A stretch of DNA of 64,000 bases from assembly GCF_001425905.1 (NCBI RefSeq), contig NZ_LMDY01000012.1, positions 373,734 through 437,733 on the forward strand. The letters run 5' to 3'. The translations under genes were made by a program, and so were the position numbers. The notes under the pieces were generated by a model that made no database searches, was not told the DNA's origin, and saw only the letters and a program-made list of their open reading frames with translations. Positions 1 to 64,000 of the stretch are shown here, piece after piece (position 1 is the stretch's first letter; every line of letters begins with the position of its first letter). The stretch comes from Methylibium sp. Root1272. Its GTDB lineage: Bacteria; Pseudomonadota; Gammaproteobacteria; Burkholderiales; Burkholderiaceae_C.

Positions 1-300
1 ACGCTATTTTTCTAGCGTCTCTGTCAGTATTGCTTGAGCGATGGCAACGGTCAACGCTCTTCGATTGATATTCGGCAAACGGATCGTTCTCGCAAAACGA
101 ACAAAGAGTGAGGCCATTGGCTGCGCGGGTGGGGCGTCGATTGCGTCAGGTGAGGCTTGGCCGCCGTGACCGGATCCCGGCCGCATGGACACTCGCGATG
201 CACTGCGTCGCTGTGCCTTTTTGTCAGCGAAGAAGTGGTGGAGTCGATCGTGCAACGCCGTCCGTGTGTGTCGACCCTGGCGGTGTGCATAGCAAACGCA
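1..300. other. Left edge, no gene recognised
   Basis: Several short open frames cross this stretch on both strands. None resembles a protein family I know, and none has a convincing ribosome binding site. It lies beyond the 3' end of the LysR gene and may hold the end of a gene cut by the window. Confidence 0.4.
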
Positions 301-1311
301 TCACTGAGGGCGGCCTGACGATGCAAGCCCAGCGTCCGAGGAATTGATTGAGCGGTTTACGAGCATTGTTGGCGCCATCGTCGCCAAAGGCCAGGTTGTA
401 TGCCGAGCACTATCGATGTGAGTCTCGAACGGTTGGCAGCGGTCTCGGAGATAGTCTAGAAATATCTTGACCTTGGCCGTTGAGCGATGTGACGCGGGAT
501 AGACTGCCGATAACCAGAGCGTGGGGGCGCTATATTCAGGTAGAACACGAACCAAATTACCGGACTCGAGATCCTCTGAGGCGACTAGCGTGGGGAGATA
601 GGCCACGCCGATTCCCCTCAAGGCGAAATCTCTGATCAGATGAATGCTGTTGCTGCGAAGCACGGGATTCAGGTCTATATCTACCCGTTCGCATCGATGA
701 TTGGTCAGAGACCAATGATTGCCCCAGAGATACGAATACGTTGCAAAGTCGTGCTCGTGAAGGTCAGTCGGAGATTTTATTGGGGGATTTCCGTCGAGAT
801 AATCAGGGGTGACGCAAAAGAAGCCATGAACGGGGAAGAGTTGTCTTTGGATCAGATCGTTTGACGCGGGCGGGAAGATCTGAATCGCCAGATCCACGCC
901 TTCTTGTACTGGGTCGACCACTCGGTCGCTGACGACGATGTCAAACTCTATGCCCTGATGCAGGGCGCGAAATCCGGCCAAGATCGACGCGAACTGTCCG
1001 AGCGCGAATCCTGGGAGAACGTGAATTCGCAACAACCCTTTCGGTGATGCGCAGAGTTCGCGAGTTCGCTCGTTCAGCTCGTCGATCTGCTGAATCACGA
1101 GTTTGCAGTCGTGGTAGTACTGCAGGCCCGCTTCAGAGAGCTTTACGGCGCGGGTCGACCGGTGAAAAAGAGAATGACCTAGATGAGTTTCGAGGGCCTT
1201 TATTCTCGTTGTCACCACGGATTTGACTATGCCAAGTTGATGTGCTGCGCGAGAGAAATTGCCGGACTCTGCTACGCGCAAAAAGCTCTCCATGCTTAAC
1301 AGCATATCCAT
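301..1311 (-). CDS. LysR-family transcriptional regulator
   Basis: A DNA-binding regulator of about 336 residues. The N-terminal winged helix-turn-helix is typical of LysR proteins (MESFLRVAESGNFSRAAHQL near residue 7, then RIKALETHLGHSLFHRSTR), followed by a periplasmic-binding-protein-like effector domain. I chose the ATG at 1309-1311; the frame stays open 14 codons further upstream, but that extension does not look like family sequence. The last 30 or so residues run past the usual end of the family. The gene is divergent from the reductase at 1708, the classic arrangement for a LysR protein and its target. Its base composition is visibly lower in GC than that of the monooxygenase and regulator genes further right. 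The inducer is unknown. Confidence 0.9.
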   Translation of the reverse strand: MDMLLSMESFLRVAESGNFSRAAHQLGIVKSVVTTRIKALETHLGHSLFHRSTRAVKLSEAGLQYYHDCKLVIQQIDELNERTRELCASPKGLLRIHVLPGFALGQFASILAGFRALHQGIEFDIVVSDRVVDPVQEGVDLAIQIFPPASNDLIQRQLFPVHGFFCVTPDYLDGNPPIKSPTDLHEHDFATYSYLWGNHWSLTNHRCERVDIDLNPVLRSNSIHLIRDFALRGIGVAYLPTLVASEDLESGNLVRVLPEYSAPTLWLSAVYPASHRSTAKVKIFLDYLRDRCQPFETHIDSARHTTWPLATMAPTMLVNRSINSSDAGLASSGRPQ

Positions 1312-1707
1312 GCTTGTCTTCCTCGAGGGTTGGCCGACGCCTCCGCGGCGCATTGCGGCGTTACGGGGCCATTGGTGGTGCGATCCGATTTGGGCGGGGC
1401 GGGGTGTTCGTCTTCAGCTTTCGATTGAGAGTGGGCGGCTGACGCGTTGCGATGCTCCCTTGTTGGGTGCCATGAGGGCGCTCGGGCCGCAGCTCGGCGC
1501 GGGGAGTGTTCGTATTTGCAGAACGGGGGCGGTGCATTTCAATCTCTACCGCGATCGTTCGGTGATCGCTAGACTGGCAATTGACCTGAAGTCCGCGCGC
1601 TTGTCTTGCCGCCGCTGTTTTTCCGGATGCACATGGCAAGCGAGCCGATATCTTGAAATTGCTGGTGCGATGCACATTTGGATTATTTAACGTTTTTGAG
1701 CTTGAAC
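1312..1707. promoter_or_regulatory. Divergent LysR/reductase intergenic region with an inverted repeat
   Basis: This is about 396 bases between two divergent genes, with no credible coding sequence. At 1551-1569 there is a perfect inverted repeat, GCGATC-N7-GATCGC, about 140 bases before the reductase start. Its position suits an operator for the neighbouring LysR protein, but binding is inferred only from symmetry and location. Confidence 0.4.
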
Positions 1708-2670
1708 ATGAAGAAGGCTTGGATCGATGTCAGGGTTGCGCGTAGAACTACTGAGGCAATCAACATAATTTCGCTGGAACTCGTCCCGGTCGGTAATTCG
1801 ATGCTGCCGCCGTCCAGTGCGGGGTCTCACATCGACGTCGAGTTGCCGAACGGACTCATCAGGCAGTATTCGCTTTGCAATGATTCGGTGGGTACGAATA
1901 GCTATCGGATAGCAGTTCTGCTTGATGCAAGCACCAGAGGCGGCTCGGAGAGCGTTCATCGCGATCTAGCCATCGGTTGCACATTTCGTATCAGTGAACC
2001 TCGGAACCATTTCCCGCTGGTGCCCGCGCGCCGCTCCATCTTGTTCGCCGGCGGTATTGGTGTGACGCCGATCTTGTCCATGATGGAGCGCCTTTCGGCG
2101 TCAGGGGCGGATTTCGTTGTGCACTATTGCGCGCGATCGCGCGATCACGCTGCGTTTGTTGAGTACATCCGTGATTCGATTTCTTCTGACAGGGTGATTT
2201 TTCATTTCGACGACGAGTCGCCTGAGCAGAAACTGGATGCAAATTTGATCCTGGCGCGTCCGAGTGAGGATGTTCATGTTTATGTGTGCGGCCCTCAGGG
2301 GTTTATGGACCATGTCATCGGAGTTGCGCGAGCCAATGGTTGGGCGAAAGAGAGCGTGCATTTCGAGTATTTTTCTGGGAAAGATTACTCGCTGGCGCTG
2401 AATGGGGGGTTTGATGTAAAAATTGCAAGCACCGGATTGGTTATACCGGTGGCCGCTGAGCAATCAATCATCGATGCACTCCTCAAGCATGGAATTGAAG
2501 TGCCGGTCTCCTGTGAGCAGGGGGTGTGCGGTACCTGCGTAACTCGAGTTCTGGATGGCGTGCCAGATCATCGCGACATGTATTTCAGCGATGATGAGAG
2601 GCAAAAGGGAGGGCAAATCACGCCCTGTTGTTCGAGATCGCTTTCTGCAATGTTGGTGCTGGATCTGTAG
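1708..2670 (+). CDS. PDR/VanB-type flavin and 2Fe-2S oxidoreductase (orphan reductase component)
   Basis: A one-polypeptide electron-transfer protein of 320 residues. In this family an FMN domain, an NAD domain and a C-terminal plant-type 2Fe-2S domain pass electrons from NADH to an oxygenase. Visible marks are RQYSLCND (flavin), the AGGIGVTP pyridine-nucleotide loop and the cluster ligands in CEQGVCGTC plus a later cysteine (C269, C274, C277, C307 by my count). I chose the ATG at 1708 over an in-frame TTG at 1678. It is clearly paralogous to the reductase at 30750-31706, which has a P450 beside it. No oxygenase adjoins this copy, so its partner is unknown. It shares the lower GC of the LysR gene. 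Confidence 0.88.
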   Translation: MKKAWIDVRVARRTTEAINIISLELVPVGNSMLPPSSAGSHIDVELPNGLIRQYSLCNDSVGTNSYRIAVLLDASTRGGSESVHRDLAIGCTFRISEPRNHFPLVPARRSILFAGGIGVTPILSMMERLSASGADFVVHYCARSRDHAAFVEYIRDSISSDRVIFHFDDESPEQKLDANLILARPSEDVHVYVCGPQGFMDHVIGVARANGWAKESVHFEYFSGKDYSLALNGGFDVKIASTGLVIPVAAEQSIIDALLKHGIEVPVSCEQGVCGTCVTRVLDGVPDHRDMYFSDDERQKGGQITPCCSRSLSAMLVLDL

Positions 2671-2695
2671 AGAAACTTTTATAGATAGCTTCGCT

Positions 2696-2929
2696 TCAAT
2701 GGCTTGCCGCTGCTCGAACAACAGTAAGCCGGCATCGGCGCGCGCGCGTTCTCCCGCGAGCGCGGTGTGCGCTGCGCGAAGCGTGCGCCGCGGTACGGCC
2801 GATGTCGGCGCAGACCACCTGCGCGCCGGCCTCGGCCATCGCCTCGGCGATCTCGAAGCCCAGGCCCTGGCCGGGGCCGGTGACGACCGCGATGCGGCCG
2901 CTCAGGTCGAGCAGTCGGTGGACGTGCAT
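2696..2929 (-). pseudogene. Truncated short-chain dehydrogenase (SDR) remnant
   Basis: The first 45 or so residues are the start of an SDR: a beta strand followed by the cofactor motif TGPGQGLG, then a second strand ending VVCADIGR. After that the frame continues into unrelated arginine- and alanine-rich sequence and stops at 77 residues. The catalytic Ser-Tyr-Lys part is missing. It starts six bases after the monooxygenase stop codon, so it was probably the next gene in that operon. The homology ends near 2795, close to where GC content falls, so this may be a recombination junction. Confidence 0.75.
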
Positions 2930-2935
2930 GCCGGG

Positions 2936-4558
2936 TCAGCCGAGCGCGAAGCCCTCGTAGCCCTTCGAGGCGACGGCCTCGCAGGTGTCCTTGTAGGCCT
3001 TGAAGCCGCCGAGGTAGAGCAGGATCTGGCGCGCCTTGCCGGGCACGTTGGCGCCCATGTACCAGGAGTTGGCCTGCGTGAAGAGGGTCTGGTTGCCGAC
3101 CTCGTTGACGTGGCGGGTCCAGTGCTCCTCGAAGGCCGCCGTCGGCTCGATGCTGCGGCGCTGCGTGCGGCGCAGGTCCTCGATCGCGCGGACGATCCAG
3201 TCGACGTGGTACTCGTTGCCGAGGATCATGTTGAACAGCACCGACGGGCTGCCCGGCCCGGTGGTGACGAACAGGTTTGGGAAGCCCGCGCTCATGATGC
3301 CCAGCGCGGTGCGCGGGCCGCCGCGCCAGCGCGCGGACAGCCGCTCGCCGCCGCGGCCGCGGATGTCGATGTTGCTGAGCGTGCCGGTCAGCGCGTCGAA
3401 GCCGGTCGCGGTGACCAGCACGTCCAGGCCGTGGTAGCGGCCGTCGGCGGTGTGCACGCCGCCGGCGTCGAAGCGCTCGAACGGCGTCGCGCGCAGGTCG
3501 ACCAGCGTGACGTTGTCGCGGTTGTAGGTCTCGTAGTAGCCGCTGTCGGCGCACAGCCGTTTGGTGCCGAAGGGATAGTCCTTCGGGCACAGCATCTCGG
3601 CGACCACCGGGTCCTTGACCTTCTGGCGGATCTTGTTGCGCACGAACTCGGCAACGGTCTCGTTGGCGCGCGGGTCGGTCAGCAGGTCGACGTAGGACAT
3701 GTAGTAGCTCAGCCCGCCCATCTGCCAGCGGGCCTCGTACTCGGCCTCGCGCTCGGCCGGCGTCGCGTCCATCGCGTGGTCGCCACGCACCGGCACGCGG
3801 CAGATGCCTTGGTTCGAGTCCCACTCGCGCGCGCGCAGCACGGCGTACTCGGCCTTGTGCACCTGGCGCTGCGCGTCGCTCAGCGGGTGGTTCCAGGCCG
3901 GGATGCTGAAGTTCGGCGTGCGCTGGAACACCGTCAGGTGCGCGGCCTGCGCGGCCAGGTGCGGGATCGCCTGGATGCCGGACGAGCCGGTGCCGATCAC
4001 GCCGACGCGCAGGCCCGTCAGGTCAGCGCCCTCGCGCGGCCACGCGGCGGTGTGCAGGCTGCGGCCGCGGAACTCGCCGATGCCTTCGACGTCGACCTGC
4101 TTGGGTGTCGACAGGCAGCCGGTGGCCATGATGCAGAACTGCGCGCTGTAGGTCTCGCCGCGGCTGGTGGCCACGGTCCAGCGGTCGGCGGCCTCGTCGT
4201 ACAGCGCGCTGGTGACGCGGGTCTCGAGCTGGATGCCGCGGCGCAGGTCGAAGCGGTCGGCGACGTGGTTGATGTACTTCAGGATGTCGGCCTGGTCGGC
4301 GTAGCGCGCCGGCCAGTCCCACTCCTGCTGCAGGTCCTCGTCGAACGAGTAGGAGTACTCGACGCTCTCGATGTCGCAGCGCGCGCCGGGGTAGCGGTTC
4401 CAGTACCAGGTGCCGCCGATGCCGTCGCCGGCCTCGAACACGCGCACGGAATAGCCCTTCTTGCGCAGCACGTGCAGCGCGTACAGGCCGGCGAAGCCGG
4501 CGCCGACGACGACGACGTCGATCGTGTGCGGCGCATTGGGGGCAGGGGTCAGATACAT
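2936..4558 (-). CDS. Baeyer-Villiger-type FAD/NADPH monooxygenase
   Basis: A flavoprotein of 540 residues expected to insert oxygen next to a ketone, giving an ester or lactone. An N-terminal FAD site (GAGFAG, residues 19-24), the Baeyer-Villiger fingerprint FRGRSLHTAAWP (163-174) and a second nucleotide site (GTGSSG, 189-194) are all present and correctly spaced. I chose the ATG at 4556-4558 because GGAGA precedes it; the frame is open 36 codons further but that part looks non-coding. The gene is divergent from the MalT-like regulator and was followed by an SDR, now truncated. An alcohol dehydrogenase, a monooxygenase and the esterase at 16792 would form a ketone-to-acid route. The substrate is unknown; cyclic or long-chain ketones are plausible. 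Confidence 0.92.
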   Translation of the reverse strand: MYLTPAPNAPHTIDVVVVGAGFAGLYALHVLRKKGYSVRVFEAGDGIGGTWYWNRYPGARCDIESVEYSYSFDEDLQQEWDWPARYADQADILKYINHVADRFDLRRGIQLETRVTSALYDEAADRWTVATSRGETYSAQFCIMATGCLSTPKQVDVEGIGEFRGRSLHTAAWPREGADLTGLRVGVIGTGSSGIQAIPHLAAQAAHLTVFQRTPNFSIPAWNHPLSDAQRQVHKAEYAVLRAREWDSNQGICRVPVRGDHAMDATPAEREAEYEARWQMGGLSYYMSYVDLLTDPRANETVAEFVRNKIRQKVKDPVVAEMLCPKDYPFGTKRLCADSGYYETYNRDNVTLVDLRATPFERFDAGGVHTADGRYHGLDVLVTATGFDALTGTLSNIDIRGRGGERLSARWRGGPRTALGIMSAGFPNLFVTTGPGSPSVLFNMILGNEYHVDWIVRAIEDLRRTQRRSIEPTAAFEEHWTRHVNEVGNQTLFTQANSWYMGANVPGKARQILLYLGGFKAYKDTCEAVASKGYEGFALG

Positions 4559-4665
4559 CAGGGTCTCCGGCAATGGGGGTGCGCGATGTGCGCACCGTGC
4601 TGGGATGCGATCGTCGGCAAAGCCCTTGCTACCGTCCCTATCCGTCAGGCTAGTTTTGCGCCGCA

Positions 4666-7437
4666 ATGACTGGGGGATTCCCTAGGCCGCGGCGCGGCGC
4701 AGCGGTGCGTTCGCAGGGCAAAATCGTTGTGCAGTCATCGAAACTGCAACGGTGTCTCCCTTTGAAGCTCGCCGCGTCGGCCGGTGTCGCGCCGCCCCCC
4801 CTGAACCACAAGATCCTGCCGCCCCGCGCCCACCGGCATGCGGTGCAGCGAGAGGTGCTACTCGCGCGGCTGTTCGGTGCAGCCGCGGCGCGCGTTGTCG
4901 TGTTCCAGGGCCCGGCCGGCCACGGCAAGACCAGTCTGATGCTTCAGGCGCACGCGGTCTGCGAGCAGCAGGGCATGCTGACCGGCTGGCTGTCGCTGGA
5001 CGGCGGCGACAATGACGCGCGCCGCCTGCTCGGCCACCTGCAGGCGCTGGTCGCGATGCTCGGCGCCGACGCTGCGGCCGACGACGAGGACACCGGCACG
5101 ATTACGCCGCGCGCCGACTGGCTCATTGGCCGACTGCTTGGGCTGGGTCACCCGGTGGCGCTGTTCATCGATGACCTGCACGAGGTGACCAGCGCTGGCG
5201 CGCTGCGGCTGCTGCGCGAGCTGATCACCAACACGCCGGACCGCGTGCGCTGGTTCCTTGCCAGCCGGCTGGTGCCCGAACTCGGGCTGCCGCGGCTGGT
5301 CGCCGGGGACGAGGCATGCGTAGTCAGTGCCGAGGACCTGCGCTTCTCGCGCGACGAGAGCCGCCGCGTGTTCGAAGCCCTTCCGGGCGCGGCGCTCAGC
5401 GACTTCGAGCTAGAGGCAATTTTCAGCGGTACCGGGGGCTGGCCCGCGGCGGTGCAGCTGTACCGACTGGCGCTCGGGTCGAGCTCGGTGCGCGACTCGC
5501 TGCAAGCCGGGCGCGCCAACGCGCCGCGCGAGGTCGCCGACTACCTGGCCGAGAACGTGCTCGGCCAGCAGACGCCGCGCGTGCAGGACTTCCTGCTGCG
5601 CACCTCGGTGCTGGCGCGCATGTCGGCGCCACTGTGCAACGCGCTGCTCGACCGCGACGACGCGCACGAGATGCTCGCCTCGCTCGAGCGCGACGGCCTG
5701 TTCGTGCGGCGGCTCGAGTCGCGCGAGGGCTGGTTTACCTATCACGCGCTGTTCGCCACTTTCCTGCAAGACCAGCTTGCACGCGCCGAGCCCTCCGCGC
5801 CAGCCGCGGCGCACCGCCGAGCCGCGGCCTGGTTCCAGGCGCATGGCCACTACGAGGAGGCGCTGCACCACCACCTGAGCGCCGGCGACGACGATCGTGC
5901 CTGCGAGGTCTTCGACCTGTGGAGCGACTCGCTGGTGCCCGACGGCCACCTCGCCACCGTCGACCGCTGGGCGCGCCGGCTGCCGGCCGATGCAGCGCGG
6001 CGGCGGCCGGGCCTCGCGGTCAAGCTGGCCTGGGCCTTCAGCTTCCTGGTGCGCCACGAGCCGATCGAGCCGCTGATGCCGGTGCTTGAGGCTCACCTTG
6101 CGCAGGGACCGAGTGGGGTCGACCCGCGGCTCGCGCTGGCGATGGTGATGGTTCTGAAGGACGACATGGCGCAATCGCTCGTCTACGCGGCGCTTACTGA
6201 CGACCGAGAGCCGGCCGACACGCGCTTCGGCCGCTTCGAGTACTCGGCCAGCTACAACGTGCGCGGCTTCGTCGCGTTGACACGTGGCCGCTTCGACGAC
6301 GCGCTGGCCTTCTTCGCGCGCGGCCGCGAGCTCAGTGAGCAGGCCCACGCAACCTTCACGCTCGGCTACTCGGGGGTGCACACGGGGCTGACGCTGCTCG
6401 CGCAGGGCCATCTGCGCGAGGCGATCAGCCACCTGCGCGCGGTGATGGCTGACCGCCGCATGCTGCTCGAGGAGTCAGTGTCGAAGGCCTGCCTGGCCTG
6501 CGCGCTGATCCTCGCGCTCTACGAGGCAGACGAGACCGCCGAGGCGCTGGCGCTGTTCGAGCAGTTCCACGAGATGATCGTCGAGGCCTGCATACACGAC
6601 TACCTGGTCGTGTGCTACCGGAGTGTCGCGCGGCTGCACGATCTGCGCGGCGCGCCCGAGCGCGCGCTCGCGGTTCTCGAGGAGGCCGAGGGCCTGGCCT
6701 ACGCTGGGCGCTGGCCGCGTGCGGTACGGCTGATCCAGTGCGAGCGGCTGCGCCGCGAGCTGGTCGCCGGCCGGCTGAATCGCGCGCGCGGCCTCGCGCC
6801 GCGCCTGGCTGACGAGGGCGGCGACGGCCCCGACGACTGGGTGCGCTTCTCCGAGGAGACCGACGACCCCAAGCTCGCGCGCATGCGCCTGGCGCTGCAC
6901 TGCGACGATGTCGAGGCTGCGCTCGCCGCGATCCGCGCCGCGCTGGACGTCGCGCGCCGCCACGGCCGCGTGCACCGGCAGATCCGGCTGCAGCTGCTCG
7001 CCGCGCTGGCGCAGCAACGGCTCGGTCGGATGGCGCAGGCGCACCAGGCGCTGCAGCGCGCGATCGCGCTCGCCGCGCCGGGCGGCTACGTGCGCATGTT
7101 CCTCGACGAGGGTCCGGGACTGCTGGGGCTGTTGCAAGCGCATGCCGACGACCCCGCCGAGGCGCCGCCGCCCGGCAGCGAGGCGCGCGCCTTCGTCGAG
7201 CGGCTGGTGGCCGCCGCCGTCCGGTCGCTCGCGCCCGCGCCGCTGCTCGAGCCGCTGACCAAGCGCGAGGCCAAGGTGCTCGCCATGCTGGCCGACTACC
7301 TGTCGAACGAGCAGATCGCCGAGCGTTTGTGCGTCTCCGAGAATACGGTCAAGTTCCACGTGAGGAACGTCTACTCGAAGCTCGGGGTGAAGACCCGGCT
7401 CGACGCGATCCGCTTTGTCAAGACGCACGGAGTCTGA
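4666..7437 (+). CDS. MalT/LAL-type LuxR-family ATP-dependent regulator
   Basis: A large signal-dependent activator of up to 923 residues. Near the N-terminus is a P-loop (GPAGHGKTS, about residues 82-90), then a Walker B stretch (VALFIDDLHEV). A long alpha-helical TPR-like middle region follows, and a LuxR helix-turn-helix sits at the extreme C-terminus (LTKREAKVLAMLADYLSNEQ, then VSENTVKFHVRNVYSKLG). This is the LAL/MalT architecture, in which ATP and a ligand control oligomerisation on DNA. The ATG at 4666 is used, but family similarity begins only near residue 46, so a GTG at 4729 is a credible alternative. It is divergent from the monooxygenase and precedes the envelope module, so both are candidate targets. 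Confidence 0.9.
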   Translation: MTGGFPRPRRGAAVRSQGKIVVQSSKLQRCLPLKLAASAGVAPPPLNHKILPPRAHRHAVQREVLLARLFGAAAARVVVFQGPAGHGKTSLMLQAHAVCEQQGMLTGWLSLDGGDNDARRLLGHLQALVAMLGADAAADDEDTGTITPRADWLIGRLLGLGHPVALFIDDLHEVTSAGALRLLRELITNTPDRVRWFLASRLVPELGLPRLVAGDEACVVSAEDLRFSRDESRRVFEALPGAALSDFELEAIFSGTGGWPAAVQLYRLALGSSSVRDSLQAGRANAPREVADYLAENVLGQQTPRVQDFLLRTSVLARMSAPLCNALLDRDDAHEMLASLERDGLFVRRLESREGWFTYHALFATFLQDQLARAEPSAPAAAHRRAAAWFQAHGHYEEALHHHLSAGDDDRACEVFDLWSDSLVPDGHLATVDRWARRLPADAARRRPGLAVKLAWAFSFLVRHEPIEPLMPVLEAHLAQGPSGVDPRLALAMVMVLKDDMAQSLVYAALTDDREPADTRFGRFEYSASYNVRGFVALTRGRFDDALAFFARGRELSEQAHATFTLGYSGVHTGLTLLAQGHLREAISHLRAVMADRRMLLEESVSKACLACALILALYEADETAEALALFEQFHEMIVEACIHDYLVVCYRSVARLHDLRGAPERALAVLEEAEGLAYAGRWPRAVRLIQCERLRRELVAGRLNRARGLAPRLADEGGDGPDDWVRFSEETDDPKLARMRLALHCDDVEAALAAIRAALDVARRHGRVHRQIRLQLLAALAQQRLGRMAQAHQALQRAIALAAPGGYVRMFLDEGPGLLGLLQAHADDPAEAPPPGSEARAFVERLVAAAVRSLAPAPLLEPLTKREAKVLAMLADYLSNEQIAERLCVSENTVKFHVRNVYSKLGVKTRLDAIRFVKTHGV

Positions 7438-7533
7438 GCTCGCGCGCCGCCGCTTGTAATGTGGCAGCCCTCCCGGTTCGCGGCGCGCCGCGCGGCCGAA
7501 GCACGCCGGGCTCTCCACCGCACGAGCGTCCGA

Positions 7534-8368
7534 TGTCCGAACCGATCGGCTTGGCCGACCTTCCCACCTGGGTGCCGGGCCCCGTGCTCGGCACCGCCGA
7601 CGCGCTGCGCTGGAACGGCGTCGGTCTGCGCGCCTACGGCTAAACCGAGCTGAACGTCGAGGTCCCGCTGATGCGCGACTACATGATCGTGTCCTATCTG
7701 CGCCGAGTGACGCCGATGTAGCGCCACTTCGACGGCCGTGGCCCCTGGAAGCGTGCGTGCGCAGCGAGTCTGGCGACGTCTTGCTGGTGACGCGATCTCG
7801 GCGCTCGCACGGGCAATGGACCGAGAGTCTGGACGTACGCCATGTCTGCCTGACCGAGCGGCTGGTCTCGGTCGTCGCGCGCGACATTGATGGATCGCGA
7901 GATTGCCGAAATGGGACTGCTCGACGTCGTCAAGGCGCGCGACCCGATCATCGAGCGCTGACCACAGCGATCGCACAGGATGCCGGCCCGCAGGGCCTGG
8001 GCGGCACGATCTACGTCGAGGCACTGGGCACCCAGCTCGCGGGGCATCTGCTGCGCTACTACGCCAAGTTCCGCCTGCGCGAGCGGAGCGTGCGCGGACG
8101 GCTGTCGCTTGCGATGGCGCGGCGCACCGCCGCGTACTTCGACGGGCAGCTCGCCGAGCCGCTGACTCGCGAGTCGCTGGCCGTGGTCGCCGGTCTCGGC
8201 GTGTGGAGCTTCGGGAGGCAGGTCCGCGCCAGCATCAACTGCGCGCCGCATGCCGACGTCATCGCGCGCCGCGTCGCCTGCGCCGAGCAGCTGTTGCGGC
8301 AGGGCGAGCTGCCGCGGATGGTGATCGTCGCGGTCGACGGTTACGCGGACATCGACGTCATGCCCTGA
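7534..8368 (+). pseudogene. Decayed AraC-family regulator
   Basis: Pieces of one AraC-type activator lie in different frames. An N-terminal stretch from 7534 ends at a TAA near 7640, and the same frame continues with TELNVEVPLMRDYMIVSYLR to a TAG near 7718. Similarity then moves to another frame from about 7757 (TESLDVRHVCLTERLVSVVA), leaves it around 7888-7960 (MDREIAEMGLLDVVKARDP) and returns (EALGTQLAGHLLRYY, LAVVAGLGVWSFGRQ). The second DNA-binding helix region is degraded. With two stops and at least two frameshifts it cannot make a working regulator. It probably once controlled the neighbouring module. Confidence 0.75.
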
Positions 8369-8576
8369 CCCCAGGCCTCGCTGCTTCGAGGTAGGCAGCG
8401 CGCACGGCGGCGATCAGGGTTCTTCCTAGGTCTGTGGGCAGCAAAACCATCCGCGCGGATGGGGTCCCTGCGGCGTCGAGCCTCTCCAATGGCTCCGACA
8501 GATGGAGACAGGCGCGCCAGACGGCCGGGCCGCGGCGCAGCACAACAACAGCGCAAGACATTCGGGTGGTGGATAG

Positions 8577-11057
8577 ATGGAAAAGCTAGACCTACGGCGC
8601 CGGCTCGCGGCCTTCACGCTCGGCCACCGGTGGCTGATCCTGGCGGCGATGGGGTTGATCACGGCCTTCTTCGCGGTCGGCCTGTTCAAGGTCGACGTCC
8701 GGACGATCTTCTCGGACCTGTTCCCGAAGGACCATCCCTTCGTGAAAGTCTTCAAGGAGCACCCGAACTTCGGCAACCCTCTGACCGTCACGCTGATGGT
8801 CAAGCGCACCGACGGCAAGGACATCTACCAGGTCGACACGCTCGCGAAGATCTACCGGCTGTCGCGCGACATCGACCTCGCGCCTGGCGTCGACCACGAC
8901 CAGATCCTGTCGATCGCGACGCCGAAGGCGCGCTACACCGTCGTTACGCCCGACGGCATCTTCTCGAACCCGATCATGGACGACGACCCGCCGTCCACGC
9001 CCGAGCAACTCGCCGAGATCCGCCGCCGCGTCGGCGAATCGGCCGCTGCGGCGACTTTCCTGGTCTCAGGCGACTCGACCGCCACGCTGGTCAACGCCAC
9101 CTTCATCGAGAGCCAGCTCGACTACGGCAAGGCCTTCGAGTTCGTCCAGGATATCGTCAAGAAGGAGCGCGACGGCAAGCACGAGATCTACGTCTCCGGC
9201 TTCCCAACGATGACCGGCTGGGTCTATGCCTTCGGCGCCAACACCGCCGAGATCGCCGCGCTGACGCTGCTTCTGATGTTCGCGGCGCTGGCCTTCCATA
9301 TGCGCAATCTCTCGGGCATCGTCGCGCCGGTGATCGTCAGCACGGTGTCGGCGATCTGGGGTTTCGGACTGGTCGGCTGGCTCGGTCTTCCGGTCGAGCC
9401 GCTGCTGATGGTCGTACCGCTCATGCTGGTGGCGCGCTGCTTCAGCCACTGCGTGCAGGCCACGGAGCGCTACTACGAGCTGCTGCACCAGGGCCATGAG
9501 AAGGAGAAGGCCGCGCAGCTGTCGCTGGTCTCGCTGGTGTGGCCAGGCACGCTCGGCATCTTCACCGACGTCGCGGGCCTGCTGCTAGTCGCGCTGGCGC
9601 CGATCCCGGCGATGGAGCGCTTCGCGCTGTTCACCGGCCTGTGGGCTGCCAACCTGGTGCCGTGCAGCGTGTTCCTGACGCCGGTGTTGCTTAGCCTGCT
9701 GCCCAAGCCGAAGAACCTCGAGCACGTGCTCGGCGTCGAGGGCCACTCCGGCCCGCTGCAGCGCGGCATGCAGGGCATCCTCGGCGGCTTCGCGTCGCTG
9801 GTGCAGGGCCGCGCGCTGCGCTACACGACCGTCGTATTTCTGGTGCTCACCGCTGTGTCGGTCTACTTCATGCTGCGCATCCAGGTCGGCAACCCGGTCG
9901 AGGGAACGAACCTGCTGCGCCATGACTCCGAGTTCAATGCCGCGGTGCGCCAGATCAACCGCCATTTCCCCGGCTCGATGACGATGGAGGTGGTGTTCGA
10001 GGGCAAGGAGGGTGCGCGCATCCTGCGCCAGTCCGACACGCTGTCAACGATGCGCGAATTGCAGCAGTGTCTCGAGAGCGGTCCGAACCCGCCGACCGCG
10101 ACGCTGTCCTTCGCCGACATGGCGCTCGAGGCCAACCGCGTGTTCAACGGAGGCAACCCGAAATGGGCGCCATTGGACAACGACGACGCGTCGGCCAGCG
10201 CCGCTGTCACTGGGCTGATGGCCGGAACCAACGCCAAGTCATTCGCGCATGTCTCGGACTTTGAGCTGCGCAACGCCACCGTCTCACTCTGGTACGCGAA
10301 CAACAAGCAAGCGACCGTCGACGCCGCGCTCGCCTCGGCGCGCTCCTGCGTCGCCGACGTCGGCGCGGAGCACGCGAGCTTCCGCGTGCGGCTGGCCTCG
10401 GGCGCGATCGCGCTACAGCAGTCGATCAACGATACGGTGGTGCGCTACGAGGGCCGCATCGTGTTGGCGCTGAACCTGGTGATCTTGATCGGCTGCTCGC
10501 TGGCCTACCGCTCGGTGGTGGCGGGCCTGCTGTTGTTGATCCCGGTGAACCTCGCCAACACGATGCTGACCGCGGCAATGTCGGCCTTCGGCCTCGGGCT
10601 GGACGTCAATACCCTGCCGATCCTGGCGATCGGCATCGGTGTGGGCATCGATTACGGCATCTACCTGCTGACGCGCATCTGCGAGGAGTACCAGGGCGTC
10701 GCCAACAAGAACCTCGGCGTCGCGATCCGCGTGTCGCTGCAGACCTGCGGCAAGGCGATCTTCTTCACCGCGGCGCTGATGACCATCGGCCTGGCGCCCT
10801 GGTACTTCCTGTCCGAGCTGAAGTTCCTGTCCGACATGGGTCTGCTGCTCGTGATCGTGATGCTGATCAACATGGTGCTCGCGCTGGTTCTGCTGCCGCT
10901 GCTGATCTACCTGATCAAGCCGCGCTTCCTAGACAGCGACATCTCGACGCTGTCCGAGAACGTCGGCGAGCCGCAGCACGCCCCTGAACCCCAGCCTCAA
11001 CCTTCCCCTCCCGCACATACACAAGACGCCCGGTGCACGGGTGCATCCGCCCACTGA
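8577..11057 (+). CDS. MMPL/RND-family inner-membrane transporter
   Basis: A membrane protein of 826 residues. One N-terminal transmembrane helix (about residues 16-38) is followed by a large periplasmic loop, a block of helices, a second periplasmic loop and a C-terminal block. This duplicated layout is typical of MMPL and sterol-sensing-like RND transporters, which move lipids or other hydrophobic compounds with the proton gradient. Motifs such as ILAIGIGVGIDYGIYLLTR in the second helix block fit the family. It heads a run with DUF1329, YCF48-like and DUF1302 genes, with only 20 bases to the next gene. A paralogue lies at 33089-35494. Direction of transport and substrate cannot be read from sequence. 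Confidence 0.9.
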   Translation: MEKLDLRRRLAAFTLGHRWLILAAMGLITAFFAVGLFKVDVRTIFSDLFPKDHPFVKVFKEHPNFGNPLTVTLMVKRTDGKDIYQVDTLAKIYRLSRDIDLAPGVDHDQILSIATPKARYTVVTPDGIFSNPIMDDDPPSTPEQLAEIRRRVGESAAAATFLVSGDSTATLVNATFIESQLDYGKAFEFVQDIVKKERDGKHEIYVSGFPTMTGWVYAFGANTAEIAALTLLLMFAALAFHMRNLSGIVAPVIVSTVSAIWGFGLVGWLGLPVEPLLMVVPLMLVARCFSHCVQATERYYELLHQGHEKEKAAQLSLVSLVWPGTLGIFTDVAGLLLVALAPIPAMERFALFTGLWAANLVPCSVFLTPVLLSLLPKPKNLEHVLGVEGHSGPLQRGMQGILGGFASLVQGRALRYTTVVFLVLTAVSVYFMLRIQVGNPVEGTNLLRHDSEFNAAVRQINRHFPGSMTMEVVFEGKEGARILRQSDTLSTMRELQQCLESGPNPPTATLSFADMALEANRVFNGGNPKWAPLDNDDASASAAVTGLMAGTNAKSFAHVSDFELRNATVSLWYANNKQATVDAALASARSCVADVGAEHASFRVRLASGAIALQQSINDTVVRYEGRIVLALNLVILIGCSLAYRSVVAGLLLLIPVNLANTMLTAAMSAFGLGLDVNTLPILAIGIGVGIDYGIYLLTRICEEYQGVANKNLGVAIRVSLQTCGKAIFFTAALMTIGLAPWYFLSELKFLSDMGLLLVIVMLINMVLALVLLPLLIYLIKPRFLDSDISTLSENVGEPQHAPEPQPQPSPPAHTQDARCTGASAH

Positions 11058-11077
11058 CGCAGACCCAGGAGACGACT

Positions 11078-12448
11078 ATGCACATTCGTAAATATGACCA
11101 TGACTACAGCCGCCGCTTCTTCCTGGAGCAGACCGCAAAGGGCGTGGCGACGGCCGGGGTGCTGGGCCCGATGTGGCCGCTGGTGGGCCATTCGGCCGAC
11201 ATCAGCAAGGCGTACCCGGACGAGCTGATGTCCATCGAAGCCTGGTCCAAGGGCAAGATCAAGACTGGGGACTTAATTGACGCGAACAACGTCGACCTCG
11301 TCAAGGACCTCATCGACCCGGTGGCCTACAAGCAGGTCAAGACCATGGGTCGCAAGATTCGCATCGTGCCGACCACGCGCGACGTCACGCGCCTGTACCC
11401 GGCCGAGTACCTCGAGGCGACACTGCGCAACGCCGGCAAGGCCAAATTCAACGCGGACGGCAACATCGTCACGCTCGACGGCAAGCCCTGGATCGGCGGT
11501 AACCCCTTCCCGGATGCCAAGACCGGTGCCGAGCTGCAGGCCAACCTCACCCTGTCGTGGGGCAGGCACGACAACTCCACCTATGCGGTGCGCGACTGGG
11601 AGATCGCGCCCGACGGTTCGCAGAGCTACCAGTACGACTTGGCCTGGATCGAGGAGAACACCGTCGCGCGCAACACGCCGAAGTCCTTCCCGGGCGGCGA
11701 GGACAAGCTGCGCTTCCAGGCCGTGTACTTCACCTCGCCCTCGGACGTGAAGGGTACGAGCTACCTTAACACCTGGTACTACGACCAGCGCAAGTTCCCG
11801 GATCTCGTCGGCTACCTGCCGGCCTTCAAGCGGGTGCGCAAGTTCCCGACCAACCAGCGCTTCGAGCCGCTGGTGCCGGGCAGCAACCTCTACCTGTCGG
11901 ATGCGTGGGCGGCCGGCGACCCGATGCTGACCTGGGGCAACTACAAGCTGATCGGCCGTGGTCCGTTCCTCGGCGCGGTATCGCAGGTCTGGTACGGCGA
12001 CCACCCGAACTGGGAGCGCCCGGTGCACGGTGGTCCGAAGGGCATCACTTTCTTCGACACCAACATGGAGCTGTGCCCCGACGTCGCGGTGTTCGAGGCC
12101 GAGCCGGTCGGCTACCCGCGCGCTCCCGTCGGCAAGAAGCGCGTATGGATCGACATGCGCAACATGATGTACGTCACCTACATCACCTTCGACCGCCGTG
12201 GCGAGATCTTCAAGTCCTTCGAGCCGCAGTACAGCCTGTACGAGAAGGGCGACAAGAAGGTCATGGACGGCAAGCACACCGCTTGGTCGTGGACGGCGGT
12301 GATGAGCCACAACGTGCAGGACGGCAGGACGACGCGCTTCCTGCAGGCCAAGTCGATCACTGGCGGCATCACCTCGGGCTACCACAACGCCGACGGCCTG
12401 TACGAGAAGTTCCTGACCGAGCAGGCACTGCAGCGCATGGGGACCTGA
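11078..12448 (+). CDS. DUF1329 protein with a twin-arginine signal
   Basis: A predicted periplasmic protein of 456 residues. The N-terminus contains YSRRFFLEQT, a good match to the twin-arginine consensus S-R-R-x-F-L, followed by a short, weakly hydrophobic stretch. It should therefore cross the inner membrane folded, through Tat. The rest resembles DUF1329 proteins, including the FKRVRKFPTNQRFEPLVPG region that aligns with RRVRKLPNATYDTPSF of the paralogue at 36665. DUF1329 proteins are often encoded with DUF1302 outer-membrane proteins and MMPL transporters; a lipid-carrier role is a guess. I chose the ATG at 11078, preceded by AGGAGACG. Another Tat-type paralogue lies at 15374. Confidence 0.82.
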   Translation: MHIRKYDHDYSRRFFLEQTAKGVATAGVLGPMWPLVGHSADISKAYPDELMSIEAWSKGKIKTGDLIDANNVDLVKDLIDPVAYKQVKTMGRKIRIVPTTRDVTRLYPAEYLEATLRNAGKAKFNADGNIVTLDGKPWIGGNPFPDAKTGAELQANLTLSWGRHDNSTYAVRDWEIAPDGSQSYQYDLAWIEENTVARNTPKSFPGGEDKLRFQAVYFTSPSDVKGTSYLNTWYYDQRKFPDLVGYLPAFKRVRKFPTNQRFEPLVPGSNLYLSDAWAAGDPMLTWGNYKLIGRGPFLGAVSQVWYGDHPNWERPVHGGPKGITFFDTNMELCPDVAVFEAEPVGYPRAPVGKKRVWIDMRNMMYVTYITFDRRGEIFKSFEPQYSLYEKGDKKVMDGKHTAWSWTAVMSHNVQDGRTTRFLQAKSITGGITSGYHNADGLYEKFLTEQALQRMGT

Positions 12449-12450
12449 GC

Positions 12451-13467
12451 ATGGCCGCGTTGTTCACGTTCCTGACGCGCCGCGCCGCGCGCGGCGCGGT
12501 CTGGCTAGCCGGCATGTCGGCTGTCGCCGCGGTGACGGTGGCCGATGTGCCGTCCGAGGTCACCGCGAGACCCGACGCGATCCAGCAGATCTATCGCGGT
12601 ACACCGCACGATGCGCTGTTCGACATCGCATTTGACGGCCCGCAAGGCGTGGCGGTCGGCGCGTTCGGCACCGTGCTGGCTTCGCGCGATGGCGGGGCGA
12701 GCTGGACGCGCCAAGCCATCCCGATGGGCAACCTCGCGCTGCTGTCGACCGCGACCGCCGCTGGCCACTGCCTCGCGGTCGGCCAGACCGGCATCGTCTT
12801 CACCGCCGAGGACTGCAAGACCTGGCAGGCTTCAGCGCCGGTGACCAAGTCGCGGCTGCTCGCGGTCGGCGTCAACGCGCAGGGCGTGGCCTATGCGGTG
12901 GGCGCCTTCGGCACGGTCCTGCGCTCGAGCGACTGGGGCCGGACCTGGGCGCTGCAGCCGGTCGACTGGGCCGGCCATACGCCCGACGGCGCCGAGCCAC
13001 ACCTGTACGACGTGCATGTCGCCGCCGACGGCAGCGCGACCGTGGTCGGCGAGTTCGAGCTGATCCTGCGCAGCGACGCCGCCGGCGCGCAGTGGAAGGT
13101 GCCGCACAAGGGCGAACGGTCACTGTTCGGCCTGACGGTGCTCGACGACAAACGCGCCTACGCGGTCGGTCAGAGTGGCGCAGTGCTGGCCAGTGGCGAT
13201 GGCGGCGCGAGCTGGCGCACGCTGGCCACCGGCACGCAGGCAATCCTGACCGGCGTTCACGTCGGCGCCGACGGCCGCCTGACCGTCAGCGGCATTAACA
13301 CGCTGCTGAGCAGCAAGAACGAGGGCGCGAGCTGGCAGCGCGTGCAGTCCAAGTTCATCGGCGGCGGCTGGTACCAGGCGCTGGCCGCCGCCGCCCCGAG
13401 CGCCGCAGGCAAGCCGCGGCTGCTGGCCGTCGGCTCGGGCGGATCAATCCTGGCCATAGAGCCCTAG
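12451..13467 (+). CDS. YCF48/BNR-like periplasmic beta-propeller
   Basis: An exported protein of 338 residues with an N-terminal hydrophobic signal. It carries repeated blades of the type VGAFGTVLASRDGGASW, at least five of which are visible (for example AVGQSGAVLASGDGGASW). These repeats form the YCF48/HCF136-like propeller also seen in sialidase-type BNR proteins. Its start lies three bases after the stop of the DUF1329 gene, so the two are surely co-transcribed. In these modules it is probably an assembly or scaffold factor in the periplasm; the role is not established. The paralogue is at 35491-36624. Confidence 0.85.
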   Translation: MAALFTFLTRRAARGAVWLAGMSAVAAVTVADVPSEVTARPDAIQQIYRGTPHDALFDIAFDGPQGVAVGAFGTVLASRDGGASWTRQAIPMGNLALLSTATAAGHCLAVGQTGIVFTAEDCKTWQASAPVTKSRLLAVGVNAQGVAYAVGAFGTVLRSSDWGRTWALQPVDWAGHTPDGAEPHLYDVHVAADGSATVVGEFELILRSDAAGAQWKVPHKGERSLFGLTVLDDKRAYAVGQSGAVLASGDGGASWRTLATGTQAILTGVHVGADGRLTVSGINTLLSSKNEGASWQRVQSKFIGGGWYQALAAAAPSAAGKPRLLAVGSGGSILAIEP

Positions 13468-13519
13468 CGCGACATCCGACGCGCGAAATGACAGACCACA
13501 ACGAGGAGACAACAGCGTG

Positions 13520-15352
13520 ATGAACATCGAAGCGAAGGCCGCACGGCGGCATGCGGTCGCAGCGGCGGCGCTCGCCGTGCTAGCCGCTCCCGCGGCGGCT
13601 GCCGACTGGGAGGTCTCGGGCCAGCTGCGCCAGGAGCTCGCAGTCAAGACCACGGACGATCAGAACAAGAACAACCAAGGCGGCAACCCGTCCAACGGTG
13701 TCACCGACATCAACCAGCGCAACGGCGGCCTGGCCGGCGACGCTCTGTCGCGGCCGGCCTCGTTCCAGGACCGCGCCAACATCAACTCGCTGACGACGCG
13801 GCTCGACCTCAACTTCGACGGTCGCGTTAGCGACGCCTGGAAGGCGACCATCAAGTTGCGCGCGCGCTCCGAGCAGGTCGGCGCGGTCGACGACGCCTTC
13901 GACGGCAAGCCGCAGGCGGGCTTCCTGTCGGGATCGATGTTCCAGCAGGAGTTCGGTGGCACAGCCGGCGGCCCGCTGGCTTACGGCGGCCGCAAGAACT
14001 CGATCGACCTGCCCTCGGCCTACCTGGACTACAACAACGGCCCGCTGTGGATCCGCGCCGGCAACCAGCAGATCGCCTGGGGCGAGGCGATCTTCTTCCG
14101 CGTCGCTGACGTGCCGAACGCGCTCGACTTCCGCGGCCACCTGTTCGATCCGGCCGCCGAGGAGTACTCGGACAAGCGCCGCGCCGCGCTCGGCCTGCGC
14201 CTCAACTACCGCCTGAACGAGAAGACCGACATCGACAGCTTTGTGCAGCGCTTCGCGCCGACGCTGCTGCCCAACGGCGAGACGCCGTACAACTTAATCA
14301 CCGACCAGTTCACGATCCACCAGCGCGAGGGCTACGACGACGTCAAGAACAACTGGAACGTCGGCTTCCGGGTGCGCAGCGAGATCGGGTCGGTCGGCCT
14401 GCAGGCCTTTGCTGTCAGCCGCAACAACCCCGACGGCGTCTACAAATGGTCGGGCGCGACCGGCGCCGGCGCGTTGCCCTTGACTTCCTTCGAGGCCGGC
14501 ACTGGTACTGGCGTCTACAACGCCGGCGAATGGTTCCAGTCGGCCTCGCGCTCGCGCCTGAACGGCATCGAGGGGCTCGATGCGGCGCTGCGTTACGTCT
14601 ACGAACAGTCGCCTGGCTTCGACGCCTATGGCCTGTCGGGCTTGGCGGCCGGCTGCGGCGCAGCCGACTCGACCTACGGCCAGATCCGTGCCGGCACCAA
14701 GGCTGCTGTGCAATGCATCCTGAACACCTTCTTCAGCCCGGCGGTGGCCGGCAACCTGCGTGGCCACCTGAGCCGGCGCTACCCGCACGAGAACGTGTTC
14801 GGCTTCGGCCTGAACAAGGTCTTCGAGGGCGAGCCCGACTCGCTGCTCGACCAGCTGATCGGCCGCTTCGAGCTGTCGTACACGCCGAACAAGAAGTTCA
14901 CCAACCCGACGCTGGGCAACTACATCGAGGAGGACGAGTACGCCTTCGCCTTCATCGCCGAGAAGTACCACAAGTTCGTCAGCAGCTTCCCGGCCACCTA
15001 CTTCGTGCTGCAGTGGCTGCACAAGTCCGAGAGCGACCTGTTCGGCCGGCACCTGAGCGGCCTGGACAGCCGGCCCGGTGAGCGGCCGAAGGGGCAGGGC
15101 GGCGGCTTCAACGCGATCGCGCTGGCGCTGCAGCAGCCCTCGCCGACGCTCGAGTACCGCTTCGACTTCGCGATCCTGACCGACCTGCAGGGCGGCTGGT
15201 ACGCGCAGCCGGGACTGCGCTGGAAGCCGTCGAAGTCGATCCAGGGCGACCTGTACGCGAACATCATCGCCGGCTCGAAGTCGAACAAGACCTTCACCGA
15301 CGGGCTCCAGCACAGCAACGAGATCTTCGCGCGTCTGGGCATCCTGTTCTGA
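13520..15352 (+). CDS. DUF1302 outer-membrane beta-barrel protein
   Basis: A predicted outer-membrane protein of about 610 residues. A cleavable signal ends near AAPAAAADWEV, and the mature part alternates short polar and aromatic strands typical of a beta barrel, ending in a phenylalanine (LGILF). The arrangement fits DUF1302, a family common beside hydrophobic-compound catabolism genes. GAGGAG lies 8 to 11 bases before two adjacent starts, GTG 13517 and ATG 13520; I use the ATG. It sits between two Tat-type DUF1329 genes. A likely role is an outer-membrane channel or acceptor for the MMPL system. The distant paralogue at 38429 is somewhat shorter. Confidence 0.85.
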   Translation: MNIEAKAARRHAVAAAALAVLAAPAAAADWEVSGQLRQELAVKTTDDQNKNNQGGNPSNGVTDINQRNGGLAGDALSRPASFQDRANINSLTTRLDLNFDGRVSDAWKATIKLRARSEQVGAVDDAFDGKPQAGFLSGSMFQQEFGGTAGGPLAYGGRKNSIDLPSAYLDYNNGPLWIRAGNQQIAWGEAIFFRVADVPNALDFRGHLFDPAAEEYSDKRRAALGLRLNYRLNEKTDIDSFVQRFAPTLLPNGETPYNLITDQFTIHQREGYDDVKNNWNVGFRVRSEIGSVGLQAFAVSRNNPDGVYKWSGATGAGALPLTSFEAGTGTGVYNAGEWFQSASRSRLNGIEGLDAALRYVYEQSPGFDAYGLSGLAAGCGAADSTYGQIRAGTKAAVQCILNTFFSPAVAGNLRGHLSRRYPHENVFGFGLNKVFEGEPDSLLDQLIGRFELSYTPNKKFTNPTLGNYIEEDEYAFAFIAEKYHKFVSSFPATYFVLQWLHKSESDLFGRHLSGLDSRPGERPKGQGGGFNAIALALQQPSPTLEYRFDFAILTDLQGGWYAQPGLRWKPSKSIQGDLYANIIAGSKSNKTFTDGLQHSNEIFARLGILF

Positions 15353-15373
15353 GACCGTGAGGGCCGCCAGCCG

Positions 15374-16748
15374 ATGGCCCACCTGCGACGCTACGACCGC
15401 GACCACAGCCGCCGTGCCTTTCTCGAGGCGACGGGTCGGGGGCTGTTGCGCGCGGGCGTGTTCGGCTCGGCCTGGGCGGCGTTCCTGCGCAGCGGCTCGG
15501 TCGCGGCGGCCTACCCGGACGAGCTGCTGTCGATCGAGGCCTACACCAGGGGCCGGCTGAAGCCGGGCGACACCATCGACGCCGGCAACGTCGAGTGGGT
15601 CAAGGACCTGCTCGACCCGGTGCGCCATGGCCAGATCGCCGGCATGGGCCGCAAGCTCGTGCTGGCGCCGACCACCACCGACCTGGCGCGGCTGAACCCG
15701 CTGCCCTACCTCGAGGCGAGCGCGCGCCACCGCGGCAAGGCGCGCTTCGACGCCGACGGCAACATCGTCACCACCGACGGCAAGCCCTGGATCGGCGGCA
15801 ACCCCTTCCCCGAGCCGAGCTCGCCGCTCGAGGTGTTCGCCGCGCACACGCTGAGCTGGGGGCGCCACGACGTCTCGGTCTACGCCAGCAAGGAATACGA
15901 CCTCGACGCCAGCGGCACGCTGCAGTACCAGTACGCGTCGGTCTGGGCCGAGATGGCCGCGGTCGGCCGCACCGTCGTCGAGCCACGGCCCTACTGGGAC
16001 GGCGAGCCGGGCAAGCTGCGCTACCAGTCGGTGCTGTTCACCGAGCCGGCCGACGTGCGCGGCACCGTCTACCTGAACGTCTGGCCTTACGACCAGAACC
16101 AGTTCCCGCAGCTCTACGGCTACCTGCCGGCCTTCAAGCGGGTGCGCAGCTTCCCGACCAACCAGCGCTTCGAGCCGCTGGTGCCGGGCGCCGAGCTCTA
16201 CCTGTCGGACGCCTGGGCCGCCGGCGACCCCTTCCTGACCTGGGGCAACTACCGCGTGGTCCAGCGCGGCCCGCACCTCGCGGCGGTGTCCGGCGGCTGG
16301 AGCTCGGAGCACCCGAACTGGGAGCACAAGACCCATGGCGGGCCGAAGGGCAACCTGTTCTGGGACCAGGTGGTCGAGCTGGTGCCCGAGGCCATCGTCA
16401 TCGAGGCCGAGCCGCTGCGCTACCCGCGCGCGCCGGTCGGCAGCAAGCGCGTGTGGCTCGACGCGCGCACGCTGACGCCGTTCCAGATGCTGTCCTACGA
16501 TCGCCGCGGCGAAGCCTTCCGCCATTTCGACGCCGCCTTCGCCTGCTACGAGGACGGCAAGGCGCGCGTGTCCGACGGCAAGGACCCGTTCCTGGGCCAC
16601 GGTGCACGCCTTCAACGTCCAGACCCGCCGGATGACGCGCATCAAGCAGGTGCGCGAGGTCGCCGGCGGCCATGCGATGCGCGTCAACGACCCGTCCGTC
16701 TACGAGCGCTACCTGACGCCTACGGCGCTGCAGCGGCTCGGCGGCTGA
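15374..16748 (+). pseudogene. Second Tat-type DUF1329 gene, frameshifted near its 3' end
   Basis: The gene closely matches the DUF1329 gene at 11078, including the twin-arginine motif HSRRAFLEAT and shared blocks such as PTNQRFEPLVPG. At 16591-16592 one extra C in the run after GACCCGTT shifts the frame. Removing it restores DPFWATVHAFNVQTRRMT and continues collinearly to ALQRLGG and a stop at 16746-16748, matching the end of the paralogue (ALQRMGT). As read, the protein would lose its normal last 50 or so residues and gain a foreign arginine-rich tail. This is either a recent inactivation or a base-calling error; about 457 residues would be restored. Confidence 0.75.
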
Positions 16749-16791
16749 GTGCGCGCCCCCTTTCCAACCGGCAACGAACCAGGAGACGACG

Positions 16792-17724
16792 ATGCCGCTC
16801 GACCCGCAAGTGCAAGGACTGCTCGATGCCTTCAAGGCCCAGGGCCTGAAGGGCTTCGAGCAGATGAGCGTGCCCGAAGCACGCGAGACCGCGATGGCCT
16901 TCGTCGGCCTCGAGGGCGAGGCTGAGCAGGTCGCGCAAGTCACCGCGCACCAGGTGCCGGTCGACGGCGGCAGCCTGCCGGCGCGCGTCTACCACCCCGC
17001 CGGCGCCGGGCCGCACCCGGTGCTGGTCTATTACCACGGCGGCGGCTTCGTGCTCGGCAACCTCGAGCTGATCGACAAGGTCGCGCGCTCGCTGGTCAAC
17101 GCCAGCGGCGCCGCGGTCGTCACGGTCGAGTACCGCAAGGCGCCCGAGCACCGCTGGCCGACCGCGCCTGAGGACGCCTACGCGACGCTGCTGTGGGTGC
17201 GCCAGCAGGCCGCCTCGATCGGCCTCGACGGCACGCGACTGGCGGTCGGCGGCGACAGCGCCGGCGGCAACCTCGCCGCGGTCGTCAGCCAGATGGCGCG
17301 CGACCGCGACGGCCCGAAGCTCACGCACCAGCTGCTGGTCTACCCGGTCACCGATGCTGGCGGCAGCTACCCCTCGCGCAGCGAGAACGCCGAGGGCTAT
17401 CTGCTGACGAAGAAGGCGATGGACTGGTTCTTCGACCATTACCTCGCCGATCCCGCCCAGGCCGAGCAGCCCTATTGCTCGCCGATCCGCGGCGAGCTCG
17501 CCGGCCTGCCGCCGGCCACGCTGATCACCGCCGGTTACGACCCGCTGCGCGACGAGGGCGAGGCCTACGGCGCGGCGCTGGCCGGCGCCGGCGTTGCCGT
17601 CACGTCGCTGCGGAACCCGACGATGATCCACGGCTTCTTCTGGATGAAGGGCGTGATCGGCCACACCGCCGGGGTCTACGCGCAGGTCGGTGCGCAGCTC
17701 CGGCGCGCCTTCGGCACCGCCTGA
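16792..17724 (+). CDS. HSL-family alpha/beta hydrolase (esterase)
   Basis: A cytoplasmic esterase of 310 residues of the hormone-sensitive-lipase family. The oxyanion-hole motif HGGG is at residues 82-85, the nucleophile serine lies in GDSAGG (S156), the likely acid is the aspartate in YDPLRDEG near residue 250, and the base is the histidine in TMIHGFF (H280). Family length and order are normal. CAGGAGACGACG precedes the ATG. It is the last intact gene of the first module. With the Baeyer-Villiger enzyme at 2936 it could hydrolyse the ester or lactone product, an inference from co-occurrence only. Confidence 0.9.
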   Translation: MPLDPQVQGLLDAFKAQGLKGFEQMSVPEARETAMAFVGLEGEAEQVAQVTAHQVPVDGGSLPARVYHPAGAGPHPVLVYYHGGGFVLGNLELIDKVARSLVNASGAAVVTVEYRKAPEHRWPTAPEDAYATLLWVRQQAASIGLDGTRLAVGGDSAGGNLAAVVSQMARDRDGPKLTHQLLVYPVTDAGGSYPSRSENAEGYLLTKKAMDWFFDHYLADPAQAEQPYCSPIRGELAGLPPATLITAGYDPLRDEGEAYGAALAGAGVAVTSLRNPTMIHGFFWMKGVIGHTAGVYAQVGAQLRRAFGTA

Positions 17725-17734
17725 GCGCGGGCTC

Positions 17735-17771
17735 GCTGCGGTGCTGGTACCGCCAAGGCACCAGCCGCAGC
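17735..17771 (+). terminator. Strong hairpin after the esterase gene
   Basis: GCTGCGG..CTGGT pairs with ACCAGCCGCAGC around a short loop, with a two-base bulge in the left arm. It starts ten bases after the esterase stop codon. No T-run follows, so termination would be imperfect or Rho-dependent. Confidence 0.4.
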
Positions 17772-17933
17772 GCGTGCCCATACAGACTTCTCCCACTTGC
17801 AAACGTAAACGCGGCCTGCGCTCAAGCGGTGCCGCGCACGACTACCCGTCCGGGTGGCGCTGCGCGCGGGGGCGCGGCATCCAATGCGAGCCACGATGAG
17901 CACAACGATGCATTGCGGCGGACGGAGGGGCGC

Positions 17934-18218
17934 ATGAACGACCTGCGCGTCGAGCTCGATGGCGGCCTGGTGAGGCTGACGCGTGACCGCCCGGCGGCGC
18001 TGAATGCGCCCGATGTCGTGCTGGCCGAGGCGCTGGCTCAGCGGCTGGAGCGCGGCCCGACGCGCGCCAGCGGACGCATTCGCGGGCTGGTGCGCAGCCT
18101 CGCCGAGCTGCTCGACACCGAGCACGAGGCTGTTCTCGCCTGCGCGGCGAGTGCCGATTTCCGCGAAGGCCGAGAGGCCTTCTTCGCGCGCCGCGCGCCG
18201 CATTGCGAGGGCCGCTGA
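17934..18218 (+). pseudogene. Internally deleted enoyl-CoA hydratase
   Basis: A frame of 94 residues joins the two ends of a crotonase-family protein. The start, MNDLRVELDGGLVRLTRDRP, is the normal N-terminal beta hairpin, and the end, SADFREGREAFFARRAPHCE, is the normal C-terminal trimerisation helix. The central 150 or so residues with the oxyanion hole and catalytic glutamates are missing. The join keeps the frame near residue 42. It cannot be an active hydratase. It shows that this cluster once had a beta-oxidation arm. Confidence 0.75.
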
Positions 18219-18237
18219 GCCCCGCCACCGATCTGCC

Positions 18238-18420
18238 ATGAGCCATGCCATCGCCACGCGCCAGACCCTCGGTGACCTCCTGCGCCGCGCGCGCCTGCGC
18301 CACCCGCACAAGCTCGCGATCCGCTGCGGCGCGGCCGCTTGGACCTATGCTGAGTTCGACGCCATCTGCAACCAGCTGACTGCTCCTCGGGCCGAGGGTG
18401 TGCCATGCCTGACCTCCTGA
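18238..18420 (+). pseudogene. 5' fragment of an acyl-CoA ligase (AMP-binding) gene
   Basis: Only about 50 residues remain of the N-terminus of an AMP-forming acyl-CoA synthetase. TLGDLLRRARLRHPHKLAIR and WTYAEFDAICNQL are typical of its first helices, then the frame runs out. It follows the hydratase remnant by 19 bases, so the two were neighbours in a beta-oxidation operon. The deletion end point near 18400 marks the boundary with the next, better preserved cluster. Confidence 0.65.
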
Positions 18421-18633
18421 CACGCGGTTCGATCAATCTAGATGATGGTCAACCGGGCGGCTGCGCTGGATTTGCAGCTGAAACCCGCGCGATTCGGGCA
18501 GACGCGATGAACGATCAAGGCCGGACTCAACTACAGCGAAGGGCTCAAGACGGCCCGATGCAGGTTGAGCGGCTGCATGCCCCCTTCGCGGCCATCCCGG
18601 TTTGCTCCAGTAGCCGCGTCCCGTGCGTTACCC

Positions 18634-19557
18634 TCATCGGCCCCAAGCGGCCCACTTCTTCTCCAGATCCAGCTTGGCGAAGCGCTCAACCAGGAACTCG
18701 ATGAAGACTCTGATCTTGGCAGGCTGGTGACGACGGCTTTGGTAGGCGATGTTGATGGTCAGGTGCGGTAGATCCCAGTCCTTGAGCACAGGCACCAGTC
18801 GCCCCGCCACGATGTCATCGTGGACGATGTACTGGGGCTGGATCAAGATTCCCAAGCCGGCCAGCGCCGCAGCACGAATTACCTGCCCTTCGTTCGCGTC
18901 GAGGACACTCGTTATCGGGACTGTCAGCTGCTCCTTGCGTCGCTTCAGGTGAAGCACGTAGGGGTCGTTCGCGAGGTTGTAGACGAGCAATCGGTGCCCT
19001 TGCAGTTCGGCGGGTCCCTTGGGCTGGCCGTTGGCCGCGAGGTAAGCGGGGGACGCCGCTAGCACACGACGCATCTCCGCCAAGCGGCGAATGGTGATGC
19101 CCGAATCGCCCTCGTGTTCCCGCGTGCGAATCGCCACATCGATGCCTGCCTCGATGAACCCGGGGTACCGGTTGGCGGTGGAGACCTGCACAGAGAGGTT
19201 TGGGTAGCGGCGGTTGAACTCAGGCAGCGCCGGCGCGATGTGCATCATGGCGAATGACACCGAGCTCGTGACTCGAAGGATCCCGCTTGGGTTAACCGAA
19301 GCGGCGTTGACCTCCGCTTCCGCCTCAGCCATCTCCGCCAACATCGCCGAGCAGCGGCCATGAAAGGCGCGGCCAGCATCGGTCAACCACAAGCGTCGCG
19401 TCGTCCGCTCGACGAGACGAGCACCGAGGCGCTGTTCCAGGCCGGCAAGATGCCGACTCGCAGCAGCGTTCGAAAGCCCCAACCTTTCGGCAGCCTTGGA
19501 CAGGCTCGCCAACTCGGCGACCTGCACGAAGAGTTCGATCTGAGCCCAACGGTCCAC
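18634..19557 (-). CDS. LysR-family regulator of the hydroxyquinol cluster
   Basis: A regulator of 307 residues with the family helix-turn-helix (ELASLSKAAERLGLSNAAAS, about 15-34) and a full effector-binding domain. The start is a GTG at 19555-19557; no better in-frame ATG is visible. It is divergent from the hydroxyquinol dioxygenase operon across 120 bases that contain a T-N11-A box (TTCC-N7-GGAA). The same box precedes two transport-related transcripts on the other side of the island, so this protein is the best candidate for controlling all three. The inducer is unknown; a pathway aromatic is likely. Confidence 0.92.
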   Translation of the reverse strand: MDRWAQIELFVQVAELASLSKAAERLGLSNAAASRHLAGLEQRLGARLVERTTRRLWLTDAGRAFHGRCSAMLAEMAEAEAEVNAASVNPSGILRVTSSVSFAMMHIAPALPEFNRRYPNLSVQVSTANRYPGFIEAGIDVAIRTREHEGDSGITIRRLAEMRRVLAASPAYLAANGQPKGPAELQGHRLLVYNLANDPYVLHLKRRKEQLTVPITSVLDANEGQVIRAAALAGLGILIQPQYIVHDDIVAGRLVPVLKDWDLPHLTINIAYQSRRHQPAKIRVFIEFLVERFAKLDLEKKWAAWGR

Positions 19558-19567
19558 GGGGGCATTG

Positions 19568-19612
19568 TTCCATAAAACGGAAATGAGATTTCGTCTTCGC
19601 GGCTTTCTTTCC
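19568..19612 (+). promoter_or_regulatory. LysR-type box and promoter element, copy A (hydroxyquinol operon)
   Basis: TTCC-ATAAAAC-GGAA is an inverted repeat with the T-N11-A spacing of LysR sites. It continues into ATGAGATTTC and a pyrimidine stretch containing CTTTCTTTCC. It ends 95 bases before the dioxygenase start. Copies with the same order occur at 38114-38159 and 40339-40384 on the minus strand. Confidence 0.6.
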
Positions 19613-19677
19613 GGCTCGGCGCGATTTAACTTTCGAGGTCACAGCGTGGCAGTGATTTCTAGCCGGAGACATAAGGC

Positions 19678-20559
19678 ATGCGCAACATCAACGAAGACAC
19701 CATCACGCAAGCGGTGATAGCCGCGATGTCCGGCTGCACCGACGGACGCCTGACCTCGATCATGACGAGTTTGGTGCAGCACCTGCACTCCTTTGCGCGC
19801 GAAGTAAAGCTCACCGAGGCCGAGTGGGAGCAGGCCATCCGCTTCCTTACCGAGGTAGGCCACATCACCGATGACAAGCGGCAGGAGTTCATCCTGCTGT
19901 CCGACACCCTTGGGTTGTCGACGCTGGTCACGGCACAGAACAATGCCAAGCCGCCCGGTTGTACCGAGGCGACGGTGTTTGGCCCATTCTTCGTCGAGGG
20001 TGCGCCTTGGTTCGAGTACGGGCAGGACATCGCCAACGGTGCGCGAGGCGAGCCCTGCTTCGTCAGAGGCCAGGTGCGCGGCATCGATGGCCGGCCGATC
20101 TCCGCGGCCGTGATCGATGTTTGGCAGTCGGACGATGCCGGCCATTACGACGTTCAGTACGCGGGTTCGGGGGCCGAGTTTGAGCACCGCGCACGCGGTC
20201 GATTCCGCAGCGGTGCGGATGGGCACTTTCGTTTCCGCTCGATCCTCGCTCAGCCTTACCCGATCCCACATGACGGTCCGGTGGGGCGCATGCTGGACGC
20301 CCTAGGGCGGCATCCCTGGCGACCTGCCCACCTGCACTTCATGATCGAGGCGCCAGGCTACGAGAAGCTGATTACGCATGTCTTCCGCGACGGCGATCAG
20401 TACCTCGACTCGGATGCCGTTTTCGGCGTCCGCTCCACCCTCATTGCGGACTGGAAGCGCCACGATCCCGGCGTGGCGCCCGATGGACATGACTTGGCGG
20501 TGCCTTACTACACCCTCGAGTTCGACTTTGTGCTCAACCCGTCCCGGGAGAAGCAATGA
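19678..20559 (+). CDS. Hydroxyquinol 1,2-dioxygenase (intradiol, Fe(III))
   Basis: It opens the ring of 1,2,4-trihydroxybenzene between the adjacent hydroxyls, giving maleylacetate. The protein has 293 residues, normal for the family, with an N-terminal helical dimerisation region. The iron ligands are visible as two tyrosines (Y157 in DDAGHYDVQ, Y194 in QPYPIPHDG) and two histidines (H218 and H220 in RPAHLHFMI). The context (maleylacetate reductase, flavin hydroxylase, CoA-transferase) favours hydroxyquinol over catechol as substrate. CGGAGACA precedes the ATG. It is the first gene of the operon and overlaps the next by four bases. Confidence 0.93.
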   Translation: MRNINEDTITQAVIAAMSGCTDGRLTSIMTSLVQHLHSFAREVKLTEAEWEQAIRFLTEVGHITDDKRQEFILLSDTLGLSTLVTAQNNAKPPGCTEATVFGPFFVEGAPWFEYGQDIANGARGEPCFVRGQVRGIDGRPISAAVIDVWQSDDAGHYDVQYAGSGAEFEHRARGRFRSGADGHFRFRSILAQPYPIPHDGPVGRMLDALGRHPWRPAHLHFMIEAPGYEKLITHVFRDGDQYLDSDAVFGVRSTLIADWKRHDPGVAPDGHDLAVPYYTLEFDFVLNPSREKQ

Positions 20560-20864
20560 TTCGGCACATCGTCATGTGGCGGGTCGCAGGTGAGACCCCG
20601 GAGGCCGTGAGTTCTGCGAAGGCAACCGTCAAGCACGAATTTGAAGCCCTGCGGGGACGCATCCCGGGAATGCGCCGCCTCGATGTGGGGATCGACGTCA
20701 GTGGCGTGGACTATGCGTGCGATGCTGTCCTGGTGGCGGACTTCGACTCGCCAGGAGCCCTGGAGGCGTATGCCACGCACCCCGAGCACCTGCGAGTTCG
20801 CAAAGCCCTTGGCTCGCTGCGCACATCGCGTCACCAGGTCGACTACGTGGTTGACGAAATGTGA
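20556..20864 (+). CDS. Dabb-family (stress-responsive A/B barrel) small protein
   Basis: A protein of 102 residues beginning MIRHIVMWRV, the typical first strand of dimeric alpha/beta-barrel (Dabb) proteins, and ending with DYACDAVLVADFDS and HPEHLRVR elements of the same fold. It overlaps the dioxygenase stop by four bases (ATGA) and the reductase start by four, so it is translationally coupled on both sides. Some Dabb proteins are enzymes such as polyketide cyclases, while others have no known activity. Its place between dioxygenase and reductase suggests handling of a ring-cleavage intermediate; this is inference. Confidence 0.85.
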   Translation: MIRHIVMWRVAGETPEAVSSAKATVKHEFEALRGRIPGMRRLDVGIDVSGVDYACDAVLVADFDSPGALEAYATHPEHLRVRKALGSLRTSRHQVDYVVDEM

Positions 20865-21958
20865 GGGGACTCGCCTTGCAAAGCCTTCCGTCATTTGTCT
20901 ATCAAGCGCGCCCTGCTCGCATCGTCTTCGGGCCCGGGAGCTTGCAGGACCTTGAGCGTGAGGTGCTAGCGCTCGGGGCCGAGCGCGCGCTTGTTTTGAG
21001 CACGCCGGGCCAGCGTAAGCTGGCAGAGGCCCTCGCTGACCGCCTCGGATCGCGTGCCGCAGGCATCTTTGATCGCGCCGTTATGCACGTGCCGATCGAG
21101 GTGGCCCAGGAGGCGCGTGAGATGGCCCGCGTGCGGCGCGCCGACTGTGCCATCGCGATCGGCGGCGGCTCCACGATCGGTCTGGGCAAAGCCATCGCGT
21201 TGGACAGCGCGCTGCCCATCCTTGCTATCCCGACCACCTATGCCGGTAGCGAGGTCACACCGATCTACGGCATCACGGAGGGCGGCACCAAGCGCACTGG
21301 CACGGATCTGCGCGTGCTCCCGAAGACAGTGCTCTACGACCCAGCGCTGACACTTGGTTTGCCTGTCAATCTGTCGATCACCAGCGGCATCAACGCGATC
21401 GCGCATGCGGCCGAAGGCTTGTATGCGCGCGATGCCAATCCTGTCATTGACCTGATGGCGGAAGCGGGCATCCGCGCCTTCGCGATGGCCTTGCCCAGGA
21501 TTCGTGCCGATGCCGCGGACATCGAAGCGCGCAGCGGCGCGCTCTACGGAGCATGGCTGTGCGGAACCGTGCTGGGCAATGTTGGCATGTCGCTGCATCA
21601 CAAGCTCTGCCACACCCTCGGCGGGAGCTTTGATCTGCCGCACGCGCAGACGCACACGGCCGTGCTGCCACACGCGCTGGCCTACAACGCACCTGCTGCG
21701 CCGGATGCGATGCGGCGTATTGCTCGTGCGCTCGACGCGGCCGATGCTCCGCGTGGCATCTACGACCTGGCGCAAAACAACGGCGCGGCGGTGGCATTGC
21801 GCGACCTGGGCATGCTCGAGTCCGATCTCGACCGGGCCGCCGACATCGCGATCGCCAACCCCTACTGGAACCCGCGCCCTATCGAACGCGCTGCGTTGCG
21901 CCAGCTCTTGCAGGCGGCGTTCGACGGCGCGCCCCCCCACGTGGGAGGCTACCGCTAA
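20861..21958 (+). CDS. Maleylacetate reductase (iron-type alcohol dehydrogenase family)
   Basis: It reduces maleylacetate to 3-oxoadipate with NAD(P)H. The protein has 365 residues and the family's N-terminal start (FVYQARPARIVFGPGSL), the dinucleotide motif AIGGGSTIGLGKA and a histidine-rich metal region (GMSLHHKLCHTLGG, LPHAQTHTAVLPH). These features separate maleylacetate reductases from general alcohol dehydrogenases. The start is a GTG overlapping the Dabb stop. It directly follows the ring-cleavage step and so completes the hydroxyquinol route to 3-oxoadipate. Confidence 0.93.
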   Translation: MRGLALQSLPSFVYQARPARIVFGPGSLQDLEREVLALGAERALVLSTPGQRKLAEALADRLGSRAAGIFDRAVMHVPIEVAQEAREMARVRRADCAIAIGGGSTIGLGKAIALDSALPILAIPTTYAGSEVTPIYGITEGGTKRTGTDLRVLPKTVLYDPALTLGLPVNLSITSGINAIAHAAEGLYARDANPVIDLMAEAGIRAFAMALPRIRADAADIEARSGALYGAWLCGTVLGNVGMSLHHKLCHTLGGSFDLPHAQTHTAVLPHALAYNAPAAPDAMRRIARALDAADAPRGIYDLAQNNGAAVALRDLGMLESDLDRAADIAIANPYWNPRPIERAALRQLLQAAFDGAPPHVGGYR

Positions 21959-22033
21959 GCACTCGCCGACGCCAAGAGAGCGATCGATCGGGGCGCTGAA
22001 CCGGCAGCACTCCACAACTACAGGAGACATACG

Positions 22034-23680
22034 ATGGAAACCAAGTCGACATCCGGACAAGAGGATTCGCCGCAGGCTTACGACGTGGCCGTGATTGGCT
22101 ACGGCCCGACGGGTTTGGTGGCCGCGTCAATGCTGGCTCAGGCCGGCCGCAGGGTCGTCGTTATCGAGCGTTGGCCGACGATGTACGGCTTGCCGCGACT
22201 CACCCACATCGATGGCGAGACCGCGCGCATCATCCAGGCATGCGGTGATGTGACTCGCGCGTTGCGCGACGCGAGTCCGATCGAGACTTACCACTATCGC
22301 AATGCCGCTGGCGAGTTGCTGATGGAGATCAACTGGAATGAGCGGCAGTGCGGCTATCCGCACTTTTCGATCTACCAGCCCGACATCGAGGACGCCATCC
22401 ACGAGCGGGTGGCGCAGCATGCCAACGTGGAGCTGTTTCGCGGCTGGGCAGCGGTTGCCCTCGAGCAGGGCTCCGACGACGTGTCGATCACGATCCAGCG
22501 TACGAACGGCGTGCGCGACGACCAATGGACCGAACGGCCTAGGCAATTCAAGGCCAAGTATGTGCTGGGAAGCGATGGCGCCAACAGCTTCGTGCGCCGG
22601 GCGCTGGGCATCGAGCGCACCGACTACGGCGTCAACGAACGCTGGCTCAACCTCGATTCCGAGAACAAGGGCGAGGGCGGCGACCCCTTCAAGCTGCTGA
22701 CCATCTTCTGTGACCCCGCGCGCGGTCATATGTACATGCCCATCGGCAGCAAGCGCACCCGCTTCGAGCTGCGCGTGCTGCCGAGCGAAGAGACCGCGTT
22801 TTGGGAGGACCAGAACAACGGCTGGACGTGGCTCGAGAAGAAGCATGGCCTGAAGCGGGACGACTTCAAGGTGCTGCGCAACGTCGTCTACACCTTCGAG
22901 ACGCGGATGGCCAATCGCTGGCGCGATGGTCGCGTGCTACTTGGTGGCGATGCTGCTCACTCCATGATGCCCTACATGGGTCAGGGGGCCTGTTCGGGGA
23001 TGCGCGACGGCATCAACCTTGCCTGGAAGCTCGACTTGGTGCTCAGCGGACGCTGTTCGCCGGAACTGCTCGATGCCTACGAGCAGGAGCGCCGGCCGCA
23101 TGTGGGTCAGATCATGGAGATGTCCTTGTTCCTCGGAAAGTTGACGAACGAGGACGACCCCGACAAGGCCGCGGCGCGGGACGAGGCTTTTCGAACAGGC
23201 AACGTGCCGCCCATGCCGCCGTTCCCCAAGATCGAGAACGGCGTCGTGCACCGCGAACCCGACGGTTGCCTGCTCGCTTGCGCCGGCATTCCGGGACCGC
23301 AACCGCGGGTGCGTCAGGGAAGCGTCGAAGGGCTGCTCGACGATGTAGTGGGCCGCGGCTTCCTGCTCGTCACGACTCAGGACCCGGTGCCATTCATACG
23401 TCAGGAGCAGAAGGAGTTCCTCGGTCAGCTCGGCTGCCGCATCGTCGTTATCAGTCCGGACTCGGACGCCGGCGTAGTCGAACTGGACGGCGAGATCTCC
23501 AGCTTCATGCACACGCACGGCATCTGCGCCTATATCGGGCGGCCCGACTTTGTCGTGTTCGGATCAGTCGGCCGGCTCGAGGCGCTGGCGGAACTGGTCG
23601 ACGACCTGCGTGTCAAGCTGCACTGGATCGAGCAGAGCAAGGACGGTGTCACCGTCGGTCGGCTCCAGTGGGTGTCGTGA
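22034..23680 (+). CDS. Group A flavin aromatic hydroxylase (resorcinol-type / MhpA-like)
   Basis: An FAD-dependent NAD(P)H hydroxylase of 548 residues. It has the N-terminal FAD site (GYGPTG, residues 22-27), a DG motif (GSDGANS) and the second FAD contact (GGDAAHSMMPYMGQGACSG). A C-terminal thioredoxin-like domain is typical of MhpA/PheA relatives. In this operon the expected reaction is ortho- or para-hydroxylation of a resorcinol-like phenol to hydroxyquinol. ACAGGAGACATACG precedes the ATG after a 75-base gap. Exact substrate choice cannot be read from sequence. Confidence 0.9.
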   Translation: METKSTSGQEDSPQAYDVAVIGYGPTGLVAASMLAQAGRRVVVIERWPTMYGLPRLTHIDGETARIIQACGDVTRALRDASPIETYHYRNAAGELLMEINWNERQCGYPHFSIYQPDIEDAIHERVAQHANVELFRGWAAVALEQGSDDVSITIQRTNGVRDDQWTERPRQFKAKYVLGSDGANSFVRRALGIERTDYGVNERWLNLDSENKGEGGDPFKLLTIFCDPARGHMYMPIGSKRTRFELRVLPSEETAFWEDQNNGWTWLEKKHGLKRDDFKVLRNVVYTFETRMANRWRDGRVLLGGDAAHSMMPYMGQGACSGMRDGINLAWKLDLVLSGRCSPELLDAYEQERRPHVGQIMEMSLFLGKLTNEDDPDKAAARDEAFRTGNVPPMPPFPKIENGVVHREPDGCLLACAGIPGPQPRVRQGSVEGLLDDVVGRGFLLVTTQDPVPFIRQEQKEFLGQLGCRIVVISPDSDAGVVELDGEISSFMHTHGICAYIGRPDFVVFGSVGRLEALAELVDDLRVKLHWIEQSKDGVTVGRLQWVS

Positions 23681-23696
23681 TGATGGAGATCGAACG

Positions 23697-24788
23697 ATGA
23701 CGACCGCGGTTTCCTCGGCGACGCAGGCCCTTCAGCGTGCAATGCCAATTACGCGACTGCTTGACTGCGGGGTGGATCATGCCGATGCCGTCGCCCTGTT
23801 TCAGCGCACCACCGCCGGTGAGGATTGGCACAGCGCGGCCGAGTCGCTGGCGAGTGCACAACTAGAGCGAGCGGCCGCAGCGGCAACAGCAGGGCATCTC
23901 ACAACGGCCACTGAGGCGCAGTCGATGGCGATCGCCAACCTGTTGTTCGCGCAGATGGCGTTCAACGATGACGACCCACGACGCGTAGCGCTGTATGACC
24001 AGCTCGTGCAGGCCGCCAGGCAGCTGTCTGATTGGTCGGACAAGCGCATCGAGCGTGTCGAACTACCGTTCGAGCACGGTCGATTGATCGGCTGGCTGGT
24101 GCGCCCCTGGTCGGGCCGGGCTTCCGGCACGGTCTTGCTGTTCGGCGGCCAGAGCGGTTGGGGCATGGCCTACTTGCCGATCGCAAAGGCACTGGCGCGG
24201 CGAGGCCTGGCCACCTTGCTAGCCGAAGGCCCAGGTCAGGGTGAGACGCGCATGAAGCACCGCATCTTTCTTGATGTCGATGTGACAGCGGCGTACCGGC
24301 AGTTCATCACGTACATCGTCGCAGACCCAAGCCTTGGCGCACCGGGCATCTGGGGCAACAGCATCGGTGGACTGTGGGCGGCAAGTACGGCAGCGGCTGA
24401 CGATCGTGTCCGGGCCTGCTGCGTCAATGGAGCGCAGGCATTGCCGAGGTTGTTGGCGTACCGGACCTTCCAGGAGCAAGCCGCCGCAATGCTGGGTGTC
24501 AATGACGAAGCAGCGGTCACCGCGAACTTCGAGCGGCTGAGTTTTCGCGCCGGGCGCGACCGCATCACCTGCCCGTTGCTGGTGCTGCACGGCGGCGCTG
24601 ACCCACTGATCACGCTTGAGGATCAGCAACCCTTCCTCGACGCGGCGGCGACCACCGACAAGACGCTGCGCTTCTGGCCCGACGGAGAGCACACGATCTA
24701 CAACCACGCGGCCGAGCGGACTGCGGTCGTGGCCGACTGGTTTGTCGATCGCTTTGCACAGATCCAGCACCCCAGAGGCTGCGAATGA
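23697..24788 (+). CDS. Alpha/beta hydrolase of the C-C hydrolase (DHPON hydrolase-like) group
   Basis: A hydrolase of 363 residues with a long helical N-terminal region before the catalytic domain, as in 2,6-dihydroxypseudooxynicotine hydrolase and FrsA-like proteins. The likely triad is S222 (GNSIGG), D302 (GGADPL) and H332 (DGEHTIYNH); the spacing suits that group. Those enzymes cut a C-C bond between a polyhydroxylated ring and a ketone side chain. Here the gene sits between a ring hydroxylase and a CoA-transferase with a four-base overlap downstream, so I infer removal of an acyl side chain from a resorcinol-like ring. GGAGA precedes the ATG at 23697; the longer open frame upstream is not coding. 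Confidence 0.8.
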   Translation: MTTAVSSATQALQRAMPITRLLDCGVDHADAVALFQRTTAGEDWHSAAESLASAQLERAAAAATAGHLTTATEAQSMAIANLLFAQMAFNDDDPRRVALYDQLVQAARQLSDWSDKRIERVELPFEHGRLIGWLVRPWSGRASGTVLLFGGQSGWGMAYLPIAKALARRGLATLLAEGPGQGETRMKHRIFLDVDVTAAYRQFITYIVADPSLGAPGIWGNSIGGLWAASTAAADDRVRACCVNGAQALPRLLAYRTFQEQAAAMLGVNDEAAVTANFERLSFRAGRDRITCPLLVLHGGADPLITLEDQQPFLDAAATTDKTLRFWPDGEHTIYNHAAERTAVVADWFVDRFAQIQHPRGCE

Positions 24789-25489
24789 TCTCCAAGATCT
24801 GCGCCACTACGGTTGAAGCGCTTCAGGGCATCACCGATGGGTCCACGGTGATGATTGGCGGCTTCGGCGGGGCTGGGCAGCCTGGGGAACTGATCGATGC
24901 GCTGATCGAGCAAGGTGCGCGTGATCTCACCATCGTCAACAACAACGCAGGCAACGGAGAAACCGGCCTGGCCGCGCTGCTCAAGGCGGGGCGGGTGCGC
25001 AAGATCATCTGCTCGTTCCCGCGTCAAGCCGACTCGCAGGTGTTCGACAGCCTGTACCGCTCGGGCAAGATCGAGCTCGAACTCGTGCCGCAGGGGAACC
25101 TGGCCGAGCGTATCCGCGCCGCCGGCGCCGGTATCGGCGGTTTCTTCACGCCCACCGGCTACGGCACCGACCTGGCCAAAGGCAAAGAGACGCGCGAGAT
25201 CGGCGGGCGAATGTACGTGCTCGAGCCACCAATTCACGCCGACGTGGCACTGATCAAGGCCGAACGCGGCGACCGTTGGGGCAATCTCGTCTACCGCAAG
25301 ACCGCGCGCAACTTCGGGCCGGTGATGGCCATGGCTGCCAAGCTGACGGTCGCCTCGGTGCATGACGTGGTCAATCTCGGCGAACTCGATCCAGAAGCGA
25401 TCGTCACGCCCGGCATTTTCGTGCAGCGCGTCGTCAAGGTGCCGCGTACGCCCACCGGGCCTGCCGGGTTCAAGCAGCAGACGACGTAG
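24785..25489 (+). CDS. pcaI: 3-oxoadipate CoA-transferase, subunit A
   Basis: The alpha subunit (234 residues) of a family I CoA-transferase, which moves CoA from succinyl-CoA to 3-oxoadipate. Marks are the glycine-rich MIGGFGGAGQPGELIDAL near residue 23, NNNAGNGETGLAALL and the GGFFTPTGYGTDLAKGKE loop. It overlaps the hydrolase stop by four bases and lies just before the beta subunit. Assignment to 3-oxoadipate rather than acetoacetate rests on the pathway context and similarity to PcaI/CatI. Confidence 0.92.
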   Translation: MISKICATTVEALQGITDGSTVMIGGFGGAGQPGELIDALIEQGARDLTIVNNNAGNGETGLAALLKAGRVRKIICSFPRQADSQVFDSLYRSGKIELELVPQGNLAERIRAAGAGIGGFFTPTGYGTDLAKGKETREIGGRMYVLEPPIHADVALIKAERGDRWGNLVYRKTARNFGPVMAMAAKLTVASVHDVVNLGELDPEAIVTPGIFVQRVVKVPRTPTGPAGFKQQTT

Positions 25490-25498
25490 GGAAATGTG

Positions 25499-26134
25499 AT
25501 GCAGCGACTTAACCGTGATCAGATGGCCGCGCGCGTTGCGAAAGACATCCCGGAGGGCTCATACGTCAACCTGGGCATCGGTCTGCCCACGCTGGTGGCC
25601 AACCACCTGCCGCGTGAGCGAGAGATCTTCCTGCACAGCGAGAATGGCTTGCTCGGCATGGGGCCGGCTCCTACTGCGGGCGACGAAGACTACGACTTGA
25701 TCAACGCCGGCAAGCAGCCGGTGACCTTGCTGCCCGGCGGTGCCTACTTCCACCATGCCGACAGCTTCGCGATGATGCGCGGCGGGCACTTGGACATCTG
25801 CGTGCTCGGCGCCTTCCAGGTTTCGGTGAGTGGCGATCTGGCCAACTGGCACACGGGCGGCGCTGATGCGATCCCCGCCGTGGGCGGCGCGATGGACCTG
25901 GCAATCGGTGCGAAGAAGACCTTCGTCATGATGGAACACCTCACCAAGAGCGGTGCCAGCAAGCTTGTCGAGCGCTGCGCCTACCCTCTGACTGGCATCG
26001 GTTGCGTCAGCCGCATCTACACCGATCTGGCCGTGCTCGCCGTCACGCCGGCTGGGCTCGAGGTGGTCGAGATCTTCAATGGCCTACCGTTCAGCGAACT
26101 GCAACGGATCAGCGGCGTAAGTCTGCGAGCATAG
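25499..26134 (+). CDS. pcaJ: 3-oxoadipate CoA-transferase, subunit B
   Basis: The catalytic beta subunit (about 211 residues). The glutamate that forms the CoA thioester lies in HSENGLLGMGP near residue 48, and YVNLGIGLPTLVAN and the GGAMDLAIGAKK motif are family hallmarks. GTG 25496 and ATG 25499 are adjacent possible starts; I use the ATG. Pairing with the upstream alpha subunit is normal. The product, 3-oxoadipyl-CoA, is the substrate of the next gene. Confidence 0.93.
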   Translation: MQRLNRDQMAARVAKDIPEGSYVNLGIGLPTLVANHLPREREIFLHSENGLLGMGPAPTAGDEDYDLINAGKQPVTLLPGGAYFHHADSFAMMRGGHLDICVLGAFQVSVSGDLANWHTGGADAIPAVGGAMDLAIGAKKTFVMMEHLTKSGASKLVERCAYPLTGIGCVSRIYTDLAVLAVTPAGLEVVEIFNGLPFSELQRISGVSLRA

Positions 26135-26230
26135 AGGCGAGTCGCACAGACTTCCAGGATGCGACGCAGGCGCCAGGGCGTTGCGAGGATGTTGAGTGCG
26201 GCGAGTGGGTCACACGAAATTCGAGAGATC

Positions 26231-27436
26231 ATGAGCGCTCAATCCTTCATCTGCGATGCCGTTCGCACTCCCTTCGGCCGCTACGGCGGTGCGTTGTCGA
26301 GCGTGCGCGCCGACGACCTCGGCGCGGTGCCGATCAAAGCGTTGATGGAACGCAACCCAAAGGTCGACTGGGCTGCTGTGACGGATGTTCTGTTCGGATG
26401 TGCCAACCAGGCCGGGGAGGACAACCGCAACGTTGCGCGCATGAGTCTGCTGCTCGCTGGGCTGCCGGATATCGTGCCGGGCGCGACCATCAACCGTCTG
26501 TGTGGTTCGGGTCTCGACGCACTAGGCACGGCCGCGCGTGCGATCAAGGCTGGCGAGGCAGAACTGATGATCGCCGGCGGCGTCGAGAGCATGAGTCGTG
26601 CGCCATTCGTCCTGCCGAAGGCCGAGAGTGCGTTCTCGCGTACCAATTCGATCCAGGACACGACGATCGGCTGGCGTTTCGTAAACAGGCTGATGAAGGA
26701 GCGCTACGGCGTCGATTCAATGCCCGAGACAGCCGAGAACGTAGCGGTCGACTTCAAGATCGAGCGTGAGGCGCAGGACCGCATGGCGCTGATGTCGCAG
26801 TTGAAGGCCGTCGCGGCGCAGAAGCGCGGCTTCTTCGATGCCGAGATCGTGCCCGTCACGGTTCCGCAGAAGAAGGGCGACGCGATCGTCGTTACCAAGG
26901 ACGAGCACCCTCGAGAGACATCGCTCGAGGCTCTGTCCAAGCTGAAGGGCGTGGTCAAGCCAGAGGGCAGCGTGACCGCCGGCAACGCCAGCGGCGTCAA
27001 CGACGGCGCTTGCGCGTTGCTGTTGGCAAGTGAAGCCGCGGTGCGGATCCACGGCTTGACGCCGCGCGCACGTGTGCTCGGCATGGCCACCGCCGGGGTA
27101 GCACCGCGCATCATGGGCATCGGCCCTGCACCCGCCACGCGCAAGGTGCTCGAACTAACGGCTTTGGCACTGTCGCAGATCGACGTGATCGAGCTCAACG
27201 AAGCCTTCGCAGCGCAGGGCCTGGCGGTGTTGCGCGACCTGGGCTTGGACGACGACGATCCGCGCGTCAACCCCAACGGCGGTGCGATCGCTTTGGGGCA
27301 CCCGCTGGGTGCGAGTGGGGCCCGGCTCGTGACAACGGCGATCAACCAACTCCACACCAGCGGCGGTCGCTACGCGCTGTGCACGATGTGCATCGGTGTC
27401 GGCCAGGGCATTGCGCTTGTGCTCGAGCGTGCCTGA
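26231..27436 (+). CDS. pcaF: 3-oxoadipyl-CoA thiolase
   Basis: It cleaves 3-oxoadipyl-CoA with CoA to succinyl-CoA and acetyl-CoA. The protein has 401 residues, with active-site cysteine C91 in INRLCGSG, the histidine motif GHPLGASGARL and the second cysteine in CTMCIGVGQG. The start MSAQSFICDAVRTPFGRYGG is characteristic of PcaF rather than of general acetyl-CoA acetyltransferases. I chose the ATG at 26231; the frame is open further upstream but the added residues are unlike the family. It completes the pathway to central metabolism. Confidence 0.95.
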   Translation: MSAQSFICDAVRTPFGRYGGALSSVRADDLGAVPIKALMERNPKVDWAAVTDVLFGCANQAGEDNRNVARMSLLLAGLPDIVPGATINRLCGSGLDALGTAARAIKAGEAELMIAGGVESMSRAPFVLPKAESAFSRTNSIQDTTIGWRFVNRLMKERYGVDSMPETAENVAVDFKIEREAQDRMALMSQLKAVAAQKRGFFDAEIVPVTVPQKKGDAIVVTKDEHPRETSLEALSKLKGVVKPEGSVTAGNASGVNDGACALLLASEAAVRIHGLTPRARVLGMATAGVAPRIMGIGPAPATRKVLELTALALSQIDVIELNEAFAAQGLAVLRDLGLDDDDPRVNPNGGAIALGHPLGASGARLVTTAINQLHTSGGRYALCTMCIGVGQGIALVLERA

Positions 27437-27477
27437 CCGCACGGCCAGTCATCCAGGCCGCTAACTAGAAGAATCCG

Positions 27478-29772
27478 ATGAGTGAGACCCTGAAGGACAG
27501 CGCGCTCGACTACCACCGCTTTCCGACGCCCGGAAAGATTGCCGTGATGCCCACGAAAGCGATGGCCACCCAGCGCGACCTTGCGCTCGCGTACTCACCG
27601 GGTGTAGCCGAGGCCTGCTTGGCCATCGTCGACGATCCGTTTGAGGCCAGCAGCCTTACCGCGCGCAGCAACCTGGTTGCGGTAGTCACCAACGGCACCG
27701 CCGTGCTGGGGCTCGGGGACATCGGCCCGCTTGCGAGCAAGCCGGTTATGGAGGGCAAGGGCTGCTTGTTCAAGAAGTTCGCTGGCATCGACGTGTTCGA
27801 CATCGAGCTCGACGAGAAGGACCCTGACCGCCTTGTCGAGACGATCGCCCGAATGGAGCCGACATTCGGTGGCATAAACCTTGAAGACATCAAGGCGCCG
27901 GAGTGCTTCTACATCGAGCGCCAGTTGCGCGAACGCATGAAGATTCCGGTCTTCCACGATGATCAGCATGGCACGGCCATCGTGGCCGCCGCCACCGTGC
28001 TGAACGCGCTGCAACTCGTGGACAAGCCGCTGGCGAACGTCAAGGTAGCTTGCTCGGGCGCCGGCGCGGCCGCAATCGCTTGCCTGGATCTGCTGGTCAG
28101 TCTAGGGGTGGAACGCCGCAACGTGTTCATTGCCGACAGCAAGGGAGTGGTGCATGCCGGCCGCACCGGGCTCGATGCGAGTAAGGCTCGCTACGCACAA
28201 GTCACCGCACTGCGCACTCTGGCCGACATCTGCGCTGGCGCAGACGTCTTCTTGGGCCTGTCGACCGGTGGCGTGCTCAAGCGGGAATTGGTCGCCAGCA
28301 TGGCGCGCCAGCCGATCATCCTCGCGATGGCCAATCCAGTTCCGGAGATCCTGCCCGAGGAAGCGTTGGCCGCACGACCAGACGCGATTGTTGGCACCGG
28401 CCGCTCGGACTACCCGAACCAGGTCAACAACGTTCTTTGCTTTCCGTTCATCTTTCGCGGTGCTCTCGACAGTGGCGCTACGACGATCAACGAGGCGATG
28501 AAACTGGCCGCGGTGCGGGCCATCGCTGAGCTGGCTCACGCCGAGGTTCCCGAGACGGTGGCTCGGGCGTATGGTTCGAGCGTGCTGCGATTCGGCCCGC
28601 AGTACCTGATACCTAAGCCATTCGACCCACGTCTCATCGAGGTCGTGGCGTCGGCCGTGGCCGAGGCTGCAGCCGCAAGCGGCGTGGCGTCGCGTCCGAT
28701 TGTCGACATAGAGGCTTATCGCAGGCGCCTGCGCCAGTTCGTGTACCGGTCAGGAAACGCGATGCAGCCCGTGTTCGCGGCGGCGCGCGCGGGCGGTTCA
28801 CTCAAGCGGGTCGCGTATGCCGAAGGCGAGGACGAACGGGTGCTGCGCGCGGCGCAGGTGGTGGTCGACGAGGCACTGGTGCGGCCGGTACTCATCGGGC
28901 GCCAGGCCGTCATCGCCGAGCGCATTGACCAGCTCGGACTTCGACTGGTGTTCGGGGCGGACTACGACGTGATCGATCCGAACCATGCGGGCTTGGACGG
29001 AGAGTTGATTCAACGCTATTACGAGTTGGTTCGTCACCGCGGTGTGACGCCGGCGCTGGCCTTCGCCGATGTGTCGACCCAGCCGAGCCTGCTGGCGAGC
29101 CTCCTGCTGCGTCAAGGACAAATTGATGCGATGCTGTGCGGCGTTCACGGGCGCTACCACCAGCACCTTAGCCATGTGCGCGAGGCGATCGGCTTGCGTG
29201 TTGGATGTAGCAGCTTCGCGGCTATGCAGATGCTTATGTTGGCGGATCGGCAGCTCTTCATCTGCGACACCCACGTGCATCAGGACCCGGACGCGCAGCA
29301 GTTGGCCGAGATCACGCTGCTGGCCGCCCAGGCGGTTCGTGGCTTCGGGCAGGTGCCGCGTGTGGCACTGCTATCGCATTCGAGCTTTGGAAGTTCGGAA
29401 GCACCGTCGGCGTTGAAGATGCGGCGGGCCCTCGAGTTGATCCGTGCTCGGGACGGGTCGCTCGAGATCGAGGGGGAGATGCGCGGCGACGCCGCCCTGT
29501 CCGGCGAGGTGCTGGAGCGTGAGTTCCCTGGGGCGGCGCTCCACGGCGAGGCCAACTTGCTGGTGATGCCCAACGTCGACGCGGCCAACATTTCCTACAA
29601 CCTGCTGCGCATGGCCTCGGGCGGGGGCATCACGGTTGGGGGCATCTTGCTCGGTGCGGCTAAAGCGGCACACATCTTGACTCCATCGTCCACGGTCCGG
29701 CGCATCGTCAACATGACCGCAGTGGCCGCTGCGGATGCGACCGCATTGCGTGAGCAGCCTGGTGGTGCCTGA
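27478..29772 (+). CDS. maeB: NADP-dependent malic enzyme (MaeB type, with C-terminal PTA-like domain)
   Basis: It decarboxylates malate to pyruvate with NADP reduction. The 764 residues comprise an N-terminal malic domain ([39 protein letters not shown]), a Rossmann cofactor domain ([16 protein letters not shown]) and a C-terminal phosphotransacetylase-like domain starting near residue 430. That last domain is usually regulatory and not catalytic in MaeB. It sits 41 bases after the thiolase gene. In this operon it could turn succinyl-CoA-derived C4 acid into pyruvate and supply NADPH for the hydroxylase. A copy in a catabolic operon is unusual but not unknown. Confidence 0.93.
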
Positions 29773-30091
29773 GCTGGCCAATCTCCCGGTGCAGCACCCT
29801 CGAGCGTATGGCGATCGCCATGGCATGCGCGTCGACTGCCACGTCGAAAGCGTGAGGCCGGCTCGGCAAGCTCTTCAGTGCGGGTTCACGGACAGCTCAA
29901 AGAGTTGGTACGAACTGATTGCTGCGTCGCGTCGAAACGAGTCGACTGGCTGACAGTCGTGGATGCTCGATGAGGTCATAGCGCCAGCGGCGACTCGCAT
30001 GCGTCGCCGGCCTATGACAAGCGTGCCACACCTGAGGGTGTTGTCCAGCGACTTTCTACGCGCTGGCTTGTGAATCGCCTTGGAGGTTGAG
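29773..30091. other. Gap between malic enzyme and thioesterase genes
   Basis: About 319 bases with only short, family-less open frames. I see no clear promoter box or terminator. The thioesterase start region with GGAGG lies at the right end. The thioesterase could therefore be a separate transcript or the end of the long operon. Confidence 0.4.
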
Positions 30092-30568
30092 TTGAACGAG
30101 ACAGCCCGCGGGCCGACTGCTCCCGCGCATTCACCGCATCAGATCGAGATGACGGTGCTGATGTTGCCAGACATGGCCAATTTTGCCGGCAACGTGCACG
30201 GCGGGACTATCCTCAAGTTCCTGGATCAGGTCGCTTATGCCTGCGCCAGCCGCTATGCGGGCTGCTACGTGGTCACGCTGTCGGTGGATCGCGTCATATT
30301 CCGGCAGCCGATCCACGTTGGCGAACTGGTGACCTTCCTTGCGGCGATCAACTACACGGGCACTTCGTCGATGGAAGTCGGCATAAAGGTCATCACCGAA
30401 GACATTCGCACCCAGAACGTGCGGCACGCCAACAGCTGCTACTTCACAATGGTCGCGGTCGATGACGACGGCCGCAGCACAGCGGTTCCGCCGCTCAATC
30501 CATCGACCCCAGAAGCGCTGCGGCGCTACTCGGCGGCACTCGGACGCCGCCGCCTGCGTCAGGCGTGA
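30092..30568 (+). CDS. Hotdog-fold acyl-CoA thioesterase
   Basis: A protein of about 158 residues of the cytosolic acyl-CoA hydrolase (BACH/YciA-like) group. The catalytic region reads MLPDMANFAGNVHGGTILKF, with the aspartate in FLDQVAYACASRYA on the long hotdog helix, followed by the substrate strand VVTLSVDRVIFRQPIHVGEL. The preferred start is a TTG at 30092 with GGAGG five bases upstream; another TTG at 30080 overlaps that ribosome binding site. It could release acids or free CoA from side-chain products of the pathway. The substrate is not evident. Confidence 0.85.
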   Translation: MNETARGPTAPAHSPHQIEMTVLMLPDMANFAGNVHGGTILKFLDQVAYACASRYAGCYVVTLSVDRVIFRQPIHVGELVTFLAAINYTGTSSMEVGIKVITEDIRTQNVRHANSCYFTMVAVDDDGRSTAVPPLNPSTPEALRRYSAALGRRRLRQA

Positions 30569-30749
30569 CAAGGCAAGGTGCGCCCGAGGGTGATCTCCAG
30601 CGGCACACCGCTACGGTCGTTGTGCGCGAGCGTACGGCTCTCTATCCCGTCGCCGCTTCATACGCAATGAGGAGCAGCCACTGGCCATCCTGGACGCCGT
30701 CCGCAGAAGGGGGTGGCGTCCCGGAGATCCGTCGTCGCTGCGAACGCTC

Positions 30750-31706
30750 TCAAATGTCCAGGACCAGCAGCTTGCCCTTCGACCGTGAGCAACACGGCGT
30801 GAACTGATCGTTCTTCGCCTTCTCATCGCTGGTGAAGTACATGTCACGGTGATCCGGCTGACCGTCAAGAATGCGGGTGATGCAGGTGCCGCACACCCCT
30901 TGCTCGCATGACAGAGGAATGTCGATGCCATTCTCGATCAAAACCGCTGCAACGCTCTTGTCGGCAGGTACCTTGTAGCACCTGCCTGTGCTGGCCACCT
31001 TGACCTCGAAGTCTTCGTCATGGGACGTGTCTATGGGTTTGGCGCCAAAGTATTCCAGGTGCAACTGCGAGTCTGGCCAACCTAGCGCCTTGGCGGATTT
31101 CAAGACGTGCTCGATAAAGCCCGTAGGCCCGCAGATGTAGACGTTCACGTCGGACGTGGGCGCACCGAGCACATTTGAGAGGTCTAGCTTCTGATCTGCA
31201 GGGCCATCGTCGAAGTGAAAATCCACTCGATCAGCAAACTGAGATTGCGCGATGCGTTCGCGGAATGCCGTGCGCTGCGACGAGCGCGTGCAATAGTGCA
31301 TCGTGAACGTTGCGCCGATCTGCGCGAGCCGCTCGGCCATGCACAGAAGCGGCGTTACGCCTATTCCACCAGCAAGCAGCAGCGTGCGAGCAGAAGGCGA
31401 CAAAGGAAAGTGGTTGCGCGGTTCAGAGATTTGGAGAATAGCTCCTTCCGCCACTTCATCGTGCATCGCTTCCGATCCACCACGAGAAGACGGATCACGC
31501 AGCACAGCGATCAAATAGCGATGCTGCTCGGTCGGATCGTTACACAGAGAATACTGGCGCACGATACCGTCCCTGACGTGGACGTCGATGTGCGAGCCAG
31601 CCGAGAACGGTGGCAGCGGCGTGCCTGAAGCCGAGGTCAGTTCAAAGCTTGCAATGCCTTCGGCTTCCTCGACTTTCCTGGTTACTTTGACGCTCAGAGT
31701 GTTCAT
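30750..31706 (-). CDS. PDR/VanB-type reductase paired with the P450
   Basis: An NADH-dependent reductase of 318 residues with FMN, NAD and C-terminal 2Fe-2S domains in that order. Marks are RQYSLCND, the AGGIGVTP loop and the cluster cysteines C267, C272, C275 (CEQGVCGTC) and C305. It starts 11 bases after the P450 stop on the same strand, so the two form a two-component monooxygenase. The domain order matches the reductase part of self-sufficient CYP116B fusions, but here it is a separate protein. It is paralogous to the orphan reductase at 1708. Confidence 0.93.
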   Translation of the reverse strand: MNTLSVKVTRKVEEAEGIASFELTSASGTPLPPFSAGSHIDVHVRDGIVRQYSLCNDPTEQHRYLIAVLRDPSSRGGSEAMHDEVAEGAILQISEPRNHFPLSPSARTLLLAGGIGVTPLLCMAERLAQIGATFTMHYCTRSSQRTAFRERIAQSQFADRVDFHFDDGPADQKLDLSNVLGAPTSDVNVYICGPTGFIEHVLKSAKALGWPDSQLHLEYFGAKPIDTSHDEDFEVKVASTGRCYKVPADKSVAAVLIENGIDIPLSCEQGVCGTCITRILDGQPDHRDMYFTSDEKAKNDQFTPCCSRSKGKLLVLDI

Positions 31707-31717
31707 GACTTCAGCGC

Positions 31718-32896
31718 TCAGTGGAACGTGACCTCGAGCGTGTCGAGACTGCGTACAGTGTTCGTGATATGCATGGAGTGTTGACCAACCTCAATGCGCT
31801 CGACCTGCGTTGCGATCGCAGTCAACAGTGCGGTGGCCTCGAGTCGCGCCAGCGCCTGGCCTGCGCAAACATGCAGTCCGTGGCCGAAGGCGACGTGCTC
31901 CGCCGAGTGCCTCTTGATGTCGAAGCGATCGGGATTCGTGAACTTTCGCTCGTCGCGGTTCGCCGATGCGTACAGGACCGCCACGCTGGAGCCTGCAGGC
32001 AACGTGACGCCGGACAGTTCGGTGTCCCGGCTGGTTACGCGCTTGAAGGCTTGCACCGGAGACTCGATGCGAAGCACCTCGTTGTAAGCGCGCGCGACCA
32101 ACACCGGCTCGGCCCTCAGAGCCTGCCACTGGTCCACGTTCTGTCCCAGCAGCCGGACGGCGCTGGCAATCGAGCTGATCGTGGTGTCGATCCCAGCTAC
32201 AAGATAAGCCGCCAACAGCCGTGGACACTGGTCCCGTCGGATCACGCCGCGCTCCGCCGCGTCGTACAGCGCGGCGCCCAGGCTGCCCTCGCGTAGGCGA
32301 CTCGGATCCTTATCCAACCACTCGATGTACTCGAAGCATTCGCCGAACACCGGAAGCGATCGCTGATACCGCTCGTTCGCTGGCCCCATCACGTTGAAGC
32401 TGGCGTGACCCCAGTCCAGTAGCCTGTCGCGACCGTCCTGCGGGATGCCAATCAACTCAGCGACGATGGTCAGGGGGAAGACCCGCGCCAGATCTCGCAT
32501 GCCATCAAAGGTGCGCCGCATCTTCAGCGATGTGATCAGGCTGTTGGCCTGCGATTGCACATGGCCTTGGAGGTCGCGCATGGCCTGCGGTGTCAATTTC
32601 TCACCGACGGCCGCTCGCAGCGCTGTATGGTCCGGCTGATCGCTCTGAATGATCGTGCCGGCAAAGGCGTTGTTCAGAAAGTCGTTGAAGCCGACACCTT
32701 GACTGGAAATGAAAGTACCGTGGTCGTCGAGCACTTGTCGAACTTCGGCATAGCGAGCGCAACAGACCATCTGCAGCTGTTCGATCCACACGACAGGGCC
32801 AGCATCGCGGAGCATTCGGTACGTTGGATAAGGATCCTTCAGCACGGATTCTGAGAAAAGGTCTATGTCGAGGCTTGGGATTCCGAGTGGTTTCAT
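31718..32896 (-). CDS. Cytochrome P450 monooxygenase
   Basis: A soluble bacterial P450 of 392 residues. The heme-binding motif FGHGLHVCAGQALAR, the I-helix oxygen-activating region AGIDTT and the ExxR motif (YNEVLRIESP) are all present and in order. Electrons should come from the reductase encoded directly downstream. Likely work is hydroxylation or O-dealkylation of an aromatic or hydrophobic compound feeding the hydroxyquinol pathway; the specific substrate is unknown. The ATG is followed by MKPLGIPSLDIDLFS. It lies 192 bases downstream of the MMPL gene on the same strand and may share its transcript. Confidence 0.95.
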   Translation of the reverse strand: MKPLGIPSLDIDLFSESVLKDPYPTYRMLRDAGPVVWIEQLQMVCCARYAEVRQVLDDHGTFISSQGVGFNDFLNNAFAGTIIQSDQPDHTALRAAVGEKLTPQAMRDLQGHVQSQANSLITSLKMRRTFDGMRDLARVFPLTIVAELIGIPQDGRDRLLDWGHASFNVMGPANERYQRSLPVFGECFEYIEWLDKDPSRLREGSLGAALYDAAERGVIRRDQCPRLLAAYLVAGIDTTISSIASAVRLLGQNVDQWQALRAEPVLVARAYNEVLRIESPVQAFKRVTSRDTELSGVTLPAGSSVAVLYASANRDERKFTNPDRFDIKRHSAEHVAFGHGLHVCAGQALARLEATALLTAIATQVERIEVGQHSMHITNTVRSLDTLEVTFH

Positions 32897-33088
32897 GATG
32901 TCTCCAGGTTTGGACGTCCCCGGCAGGTCCGGATCAGGAAGTAGTTGACGTCAGCAACAAGCGGTAGGTCTGGTTCTTGGATAGGCTGCACGGCCTGGCT
33001 GGTCGCGTGCGCAATGAGTGGGGTAGCCCAGGCGGAGCCATGAACCAGGGAATCGAGTGGGTACCCATGTGGCGCTCGGAAATACTGT

Positions 33089-35494
33089 CTATGCGGCCTG
33101 AGGCGCCAGAGTCGCGCTTTGCGGCTCCGGGCGCTTGGGCGAGAGCAGAAAGTACGACAGACCGGGCAACAACACGAGCGCCCCGACCATGTTCCAGAGA
33201 AACATGAACGACAGCAGGATGCCCATGTCAGCTTGAAACTTGATCGGCGACAGCGCCCAGGTTGCCACGCCCGCCGCCAGTGTGAAACCTGTCAGCATCA
33301 CAACCTTGCCGGTGAACAGCAGCGCCTTGTAGTAGGCCTCAGACAGTGTCGCGCCCTGACGCAACTGCGCCAACATCACAGCCATTACGTAAAGGGCGTA
33401 GTCGATACCGATGCCCACCCCCAAGGCAATGACGGGTAGCGTGGCAACTTTGACGCCAATGCCCAGCATCGTCATCAACGCCTCGCAAAGGATGGTGGTC
33501 AGCACCAGCGGCAACACCGCGCAGATGACCGCGCGCCATGAGCGGAAGGTAACCAGGCACAGCAGCACGACAGCGCCATAGACCCAGAACAGCATCTCGC
33601 GGCTGGCTTGTTTGACGACGATGTTGGTCGCGGCCTCCAAGCCAGCGCTACCTGCAGCCAGCAGGAACTGCCCCTCGTCGGTGCTGTTGGTCGCGGCGAA
33701 GGCCTCGACCTTGTCAACCACTGCCTGCAGCGTGTCGGCCTTGTGATCCTTTAGGTAGATCATCAGCGACAGCGTGTTGCAGCCGCTGTTGAACAGCTCG
33801 GGAGGCACTTGGTTCGTGACCGAATTGAGCATGCTCTGAGTCGGCAGAAGTTCGTACCACTTGGGGTTGCCTTCGTTCATGAAGACGAATATCTGCCGGC
33901 TGAGGCTGGCCAGCGACGCGGTGCTCTCCACACCGTCGAGTTGCCGCAACTCCCATTCCAGTGCGTCCATACGCCGCTGCATGTCATAGCGCGCGCACTG
34001 GCTGTCGGCGGTGCGGCCGATGACAACGAAGACGTCGCTGCTTGCGCCGTAGTTGGCAGTCATGAAGGCCGCATCGCGGTTGTAGCGCGAGTCGGGACGC
34101 AGCTCAGGGGCGCCGGGGTCGAGATCGCCAATCTTCAACTGCAGGCTCACAAGGAACCCCGCGACCCCGAGGATTGCCGAAACGATCACTGTCGTCGCGG
34201 CCCAGCGTCGGGTTGTAAAGCGATCAAGGAAGACCCACATCGGGTGCTTGACCTCGCTGCTCTCGTCCTTGAGGCTGCGCGCAGCCGCGCGCTGCGACAC
34301 GCCGATGTAGCTCAACAAGATGGGCAGCAGAATCAGGTTGGTGAACACCAGTACGGCCACGCCGATGCTCGCGATGATCGCCAGATCCTGGATCACCGGG
34401 ATGTGGATCACGCTCAGAACCGCGAAGCCGACCGCGTCGCACAGCAAAGCAGTCAGTCCGGCCAAGAACAAACGGCGGAAGGTGAACCGTGCGGCGACGA
34501 GCCGACTGGCTCCGCGACCGATGTCCTGCATGATGCCGTTCATCTTCTGTGCGCCGTGGCTCATGCCGATAGCGAACACCAGGAAGGGAACCAGGATGGT
34601 GTAGGGGTTGAGTTCGTAGTTGAGCAAAGGCAGCAGCCCGAGTTGCCAGACGACTGCAACCAGCGAGCAGCTGACCACCAGCAGGGTGCTTCGCACACAA
34701 CGCGTATAGGCGTAGAGCATGGCTGCAGCCAGCATCAGCGCGACGACGAAGAAGCCCAGGATCTGGCGCAAGCTGTCGATCAGGTCGCCGACGACCTTGG
34801 CGAAGCCGGTGATGTGCAGTTCGATCGCGGGGCTGCTGTAGCGGGTGCGAATGTCCTCTAGTTGCTGCGACAGAACTGTGTAGTCAAGCGGCTTGCCTTG
34901 GGCATCAACGGACAGCAGTGGCACGACGATCACGCTCGAATGAAAATCAGATGCGACGGTCTGACCGATCTCGCCACTGCGTTCGAGGTTGGCCTTCAAG
35001 GCAACAAGGCTGGCTTCCGAACCGTCGTAGTCGTCGGGCATCACCGGACCACCTTCGAGGCCTTCTTCGGTCACGGCGAGCCAGCGCATGGTGGGCGTCC
35101 ACAGGGACTTCATCCGAGAGCGGTCAACCCCGGGCAGCAAGTAGACCTCGTCGCTGATCTTGCGCAGCGTCTCCAAGTGAGAGGCCTCGAAGATCGTCCC
35201 CGTGGCCGCTCGCACAGCGATTCGTACTTGATTGCCCGAACCTGACAGCTCACTGCGATTGGCCAGGAAGTTGAGCACATACGGGTGCTTGGACGGCAGC
35301 ATCTTGTCGAAGCTGGCGTTCATGCGCAGGCCACCGAGCTGCCAAGTGAGCATGACCGTGACCGCGACGCAGAACAACATCACCCACAGCCTGTTGTTGA
35401 ACAACAGCTGCTCAACCAGTGATCCAGAGCGGGGATCAAAGTTGGCGACGTCGCGCGCGAAGTCCTCGATGTCGGGTGACGGGCTTACGTTCAT
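33089..35494 (-). CDS. MMPL/RND-family inner-membrane transporter, second copy
   Basis: A protein of 801 residues with the same two-half layout as the transporter at 8577: an N-terminal helix (LWVMLFCVAVTVMLTW), a large periplasmic loop, a helix block, a second loop and a helix block containing IALGVGIGIDYALYVMAVML. It overlaps the YCF48-like gene by four bases (ATGA), so their translation is coupled. With DUF1329 and DUF1302 it should form a trans-envelope system for a hydrophobic compound. Import or export is not decidable from sequence. Confidence 0.9.
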   Translation of the reverse strand: MNVSPSPDIEDFARDVANFDPRSGSLVEQLLFNNRLWVMLFCVAVTVMLTWQLGGLRMNASFDKMLPSKHPYVLNFLANRSELSGSGNQVRIAVRAATGTIFEASHLETLRKISDEVYLLPGVDRSRMKSLWTPTMRWLAVTEEGLEGGPVMPDDYDGSEASLVALKANLERSGEIGQTVASDFHSSVIVVPLLSVDAQGKPLDYTVLSQQLEDIRTRYSSPAIELHITGFAKVVGDLIDSLRQILGFFVVALMLAAAMLYAYTRCVRSTLLVVSCSLVAVVWQLGLLPLLNYELNPYTILVPFLVFAIGMSHGAQKMNGIMQDIGRGASRLVAARFTFRRLFLAGLTALLCDAVGFAVLSVIHIPVIQDLAIIASIGVAVLVFTNLILLPILLSYIGVSQRAAARSLKDESSEVKHPMWVFLDRFTTRRWAATTVIVSAILGVAGFLVSLQLKIGDLDPGAPELRPDSRYNRDAAFMTANYGASSDVFVVIGRTADSQCARYDMQRRMDALEWELRQLDGVESTASLASLSRQIFVFMNEGNPKWYELLPTQSMLNSVTNQVPPELFNSGCNTLSLMIYLKDHKADTLQAVVDKVEAFAATNSTDEGQFLLAAGSAGLEAATNIVVKQASREMLFWVYGAVVLLCLVTFRSWRAVICAVLPLVLTTILCEALMTMLGIGVKVATLPVIALGVGIGIDYALYVMAVMLAQLRQGATLSEAYYKALLFTGKVVMLTGFTLAAGVATWALSPIKFQADMGILLSFMFLWNMVGALVLLPGLSYFLLSPKRPEPQSATLAPQAA

Positions 35495-36624
35495 GGTTTG
35501 TTGTTCTGCGGTTCACCGCTTGCCGAGCGCACCAGGCCGTACAAGCTGCCGATGATGAAGCTTCCGTTGGCTGTCATGCTGACCGCGGTCATCATGGGCC
35601 GTCTCACTGAGGGGACGGTTTCCACAATGCCCTGGTCCGGTAGGAGCCGGTAAACCACTCCAGCCTGGGTAGCGACAAGTGCCACTCCATTGGTCGCGCC
35701 TGAGATCGCTGTCACCGCAGAGGGCACAGCAAGGTCAACCTTCTTCCATGGGGAGTCAGTGGTCTCGGAGACGAAGAGATTGCCTTTGATGCCGCCGACG
35801 ACGGCATGGCCGGACGGCAGCAAGGCGGCTGCGAAGAGACTGCCTCTGTACGGCGAGGGCAGGCGTTCGAAGGTACCGAGGCCGTCGTTCGACTTCAGTA
35901 CCAACCCTTGTTCGCCGGCGATGAGGGTCGTACGGCCGTTGACAGCAACGGCGTTCAGATGTTGGCCCGTCGGATTGTCGATGAGACCCAATAGAGACTG
36001 CCAGGTCTTGCCGCCGTCGCGAGTCATGAACGCCAGCCCGTAAGCGCCGACGACGACACCGACGGTGGCCGAACCGAAGCTGACGCCGAGCAAAGGCTTG
36101 TCCGGGCCGTCATCGACCAACCCCTGAGACGAGCGCTTGACGGCGGCGCCAGCGGGCGAGCCGCCGGCGATCAGGCGATCGGCCTCCTCGAGCGCCAAGC
36201 GGGCCAGCTGCGCGCCATCGGCCTGCTTGATCCAGCTCTGGCCGCCGTCTGCAGTGTGGAGCACGATACCGCTGTGGCCTACAGCCCAGCCGAGTTGCTC
36301 ACCGACGAAGGTCACGTCCGTCAGCGTTACGCTGACGGGCGACTTCGACTGGCGCCAGGAACGCCCGTCGTCATCGGACAGCAGGATCAGGCCGCGCTCT
36401 CCGACGGCGACATGCCTCGAACCGGCCGACGCCACCGCGAGGATCGCAGCGCGCTCCGGGTGGCGCACGATGCGCGCCTCCGCGTCAAGTGGGCGCGCGA
36501 AGCCTCCCTGCAGAGGTGTTTGGGCAAGCGCTGGAGAGAGGCCGGCGATGGTTGCCATCACGCCGCACGCAACGACGAGTCGTGCCGGCCAACGGGTGGG
36601 GTCACGCAAGATTGCTTGGTTCAT
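35491..36624 (-). CDS. YCF48-like periplasmic beta-propeller, second copy
   Basis: An exported protein of 377 residues. A signal sequence ends near LSPALAQTPL, followed by propeller blades such as VAVGERGLILLSDDDGRSW, VGHSGIVLHTADGGQSW and VGAYGLAFMTRDGGKTW. It is collinear with the gene at 12451 but has an extra segment between blades (LALEEADRLIAGGSPAG). It lies 40 bases after the DUF1329 gene and is coupled to the transporter. Its conservation in both modules argues for a structural or assembly role in the periplasm. Confidence 0.85.
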   Translation of the reverse strand: MNQAILRDPTRWPARLVVACGVMATIAGLSPALAQTPLQGGFARPLDAEARIVRHPERAAILAVASAGSRHVAVGERGLILLSDDDGRSWRQSKSPVSVTLTDVTFVGEQLGWAVGHSGIVLHTADGGQSWIKQADGAQLARLALEEADRLIAGGSPAGAAVKRSSQGLVDDGPDKPLLGVSFGSATVGVVVGAYGLAFMTRDGGKTWQSLLGLIDNPTGQHLNAVAVNGRTTLIAGEQGLVLKSNDGLGTFERLPSPYRGSLFAAALLPSGHAVVGGIKGNLFVSETTDSPWKKVDLAVPSAVTAISGATNGVALVATQAGVVYRLLPDQGIVETVPSVRRPMMTAVSMTANGSFIIGSLYGLVRSASGEPQNNKP

Positions 36625-36664
36625 GGTCGCTCCTCACAGCTGCGCGCATACGCCGAGCAGCGTT

Positions 36665-38050
36665 TCAGCGCACACCTTCGCCGGCCAGTGCGTCTCCCGT
36701 GAAGAAGCTGTCGGATAGCCGGGGAATGAACTTCGATGCGTGCGACACCTCGTTGGTGATGTCGTTGGCAATCCAGTCACCCGTCTGCAGGTTGTAGTGG
36801 CCGAAAGGTCCCGACAGAACGCCAGGAAGGTCGGGTGCGACCACATTGACGTACCAGAACGTGCGCCACAGCTGACCCTTCGCGTCCCAGCCGTCAGCCA
36901 GCATCGACTGCCAGCTATCCTCGTCAAAATAGAAGCGACGTTTGGTCATCACATGCCGCTTGCCATCGGCGACAGTTGCCTCGACGACCCAGACGCGGTG
37001 CAGTTCCCAGCGCATCAGGTCCGGATTGACGAAGCGCTCGGACAGCACCTGGTCGTCCTTGGCTGCCAGCAGGAGCCTGTTGTTGTTGTAGGGGATGAAC
37101 ATCTCCTGCTTGCCGACGATCTTCCAGTTGTAGCGGTCCATAGGACCCGAGAAGATGAAGATCTCGTCGAAGTTGGAGACACCCGAGGTCACGAACGAGG
37201 GCGTGTCGTAGGTCGCGTTGGGCAACTTGCGCACACGACGTTGGCCGGTGAGGTACTGCCAGGATGGCCGTCCCGTCGTGGGATCGAGGTTATCGACCAG
37301 GATAAGCGCCTCTCCGGCCTTCTGTGCGGGGCCGTGCGTGGTCAGACGCAGGTAGGCCCATTGGCCCTTGCCGCGCAACTGCTCGGGTGAACCGTCCTTG
37401 TAATAGTAGGGCCACTGCTCCCATTTCTCGGAATCGGAAGCGAGCACCCGTTTGCCGTCGCTGGTGACGATGTAGGTGCGGAACAGCGAGTGCATGGTTT
37501 CGCCCTGCCACCGCAGCATGTGGTTCCACATCACCTCGGTGCCTGACTTCGGGATGGGAAAGGGAATGCCCCCGAAGGCGCTCTCGACGGCATAGCCGTT
37601 GTTGGCGGTTTTGGCGCGCGTGGCGTTCTTGAACGTGTTGTCGTATACCCACTGTGGCGCCATGGCCGTGCGGTGCGTCGGGTAGACGTCCATGCGGTAG
37701 TTCGGATACTTCTTGAACATCGCCTGCTGCCCGTCGTTCAGCCGGTCGACGTACTGCCCCACGTTCTGCGCCGTGATCGAGAGCAGCGGCTTCTCGCCGG
37801 CGAACGGGTCGGCGCGCCTGACCCCGAGCGCGCCAGGGCTACCCGTCGGCGCCCCTGTCCACGCCGGAATGGTTCCGGCGGCGTTGCCGGCCTTCTCGGC
37901 GCCGAGCGGAGTCAATGAGGTCTTGAGCTTGGCCGCCTCGTCGTCTGAGGCGGCTGCGAACACGGACGCGCCCGCGACGAGCAACCCGACAAACAGCCAT
38001 GAGCTGGCGCGCCGGGAGCTGGTAAGGGAACTGCTGGGTGATTTACGCAT
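36665..38050 (-). CDS. DUF1329 protein with a Sec-type signal
   Basis: A periplasmic protein of 461 residues. The N-terminus has positive residues, a hydrophobic stretch (WLFVGLLVAGASVFAAA) and an Ala-x-Ala-like cleavage region, so export is through Sec. This differs from the two Tat-type relatives at 11078 and 15374. The body is classic DUF1329 (FEEIFIF-like block FDEIFIFSGPMDRYNWKI, and EMFIPYNNNRL). It is the first gene of a minus-strand run with YCF48, MMPL, P450 and reductase genes, and a LysR-type box lies 94 bases before its start. Confidence 0.9.
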   Translation of the reverse strand: MRKSPSSSLTSSRRASSWLFVGLLVAGASVFAAASDDEAAKLKTSLTPLGAEKAGNAAGTIPAWTGAPTGSPGALGVRRADPFAGEKPLLSITAQNVGQYVDRLNDGQQAMFKKYPNYRMDVYPTHRTAMAPQWVYDNTFKNATRAKTANNGYAVESAFGGIPFPIPKSGTEVMWNHMLRWQGETMHSLFRTYIVTSDGKRVLASDSEKWEQWPYYYKDGSPEQLRGKGQWAYLRLTTHGPAQKAGEALILVDNLDPTTGRPSWQYLTGQRRVRKLPNATYDTPSFVTSGVSNFDEIFIFSGPMDRYNWKIVGKQEMFIPYNNNRLLLAAKDDQVLSERFVNPDLMRWELHRVWVVEATVADGKRHVMTKRRFYFDEDSWQSMLADGWDAKGQLWRTFWYVNVVAPDLPGVLSGPFGHYNLQTGDWIANDITNEVSHASKFIPRLSDSFFTGDALAGEGVR

Positions 38051-38428
38051 TGCGTTGTCTCCTGGTGTTGTCTGCGGCTGCGTCGTTGCCCCAAAGGTAG
38101 TTCGCCACAGGATGAAGAAAAAGGGCCTTGGACTGAAATGTCAGTTCCGCCTTGAGGAAAAATCATCCGGCACCAACCTTGGCGGCCTAGGCCGGTTGCT
38201 CGTGATCTGATCGAAGCGCGCTCGCTTCCCCGCCCGTTCAAGATGCGCCCCGAGCCCGACCAGGCCCCATCTGTTGGTCAATCAACATTCGCTCGAGGAC
38301 CCGCCGTGCGCGAGTCGTTGCACGCGAGGATGGCCGCGTGCTCGATCGCTGCAATGAAGTCCCGCTTCGAGACGACTGAGCAGTACTGACCCGGTCGATG
38401 AATGGGTAACGCTTGAGCGCTACAGGAT
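38051..38428. other. Gap between DUF1302 and DUF1329 genes
   Basis: The right-hand DUF1302 gene ends here and the DUF1329 promoter begins. It contains regulatory element copy B. Around 38287-38405 on the minus strand a short frame (SVVSKRDFIAAIEHAAILAC) faintly recalls the C-terminus of an IS630-type transposase, but I do not trust it as an assignment. Confidence 0.35.
38114..38159 (-). promoter_or_regulatory. LysR-type box and promoter element, copy B (DUF1329 run)
   Basis: On the minus strand this reads TTCC-TCAAGGC-GGAA, then CTGACATTTCAGTCC, then a CCTTTTTCTTC tract. The order and spacing match copy A at 19568. The box ends 94 bases before the DUF1329 start, against 95 bases for copy A. 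Shared geometry at unrelated genes argues for one regulator. Confidence 0.6.
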
Positions 38429-40066
38429 TCAGAACGTTCGCTGCACCGACAGCGAAACGAAGTTCCTGTCCTTCAGCGACTGGCGGAAGCTGTAGTTGGC
38501 GTTTTCGTCGAGTAGCCCACCAGCTTTGCCGAAGTAGTGCGTGTAGTTGATGCCCGCCTTCCAGGTCTGCTGCACGTCTGCGCTCAGACCGATGCTGAAG
38601 TCGCCGCTCTTGTCCCAACCACCGTTGAACAAGGGGATCACCGACGAGCGGCCCTTCGGGTTGTAGCCAAGTCCGACCGGAATCGTCAGATCTACCCCAG
38701 GGAGTGCCTGGTACAGCGTCGGCATGAACAGCACGCGCAGACCTGTGGCGTCGCGCGTCGCATTGGGGTCAAGCGCCGCGGCGTTCTTGGTGACGCTGGT
38801 GCGCCGATGCCAAGCCACTTCAGCCAGCAACAGGCCGCCGTCCCACAGCGACGTGCGCTCGAGCACATGGACCACCGACACCTGGGCGTGGGCGGTGTTT
38901 CCCACCGGGTAGGCAGGGTCGTTGCTGTTGTTGGTGGTGCCAGGGACATCAACGACCAAGCCACCGTGCGCAACGAGCGAGGCGTTGCGCCGCACCGAAA
39001 CTTCGGCGCCGACGTTGAACGACCCGATCGACTTGGAAGCGCTCATGCCGAACATCCTGGTGCCCTCGTGAAACGCCAGGTTGTAATCGCGGCCAGGTCG
39101 CAGAACGACCGTTCCCAACTTGTCGTGGAAGCGGATCGCGTAGAAGCCGAAGTCGGTGTCCAGTTCCTCGCTGCGCCAGCGCAGTTGCACACCGCCTTGG
39201 CCACTGTTCTTGGCCTCCATGTCACCCGTGCGCGGCACCGGACCGCCCAGGAAAGGAGGCAGGTACAGCTGTTCGCCGCCAACGTCGAGCAAGTCGGCGC
39301 GCGACAGGTAGCTGCCCGAGGCGGGTATGCGGCTGCGTTCCCATTCGAACTGGACGTAGGCACCGAGCGACAGCGTGGGAGAAATCTGGAGCTGGGTCGA
39401 AGCCTGCCCGACCGGACGGATGATCTCCTTGAACTGCGAGCCGGGCACCGTCAGCAGCTTGACGAGGTCAACCGGCGCTTGGCCGCCGGCAATGCCGTTG
39501 TCGCCGAAGAACAAGCTTTCGCCCCACAGCAGCGTGTGTCGGCCGAGGCGGCCCGTGAGTTGCATGTCGCCGAGGTTCGTCTTGCCAAACACGAAGGCGT
39601 CGAGCACCTCGACGTCGCGTCCATGATGTTCACGTGTGGCGCGCGTGAACTCCCCCGGAGGAACCGACGTCGGGTTGGGCACCGCACCGCCGCCGAATCC
39701 GGGGTTGTCGTTGTCGCCGTTGTACACGCTGTCGTACCAGGCGGCCGCACTGATGCGCAGGCCCAGATCACGCTTGTAGACGACGTCGAGTTCGGACAGA
39801 AGATCCAGGCGGTTGGAGATTAGTCCCTTGTCAAAGTTTTGATCCCCATCGTCGAGGTTCGGGTTGTAGGCCGCGATGACCTCGGGCGAGCGGTTCTTGA
39901 CGCGGAACCCCGCGCTGTACTTGAACGTGTTGTCCCAGCGCACCTTGACGTCGCTGTCGGGCGGGCTCAGATCAAGCGCATGAGCACCCGGAGCACATGC
40001 AAGCCAAGCTGCGACCGCGGTCGCGCAAAGGTTGAGGCCTCGTCGGGCGGGGCTGAAATGATTCAT
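38429..40066 (-). CDS. DUF1302 outer-membrane beta-barrel protein, second copy
   Basis: A protein of 545 residues with a signal sequence (cut near APGAHALDLSPP) and a beta-barrel body. It begins with KVRWDNTFKYSAGFRVKNRS and ends in a phenylalanine (LSVQRTF), typical of DUF1302 and of outer-membrane proteins in general. GAGGAGAAGG lies just before the ATG at 40064-40066; the frame is open further upstream but that part is not family sequence. It has its own regulatory element about 300 bases upstream, separate from the DUF1329 run. It probably provides the outer-membrane passage of the transport module. Confidence 0.88.
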   Translation of the reverse strand: MNHFSPARRGLNLCATAVAAWLACAPGAHALDLSPPDSDVKVRWDNTFKYSAGFRVKNRSPEVIAAYNPNLDDGDQNFDKGLISNRLDLLSELDVVYKRDLGLRISAAAWYDSVYNGDNDNPGFGGGAVPNPTSVPPGEFTRATREHHGRDVEVLDAFVFGKTNLGDMQLTGRLGRHTLLWGESLFFGDNGIAGGQAPVDLVKLLTVPGSQFKEIIRPVGQASTQLQISPTLSLGAYVQFEWERSRIPASGSYLSRADLLDVGGEQLYLPPFLGGPVPRTGDMEAKNSGQGGVQLRWRSEELDTDFGFYAIRFHDKLGTVVLRPGRDYNLAFHEGTRMFGMSASKSIGSFNVGAEVSVRRNASLVAHGGLVVDVPGTTNNSNDPAYPVGNTAHAQVSVVHVLERTSLWDGGLLLAEVAWHRRTSVTKNAAALDPNATRDATGLRVLFMPTLYQALPGVDLTIPVGLGYNPKGRSSVIPLFNGGWDKSGDFSIGLSADVQQTWKAGINYTHYFGKAGGLLDENANYSFRQSLKDRNFVSLSVQRTF

Positions 40067-40338
40067 GTCCTTCTCCTCGTGTGGTTGTCTGCTCAGGTGT
40101 CGCAGCGACGCGATTGGTTTGGCCGAAAGCTTGGTCTGTCGTGTTGAGGCAGTCCGGCACGTGGTCGCCGCGTACCGAGGGGTCTCACCACGCCGAGCGC
40201 CGAGCAAAGACCGGTTCAGCGTCCGGCCGCGCAGGCGGCTGAACTCACGTCGTTGTCGCTGATGTCGAGCACCGCGCTTGTCTCCTCGCCCCGCCGCGAG
40301 CTGCGACGAGTGGCGAGGAAGTTAATCTGTCACCGAGC

Positions 40339-40384
40339 GAAGAAAAAGGCGTCGGAAATGAAATGTCATTTCCGATCTTCGGAA
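40339..40384 (-). promoter_or_regulatory. LysR-type box and promoter element, copy C (DUF1302 gene)
   Basis: Read on the minus strand it is TTCC-GAAGATC-GGAA, then ATGACATTTCATTTCC, then GCCTTTTTCTTC. GGAAATGA-AATG-TCATTTCC (plus strand, 40354-40373) is a perfect palindrome overlapping it. It is the closest of the three copies to a symmetric site. It lies about 300 bases before the DUF1302 start, so that transcript would have a long leader. Confidence 0.58.
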
Positions 40385-40434
40385 GAGTGGCCCCGAGATG
40401 AAGGATTCGGAAGCATGCCAGCGGCAATGCCGGC

Positions 40435-40921
40435 AAGGTGCGGCTGCGTCCACTGGAATGGCTGCTGATCGAGTGGCCGGCCCACGAGGCCGAGCCGAGC
40501 ACGCACGTGCTGATTACGCTGCTCGAGGACACACCGATCAGCGAACTGGTCAGCGCCGCGCGTCAGCGCTGGCGCATCGAGCGTGACTACCAGGACCTGA
40601 AGCAGGACTTCGGGCTCGGACTACGAGGGCCGCGGTTGGGATGGCCCCCTCCACGCCAGTCTGAGCGTCGCAGCCTGCGGGCTACTGATGGCCGAGCGAC
40701 TCATCGCCGACAAGCCAGTCGGCGCCAAAAGGACTTCATCGAACGCCAAGTTCGCGGAGTGCCTGGCCGACGGGAGCGCTGTGGGCCTGCGACGCGTCCA
40801 CTCCGCGTCGAACCTGGCATCTGTGTCCCGCCGTGCGGTTGTATGGATCGATAGACGGCGCCTTGTGGACAAGCGCGGCCGACTTGGGGCATACAACCGC
40901 AGGGGCAACTTCAGGCCCTGA
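40435..40921 (+). pseudogene. IS701-type transposase C-terminal remnant
   Basis: Sequence of a DDE transposase survives in two frames. The first piece contains HVLITLLEDTPISELVSA and the conserved ARQRWRIERDYQDLKQDFGL block around the catalytic glutamate. Near 40620 the match moves to another frame, YEGRGWDGPLHASLSVAACG, and runs into GLLMAERLIADKPVG. The N-terminus and the start codon are missing. It lies between the DUF1302 promoter and the integrase, where old insertion elements are expected on an island edge. The right end of the remnant is uncertain. Confidence 0.65.
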
Positions 40922-42170
40922 TCGCGACCACGCTGCCCCCTTGGCGCAGGGCATCCAGGTGATCTGCCCAAGCCTGCATCATCTTGCGGCGTGCGGGCAG
41001 GTGCTCGGCGTGGTTGTAGGCGGCTTTCACGGCGTTGCGTTCAGCATGGGACAGCTGTCGCTCGATGACATCGGAGGGCCAGCCGCACTCGTGGAGCATC
41101 GTGGAGGCCATGCCGCGGAAGCCATGGGCCGTGAGCTTGGTGCGGTCGTAGCCCAGACGCCGTAGCGCGGCGTTGATGGTGTTCTCGCTCATCGGCTCGC
41201 CGTTGGTCCGGACGCCAGGGAAGACCCATCGACTCTTGCCGGTCAGTGGCTTGAGTTCCTCGAGGATGGCCAGCGCCTGGGTCGCCAGCGGCACGATGTG
41301 CATGACCCGGCCCTTCATCTTGGCGGCCGGGATGCGCCACTCCGCGGCTTCGAGGTTGATCTCGCTCCACTCGGCGCGGCGCAGTTCGCCGGGACGGACG
41401 AAGAGCATGGGCGCCAGCCGCATCGCGCACTTCGTGATGAAGCCGCCGTCGTAGGACTCGATGTCGCGCAGCAACTGACCTACCTGTCGCGGTTCGGTCA
41501 GCGTTGGGTAGTGCTCGGGCTTCCACGGGGTGAGGGCGCCGCGCAGGTCGCGGCTCGGATCGCTCGTGGCGCGGCCGGTAGCGACGGCATAGCGGAATAC
41601 CTGTCCGCAGTTCTGTTGCACCCGATGCGTGGTCTCGATCGCGCCGCGGTCCTCGACGCGCTTGAGCAAGGCGAGCAGCTCGGTCGGTCGGATCGTGTCG
41701 ATCATTCTCGAGCCGATCCAAGGGAAGACGTCCAGTTCGAGCCGCCGGATGATCTTGCTGGCGTGCGAGGGCGCCCAACCGGTCGCGTTCTTCTCGTACC
41801 ACTCGCGGGCGACGGCCTCGAAGGAGTTCTCGGGTGGCAGGCCAGCCGCCGCGCGTGCTGCAGTTGCTCGGCGCTGCACCGCTTCACTGCGGGCTTCCTT
41901 GCGAACCTCGCTCGGGTCACCGCCGGCGCTGACCAGTTTGCGGGCCTCCTCGGCCTTCTTGCGCGCGAGAGCCAGTCCGACGTCCGGAAAGGTTCCTAGG
42001 CTTAGGGTGTTCCGGCGCCCGTTGAGACTGTAGTCAAAGCGCCATCCGTGGGATCCGCCCTTGACGAACAGCCGCAGGTACAAGCCTGCGCCGTCGGTCA
42101 GGCGGCTGCGCGGGTCGCCAGGCTTGACCGCCTTGATCGAGGCGGTCGACGGGATGAGGTGTTGAGCCAT
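40911..42170 (-). CDS. P4-type tyrosine site-specific integrase
   Basis: A recombinase of 419 residues with an N-terminal DUF4102 arm-binding domain (LTDGAGLYLRLFVKGGSHGW), a core-binding domain and a catalytic domain. Likely catalytic residues are the arginine in RPGELRRAEW, the HxxR in AHGFRGMAST, the histidine in LSHAERN and the tyrosine in AAYNHAEHLPAR. This group integrates islands into the 3' ends of tRNA genes. Its start lies about 180 bases from the CCA end of a tRNA-Ala gene on the same strand, exactly as expected for an integrated element. It appears intact. Confidence 0.95.
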   Translation of the reverse strand: MAQHLIPSTASIKAVKPGDPRSRLTDGAGLYLRLFVKGGSHGWRFDYSLNGRRNTLSLGTFPDVGLALARKKAEEARKLVSAGGDPSEVRKEARSEAVQRRATAARAAAGLPPENSFEAVAREWYEKNATGWAPSHASKIIRRLELDVFPWIGSRMIDTIRPTELLALLKRVEDRGAIETTHRVQQNCGQVFRYAVATGRATSDPSRDLRGALTPWKPEHYPTLTEPRQVGQLLRDIESYDGGFITKCAMRLAPMLFVRPGELRRAEWSEINLEAAEWRIPAAKMKGRVMHIVPLATQALAILEELKPLTGKSRWVFPGVRTNGEPMSENTINAALRRLGYDRTKLTAHGFRGMASTMLHECGWPSDVIERQLSHAERNAVKAAYNHAEHLPARRKMMQAWADHLDALRQGGSVVAIRA

Positions 42171-42274
42171 GCAGGAACTTTTCGGCTTCGATGCCGCAAT
42201 TTTCCGGTTCCTGCGGAAGTTCCTGCAATGTGAACCCCGGTCGCTCGGGATTGCATGGGACTGATCGGGACAAG

Positions 42275-42311
42275 AAAAAAGCCCTAGAGCGTTGATTCTC
42301 TAGGGCTTTTT
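42275..42311 (-). terminator. Bidirectional intrinsic terminator between tRNA-Ala and integrase
   Basis: GCCCTAGAG and CTCTAGGGC form a perfect nine-pair stem around an eight-base loop, flanked by six A on one side and five T on the other. It should stop transcription in both directions, ending the tRNA transcript before the integrase. Confidence 0.85.
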
Positions 42312-42352
42312 GGGCTTCCTGGGACTTCGCGGGAAGCCCTGGAACATGTGGA

Positions 42353-42428
<76 letters not shown>

Positions 42429-42458
42429 ACGACGGAAAGGATTGTAGCCGATCGCCGC

Positions 42459-43328
42459 TCATTTCATGCCGTTGCGCCGGGCCAGTTCCAGCCAGAGGCC
42501 GGCGTGGTCAGCGTCTGGCCAGCCATGGGCGGCGGCGCTGCTGTAGAGCTGCTCGAAGAGCTGCGTGATCGGGGCGTCGAAGCCGAGTTCGGCGCCGGTG
42601 GCCAGTGCGTTGCGCAGGTCCTTGATCTGCACGGTGATCGCGGCGCGCTTGGCGAAATCGCGCTCGACCATGCGTTGGCCGTGCACCTCGAGGATGCGGC
42701 TGTCGGCGAAGCCGCCGCGCAAGGCTTCGCGCACCTTGGCCGGATCGGCGCCGCCGCGCTCGGCCAGCAGCAGGGCCTCGGCCACGGCGCCGATGGTGAT
42801 GCCGACGATCATCTGGTTGGCCAGCTTCGCCAGCTGACCCGCGCCGTGCGGGCCCACGTGCGTGGCACGGCCGAGCGGTGCGAACGCCGGCCGCGCGCGC
42901 TCGAAGTCGGCCGCGTCGCCGCCGGCCATGATGGCCAGCGTGCCGGCCTCGGCGCCCACCGTGCCGCCCGAGACCGGGGCGTCGAGATGCGCCACGCCGC
43001 GCTCGGCCAATGCGGCGGCGTGGGCGCGGGCCTGGGCCGGCCGGATGGAGCTCATGTCCACCAGCAGCGCGCCGCGCGGCAGCGCGTCGGCCACGCCGTG
43101 GGCGAACAGCAGGTCTTCCACGATGTCGCCGTGTTCCAGCATCGTGATCGTCAGGTCGGCCGCATGCACCGCCGCATCCGGCGTGTCGGCCACGCGCGCG
43201 CCGTCCGGCACCAGGGCCTCTGCCTTGGCGCGCGTGCGGTTCCACACGGTCACGTCCAGGCCGGCCGCGCAGAGGCGGCGCGTCATCGGCGCACCCATCA
43301 GTCCGGTCCCCAGCAGGGCAAGTTTCAT
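42459..43328 (-). CDS. NAD(P)-dependent beta-hydroxyacid dehydrogenase (3-hydroxyisobutyrate dehydrogenase family)
   Basis: An oxidoreductase of 289 residues. The dinucleotide motif GTGLMG is at residues 7-12, the substrate motif DAPVSGG at 117-123 and the catalytic lysine in GQLAKLANQ at about K168. Length and order fit 3-hydroxyisobutyrate, tartronate-semialdehyde or glyoxylate reductases; these cannot be separated by eye. The gene ends 30 bases from the tRNA. It belongs to the GC-rich chromosomal side. Confidence 0.92.
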   Translation of the reverse strand: MKLALLGTGLMGAPMTRRLCAAGLDVTVWNRTRAKAEALVPDGARVADTPDAAVHAADLTITMLEHGDIVEDLLFAHGVADALPRGALLVDMSSIRPAQARAHAAALAERGVAHLDAPVSGGTVGAEAGTLAIMAGGDAADFERARPAFAPLGRATHVGPHGAGQLAKLANQMIVGITIGAVAEALLLAERGGADPAKVREALRGGFADSRILEVHGQRMVERDFAKRAAITVQIKDLRNALATGAELGFDAPITQLFEQLYSSAAAHGWPDADHAGLWLELARRNGMK

Positions 43329-43496
43329 CGGCGAACACTCCAAGGCAAGGAAGGGACGGGCCAGTATAGGAAGCGCCGCTGTCGTCGAGCCGCGGCGGCC
43401 GCCCGGCGCGGCGAATAGACCCGTCCGCACCCCGCAGTTCGCGGCTTCGGCAGGGCGCGCTCCGAGGTCCAATCGCGTGAACACTCGTCCATCCCG

Positions 43497-45245
43497 ATGC
43501 CCGCTGCCCCGATCACCACGCCTGGCACCCTGCCGGCCGGCTCGTCCACGAGCCGGCGACTCGGTCGTTTCGAGCTGCGGCAGCTGCTCGGCAAGAGCAG
43601 CCGCACGATGGTGTGGCTGGCGCACGACCCCGCGGCCGGCGCCGACCGCTATCTGACCCTGCCGCGCCGGCAGCCGACCGATGCGGCCGCGCTCGAGGCG
43701 TGGTTGCGCGGGGCGCGCCATGCGGCCCGCCTGAGCCATCCGCAACTGCTGCCGATCGTCGATGTCGGCGTCGAGGAACGCTGGCCCTTCCTGGCCGGCC
43801 CGGCGTTGGCCGGCCTGACGCTCGAAGCCCACCTGGCCGGCGGCGAACTGCCGTCGCCCGCTCAGGCTGCGCAATGGCTGTGCGACGTGCTGCAGGGCCT
43901 GGCCTTCGTGCACGAGGCCGGCTTGGCGCATGGCGACGTGGGCGGCTACAGCGTGCTGATCGATCCGCAGGGCCGCGCCTTGCTGCTGCCCGGCGCCGAC
44001 GCCTCGGCTTCGCAGGCCGCCGCGGCCGGCGGCTCGGCGCTGGCCGTCGATCCTGACGCCTTGCGTTCGCAGCGCGATGCCGGCGCGCGCGACCTGCAGG
44101 CCTGTGGGTTGCTGCTGCACCGGCTGCTCGCTGGACAGCCGGCGCTCGACGAGGCCGATCCCCCCACGGCCCTGGCGCGGCTCGACCGCGAGATCGTGCG
44201 CCTGGGCTGGACCACGCCGCAGCCAGTGCCCGACGCGCTGCGCGCCATCGCCAACCGCGCCACCGAGCGTGAACCGCAGCGCCGTTACCTCGGCTCGCGC
44301 AGCCTGCAGCGGGCGCTGCAGGGCTGGCTGGACGCGCAGGCGGCCGGCGGCGACGGTGTGCTCGGCCTCTTGCTCGATCGCCTGCACAGCGTCGGCCACC
44401 TGCCGGCCTTGCCCGGCCTGCTGGCCCGCGTGTCCACGGTGGTCGCGATGGAGCAGCAGCGCATCGACGAGATGGCGGAACTGATCATCCAGGATCCGGC
44501 GCTGGCCTTCGAGCTGCTGCGCCAGGTCAACGCGGCCCAGTTCGCCGCGCACGCGGCCGGTGGCGTGACCACCGTGCGGCGTGCGGTGCAGCTGTTCGGC
44601 GTGCAGGGCCTGCGGCCTGTCGCCAACGGCCTGCGCCCGTGGCCGGGCGCGTTGTCCGCATCGAATGCCGACGCACTGGCAGCGAGCATGCGCGAGGCGC
44701 GTGTCGCGGCGCACGTGGCGCGCACGCTGTGCCCGGCCGACATGGACGGCGAAGAGGCCTTCCTGCTTGCCTTGCTGCAGAGCCTGGGCACGCTGCTCGT
44801 GCGCTACCACTTCCCCGAGGAAGCCGAACAGATCCACCGCCTGGTCGACCCCGAGCCGGGCGGCGCACGCGGCATGTCCGAGTCGGCGGCGGCCTGTGCC
44901 GTGATCGGTATGGAGCTCGACGCGCTGGCGATGGCCGTCGCGCGCCACTGGGGCTTCGACGAGACGGTGCTGCACGCGATGCGGCGTGTGTCGCTGGAGG
45001 CGCCGGTGCGCGCGCCCGATCATCGCTCCGACACGCTGCGCCTGCTGGCCAGCGCGGCCGTCGAGGCCGCGGCCGCGATGGCCTCGCGCGAGGCGCGTGG
45101 CGGAGGAGGCGCAGCGGCGCTGGCGCGCGTGAGCCAGCGCTATGCGCGCGCGCTGGTGCTGGGCCAGAACGAACTGCTCAACGCGGTGCAGCAGGCACAA
45201 CGTTCGGTCGATGCCGCGCTGCGGCCGCTGGACGCAGCCGCCTGA
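43497..45245 (+). CDS. Pseudokinase-HDOD fusion protein
   Basis: A protein of 582 residues. The first half (about 22-290) follows a serine/threonine-kinase outline (GRFELRQLLGKSSRTMVWLA), but the catalytic loop is HGDVGGYSVL in place of HRDxKxxN and no clear DFG is seen. It is probably a pseudokinase sensor. The second half (about 310-540) is an HDOD domain (IIQDPALAFELLRQVNAAQF, RRAVQLFGVQGLR), a non-catalytic relative of HD phosphohydrolases found in signalling proteins. It is divergent from the dehydrogenase and convergent with the PilB-type gene. The role is unknown; control of motility or cyclic-di-GMP signalling is plausible. Confidence 0.82.
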   Translation: MPAAPITTPGTLPAGSSTSRRLGRFELRQLLGKSSRTMVWLAHDPAAGADRYLTLPRRQPTDAAALEAWLRGARHAARLSHPQLLPIVDVGVEERWPFLAGPALAGLTLEAHLAGGELPSPAQAAQWLCDVLQGLAFVHEAGLAHGDVGGYSVLIDPQGRALLLPGADASASQAAAAGGSALAVDPDALRSQRDAGARDLQACGLLLHRLLAGQPALDEADPPTALARLDREIVRLGWTTPQPVPDALRAIANRATEREPQRRYLGSRSLQRALQGWLDAQAAGGDGVLGLLLDRLHSVGHLPALPGLLARVSTVVAMEQQRIDEMAELIIQDPALAFELLRQVNAAQFAAHAAGGVTTVRRAVQLFGVQGLRPVANGLRPWPGALSASNADALAASMREARVAAHVARTLCPADMDGEEAFLLALLQSLGTLLVRYHFPEEAEQIHRLVDPEPGGARGMSESAAACAVIGMELDALAMAVARHWGFDETVLHAMRRVSLEAPVRAPDHRSDTLRLLASAAVEAAAAMASREARGGGGAAALARVSQRYARALVLGQNELLNAVQQAQRSVDAALRPLDAAA

Positions 45246-45343
45246 GCCGGCGCGCGCCGTTCGTCGATCCGCCGCCATTGCCGCCTCGCGGCAGTCCGGG
45301 GATTCGAGCTTCGATGGATGAGCGGCGCGCCGACCGGCGCGCG

Positions 45344-47866
45344 CTACACGTTGCTGGTGGCGCGAACCTCGTCGATCGAGGTCTGCCCCTGCAGCACCTT
45401 CTCGATGCCGTCCTGCCGCAGCGTCAACATGCCTTCGCCGAGAGCCAACTGCTGCAGTTCCTCGGCGCGGGCGCCGGTCTGGATCATGCGACGCAACTCG
45501 CGTGACATCGGCATCAGCTCGTGGATGCCGCAGCGGCCGCGGAAGCCGGTGTGGCCGCAGGCCGGGCAGCCGGGGCTGTGGTGGTGCATCAGCCGGCCGT
45601 CGCGGCCGAAGCGGCCCAGCCAGCCCTCGCGCACGCTGGCACGCACGGCCTCCGGGTCGGCGTGCTGCTGCACGAACATGTGATCGTCGAGCATCACCTC
45701 GATCTCGGCCTCGGTCATCGGGCGGCTCACGCGGCATTCGCCACACAGCCGCCGCACGAGGCGCTGCGCCAGCACCAGCAGCAGCGAATCGGCGAAGTTG
45801 AACGGGTCCATGCCCATGTCGAGCAGGCGGGTCACGGTCTCGGGCGCGCTGTTGGTGTGCAGCGTCGACAGCACCAGGTGACCGGTCAGCGAGGCCTCGA
45901 CCGCGATGCGGGCGGTCTCGCCGTCGCGCACTTCGCCGACCATGATCACGTCCGGGTCCGCGCGCAGGAAGGCGCGCAGCGCCTTCGCGAAAGTCCAGTC
46001 GATCTTCGGGTTCACCTGCACCTGGCGCAGGCCGGCCTGCGTGATCTCGACCGGGTCCTCCGCAGTCCAGATCTTGCGCTCCGGCTGGTTGATGTGGCTG
46101 ATGGCCGAATGCAGCGTGGTGGTCTTGCCCGAGCCGGTGGGGCCGACGCACAGCACCAGGCCGTAGGGGCGCTCCATCGCGGTCTTGAGCTGCGACAGGT
46201 GGCGCTCGCTGAAGCCCAGCTTCTCCAGCGGCACCGGCTTGGCCGAGGCCAGCAGCCGCATCACCACGTCCTCGAGACCGTTGTTGGTCGGGATGGTCGC
46301 CACGCGCAACTCGAGCTTGTGCTGGGCCGAGAACTTGGCGAAGTTGATCTTGCCGTCCTGCGGCTTGCGGCGCTCGGAGATGTCGAGGTCGCACATGATC
46401 TTGATGCGCCCGATGATCGCGTTGCGGTAGGTGTGCGGCAGCTCGAGGTAGGGCTTGAGCACGCCGTCCTTGCGGAAGCGGATCTTCAGCTTCTCGCGGC
46501 CGGGGTAGTTCTCGATGTGGATGTCGCTGACGCCCTGGCTGTAGGCCTCGATGATCATCGTGTGGATCAGGCGCACGAGCGAGTTGTCGCTCTGCTCGAT
46601 CTGCTTCTCGCTCTCGCGCGCGTTCTGGTCGGCGCCCTCGCGCTCCAGGCTCTCCAGCAGCTTGCCGGCATCCGCGGGGTCGGGCTCGGGGCCCTCGTCG
46701 AGTGCGAGGCCGGCGATCTCGACACCGATGCGCGAGTAGGCACTGTGCAGCGTGGACTGGATGTCGTGGTGGCGCGCGAGCACGGGTGCCACCTTGCACT
46801 GGCTGGCGAATTCGATCTCGTCGAGCGCACCGCGCCTGGACGGGTCTTCCACCGCCACCACCAGCGTCGTGTCGCGCAGCAGCAGTGGCAGCGCGTTGAG
46901 GCGCTGCGCGGTCGGGAACGGCAGCTTGCGCAGCGCGTCGGCCTCGATCGGGAAGCTGCTGGCGTCGACGATGGGGTAGCCCATCTTGCGCGCCAGCGCG
47001 GTCTGCAGGTCCTGGCGCGACACGCGGCCCAGGCGCACCAGCAGTTCGCCGATCGGCACGCCCCGGTCCACCTTCTGTTGTTCCAGTGCCTCGTCGAGCT
47101 GCTGGTGGTCGATCATGCCCAGCGCGATCAGTGCCTCGCCGATGCGCACCATCGGCATGCGGCTCTGTTGCACGATGGCCTCGAGCAGCTGATCGGACGT
47201 GACGCTGCGCTGCGTGACCAGGATGTCGCCGAGCTTCTGCTTGCGCAGGCTCTGCTGCATCTGCGCGGCCTCGTTCACCTGTTCGGCGGTGGCGGCGTGG
47301 CTCTCGACCAGCAGGTCGCCGAGCCGCGGCCCGATCTCGCGCGAGGCAATGCCCTCGCTCGGGACGAACAGCCGCGTGACGCGGCCGCTGTCGTCGAGCG
47401 GCGTGAACAGGAACAGGCCGAAGGCGGTCTCGACGTGACCGATGGTCTCGCCCACGATGGGGCCGCCGGACTTCATCTCGAGCTTGTAGCGGCTGCGCGG
47501 GCGGTGCGCCAGCACGGCGGCGTGGGGATCGTCGCTGCGCGGCGCGGTCGGGACCAGCGGCTCGGTCAGCATCAGAGAGCGGAAGCGGGCGAACTTCAGC
47601 GGCATCGTGGAGCGTGCCGGAGGGATCTGCACGCTCGCCAGCTCTTCCTCGGGGGAGAAATGCACCAGCCGGCCACTGATGAGCTTGCCGTTCAGCCCCT
47701 CGATGGCGCAGGGCTCCGCCTGCCCTGGAACGCCCGCCTGCGGATAACCGGCGAACGGCGGTGTAGGCCAGCTGTAGGCCCCGCTGTGTGAGGCGTCCTG
47801 GCTGTCGGGCACCGCGGCGCCCGCCTTGCGGGGCGGCGACATCGGCGGCAGCGAGAGATCGGTCAT
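45344..47866 (-). CDS. GspE/PilB-type secretion ATPase with four MshEN-like repeats
   Basis: A hexameric ATPase-type protein of 840 residues. A long disordered and PilZ-like N-terminus leads to four repeats of exactly 30 residues (181-300), each beginning with [RKP]-[LI]-G-[DE] and ending in a helix with QQ-like ends. They resemble MshEN cyclic-di-GMP-binding modules. The motor domain has Walker A GPTGSGKTT near residue 575, the Asp box (TAEDPVEITQAGL), Walker B (DPDVIMVGEVRDGET), a His box and a four-cysteine zinc site (RLCGEC with CPACGHTGF). I chose the ATG at 47864-47866. It stands alone without pilus genes, so its machine is elsewhere. Confidence 0.93.
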   Translation of the reverse strand: MTDLSLPPMSPPRKAGAAVPDSQDASHSGAYSWPTPPFAGYPQAGVPGQAEPCAIEGLNGKLISGRLVHFSPEEELASVQIPPARSTMPLKFARFRSLMLTEPLVPTAPRSDDPHAAVLAHRPRSRYKLEMKSGGPIVGETIGHVETAFGLFLFTPLDDSGRVTRLFVPSEGIASREIGPRLGDLLVESHAATAEQVNEAAQMQQSLRKQKLGDILVTQRSVTSDQLLEAIVQQSRMPMVRIGEALIALGMIDHQQLDEALEQQKVDRGVPIGELLVRLGRVSRQDLQTALARKMGYPIVDASSFPIEADALRKLPFPTAQRLNALPLLLRDTTLVVAVEDPSRRGALDEIEFASQCKVAPVLARHHDIQSTLHSAYSRIGVEIAGLALDEGPEPDPADAGKLLESLEREGADQNARESEKQIEQSDNSLVRLIHTMIIEAYSQGVSDIHIENYPGREKLKIRFRKDGVLKPYLELPHTYRNAIIGRIKIMCDLDISERRKPQDGKINFAKFSAQHKLELRVATIPTNNGLEDVVMRLLASAKPVPLEKLGFSERHLSQLKTAMERPYGLVLCVGPTGSGKTTTLHSAISHINQPERKIWTAEDPVEITQAGLRQVQVNPKIDWTFAKALRAFLRADPDVIMVGEVRDGETARIAVEASLTGHLVLSTLHTNSAPETVTRLLDMGMDPFNFADSLLLVLAQRLVRRLCGECRVSRPMTEAEIEVMLDDHMFVQQHADPEAVRASVREGWLGRFGRDGRLMHHHSPGCPACGHTGFRGRCGIHELMPMSRELRRMIQTGARAEELQQLALGEGMLTLRQDGIEKVLQGQTSIDEVRATSNV

Positions 47867-48030
47867 GGCAGTGAACAGGTGCAGCGGTAAGACAAGGCAG
47901 ACGACATGCATGGTCGCCTGGGCATCGTAAAGAGCCCGTCTCGGCCGGAACGCCGGAAAAGGGGGCGTTCGGCCCGGCAGATCCAAGGCTGGCCGGTAGG
48001 ATCGGCCGCATCACGACGGAACGCGAGACG

Positions 48031-51000
48031 ATGGACGCGACACGGTGGCAGTTCTGGATCGACCGAGGGGGCACCTTCACGGACGTGATCGGCCGCGCAC
48101 CCGACGGCCGCCTGCACACCGCCAAGCTGCTCAGCGAGAGCCCGGAGCAGTACGCCGACGCGGCGGTCGAGGGCATCCGCCGCCTGCTGGGCCTGCCCGC
48201 CGGGGCGGCCATCACGCCGGCGCAGGTCGAGTGCGTGAAGATGGGCACGACGGTCGCCACCAACGCGCTGCTGGAACGCAAGGGCGAACCGACGCTGCTG
48301 GTCACGACCCGGGGTTTCCGTGACGCGCTGCGCATCGCCTACCAGGCCCGGCCGCGATTGTTCGACCGCCAGATCCTGTTGCCCGAGCTGCTCTACCAGC
48401 GCGTGGTCGAGGCCGCCGAGCGCATGGGTGCGCACGGCGAGGTGGTCGAGCCGCTCGACGAGGCCGCGCTGCGCGAGCGCCTGTGGGCGGCCCACGACAC
48501 CGGCCTGCGCGCCTGCGCCATCGTCTTCCTGCACGGCTACCGCTACCCGCAGCACGAGGCGGCGGCGGCGCGCATCGCGCGCGAACTGGGCTTCACGCAG
48601 GTGTCGGTGTCGCACGAGGTCAGCCCGCTGATGAAGTTCGTGTCGCGCGGCGACACCACGGTGGTCGATGCCTACCTGTCGCCGATCCTGCGCCGCTATG
48701 TCGAGCGCGTGGCCGCGCAGATGCCCGGCGTGCCGCTGTACTTCATGCAGAGCTCGGGCGGGCTGGCGCAGGCCGATCGCTTCCAGGGCAAGGACGCGGT
48801 GCTGTCGGGCCCGGCCGGCGGCATCGTCGGCATGGTGCGCACCGCGCTCGAGGCCGGTCACGCCCGGGTGATCGGCTTCGACATGGGCGGCACCTCGACC
48901 GACGTATCGCACTACGCCGGCACCCACAGCGGAGATTACGAGCGCGCCTTCGAGACCCTGGTCGCGGGCGTGCGGCTGCGCGCGCCGATGATGAGCATCC
49001 ACACGGTGGCGGCGGGCGGCGGCTCGATCGTGCGCTTCGACGGCGGCCGGTTGCGCGTCGGCCCCGAATCGGCCGGTGCCGACCCCGGCCCGGCCTGCTA
49101 CCGCCGCGGCGGGCCGTTGACCACCACCGACGCGAACCTGCTGCTGGGGCGCATCCAGCCCGCGCATTTCCCGGCGGTGTTCGGGCCGCGCGGCGACGAG
49201 CCGCTCGACGCCGACGGCGTGGTGCAGCGCTTCGGCGCGCTGGCGCAGCAGCTCGCGGCGGCGACCGGCCGTGCCACGCTGCCGGAGGACGTGGCCGCCG
49301 GCGCACTGCAGATCGCGGTGGCCAACATGGCCAATGCGATCAAGCGCATCTCGGTCGCCCGCGGTCACGACGTGAGCGGCTACACGCTGCAGTGCTTCGG
49401 CGGCGCCGGCGGGCAGCACGCCTGCGCGGTGGCCGACGCGCTGGGCATGACACGCGTCTTCATCCATCCACTGGCCGGCGTGCTGTCCGCCTACGGCATG
49501 GGCCTGGCCGACCAGACCGCGATGCGCGAGGCGGCAGTCGAACGGCGGCTCGATCCGCCCGGCCTGGCGGCCGCGGAGGCCAGGCTCGATGCGCTGGCCG
49601 CCGAGGCCTGCACCGCGCTGGCGGCGCAGGGCGTGGCCGTGGCGCGCATCGAGGTGCTGCGCCGCGTGCATGTGCGCTACGAAGGCACCGACACCGCGCT
49701 GGTGCTGGCCGTCGGCGACGAGACGGCGCTGCGCGACCGCTTCGACGCCGCCTACCGCCAGCGCTATGCCTTCCTGATGGCGGGCCGGGCGCTGGTGATC
49801 GAGGCGGTGTCGGTGGAGGCGGTGGGCGCCGGCGAGCCGCTGCGGACGCCGGCTGCGACCGAGGGCGCGGCTCATGCACCGGCGGCGATGGCGACGGTGC
49901 GCATGCACGGCCCGACCGACGGCGAGGCCGGCGCCGCCTGGCAGGACGCCGGCCTGCACCGGCGCGAGGACCTGAAGCCCGGCGCCCGGATCGACGGTCC
50001 GGCGGTGATCGCCGAACGCAACGCGACGACGGTGGTCGAGCCGGGCTGGCAGGCCCGCGTGACGGCGCAGGGCGCGCTGGAGCTGGCGCGCGTGCGGCCG
50101 CTCGCGCCGCGCCATGCGCTCGGCACCGCGGTCGATCCGGTGCGGCTGGAGGTCTTCAACAACCTCTTCATGAACATCGCCGAGCAGATGGGTCTGCGGC
50201 TGCAGAACACCGCGCACTCGGTGAACATCAAGGAGCGGCTCGATTTCTCCTGCGCGCTGTTCGACGGTGCCGGCGAGCTGATCGCCAATGCGCCGCACAT
50301 GCCGGTGCACCTGGGCTCGATGAGCGAGTCGATCAAGACCGTGATCGCCCGCAATCCGCAGCTGCTGGCGGGCGACGTGTTCGTGCTCAACGACCCGTAC
50401 CACGGCGGCACGCACCTGCCGGACATCACCGTCGTGACGCCGGTGTTCCTGGAGACCTCGGCGGATCGCGGCCCTCACCCCAGCCCTCTCCCGGGGGGAG
50501 CGGGAGACAGGCCGCTGTTCTACGTGGCCTCGCGTGGCCACCATGCCGATGTCGGCGGCATCACGCCGGGCTCGATGCCGCCGTTCTCGTGCCGCATCGC
50601 CGACGAGGGCGTGCTGCTCGACAACTTCCGGCTCGTCGAGGGAGGCCCCGCGCCGCGGCTGCGCGAGGCCGAACTGCTGGCGGTGCTCTCCGCCGGGCCG
50701 CATCCGGCGCGCAACCCGCAGCAGAACCTCGCCGACCTGCGGGCGCAGATCGCCGCCAACGAGAAAGGCGCCCAGGAACTGCGCGCGCTGGTGGCGCAGG
50801 TCGGGCTCGAGACCGTGCAGGCCTACATGCAGCACGTGCAGGACAACGCCGAGGAGAGCGTGCGCCGCGTCGTCACGGCGCTGGCCGCGTCGATCGGCGA
50901 CGGGCGCTTCACGCTGCCGCTCGACAACGGCGCACAGATCACGGTGCAGGTGAGCGTCGACGCCGCCGCGCGCAGCGCCACCATCGATTTCAGCGGCAGC

Positions 51001-51750
51001 AGCGCGCAGCAGGACGACGGCAACTTCAACGCGCCGAAATCGGTGACGATGGCGGCGGTGCTGTACGTCTTCCGCACGCTGGTGGGCGACGACATCCCGC
51101 TCAATGCCGGCTGCCTGAAGCCGCTGCGCGTCGTCGTGCCGGAGGGCTCGCTGCTCAATCCGCGCCCGCCGGCGGCGGTGGTGGCCGGCAACGTCGAGAC
51201 CTCGACGTGCGTGACCAATGCGCTCTACGGCGCGCTCGGCGTCATGGCGGCGAGCCAGTGCACGATGAACAACTTCACGTTCGGCAACGAGCGCCATCAG
51301 TACTACGAAACCATCTCCGGCGGCAGCGGAGCCGGCCCCGGCTTCGACGGCACCGCCGTCGTGCAGACCCACATGACCAACTCCCGACTCACCGACCCGG
51401 AGGTGCTGGAGTTCCGCTTTCCGGTGCGGCTGGACAGCTACGTCATCCGCCGGGGCTCGGGTGGGGCGGGCGCCTACCGCGGCGGTGACGGCGGCGTGCG
51501 GCGCCTCCGTTTCCTGGAGCCGATGACGGCCAGCATCCTCAGCAATGGCCGCCGCGTGCCGGCCTTCGGGCTGGCCGGCGGCGAGGCCGGCGCGTTGGGA
51601 GTCAACCGGGTCGAGCGCGCGCCCGGCGCGGATGGCCGGCGCGGCGCGGTCGAGGAACTCGGGTCGCTGGGCTCGGTCGAGATGGGTCCGGGCGACGTGT
51701 TCGTGATCGAGACCCCCGGTGGTGGCGGCTACGGCCCGCCGTCGTCCTGA
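48031..51750 (+). CDS. Fused HyuA/HyuB hydantoinase / 5-oxoprolinase
   Basis: An ATP-dependent amidohydrolase of 1239 residues in which the A (about 1-690) and B (about 700-1239) subunits form one chain, as in eukaryotic and many betaproteobacterial 5-oxoprolinases. Marks are [15 protein letters not shown] at the start, [12 protein letters not shown] (phosphate binding) in the A half, and [14 protein letters not shown] and [11 protein letters not shown] in the B half. Around residue 815 the stretch [18 protein letters not shown] is encoded by a repeat-like sequence and looks like an insertion. It is divergent from the PilB-type gene. Likely job: opening 5-oxoproline or a related cyclic amide. 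Confidence 0.92.
50470..50512 (+). repeat. REP-like palindromic element inside the oxoprolinase gene
   Basis: CCCTCACCCCAGCCCTCTCC followed by CGGGGGGAGCGGGAG is a degenerate form of the CCCTCACCCC/GGGAGAGGG hairpin repeat common between genes in many proteobacteria. Here it lies in the reading frame and adds roughly a dozen residues without a stop. Confidence 0.55.
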
Positions 51751-51824
51751 CGAACCGGCTGCCGGGCTGGTTTTCGGCGTTTGACCGATACCCTGGCGGT
51801 GGCAGAGGGCTTTTCCCAATGTGA

Positions 51825-51840
51825 GAATGAACGTTTATTC
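51825..51840 (+). promoter_or_regulatory. Probable TetR operator upstream of the efflux operon
   Basis: GAATGAAC-GTTTATTC is a 16-base palindrome with one mismatch, typical in size and base content for TetR-family operators of RND pumps. It lies 66 bases before the adaptor gene. The TetR gene at the end of the operon is the obvious candidate to bind it. Confidence 0.5.
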
Positions 51841-51905
51841 AGAGCGTTCTGATCAACCTGGGAGCCGTCGCCGGCGAGGCGCGCCCCGACCCGACGAGGT
51901 GTCAG

Positions 51906-53153
51906 ATGGTTTTCCCGCGAGTTTCGATGCGCCCGGTGGCGCAGGTGGTCGTCTTGTCCTTGGCGGCCCTGCTGGGGGCCTGCAGCCCCGGCGGCGCGGC
52001 CAACGCGCCGGCTGCCCCGCCGCCGGCCGAAGTGGGCGTGCTGACCATCAAGCCGCGCACCGTGTCGCTGCAGAACGAGTTGCCCGGACGTGTCTCGGCG
52101 CTGCTGGTGGCCGAGGTCCGGCCGCAGGTCGGCGGCATCGTCCTGACCCGTGACTTCCGCGAAGGCAGCGATGTCCGCAAGGGCCAGACGCTGTACCAGA
52201 TCGACCCCGCTCCCTTCCGCGCGGCCTTCGGCAGCGCCCAGGCCACGCTGGCCCGGGCCCAGGCCAATGTGGTGGCGGCGCAGGCCAAGTCCGATCGCTA
52301 CAAGGAACTGGTGCAGATCGATGCGGTCAGCAAGCAGGCGGCCGACGAAGCCACCGCGGCCGCACTGCAGGCCGACGCCGATGTCGCCGCCACCAAGGCC
52401 GCCCTCGAGACCGCCCGCATCAACCTCGCCTACACGCGCATCACGGCGCCGATCTCCGGCCGCATCGGCAAGTCCAGCGTGACGCCGGGCGCGCTGGTGA
52501 CGGCCAACCAGTCGCAGGCGCTGGCGACGGTGCAGCAGCTTGACTCGATCTACGTCGACGTGACGCAGTCCAGCGCCGAGCTGCTGAGACTGCGCCGCGA
52601 ACTGGCTGCCGGGCGCCTGAAGACGGACGCGGCCAACCAGGCCTCGGTGAAGCTCAAGCTGGACGACGGCACGGACTACCCGGTGAGCGGCAAGCTGCAG
52701 TTCTCCGACGTGACGGTGGACGAGCAGACCAACTCGGTCACGCTGCGCGCCACCTTTCCCAATCCCAAGCAACTGCTGCTGCCGGGCCTGTACGTGCGGG
52801 CAGTGCTGGAGGAGGGCGTGCGCGAGAACGCGATCCTGGTGCCGCAGCAGGCCGTGGCGCGCGACAACCGCGGCAACGCGATCGCGATGGTGGTCGGGGC
52901 CGATGGCAAGGTCGAGCAGCGCGCGGTGCGGGTGCCGCGATCGGTCGGCAACGAATGGCTGGTCGATGCGGGCCTGAAGGCCGGTGACCAGGTGGTGTTC
53001 GAAGGGCTGCAGAAGGCCCGTCCCGGCGCGCAGGTGAAGGCGGTGGAGCGGGTGCCTGGCGGTGGCGCATCGGCGCCGGCCGGCGCGGCCTCGGTGCCCG
53101 GTGCCGCGGCGTCCGCTGCGACGGCGGCCCCCGCGGCGGCCAGCGGCGCCTGA
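51906..53153 (+). CDS. RND efflux periplasmic adaptor (MexA/AcrA type), lipoprotein
   Basis: The membrane-fusion subunit of a tripartite multidrug pump, 415 residues. A lipoprotein signal ends with LAALLGAC, placing the acylated cysteine at residue 26. Barrel-sandwich lipoyl halves ([20 protein letters not shown] and [15 protein letters not shown]) flank a helical hairpin. The C-terminus ends in a low-complexity Ala/Pro/Gly tail. It links the inner-membrane pump to the outer-membrane channel encoded next. A TetR-type palindrome lies upstream. Confidence 0.95.
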
Positions 53154-53176
53154 TCGCAGCGACCGGGGAACACACC

Positions 53177-56100
53177 ATGGCTCGCTTTTTCATCGAACGA
53201 CCGATCTTCGCGTGGGTGATCGCGCTGGTCATCATGCTGGCCGGCGGACTCTCGATCCTGAGCCTGCCGATCAACCAGTACCCGAGCATCGCGCCGCCAC
53301 AGATCACCGTCACGGCGACCTACCCGGGCGCGTCCGCCAAGACGCTGGAGGACACCGTCACGCAGGTGATCGAGCAGCGCATGACCGGCCTCGACGGCCT
53401 GCGCTACATCGCGTCGAACAGCGACGCCGCCGGCACCGCGCAGATCACGCTGACCTTCCAGGCTGGGACGAACCCCGACATCGCCCAGGTGCAGGTGCAG
53501 AACAAGCTGCAGCTCGCCACCGCGCAACTGCCGCAGGAAGTGCAGCAGCAGGGCCTGACGGTCACGAAGTCGGTGCGCAACTTCATCATGGTGGTCGGCT
53601 TCGTCTCCGACGATCCGAGCATGACCCGCACCGACCTGGCCGACTTCGTGGCGGCCAACGTGCAGGACACGGTGAGCCGCGTCACCGGCGTCGGCGAGGT
53701 CACGCTGTTCGGCGCGCAGTACGCGATGCGGATCTGGCTCGACCCGGCCAAGCTGCTGAACTACAAGCTCACGCCGGCCGACGTGGCGACGGCGGTGCGG
53801 GCCCAGAACGCCCAGGTCTCGGCAGGCCAGCTGGGCGGCCTGCCCGCGGCCCCGGGCCAGCAGATCAACGCGACCATCACCGCGCAGAGCCGGCTGCAGA
53901 CCGCGGAGCAGTTCGAGCAGATCATCCTGCGCACCGCCGCCGGCGGCGCGACCGTGCGTCTGCGCGACGTGGCGCGCGTCGAGCTCGGCGGCGAGAACTA
54001 CACGAGCCTGTCCTTCTACAACGGCAAGCCCGCCGCGGGCCTGGCGATCCGGCTCGCCGCCGGCGCGAACGCGCTGGCCACGGCCGACGCGGTGAAGGCC
54101 AGGATCGATTCGCTCAAGCCCTACTTCCCGGCCGGCTTCGACGCCATCGTCGCCTACGACACCACGCCGTTCATCAAGCTGTCGATCGAGGAAGTGGTGA
54201 AGACGCTGGCCGAGGCCATCGTGCTGGTGTTCCTGGTGATGTACCTGTTCCTGCAGAACTTCCGCGCCACGCTGATCCCGACGATCGCGGTGCCGGTGGT
54301 GCTGCTGGGTACCTTCGGCGTGATGTCGGTGGCCGGCTTCTCGATCAACGTGCTGACGATGTTCGGCCTGGTGCTCGCGATCGGCCTGCTGGTCGACGAT
54401 GCGATCGTCGTGGTCGAGAACGTCGAACGCGTGATGAGCGAGGAAGGCCTGTCGCCGAAGGAGGCGACCAAGAAATCGATGGGGCAGATCACCGGTGCGC
54501 TGGTCGGCATCGCGATGGTGCTGTCGGCAGTGTTCCTGCCGATGGCCTTCTTCGGCGGCTCCACGGGCGTGATCTACCGGCAGTTCTCGATCACCATCGT
54601 GGCGTCGATGGTGCTGTCGGTGCTGGTGGCGCTGGTGCTCACGCCGGCGCTGTGTGCGACGCTGCTCAAGCCGATCCCGCAGGGCGACCACGGCAAGACG
54701 ACCGGCTTCTTCGGTGCGTTCAACCGCATGTTCGATCGCAGCAGCAAGGGCTACCAGGGCATCGTCGGTCGCATGCTCGGCAGCAGCCTGCGCTACCTGC
54801 TGATCTACGGCGTGCTGCTGCTGGCCGTGGCCTGGCTGTTCACGCGCCTGCCCACTGCCTTCCTGCCCGACGAGGACCAGGGCATCCTGTTTACGCAGAT
54901 CCAGCTGCCGGCCGGCGCCACGCAGGAGCGCACGCTGCAGGTGCTGCGCCAGGTCGAGCACCACTTCCTTGAGACCGAGAAGGACTCGGTGCAGGGCCTG
55001 TTCACCGTGGCCGGTTTCAGCTTCGGCGGCAACGGCCAGAACGTCGGGCTCGGCTTCATCCGCATGAGGGACTGGAGCGAGCGGCCCGGCGCCGACCACA
55101 CCGTCAAGGCGGTGGCGGCCCGGGCCATGAAGACCTTCTCGCAGTTCCGCGACGCGATGGGCTTCGCCTTCGCGCCACCGGCGGTGCTGGAACTGGGCAC
55201 CGCCAACGGCTTCGACATGTACCTGCAGGATCGCGGCGCACTCGGCCACGATGCGCTGATGGCGGCCCGCAACCAGCTGCTGGGACTGGCCGCCAAGAGC
55301 CCGGTGCTCGTCGCCGTGCGGCCGAACGGCCAGGACGACACGCCGCAGTTCAGCGTGCAGATCGACTCGGCCAAGGCCGGCGCGCTGGGCCTCTCGATGT
55401 CGGACGTGAATGCCACGCTGTCGGCCGCCTGGGGCAGCTCCTACGTCAACGACTTCATCGACAAGGGCCGCGTCAAGCGCGTCTACCTGCAGGCCGACGC
55501 GCCGCACCGCATGCTGCCCGAAGACCTGGACAAGTGGTACGTGCGCAATACCCAGGGCGACATGGTGCCGTTCTCGGCCTTCGCCTCGGCCAAGTGGAGC
55601 TACGGCTCGCCGCGTCTGGAGCGCTTCAACGGCCTGCCGGCACTGAACATCCAGGGCCAACCGGCGCCGGGCCGGAGCACCGGCGAGGCGATGGAGGAGA
55701 TGGAGCGGCTGGTGGCGCAGCTGCCGGCTGGCATCGGCATCGACTGGACCGGCCTGTCCTACGAGGAGCGCCTGTCGGGCTCGCAGGCGCCGATGCTCTA
55801 CGCGTTGTCGCTGCTGGTGGTGTTCCTGTGTCTGGCGGCGCTGTACGAGAGCTGGTCGATCCCGTTCTCGGTGATGCTGGTCGTGCCGCTCGGCGTGCTC
55901 GGTGCGCTGATCGCGGCGAGTTCGCGCGGGCTGTCGAACGACGTGTACTTCCAGGTCGGCCTGCTGACGACCATCGGCCTGTCGGCGAAGAACGCGATCC
56001 TGATCGTGGAGTTCGCGAAGGAGCAGATGGAGCACGGCAAGGGCCTGATCGAGGCGACGCTCGAGGCGGTGCGACTGCGCCTGCGACCGATCCTGATGAC

Positions 56101-56326
56101 CTCGCTGGCGTTTGCCTTCGGCGTGCTGCCGCTGGCGCTGGCCACGGGCGCCGGCTCGGGCAGCCAGAACGCCATCGGCACCGGCGTGCTGGGCGGCATG
56201 ATCGCGGCGACCTTCCTGGGCATCTTCTTCGTGCCGCTGTTCTTCGTCGTGGTGCGGCGCCTGTTCAAGCAACGCAAGATCGACCCGGCGCCGCAGGGCA
56301 CGCCGGTCGTCTCGGAGGGGCAGTGA
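53177..56326 (+). CDS. RND multidrug efflux pump, inner-membrane transporter (AcrB/MexB type)
   Basis: A proton-driven drug exporter of 1049 residues, the full family length. The start [20 protein letters not shown] and the motif [20 protein letters not shown] are diagnostic of the HAE1 family. The proton-relay helix contains [18 protein letters not shown] (two aspartates), and later blocks such as [18 protein letters not shown] match helix 10. The gene is 23 bases after the adaptor and one base before the channel gene. Broad hydrophobic-drug export is expected. Confidence 0.97.
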
Positions 56327-56327
56327 C

Positions 56328-57791
56328 ATGAGGACCCCTTCGATGAGGCCCTACCGCGGTCGCCTGACATTGCTGGCCACCGCGGCCCTGGCCGGTTGCA
56401 TGAACCTGGCGCCGACCTACGAGCGCCCCGCCGCGCCGGTGGCGACCGAGTGGCCGCAGGGCGAGGCCTACGGCGAGCCGGCGGGCGCCGGCAGCGTGGC
56501 AGCCTCGGACCTGGCCTGGCGCGAGGTGTTTGTCGACGCGCCGCTGCAGCGCACGATCGAGCTGGCCCTGAGCAACAACCGCAACCTGCGTGTCGCGGCG
56601 CTGAACATCGAGCAGGCTCGGGCGCAGTACCAGGTCCAGCGGGCCGACCTGTTTCCCACCGTCGCGGCCAGCGGCGAGGCGGTGCACCAGCGCACGCCGG
56701 CCGACCTGAGCCAGGCCGGCCGTGCCGTCACGAGCCACACCTACAGCGCGGGCATCGGCTTCTCGACCTACGAGCTCGACCTGTTCGGCCGTGTCCGCAA
56801 CCTCAACGAGCAGGCTCTGCAGCAGTTCTTCGCCACCGAGGAGGCGCGTCGCAGCACGCAGATCAGCCTGGTGGCCGAGGTGGCGAACGTCTATCTCACG
56901 GCGACCGCCGACGGCGAGCTGCTGCGGCTGGCGCGCGACACGCTGGCGAGCCAGGAGTCGTCCTACAAGCTGGCGCAGCGCAGCCACGAGCTGGGCGTCG
57001 CGTCGGCGCTCGACCTGCGGCAGGCCCAGACCAGCGTCGAGGTGGCGCGTGCCGACGTCGCCCGCTACACGCGAGCGCTGGCACAGGACCTCAATGCGCT
57101 GGCGCTGCTGGTCGGCGCGCCGCTGCCGGCCGACGTGCGCCCCGGCGGCGTACAGCCCGAGGATCTGCAGTGGATCGACCGCCTGGCCGAGCTGCCGGCC
57201 GGACTGCCGTCCGACGTGCTGCAGCGCCGACCCGACGTGCTGCAGGCCGAACGCCAGCTGCAGGCGGCCAACGCGACCATCGGTGCAGCGCGCGCGGCCT
57301 TCTTCCCGCGCATCTCGCTCACGGCTTCGGCCGGCGTGGCGAGCAGCTCGCTGTCCGACCTGTTCCAGGGCAGCGCGCGCACCTGGAGCTTCGTGCCGCA
57401 GGTGAGCCTGCCGATCTTCGACGCCGGGCGCAACCGCGCCAACCTCGAGGTGTCGAAGACGCAACGCGACATCGCGCTGGCGCAGTACGAACTGGCCATC
57501 CAGTCGGCGTTCCGCGAGGTGGCCGACGCGCTGGCGGCACGCGGCACCTTCGACGAGCAGCTCGCCGCCCAGCAGGCGCTGGTCGACGCGACCGGCGAGA
57601 CCTACCGGCTGTCGCAGGCACGCTATCGCAGCGGTGTAGACAGCTATCTGGCGGTGCTTGACGCGCAGCGCTCGCTGTACGCGGCGCAGCAGTCGCTGAT
57701 CACGCTGCGGCTCTCGCGCAGCGCGAACCTCGTGACGCTGTACAAGGTGCTCGGCGGCGGTTGGCAGCGCGCCGACGCGGCCAAGGGCTGA
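56328..57791 (+). CDS. Outer-membrane efflux channel (OprM/NodT type), lipoprotein
   Basis: The outer-membrane exit duct of the pump, 487 residues. The lipoprotein signal ends in AALAGC, followed by NLAPTYERP, the usual start of mature NodT/OprM proteins. Two repeats of the outer-membrane efflux domain form a trimeric barrel and helical tunnel ([40 protein letters not shown]). The ATG at 56328 starts one base after the pump's stop codon; an internal ATG at 56343 is also possible. Confidence 0.95.
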
Positions 57792-57822
57792 GGCCGCGGC
57801 GGCCGTCAGAGAGGGAGTGGCG

Positions 57823-58428
57823 ATGGCTCGTTGCAGTCTGATCGATGGCGAAGAGGTGGCGCACGCCGAGGTGCGGCGCCGCCAGATCCTGGACGCCGCG
57901 GCCGAGGTGTTCCGCCGCCGCGGCTTCCATGCCGCGAGCATGGCCGAGATCGCGAAGACCTTCGGCATGAGCGCCGGCCACATCTACAACTACTTCGACA
58001 GCAAGGAAGCGATCATCGAGGCCATCGTCGCGCGCGACATCGACGAGTTCCTCGCGCTGACCGCGCAGATGCAGGGCGAGGCCGACCTGCGGCACGAGAT
58101 GGTCGAGCGCGTCGACGAGGGCACCGACCGTCGCCTGGACCCCGACCACGCGTCGCTGCAGCTCGAGATCGTGGCCGAGGCCTCGCGCAACCCGAAGATC
58201 GCCGACATGGTGCAGCGCGCCGACACCACGGTGCGCCGGCGGCTGATCGAGCTGGTGCGGGCCGCGGCGCGCGGTCCGGTCGACGAGGTCGACTTGGTGG
58301 TGCGCGCCGAGTTGCTGCTGGCGTTGTTCGAGGGGCTGATGATCCGCACCCTGCGCCAGCCGGAAATCGATCGCCCGGCGCTCAAGCGCGGCCTGCGCGA
58401 CGCCGTGCGCCACCTGATCGGCGCCTGA
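57823..58428 (+). CDS. TetR-family regulator of the efflux operon
   Basis: A repressor of about 201 residues with an N-terminal helix-turn-helix (RQILDAAAEVFRRRGFHAAS, then MAEIAKTFGMSAGHIYNYFD) and a helical ligand-binding domain. I use ATG 57823, six bases after GAGGGA; a GTG at 57817 overlaps that site. It is the last gene of the pump operon, so it would act back on the promoter near 51825. The likely inducers are pump substrates. Confidence 0.93.
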   Translation: MARCSLIDGEEVAHAEVRRRQILDAAAEVFRRRGFHAASMAEIAKTFGMSAGHIYNYFDSKEAIIEAIVARDIDEFLALTAQMQGEADLRHEMVERVDEGTDRRLDPDHASLQLEIVAEASRNPKIADMVQRADTTVRRRLIELVRAAARGPVDEVDLVVRAELLLALFEGLMIRTLRQPEIDRPALKRGLRDAVRHLIGA

Positions 58429-58471
58429 GGCCGCGGGGTTCGCTCGGCGAATCTCGGCTCGCCCCGGCCGC

Positions 58472-58681
58472 TCAGCGGTCGCGGTCCTGCTCGGAGTAGG
58501 CGCGCCACCGGCCCATGGCGCGATTCATCAGCTGGAGCTGGCGGTCGAACACCGGGCAGACCTTGCAGATCGCGAGATGCAGGCGCAGCGCCGTCCGTTC
58601 GGCGAGCGTCAGGCGGCGATCGAGGCGGCCGGACAGCAGGCGGGCGGATTGTCGGCACGAAACGAGGAAGGGCATCTTCAT
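58472..58681 (-). CDS. Small zinc-finger (zf-HC2) anti-sigma factor
   Basis: A protein of 69 residues with C9, H35, C39 and C42, the H-x3-C-x2-C pattern of zinc-binding anti-sigma domains. It has no membrane segment, so it would be a soluble ZAS-type sensor. Its ATG overlaps the sigma stop codon by four bases (ATGA), so the two are co-translated. It should hold the sigma factor inactive until metal or redox stress. Confidence 0.85.
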   Translation of the reverse strand: MKMPFLVSCRQSARLLSGRLDRRLTLAERTALRLHLAICKVCPVFDRQLQLMNRAMGRWRAYSEQDRDR

Positions 58682-59274
58682 CGGCGCTTGGTAGGAGGCG
58701 GGACGGAGGACAGAGCGAGGGCGGGCTCGCCGAACCAGTTGAGTTGCAGGCATTCCCGCAGTCTCAACCGGGCCCGGTGCAGCATGACCCAGAGGTTCGT
58801 CGGCGTGACCGACAGTTCCTTACAGATCTCGTCAGTTTCGAGTTCCATCCACTCGCGCATCAGGAACACGCGGCCGAGCTGGTTGGGCAGCTTCTCGATG
58901 CAGGCGTCGAGCACCTTGATGAACTGATCCTGGGCCACGATCGCCTGCGGATCGCCCCATTCGATCGGGGCGTCGCGGAAGTGGCCCGTTTCGTCGAACA
59001 GCTGTTCTTCCAGCGCGGCGCCGTCGTCCTCGTCGCTCGTCATCGAGCACTCGCGGGCATGCCGACGCACCTGGTCGACCAGCTTGTGCTTCAGGATGCC
59101 GATCAGCCAGGTCTTCGGCGCAGCGCGGCCGGCAAAGGCCTCCGGCTTCTCGAGCGCGGCCAGCATCGTTTCCGACACCGCGTCCTCGGCCCAGGCCGGA
59201 TTGCGCAGCTGTAGTTGCGCATAGCGCAGCAACTGCGGGCGCAAGGTTTCGAGCAAGGCGGACACGTCAGTCAT
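58678..59274 (-). CDS. ECF-type RNA polymerase sigma factor
   Basis: A protein of 198 residues with region 2 (LRYAQLQLRNPAWAEDAVSE, then TWLIGILKHKLVDQVRRHAR) and region 4 (LSVTPTNLWVMLHRARLRLR). I chose the ATG at 59272-59274; the open frame upstream is not family sequence. It is divergent from the bufferin-type operon and coupled to the zinc-finger anti-sigma gene. Cognate control of the operon is the simplest reading. Confidence 0.92.
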   Translation of the reverse strand: MTDVSALLETLRPQLLRYAQLQLRNPAWAEDAVSETMLAALEKPEAFAGRAAPKTWLIGILKHKLVDQVRRHARECSMTSDEDDGAALEEQLFDETGHFRDAPIEWGDPQAIVAQDQFIKVLDACIEKLPNQLGRVFLMREWMELETDEICKELSVTPTNLWVMLHRARLRLRECLQLNWFGEPALALSSVPPPTKRR

Positions 59275-59309
59275 GAAGGGCCGTTTCGATGAGCGGAAGC
59301 AGGGGGCAG

Positions 59310-59337
59310 TGTAAGAATCTTCCGGCGTTCGCGACAC
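59310..59337 (+). promoter_or_regulatory. Putative ECF-type promoter of the bufferin operon
   Basis: TGTAAG (59310-59315) and CGACAC (59332-59337) are separated by 16 bases, the spacing used by ECF sigma factors, which often read a -35 with TGTAA or GTAA. It lies about 50 bases before the first gene. The match is by eye only. Confidence 0.35.
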
Positions 59338-59388
59338 ATGCACGTCGCCTCTGTCGCGGCCCACTCAACTACCCTCCAGGAGCATTGC

Positions 59389-59667
59389 ATGAACCAGCAT
59401 CTGATCGCATCGTCCGCCCTCGCTTCCCTCCTCGCGCTGGGCCTGGTCGGCCCGGCTGCCGCCCAGGACTCGGGCAAGGAGAAGTGCTACGGCATCGCCA
59501 AGGCCGGGCAGAACGATTGCGCCAACCTGTCGGGAACCCACTCGTGTGCGGGCCAGGCGACGGCTGGCGACGTCGGCGAATGGAAGTACGTCGCCAAGGG
59601 CACCTGCAAGGCCGCCGGCGGCCTGAGCGCCGCTGAAGCCAAGGCCAAGCTGGCCGAGAAGAAGTAA
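59389..59667 (+). CDS. bufA1: Bufferin-type RiPP precursor (BufA1/DUF2282)
   Basis: A secreted small protein of 92 residues. A Sec signal ends at AAAQ (about residue 25), and the mature part has four cysteines (C33, C44, C53, C73) in the DUF2282 pattern [19 protein letters not shown]. In bufferins such cysteines are modified by an MNIO enzyme to bind copper in the periplasm. CCAGGAG precedes the ATG. The MNIO and partner genes follow directly, so this is the substrate of the pathway. Related clusters are known as gold- or copper-induced genes in Cupriavidus. Confidence 0.85.
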
Positions 59668-59717
59668 GAAAAAAAAGCGCACGACACCGGACGCAGCGGC
59701 GCTCTCCGTTGTTCAAC

Positions 59718-60611
59718 ATGGACGCGCTCTCGACCCTGGCCGGCGTCGGCATCGGTCTGCGCCAGCCGCATTACCGGGAGTGGGCCGAACGCCGCCCGGC
59801 GATCGGCTTCGTCGAGGTCCATGCGGAGAATTTCTTCGCCGAGGGCGGTGCCGCGCTGGCCGTGCTGTCGGGCGTGAGGGAGAGCCATGCGGTGAGCCTG
59901 CACGGCGTCGGGCTCGCGCTCGGCTCCGCGGCCGGTGTCGACGCCTGGCACCTCGAGCGGCTGGCAACACTGGTCGATCGCATCGATCCGGTGCGGGTGT
60001 CGGACCATGCGTGCTTTGCGCGTGCGTCGATGCCGGGCGATGCGGCCGTGCTGCATGCGGCCGATCTGCTGCCGATTGCCTTCACCCGCGCCTCGCTCGA
60101 CATCCTTTGCACGAACGTGCATCAGGTGCAGGAGCGTCTGCGTCGTCCGCTGCTGGTCGAGAACCTGTCGGCCTACCTCTCGTTCGACGACGACGAGCAG
60201 ATGCCCGAGCCCGCGTTCCTGGCGGCGCTGGCCCGCCGCACCGGCTGCCAGCTGCTGCTCGACGTCAACAACCTGGTCGTGAACGCGCTGAACGCACAGC
60301 GTGCCGATCCGGCAGCCGGCGATCCGGTGGCTGCAGCCTGCGCCTTCGTCGACGCGCTGCCGGCGGCCGTGGTCGGCGAGATCCACCTGGCCGGCTACTG
60401 CGATGCCGGCGCGCTGGTGATCGACGACCACGGCAGCCGCGTGCACGCGACGGTGTGGGCCGTGTTCCGGCACGCCGTCGCGCGCCTGGGTGCGTTGCCG
60501 ACGCTGATCGAATGGGACACCGACGTGCCCGCGCTCGACGTCCTGCTGGACGAAGCCACCCAGGCGGCACGCTGTCAGCACGAGGCCGCCGATCTGCGGA
60601 GCGCGGCATGA
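59718..60611 (+). CDS. bufB: MNIO (DUF692) peptide-modifying oxygenase, BufB
   Basis: A TIM-barrel non-heme iron enzyme of about 297 residues. Conserved metal-site blocks are seen in order: FVEVHAENFF, SLHGVGLAL, VSDHACF, LVENLSAYLSF, LLDVNNLVVNA, EIHLAGYC and LIEWDTDVP. These enzymes modify cysteines of RiPP precursors. The ATG at 59718 is used, although a TTG nine bases upstream is also open. It overlaps the next gene by four bases. Confidence 0.9.
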   Translation: MDALSTLAGVGIGLRQPHYREWAERRPAIGFVEVHAENFFAEGGAALAVLSGVRESHAVSLHGVGLALGSAAGVDAWHLERLATLVDRIDPVRVSDHACFARASMPGDAAVLHAADLLPIAFTRASLDILCTNVHQVQERLRRPLLVENLSAYLSFDDDEQMPEPAFLAALARRTGCQLLLDVNNLVVNALNAQRADPAAGDPVAAACAFVDALPAAVVGEIHLAGYCDAGALVIDDHGSRVHATVWAVFRHAVARLGALPTLIEWDTDVPALDVLLDEATQAARCQHEAADLRSAA

Positions 60612-61435
60612 CATGTTCCGCCGAACGGCAAACCGAGGCCGCGCGCCAGAGCGCTTTGCTGGCGGCCTTGCGTGGCGCCGCGCCGGCGCCGTCGGCGCGA
60701 TTGGCGGAGCAGGGCGCGCGGCGCCAGCTCGGGATCGACGCCTACCGTGCGAATGCCGCAGCGACCGCAGAACGCGCACTGGCCGCGGCTTATCCGACCT
60801 TGCAGGCCCTGGTCGGAGAGCAAGATTTCGCCCGGCTGGCCTGCGCACTGTGGCGCCATGCGCCGCCGCAGCGCGGCGATCTCGCGCAATGGGGGCAGGA
60901 TCTGCCAGCGTTCGTCGAGGCGCAGGCCGACCTCGACGCATGGCCCTACCTGGGCGACTGCGCACGACTCGATGCCGCGATCGTGCGTTGCGAAGGCGCG
61001 GCCGATGCCGCGCTCGATCGCGACACGCTGGTCTGGCTGGCCGAGCACGCGGCCGACACCTTGCGGTTGCGTCTGGCACCGGCGGTGCAGTTGCTCGCGA
61101 GCCGTTGGCCGGTGGCAGCGCTGCATGCTGCCCATGTGAATGACGGCGATGCGGCCGTGGCCGCCGTGCGCGAGGCGCTCGAGACCGGCCAGGCCGAGTC
61201 GGTGGTGGTCGCGCGCGCCGGTTGGCGGGCCGACGTGACGCCGGTCGATGCGCCGGTGTTCGCCTGGATGCAGGCGCTGCAGGCGCGACGCACGCTGGCC
61301 GAGGCGCTGCAGCGCGCCGGCCGTGAATTCGATTTCAGCGCCTGGCTGATCCAGGCCCTGCAACGCGGCTGGCTGTGGAAGGCCGAGCTCGTTGACGATT
61401 CCGAGGAGATGTTCCATGACCCGGACCTGGCTTGA
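60608..61435 (+). CDS. bufC: BufC partner protein (DUF2063, DNA-binding-like domain)
   Basis: A protein of 275 residues containing the DUF2063 N-terminal domain (RRQLGIDAYRANAAATAERA, then LAAAYPTLQALVGEQDFARL) that recruits precursor to MNIO enzymes. The annotation 'DNA-binding' in databases is historical. Its ATG overlaps the oxygenase stop (ATGA), so both proteins are made together. It ends inside the start of the DoxX gene. Confidence 0.88.
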   Translation: MTCSAERQTEAARQSALLAALRGAAPAPSARLAEQGARRQLGIDAYRANAAATAERALAAAYPTLQALVGEQDFARLACALWRHAPPQRGDLAQWGQDLPAFVEAQADLDAWPYLGDCARLDAAIVRCEGAADAALDRDTLVWLAEHAADTLRLRLAPAVQLLASRWPVAALHAAHVNDGDAAVAAVREALETGQAESVVVARAGWRADVTPVDAPVFAWMQALQARRTLAEALQRAGREFDFSAWLIQALQRGWLWKAELVDDSEEMFHDPDLA

Positions 61436-61883
61436 AACCCCGTTGGCGCTGTGCCGCACCAGCACCCGCGTGCTGGAGGCGCTGCAGCCGGCAGCGCAGT
61501 TGGCCGCACGTCTCTATGTCGGCGCGGCGTTCTTCCGCTCGGGGTTGACCAAGATCGCCGACTGGGACACCACGCTCGCACTGTTCCAGGACGAGTACAA
61601 GGTGCCGCTGCTGCCGCCGCACCTGGCCGCGGTCATGGGGACCGGAGGTGAGCTGGTGCTGCCGGTGCTGCTGGTGCTCGGGCTGTTCGGCCGCTTCGGC
61701 GCGCTCGGGCTGTCGGTGATGAACGTGGTGGCCGTTCTCAGCCTCGAGGAGATCGCGCCGGCGGCGCTGCAGCAGCATGTGTTCTGGGGCAGCCTGCTGG
61801 CGGCGCTGGCCTTGTGGGGCCCCGGCAAGTGGTCGCTCGATGCGTGGTGGTGGCCGCGCATCGGCGGCTCGCCGCGCCGCTAG
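61416..61883 (+). CDS. DoxX-family membrane protein
   Basis: A four-helix inner-membrane protein of 155 residues with the DoxX pattern (YVGAAFFRSGLTKIADWDTT, then PVLLVLGLFGRFGALGLSVM). It is the usual fourth gene in bufferin/gig-type operons. GAGGAG precedes the ATG, and the gene overlaps the previous one by 20 bases. Its stop codon overlaps the tolA stop on the other strand, so the two transcripts converge with no spacer. Confidence 0.85.
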   Translation: MTRTWLETPLALCRTSTRVLEALQPAAQLAARLYVGAAFFRSGLTKIADWDTTLALFQDEYKVPLLPPHLAAVMGTGGELVLPVLLVLGLFGRFGALGLSVMNVVAVLSLEEIAPAALQQHVFWGSLLAALALWGPGKWSLDAWWWPRIGGSPRR

Positions 61884-62728
61884 AAGTCGCGCGGCCGGAA
61901 ATCCAGCAGCAGGGCCGGCGGCACGCGGCCGTCGGTGTCGCGCGGCAGCACCTCGGTCTTGTCGATGGCACGCAGCACGGCCTCGTCCCAGGCCGGGATG
62001 CCGCTGGACTTGACGAGCCGGCGGCCGACGATCGTGCCGTCGGGTGCCACCTTCACCTCGACCGAGGCGAGCGGGTTGCCGTCGACCTCGTCACCGAACA
62101 CCACGTTGGGCTTGATGCGTGCCTTGATGCGCCCGGCATAGCTGGCCGAGGGCCCGGCGCTCTGCGCCGCGGTGCCGGTGCTGCCCGGTGCGCCGGTGCC
62201 GGCGGCCTCGGCCATCACGCGATCGAGCTGCTGCCGGCGGATCGCCTCCTGCTTGGCCTGGCGTTCGGCCTCGGCCTTCTTTTTCTTCTCCGCCTCGCGC
62301 TTGTCGGCTTCGGCCTGGGCCATCTCTTCCTGCTCGCGCTGTTCCTTCTTCTTGCGCAGCGCGTCTTCCTTGCGCTGCTCCTCGAGCCGCTGCTTCTCGA
62401 GCTTCTCCTTCTGCTCGCGCTTCTCGCGTGCGATGTCGGCGTCGCGGTTCGGTGGGGGCGGTGGGGGCTCGGCCTTGGCCTGCGGCTCGGGCTTGGGCGG
62501 CGGGGTCGGTGTGGGCGTCGGCTCCGGCGGGACGGCCCGGGGCGCGGCGATCTGCGGGACGGCCGCCCACAACTCGGCCTCGACGCCGGCCGGCTCGGAG
62601 GTGCGCCAGTTGACGCTCAGGCTCAACCCCAGCACCAGCAGCCCGTGCGCGATCAGCGCCAGCACCGCCGCACGCGGCAGCCCGCCGGGTTTGCGCGGGC
62701 GCAGGTCGTCGAGCGTTGTCGCGTTCAT
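61880..62728 (-). CDS. tolA: TolA / TonB-like cell-envelope protein
   Basis: A protein of 282 residues with one N-terminal membrane helix (AAVLALIAHGLLVLGLSLSV), a proline-rich then highly charged coiled-coil spacer, and a C-terminal TonB/TolA domain (ASVEVKVAPDGTIVGRRLVK). It links the TolQR motor to outer-membrane partners during cell constriction. I use the ATG at 62726-62728; a GTG at 62743 would overlap tolR. No tolB or pal gene follows in this window. Confidence 0.9.
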   Translation of the reverse strand: MNATTLDDLRPRKPGGLPRAAVLALIAHGLLVLGLSLSVNWRTSEPAGVEAELWAAVPQIAAPRAVPPEPTPTPTPPPKPEPQAKAEPPPPPPNRDADIAREKREQKEKLEKQRLEEQRKEDALRKKKEQREQEEMAQAEADKREAEKKKKAEAERQAKQEAIRRQQLDRVMAEAAGTGAPGSTGTAAQSAGPSASYAGRIKARIKPNVVFGDEVDGNPLASVEVKVAPDGTIVGRRLVKSSGIPAWDEAVLRAIDKTEVLPRDTDGRVPPALLLDFRPRDF

Positions 62729-62735
62729 CGCGGCG

Positions 62736-63164
<429 letters not shown>

Positions 63165-63237
63165 GCGTCAATGCTCCCGGGCCTTGAGCGCGGACCGCGC
63201 CGTGTGCACTGCACCAGCGAACAGCCGCCGCGGATCC

Positions 63238-63300
63238 GGCTCCGCCGGTCCGCCAGCGGCGCCCCCTCGAGGGGGAGCGGCGTAGCCGCAACGGGGGTGG
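63238..63300. repeat. Palindromic intergenic repeat between tolR and tolQ
   Basis: GCCCCCTCGAGGGGGAGC is a near-perfect hairpin, flanked by GCGGCGTAGCCGC and CCCC/GGGGGTGG arms. This resembles the intergenic hairpin repeats common in Acidovorax, Variovorax and relatives. It sits inside an operon that is normally tightly spaced. Confidence 0.6.
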
Positions 63301-63304
63301 TCCA

Positions 63305-63988
63305 TCAATGCCCTTGGCCGATGTTGCGCTGGAGGATGTTGGAGAACTCCTCGATGAAGGTCTCCATCTGGATCGCGATGCGGTCGATGTCGCGCGCGAA
63401 GCGGTTGTAGGCCAGCACTGCGGGGATCGCCGCGAACAGCCCGATCGCGGTGGCCACCAGCGCCTCGGCGATGCCCGGCGCCACCGTGGCCAGCGTCACC
63501 TGCTGCAGGTTCGCCAGGCCGGTGAAGGCGTGCATGATCCCCCACACGGTGCCGAACAGACCGACGTACGGCGACACCGAGCCGACCGAGGCGAGGAAGC
63601 TCAGGTGCGATTCCACGGTGTCGAGCTCGCGCTGGAAGCTCGCACGCATCGCGCGACGCGAGCCGTCGAGCAGCGCGCCCGGATCAGCGACGCGGCGTTC
63701 GCGCAGCTTCATGAACTCGCGCATGCCGGAGGCGAAGATGCGCGTCATCGGGCCGGAGCGGTCGGCCTTCTTGGCGGCGTCGGCGTAGAGGTCCTGCAGG
63801 TTCTGGCCCGACCAGAAGTCGCGCTCGAAGCCCTCGTTGAGCGCACGCACGCGCTTGAGCCCGAACAGCTTGCCGAAGATCACGGTCCAGCTCGCGAGCG
63901 ACATCGCCAGCAGCGCGACGATGACCAACTGCACGACGAGGCTGGCATGCAGCACCAGCTGGAAGATCGAGAGGTCTTGAGAGTTCAT
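63305..63988 (-). CDS. tolQ: TolQ (ExbB/MotA proton-channel family)
   Basis: A protein of 227 residues with three membrane helices: the first near LVVQLVIVALLAMSL, and the second and third around VSPYVGLFGTVWGIMHAFTG and ALVATAIGLFAAIPAVLAYN, the family's channel-forming pair. It supplies proton-driven force to TolA with TolR. The ATG at 63986-63988 is used. Any gene upstream, usually ybgC, lies beyond the window. Confidence 0.95.
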   Translation of the reverse strand: MNSQDLSIFQLVLHASLVVQLVIVALLAMSLASWTVIFGKLFGLKRVRALNEGFERDFWSGQNLQDLYADAAKKADRSGPMTRIFASGMREFMKLRERRVADPGALLDGSRRAMRASFQRELDTVESHLSFLASVGSVSPYVGLFGTVWGIMHAFTGLANLQQVTLATVAPGIAEALVATAIGLFAAIPAVLAYNRFARDIDRIAIQMETFIEEFSNILQRNIGQGH

Positions 63989-64000
63989 GCCAGGGCTTCG

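What the first reader, a model, noticed from the sequence alone, without database searches (positions are those of the whole stretch)
19568..40384. One LysR-type element at three separate promoters of the island
TTCC-N7-GGAA followed by [AC]TGA[CG]ATTTC and a C/T-rich tract occurs before the hydroxyquinol dioxygenase (19568), the DUF1329 run (38145-38159, minus) and the DUF1302 gene (40370-40384, minus). Distances to the start codons are 95 and 94 bases for the first two. The spacing fits a T-N11-A LysR site, and a LysR gene is divergent from the first copy. This implies a single regulon joining an aromatic pathway to an undescribed envelope transport module.
Basis: seen in the sequence. Interest (0 to 1): 0.85.

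Follow-up and report, generated by a model that had tools for sequence, protein, structure and literature searches.

The report
Hydroxyquinol regulator also switches envelope pump
One bacterial switch protein very probably turns on, together, the genes that break down the aromatic compound hydroxyquinol and a neighbouring membrane pump set; this is predicted from DNA alone, and similar links are already known for other aromatic compounds.

Summary
TTCC-N7-GGAA-[AC]TGA[CG]-ATTTC lies at 19568 (+), 38159 (-) and 40384 (-) and nowhere else in the 4.2-Mb genome at up to 3 mismatches. A profile built only from promoters beside orthologues of the 18634 LysR in other bacteria finds exactly these three places in the genome up to E 10. 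The same element sits at the LysR-dioxygenase locus in Burkholderia, Paraburkholderia, Caballeronia and Bradyrhizobium relatives, so it is most likely this LysR's operator. The shared unit is a whole promoter: dyad near -64, C/T tract near -35, TAnnnT -10, Shine-Dalgarno at a near-constant place. Many relatives use two or three copies per cluster. The "undescribed" module is described: DUF1302-DUF1329-YCF48-MMPL is an AmeABCD-type RND cassette, and a published study already puts these four families in the AphS, AphR and AphT aromatic regulons. What I found no report of is its capture by a hydroxyquinol LysR, with a CYP199-like P450 behind it. No other genome examined shows that link. Binding and induction are untested. 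New member of a known kind.

The parts
18634..19557 (-). LysR-type regulator, divergent from the dioxygenase; start codon 10 bases from copy A
   Evidence: Pfam LysR_substrate 148 bits and HTH_1 71.5 bits; nearest paralogue in the genome 38% identical
19568..19592 (+). Copy A of the element
   Evidence: profile 31.6 bits, matrix 50.2 bits
19604..19632 (+). C/T tract (19604-19613) and predicted -10 TAACTT (19627-19632) of promoter A
   Evidence: alignment of the copies; inference for the -10
19678..20559 (+). Hydroxyquinol 1,2-dioxygenase
   Evidence: best solved relative 1tmx hydroxyquinol 1,2-dioxygenase, 311 bits, against 129 for the best chlorocatechol and 115 for the best catechol enzyme
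20556..29772 (+). Rest of unit A: Dabb, maleylacetate-reductase-like, MhpA-like FAD hydroxylase, alpha/beta hydrolase, CoA transferase A and B, thiolase, malic enzyme
   Evidence: Pfam, NCBIfam, PDB relatives; co-transcription inferred
38135..38159 (-). Copy B of the element
   Evidence: profile 28.3 bits, matrix 43.7 bits
38094..38123 (-). C/T tract (38114-38123) and predicted -10 TACCTT (38094-38099) of promoter B
   Evidence: inference for the -10
36665..38050 (-). DUF1329 protein (AmeB-like)
   Evidence: Pfam 447 bits
35491..36624 (-). YCF48-like protein (AmeC-like)
   Evidence: Pfam PSII_BNR 72.8 bits
33089..35494 (-). MMPL/RND transporter (AmeD-like)
   Evidence: Pfam MMPL 72 bits; best NCBIfam match HAE3 family at 157 bits, below its cut-off of 352
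31718..32896 (-). Cytochrome P450, closest solved relatives CYP199
   Evidence: phmmer 283 bits; 192 bases after MMPL, no own element
30750..31706 (-). Flavin/2Fe-2S reductase, probable P450 partner
   Evidence: Pfam Fer2 52.6 bits, NAD_binding_1
40360..40384 (-). Copy C of the element
   Evidence: profile 29.8 bits, matrix 47.4 bits
40319..40348 (-). C/T tract (40339-40348) and predicted -10 TAACTT (40319-40324) of promoter C
   Evidence: inference for the -10
40216..40272 (-). GTG-started 18-codon frame behind promoter C, resembling the dioxygenase start; possible relic of a copied promoter
   Evidence: 17 of 27 bases as in the dioxygenase start; 0.16% of 3694 RTG 27-mers of the window reach this. 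Local alignment alone is not significant
38429..40066 (-). DUF1302 outer-membrane-type protein (AmeA-like)
   Evidence: Pfam 415.5 bits; start at 40066

Best explanation
The LysR protein of 18634-19557 activates a three-promoter regulon. It binds the TTCC-N7-GGAA dyad (about -64) and the ATTTC and C/T-tract region running towards -35, and with an aromatic inducer it switches on (A) hydroxyquinol dioxygenase through malic enzyme, (B) DUF1329-YCF48-MMPL, probably on through the CYP199-like P450 and its reductase, and (C) DUF1302. Copy A lies beside the LysR start codon, so autoregulation is likely. B and C resemble the dioxygenase promoter from operator to Shine-Dalgarno and were probably captured in front of an AmeABCD-type RND cassette. 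The cassette most likely exports or handles a hydrophobic aromatic substrate or toxic intermediate that the P450, FAD hydroxylase and hydrolase feed into hydroxyquinol cleavage. Shown by sequence: the element, its uniqueness in the genome, its conservation with this LysR, its geometry. Inferred: binding, inducer, direction of transport, substrate, transcript limits, promoter capture.
For: Three exact sites and no other at up to 3 mismatches in the genome. Matrix from 16 foreign promoters: 50.2, 47.4 and 43.7 bits, next unrelated place -5.1. Profile from the same alignment: exactly 3 matches in the genome up to E 10, E 6e-7 to 6e-6, rough calibration. With each clade scored by the others, the best place of the locus is within 330 bp upstream of LysR in 64 of 80 loci. 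In two of three rearranged loci it is directly before the moved dioxygenase. 20 of 32 non-Bradyrhizobium loci hold 2-3 sites, so several promoters per cluster is normal. HTH region 42-57 of 65 residues identical to the window LysR in nine relatives compared. A second DUF1302/DUF1329 cassette at 8577-16849 has no site.
Against: No binding or expression data. Training sites were extracted with patterns partly modelled on the motif; a Bradyrhizobium-only matrix still ranks the three first but with negative scores. 16 of 80 loci fail the cross-clade test, 11 of them in the 17 Burkholderia-type loci. A 65%-identical LysR on a Paraburkholderia caribensis plasmid shows only a 6.2-bit place. The profile also matches beside a 37%-identical LysR in G330, so it is not perfectly specific. 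No DUF1302/DUF1329 gene elsewhere was seen with the element. Copy C is 303 bases from the DUF1302 start.
Confidence: 0.9

Rival explanations
1. The element belongs to another regulator, and its place beside this LysR is incidental.
For: Binding has not been shown; about 30 other LysR-like matches exist in the genome (31, its own included).
Against: The element accompanies this LysR or its dioxygenase in many relatives; the closest paralogue in the genome is only 38% identical; no other copy of the element exists in the genome.
Confidence: 0.05
2. B and C are relics of promoter duplication: they may bind LysR but do not drive the cassette usefully.
For: C is followed by a short frame resembling the dioxygenase start and a long leader; no other genome examined shows the element before DUF1302 or DUF1329.
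Against: Operator, tract, -10 hexamer and Shine-Dalgarno are intact in both; B keeps the normal distance to DUF1329; no other typical sigma-70 promoter was found from 29700 to 41000 (0 found; 1.5 expected in shuffles).
Confidence: 0.12
3. Same regulon, but the cassette imports a hydrophobic aromatic substrate instead of exporting it.
For: In Caballeronia-type clusters the extra copies precede ABC transporter and periplasmic binding protein genes, which look like uptake; the cassette is next to catabolic P450 genes.
Against: AmeABCD of Castellaniella is described as an efflux system giving tolerance (PMC6394551), and PMC6449761 proposes coping with toxic aromatics.
Confidence: 0.35
4. Chance resemblance of three short sites.
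For: The dyad alone is only eight fixed bases.
Confidence: 0.005

Closest known systems
PnpR/PnpM LysR-type control of p-nitrophenol operons in Pseudomonas sp. WBC-3 (PMC5603801; abstract and passages seen)
   Same: One LysR-type regulator serves several operons of one aromatic pathway through T-N11-A sites near -65.
   Different: Motif there is GTT-N11-AAC, not TTCC-N7-GGAA; two regulators; no RND cassette in the passages seen.
AphS, AphR and AphT phenol regulons of Betaproteobacteria (Suvorova and Gelfand, PMC6449761; abstract, passages and section 14 seen)
   Same: COG4447, COG1033, PF07044 and DUF1302 genes are predicted members of aromatic regulons; AphT's motif conforms to the LysR-family T-N11-A consensus.
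   Different: Phenol regulators and other motifs; the word hydroxyquinol does not occur in the main text.
AmeABCD of Castellaniella defragrans (PMC6394551; passages and section 11 seen)
   Same: Same four families: DUF1302, DUF1329, COG4447/YCF48, HAE3-type RND.
   Different: Monoterpene island, genes in one cassette; here DUF1302 and DUF1329 are split by a 378-base gap that holds promoter B. Sequence identity to AmeABCD was not measured.
Hydroxyquinol LysR loci of relatives (L031-L110, this study)
   Same: LysR, dioxygenase, Dabb and maleylacetate reductase with the same element.
   Different: Extra copies, where present and annotated, precede other modules such as ABC transporters; no DUF1302/DUF1329 homologue within 10 kb.

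Membership tests
LysR-type transcriptional regulator | N-terminal HTH_1 and LysR substrate-binding domain | tested here: met
   Pfam 71.5 and 148.3 bits, both above cut-off; best solved relative 3hhg
LysR-type promoter | T-N11-A dyad centred near -65, second contact region near -35 | tested here: met
   Dyad axis about -64 from a predicted -10; rule as given in PMC5603801. The start site itself is predicted, not mapped
LysR-type promoter | Regulator binds and activates with an inducer | not testable with these tools
   needs gel shift, footprint and reporter
AmeABCD-type HAE3 RND cassette | DUF1302, DUF1329, YCF48/COG4447 and MMPL genes together | tested here: met
   Pfam; order split into two units by promoter B
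AmeABCD-type HAE3 RND cassette | RND protein belongs to HAE3 | tested here: inconclusive
   HAE3 is the best NCBIfam match but 157 bits is below the 352 cut-off
AmeABCD-type HAE3 RND cassette | Efflux or tolerance function | not testable with these tools
   needs deletion mutants
Hydroxyquinol 1,2-dioxygenase | Closer to solved hydroxyquinol than to catechol dioxygenases | tested here: met
   1tmx 311 bits; best chlorocatechol 129, best catechol 115 bits
CYP199 P450 | Closest solved relatives are CYP199 enzymes | tested here: met
   Top 18 of the 60 listed score 269-283 bits; several of them are named CYP199; next group 170 bits. Activity not tested

The most novel reading that the evidence does not exclude
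This LysR family works with a portable promoter unit of about 113 bp (operator, -10, leader, Shine-Dalgarno) that gets copied in front of interchangeable transport and upper-pathway modules: ABC transport and Gfo/Idh/MocA or zinc dehydrogenases in Caballeronia-type clusters, an AmeABCD-type RND cassette with a CYP199-like P450 here. The RND cassette would then be a dedicated catabolic partner for a hydrophobic resorcinol-type aromatic, not a general solvent pump.
Probability: 0.3. Interest if true: 0.6.

Novelty: new member of a known kind. Interest (0 to 1): 0.42.

Why it matters
It gives a testable operator, unique in its genome, for a hydroxyquinol regulator of which I found no description in the papers searched, and it ties one AmeABCD-type cassette to a defined pathway. 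That narrows the search for the substrate of a widespread but poorly understood transporter type. The comparison between genera also suggests how such a regulon gains modules, by acquiring copies of one promoter.

Tried and rejected
Chance was rejected. The fourth dyad at 27521 was rejected as coding and without the extension.

Searching the motif with up to 2 mismatches in 300 order genomes gave matches in 67, own genome included; by hand count roughly 90 places against roughly 50 for the reversed control, so mostly noise. Three other family genomes of 150 hold the 14-base core; none shows a homologue of the 17 window proteins used within its 3-kb locus. Of two G133 places, one has none of them and the other only a 27%-identical reductase match. 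Profile matches in G1037 (1 of 369 genomes besides the own) and G229 (1 of 399 besides the own) are partial and without homologues in the 3-kb loci. Samples of over 40 genomes were scored with stricter filters, so weak sites may be lost.

Reading GGAA as an ECF-sigma -35 was dropped on inspection only. Recent block duplication: upstream of the dyad the copies share little. Local alignment of the leaders gave no clear excess: 21 (A-C), 84 (A-B) and 22 (B-C) of 500 shuffles reach the observed score; only the fixed-register comparison of the stub behind C is suggestive, and B shows no such likeness (11 of 27 bases, 26% of window 27-mers reach it). GGAGAC follows 17 of 20 further sites examined, at columns 94-126, so its register supports the copied-unit idea only moderately. 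An att repeat of the tRNA-Ala end was sought in the window and not found. DUF1329 has no relative among solved structures by sequence at E 0.1.

Rows dropped: ten of 80 loci did not fit the extraction patterns (L044, L045, L046, L049, L051, L053, L060, L061, L069, L094); the other 70 were thinned to 16 at 86% identity. Of 113 LysR relatives only the best 80 were returned. Of 58 DUF1329 matches, 30 had loci and were scanned. Of 6 annotated plasmid regions, four hold the cassette.
Full report
OBSERVATION. The three sites are real. In a common register (column 4 = first T of TTCC) the copies align without gaps from the dyad through a C/T tract (columns 40-49) to a TAnnnT hexamer (A TAACTT at 63-68; B TACCTT and C TAACTT at 64-69); GGAGACA follows at columns 101, 101 and 103. 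If transcription starts about 7 bases after the hexamer, the dyad axis (column 11) lies near -64. The 25-base pattern has three matches in the 4,208,257-base genome at up to three mismatches, all exact; the reversed control has two. The 14-base core has three.

IS IT THE LYSR'S OPERATOR? The LysR was sought in the one-genome-per-species collection (84,980 species): 113 relatives, best 80 kept. A dioxygenase homologue lies in the fetched locus in 79 of 80; the exception is on a 6.1-kb contig. In the Bradyrhizobium group the genes next to LysR are Dabb and maleylacetate reductase, with the dioxygenase further on. The element appears upstream of LysR in the MAG L031 and the Pantoea-labelled L032; in Burkholderia-type loci as TTCC- or CTCC-N7-GGAG followed by AACAAAACTCC or near variants; in Caballeronia/Paraburkholderia as TTCC-N7-GGAAATGTCATTTC; and in the Bradyrhizobium group mostly as GGAAAAGAGACTTAC or close variants behind a TTnC-like half.

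With each clade scored only by the others, the best place of the whole locus is within 330 bp upstream of LysR in 2 of 2 (L031, L032), 6 of 17 (Burkholderia type), 8 of 10 (Caballeronia type), 48 of 48 (Bradyrhizobium group, including one record titled Frankia and one Bradyrhizobiaceae MAG) and 0 of 3 rearranged loci: 64 of 80. Ten of the 11 Burkholderia-type failures point to a place just behind the LysR gene, which in eight of them passes 15 bits in the pooled matrix; both Caballeronia-type failures point to a further copy of the same cluster. In two of the three rearranged loci (L060, L061) the best place lies directly before the moved dioxygenase. In the pooled matrix, partly trained on these loci, 80 of 80 have at least one site over 15 bits, and 20 of 32 loci outside the Bradyrhizobium group have two or three. 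Whole-genome pattern searches agree: ten Caballeronia/Paraburkholderia genomes (G458, G459, G461, G463, G465-G470) have 3-10 matches at up to 2 mismatches against 0-1 for the reversed control. A Bosea plasmid LysR locus has a 67-bit site; a Paraburkholderia caribensis one only 6.2 bits.

TEST ON THE WINDOW GENOME. A matrix from 16 of those promoters, none from the window, gives 50.2 (A), 47.4 (C) and 43.7 (B) bits; apart from one-base shadows the next place has -5.1. Leaving out any one clade keeps the three on top. A sequence-only profile of the same alignment finds exactly A, C and B in the genome up to E 10. Caveat: training sites were extracted with patterns partly modelled on the motif. 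A matrix of 47 Bradyrhizobium-group sites still ranks the three first, though with negative scores.

WHAT THE COPIES CONTROL. A: dioxygenase, Dabb, maleylacetate-reductase-like, MhpA-like hydroxylase, hydrolase, CoA transferase, thiolase, malic enzyme. The hydrolase's best solved relative is 2,6-dihydroxy-pseudo-oxynicotine hydrolase. B: DUF1329, YCF48, MMPL, then after 192 bases a CYP199-like P450 and a reductase. C: DUF1302, most likely starting at 40066. These are the four families of AmeABCD (PMC6394551). A second such cassette at 8577-16849 (25-28% identical for MMPL, YCF48 and part of DUF1329; DUF1302 gave no meaningful alignment) has no element, an internal control.

RELATIVES AND ORIGIN. 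Of 399 family genomes, six besides the own have a profile match. Five hold the LysR (56-74%) and dioxygenase (61-73%) beside it; the sixth only a 37% LysR. Five congeners have none. Two of the five have a second match before Dabb and maleylacetate reductase. In Caballeronia-type clusters, extra copies precede periplasmic binding protein, ABC transporter or dehydrogenase genes. No DUF1302/DUF1329 gene elsewhere was found with the element: 30 DUF1329 loci (28 without a place over 0 bits, two with at most 2.1) and four plasmid cassettes. Three of those four have a LysR gene nearby, in two divergent from DUF1302; the fourth has an IclR gene. G+C is 0.642 (LysR to malic enzyme) and 0.618 (P450 to DUF1302) against 0.707 to the right and 0.656 to the left, and an integrase and tRNA-Ala adjoin. 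This fits acquisition but does not prove it.

MECHANISM AND KNOWN SYSTEMS. LysR-type regulators usually bind a T-N11-A site near -65 and a second site near -35, and PnpR serves several operons (PMC5603801, passages); the layout here fits. PMC6449761 already assigns the four cassette families to AphS, AphR and AphT regulons and suggests a role in coping with toxic aromatics. Searches for hydroxyquinol with LysR (listings only, 20 of 22 and 15 of 29 shown), for LysR with maleylacetate reductase and PnpR and for DUF1302, DUF1329 or AmeABCD showed no description of this regulator or motif in their listings; most subscription journals are not in the library. The substrate guess, a resorcinol-type ketone, is inference from the enzyme relatives.

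VERDICT. Observation confirmed; single-regulon reading strongly supported by sequence; the module is not undescribed. New member of a known kind.

Noticed in passing
8577-17724 (+): A second, divergent MMPL-YCF48-DUF1302-DUF1329 cassette followed by an alpha/beta hydrolase lies upstream of the LysR gene and carries no copy of the element.
   Followed up: partly
40911-42428: Tyrosine integrase next to tRNA-Ala(cgc), 182 bases apart, an island-type junction; no repeat of the tRNA end was found in the window.
   Followed up: partly
40352-40375: Copy C contains a 10-base-pair inverted repeat TCGGAAATGA-CATT-TCATTTCCGA, listed by the terminator scan; it may be an extra half-site pair.
   Followed up: no
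40216-40272 (-): An 18-codon GTG frame behind promoter C resembles the start of the dioxygenase gene, a possible trace of promoter capture.
   Followed up: partly
30080-30568 (+): 4HBT thioesterase gene between the two converging units.
   Followed up: no
L034, L036-L041, L043, L049 (just behind the LysR gene): A further copy of the element behind the LysR gene; in L034 a gene start with GGAGAC follows it. The genes there were not identified.
   Followed up: no
L188, L189, L190: Caballeronia/Paraburkholderia hydroxyquinol clusters carry sugar-type ABC transporters and Gfo/Idh/MocA dehydrogenases near the same element, hinting at a cyclitol- or glycoside-like precursor.
   Followed up: no
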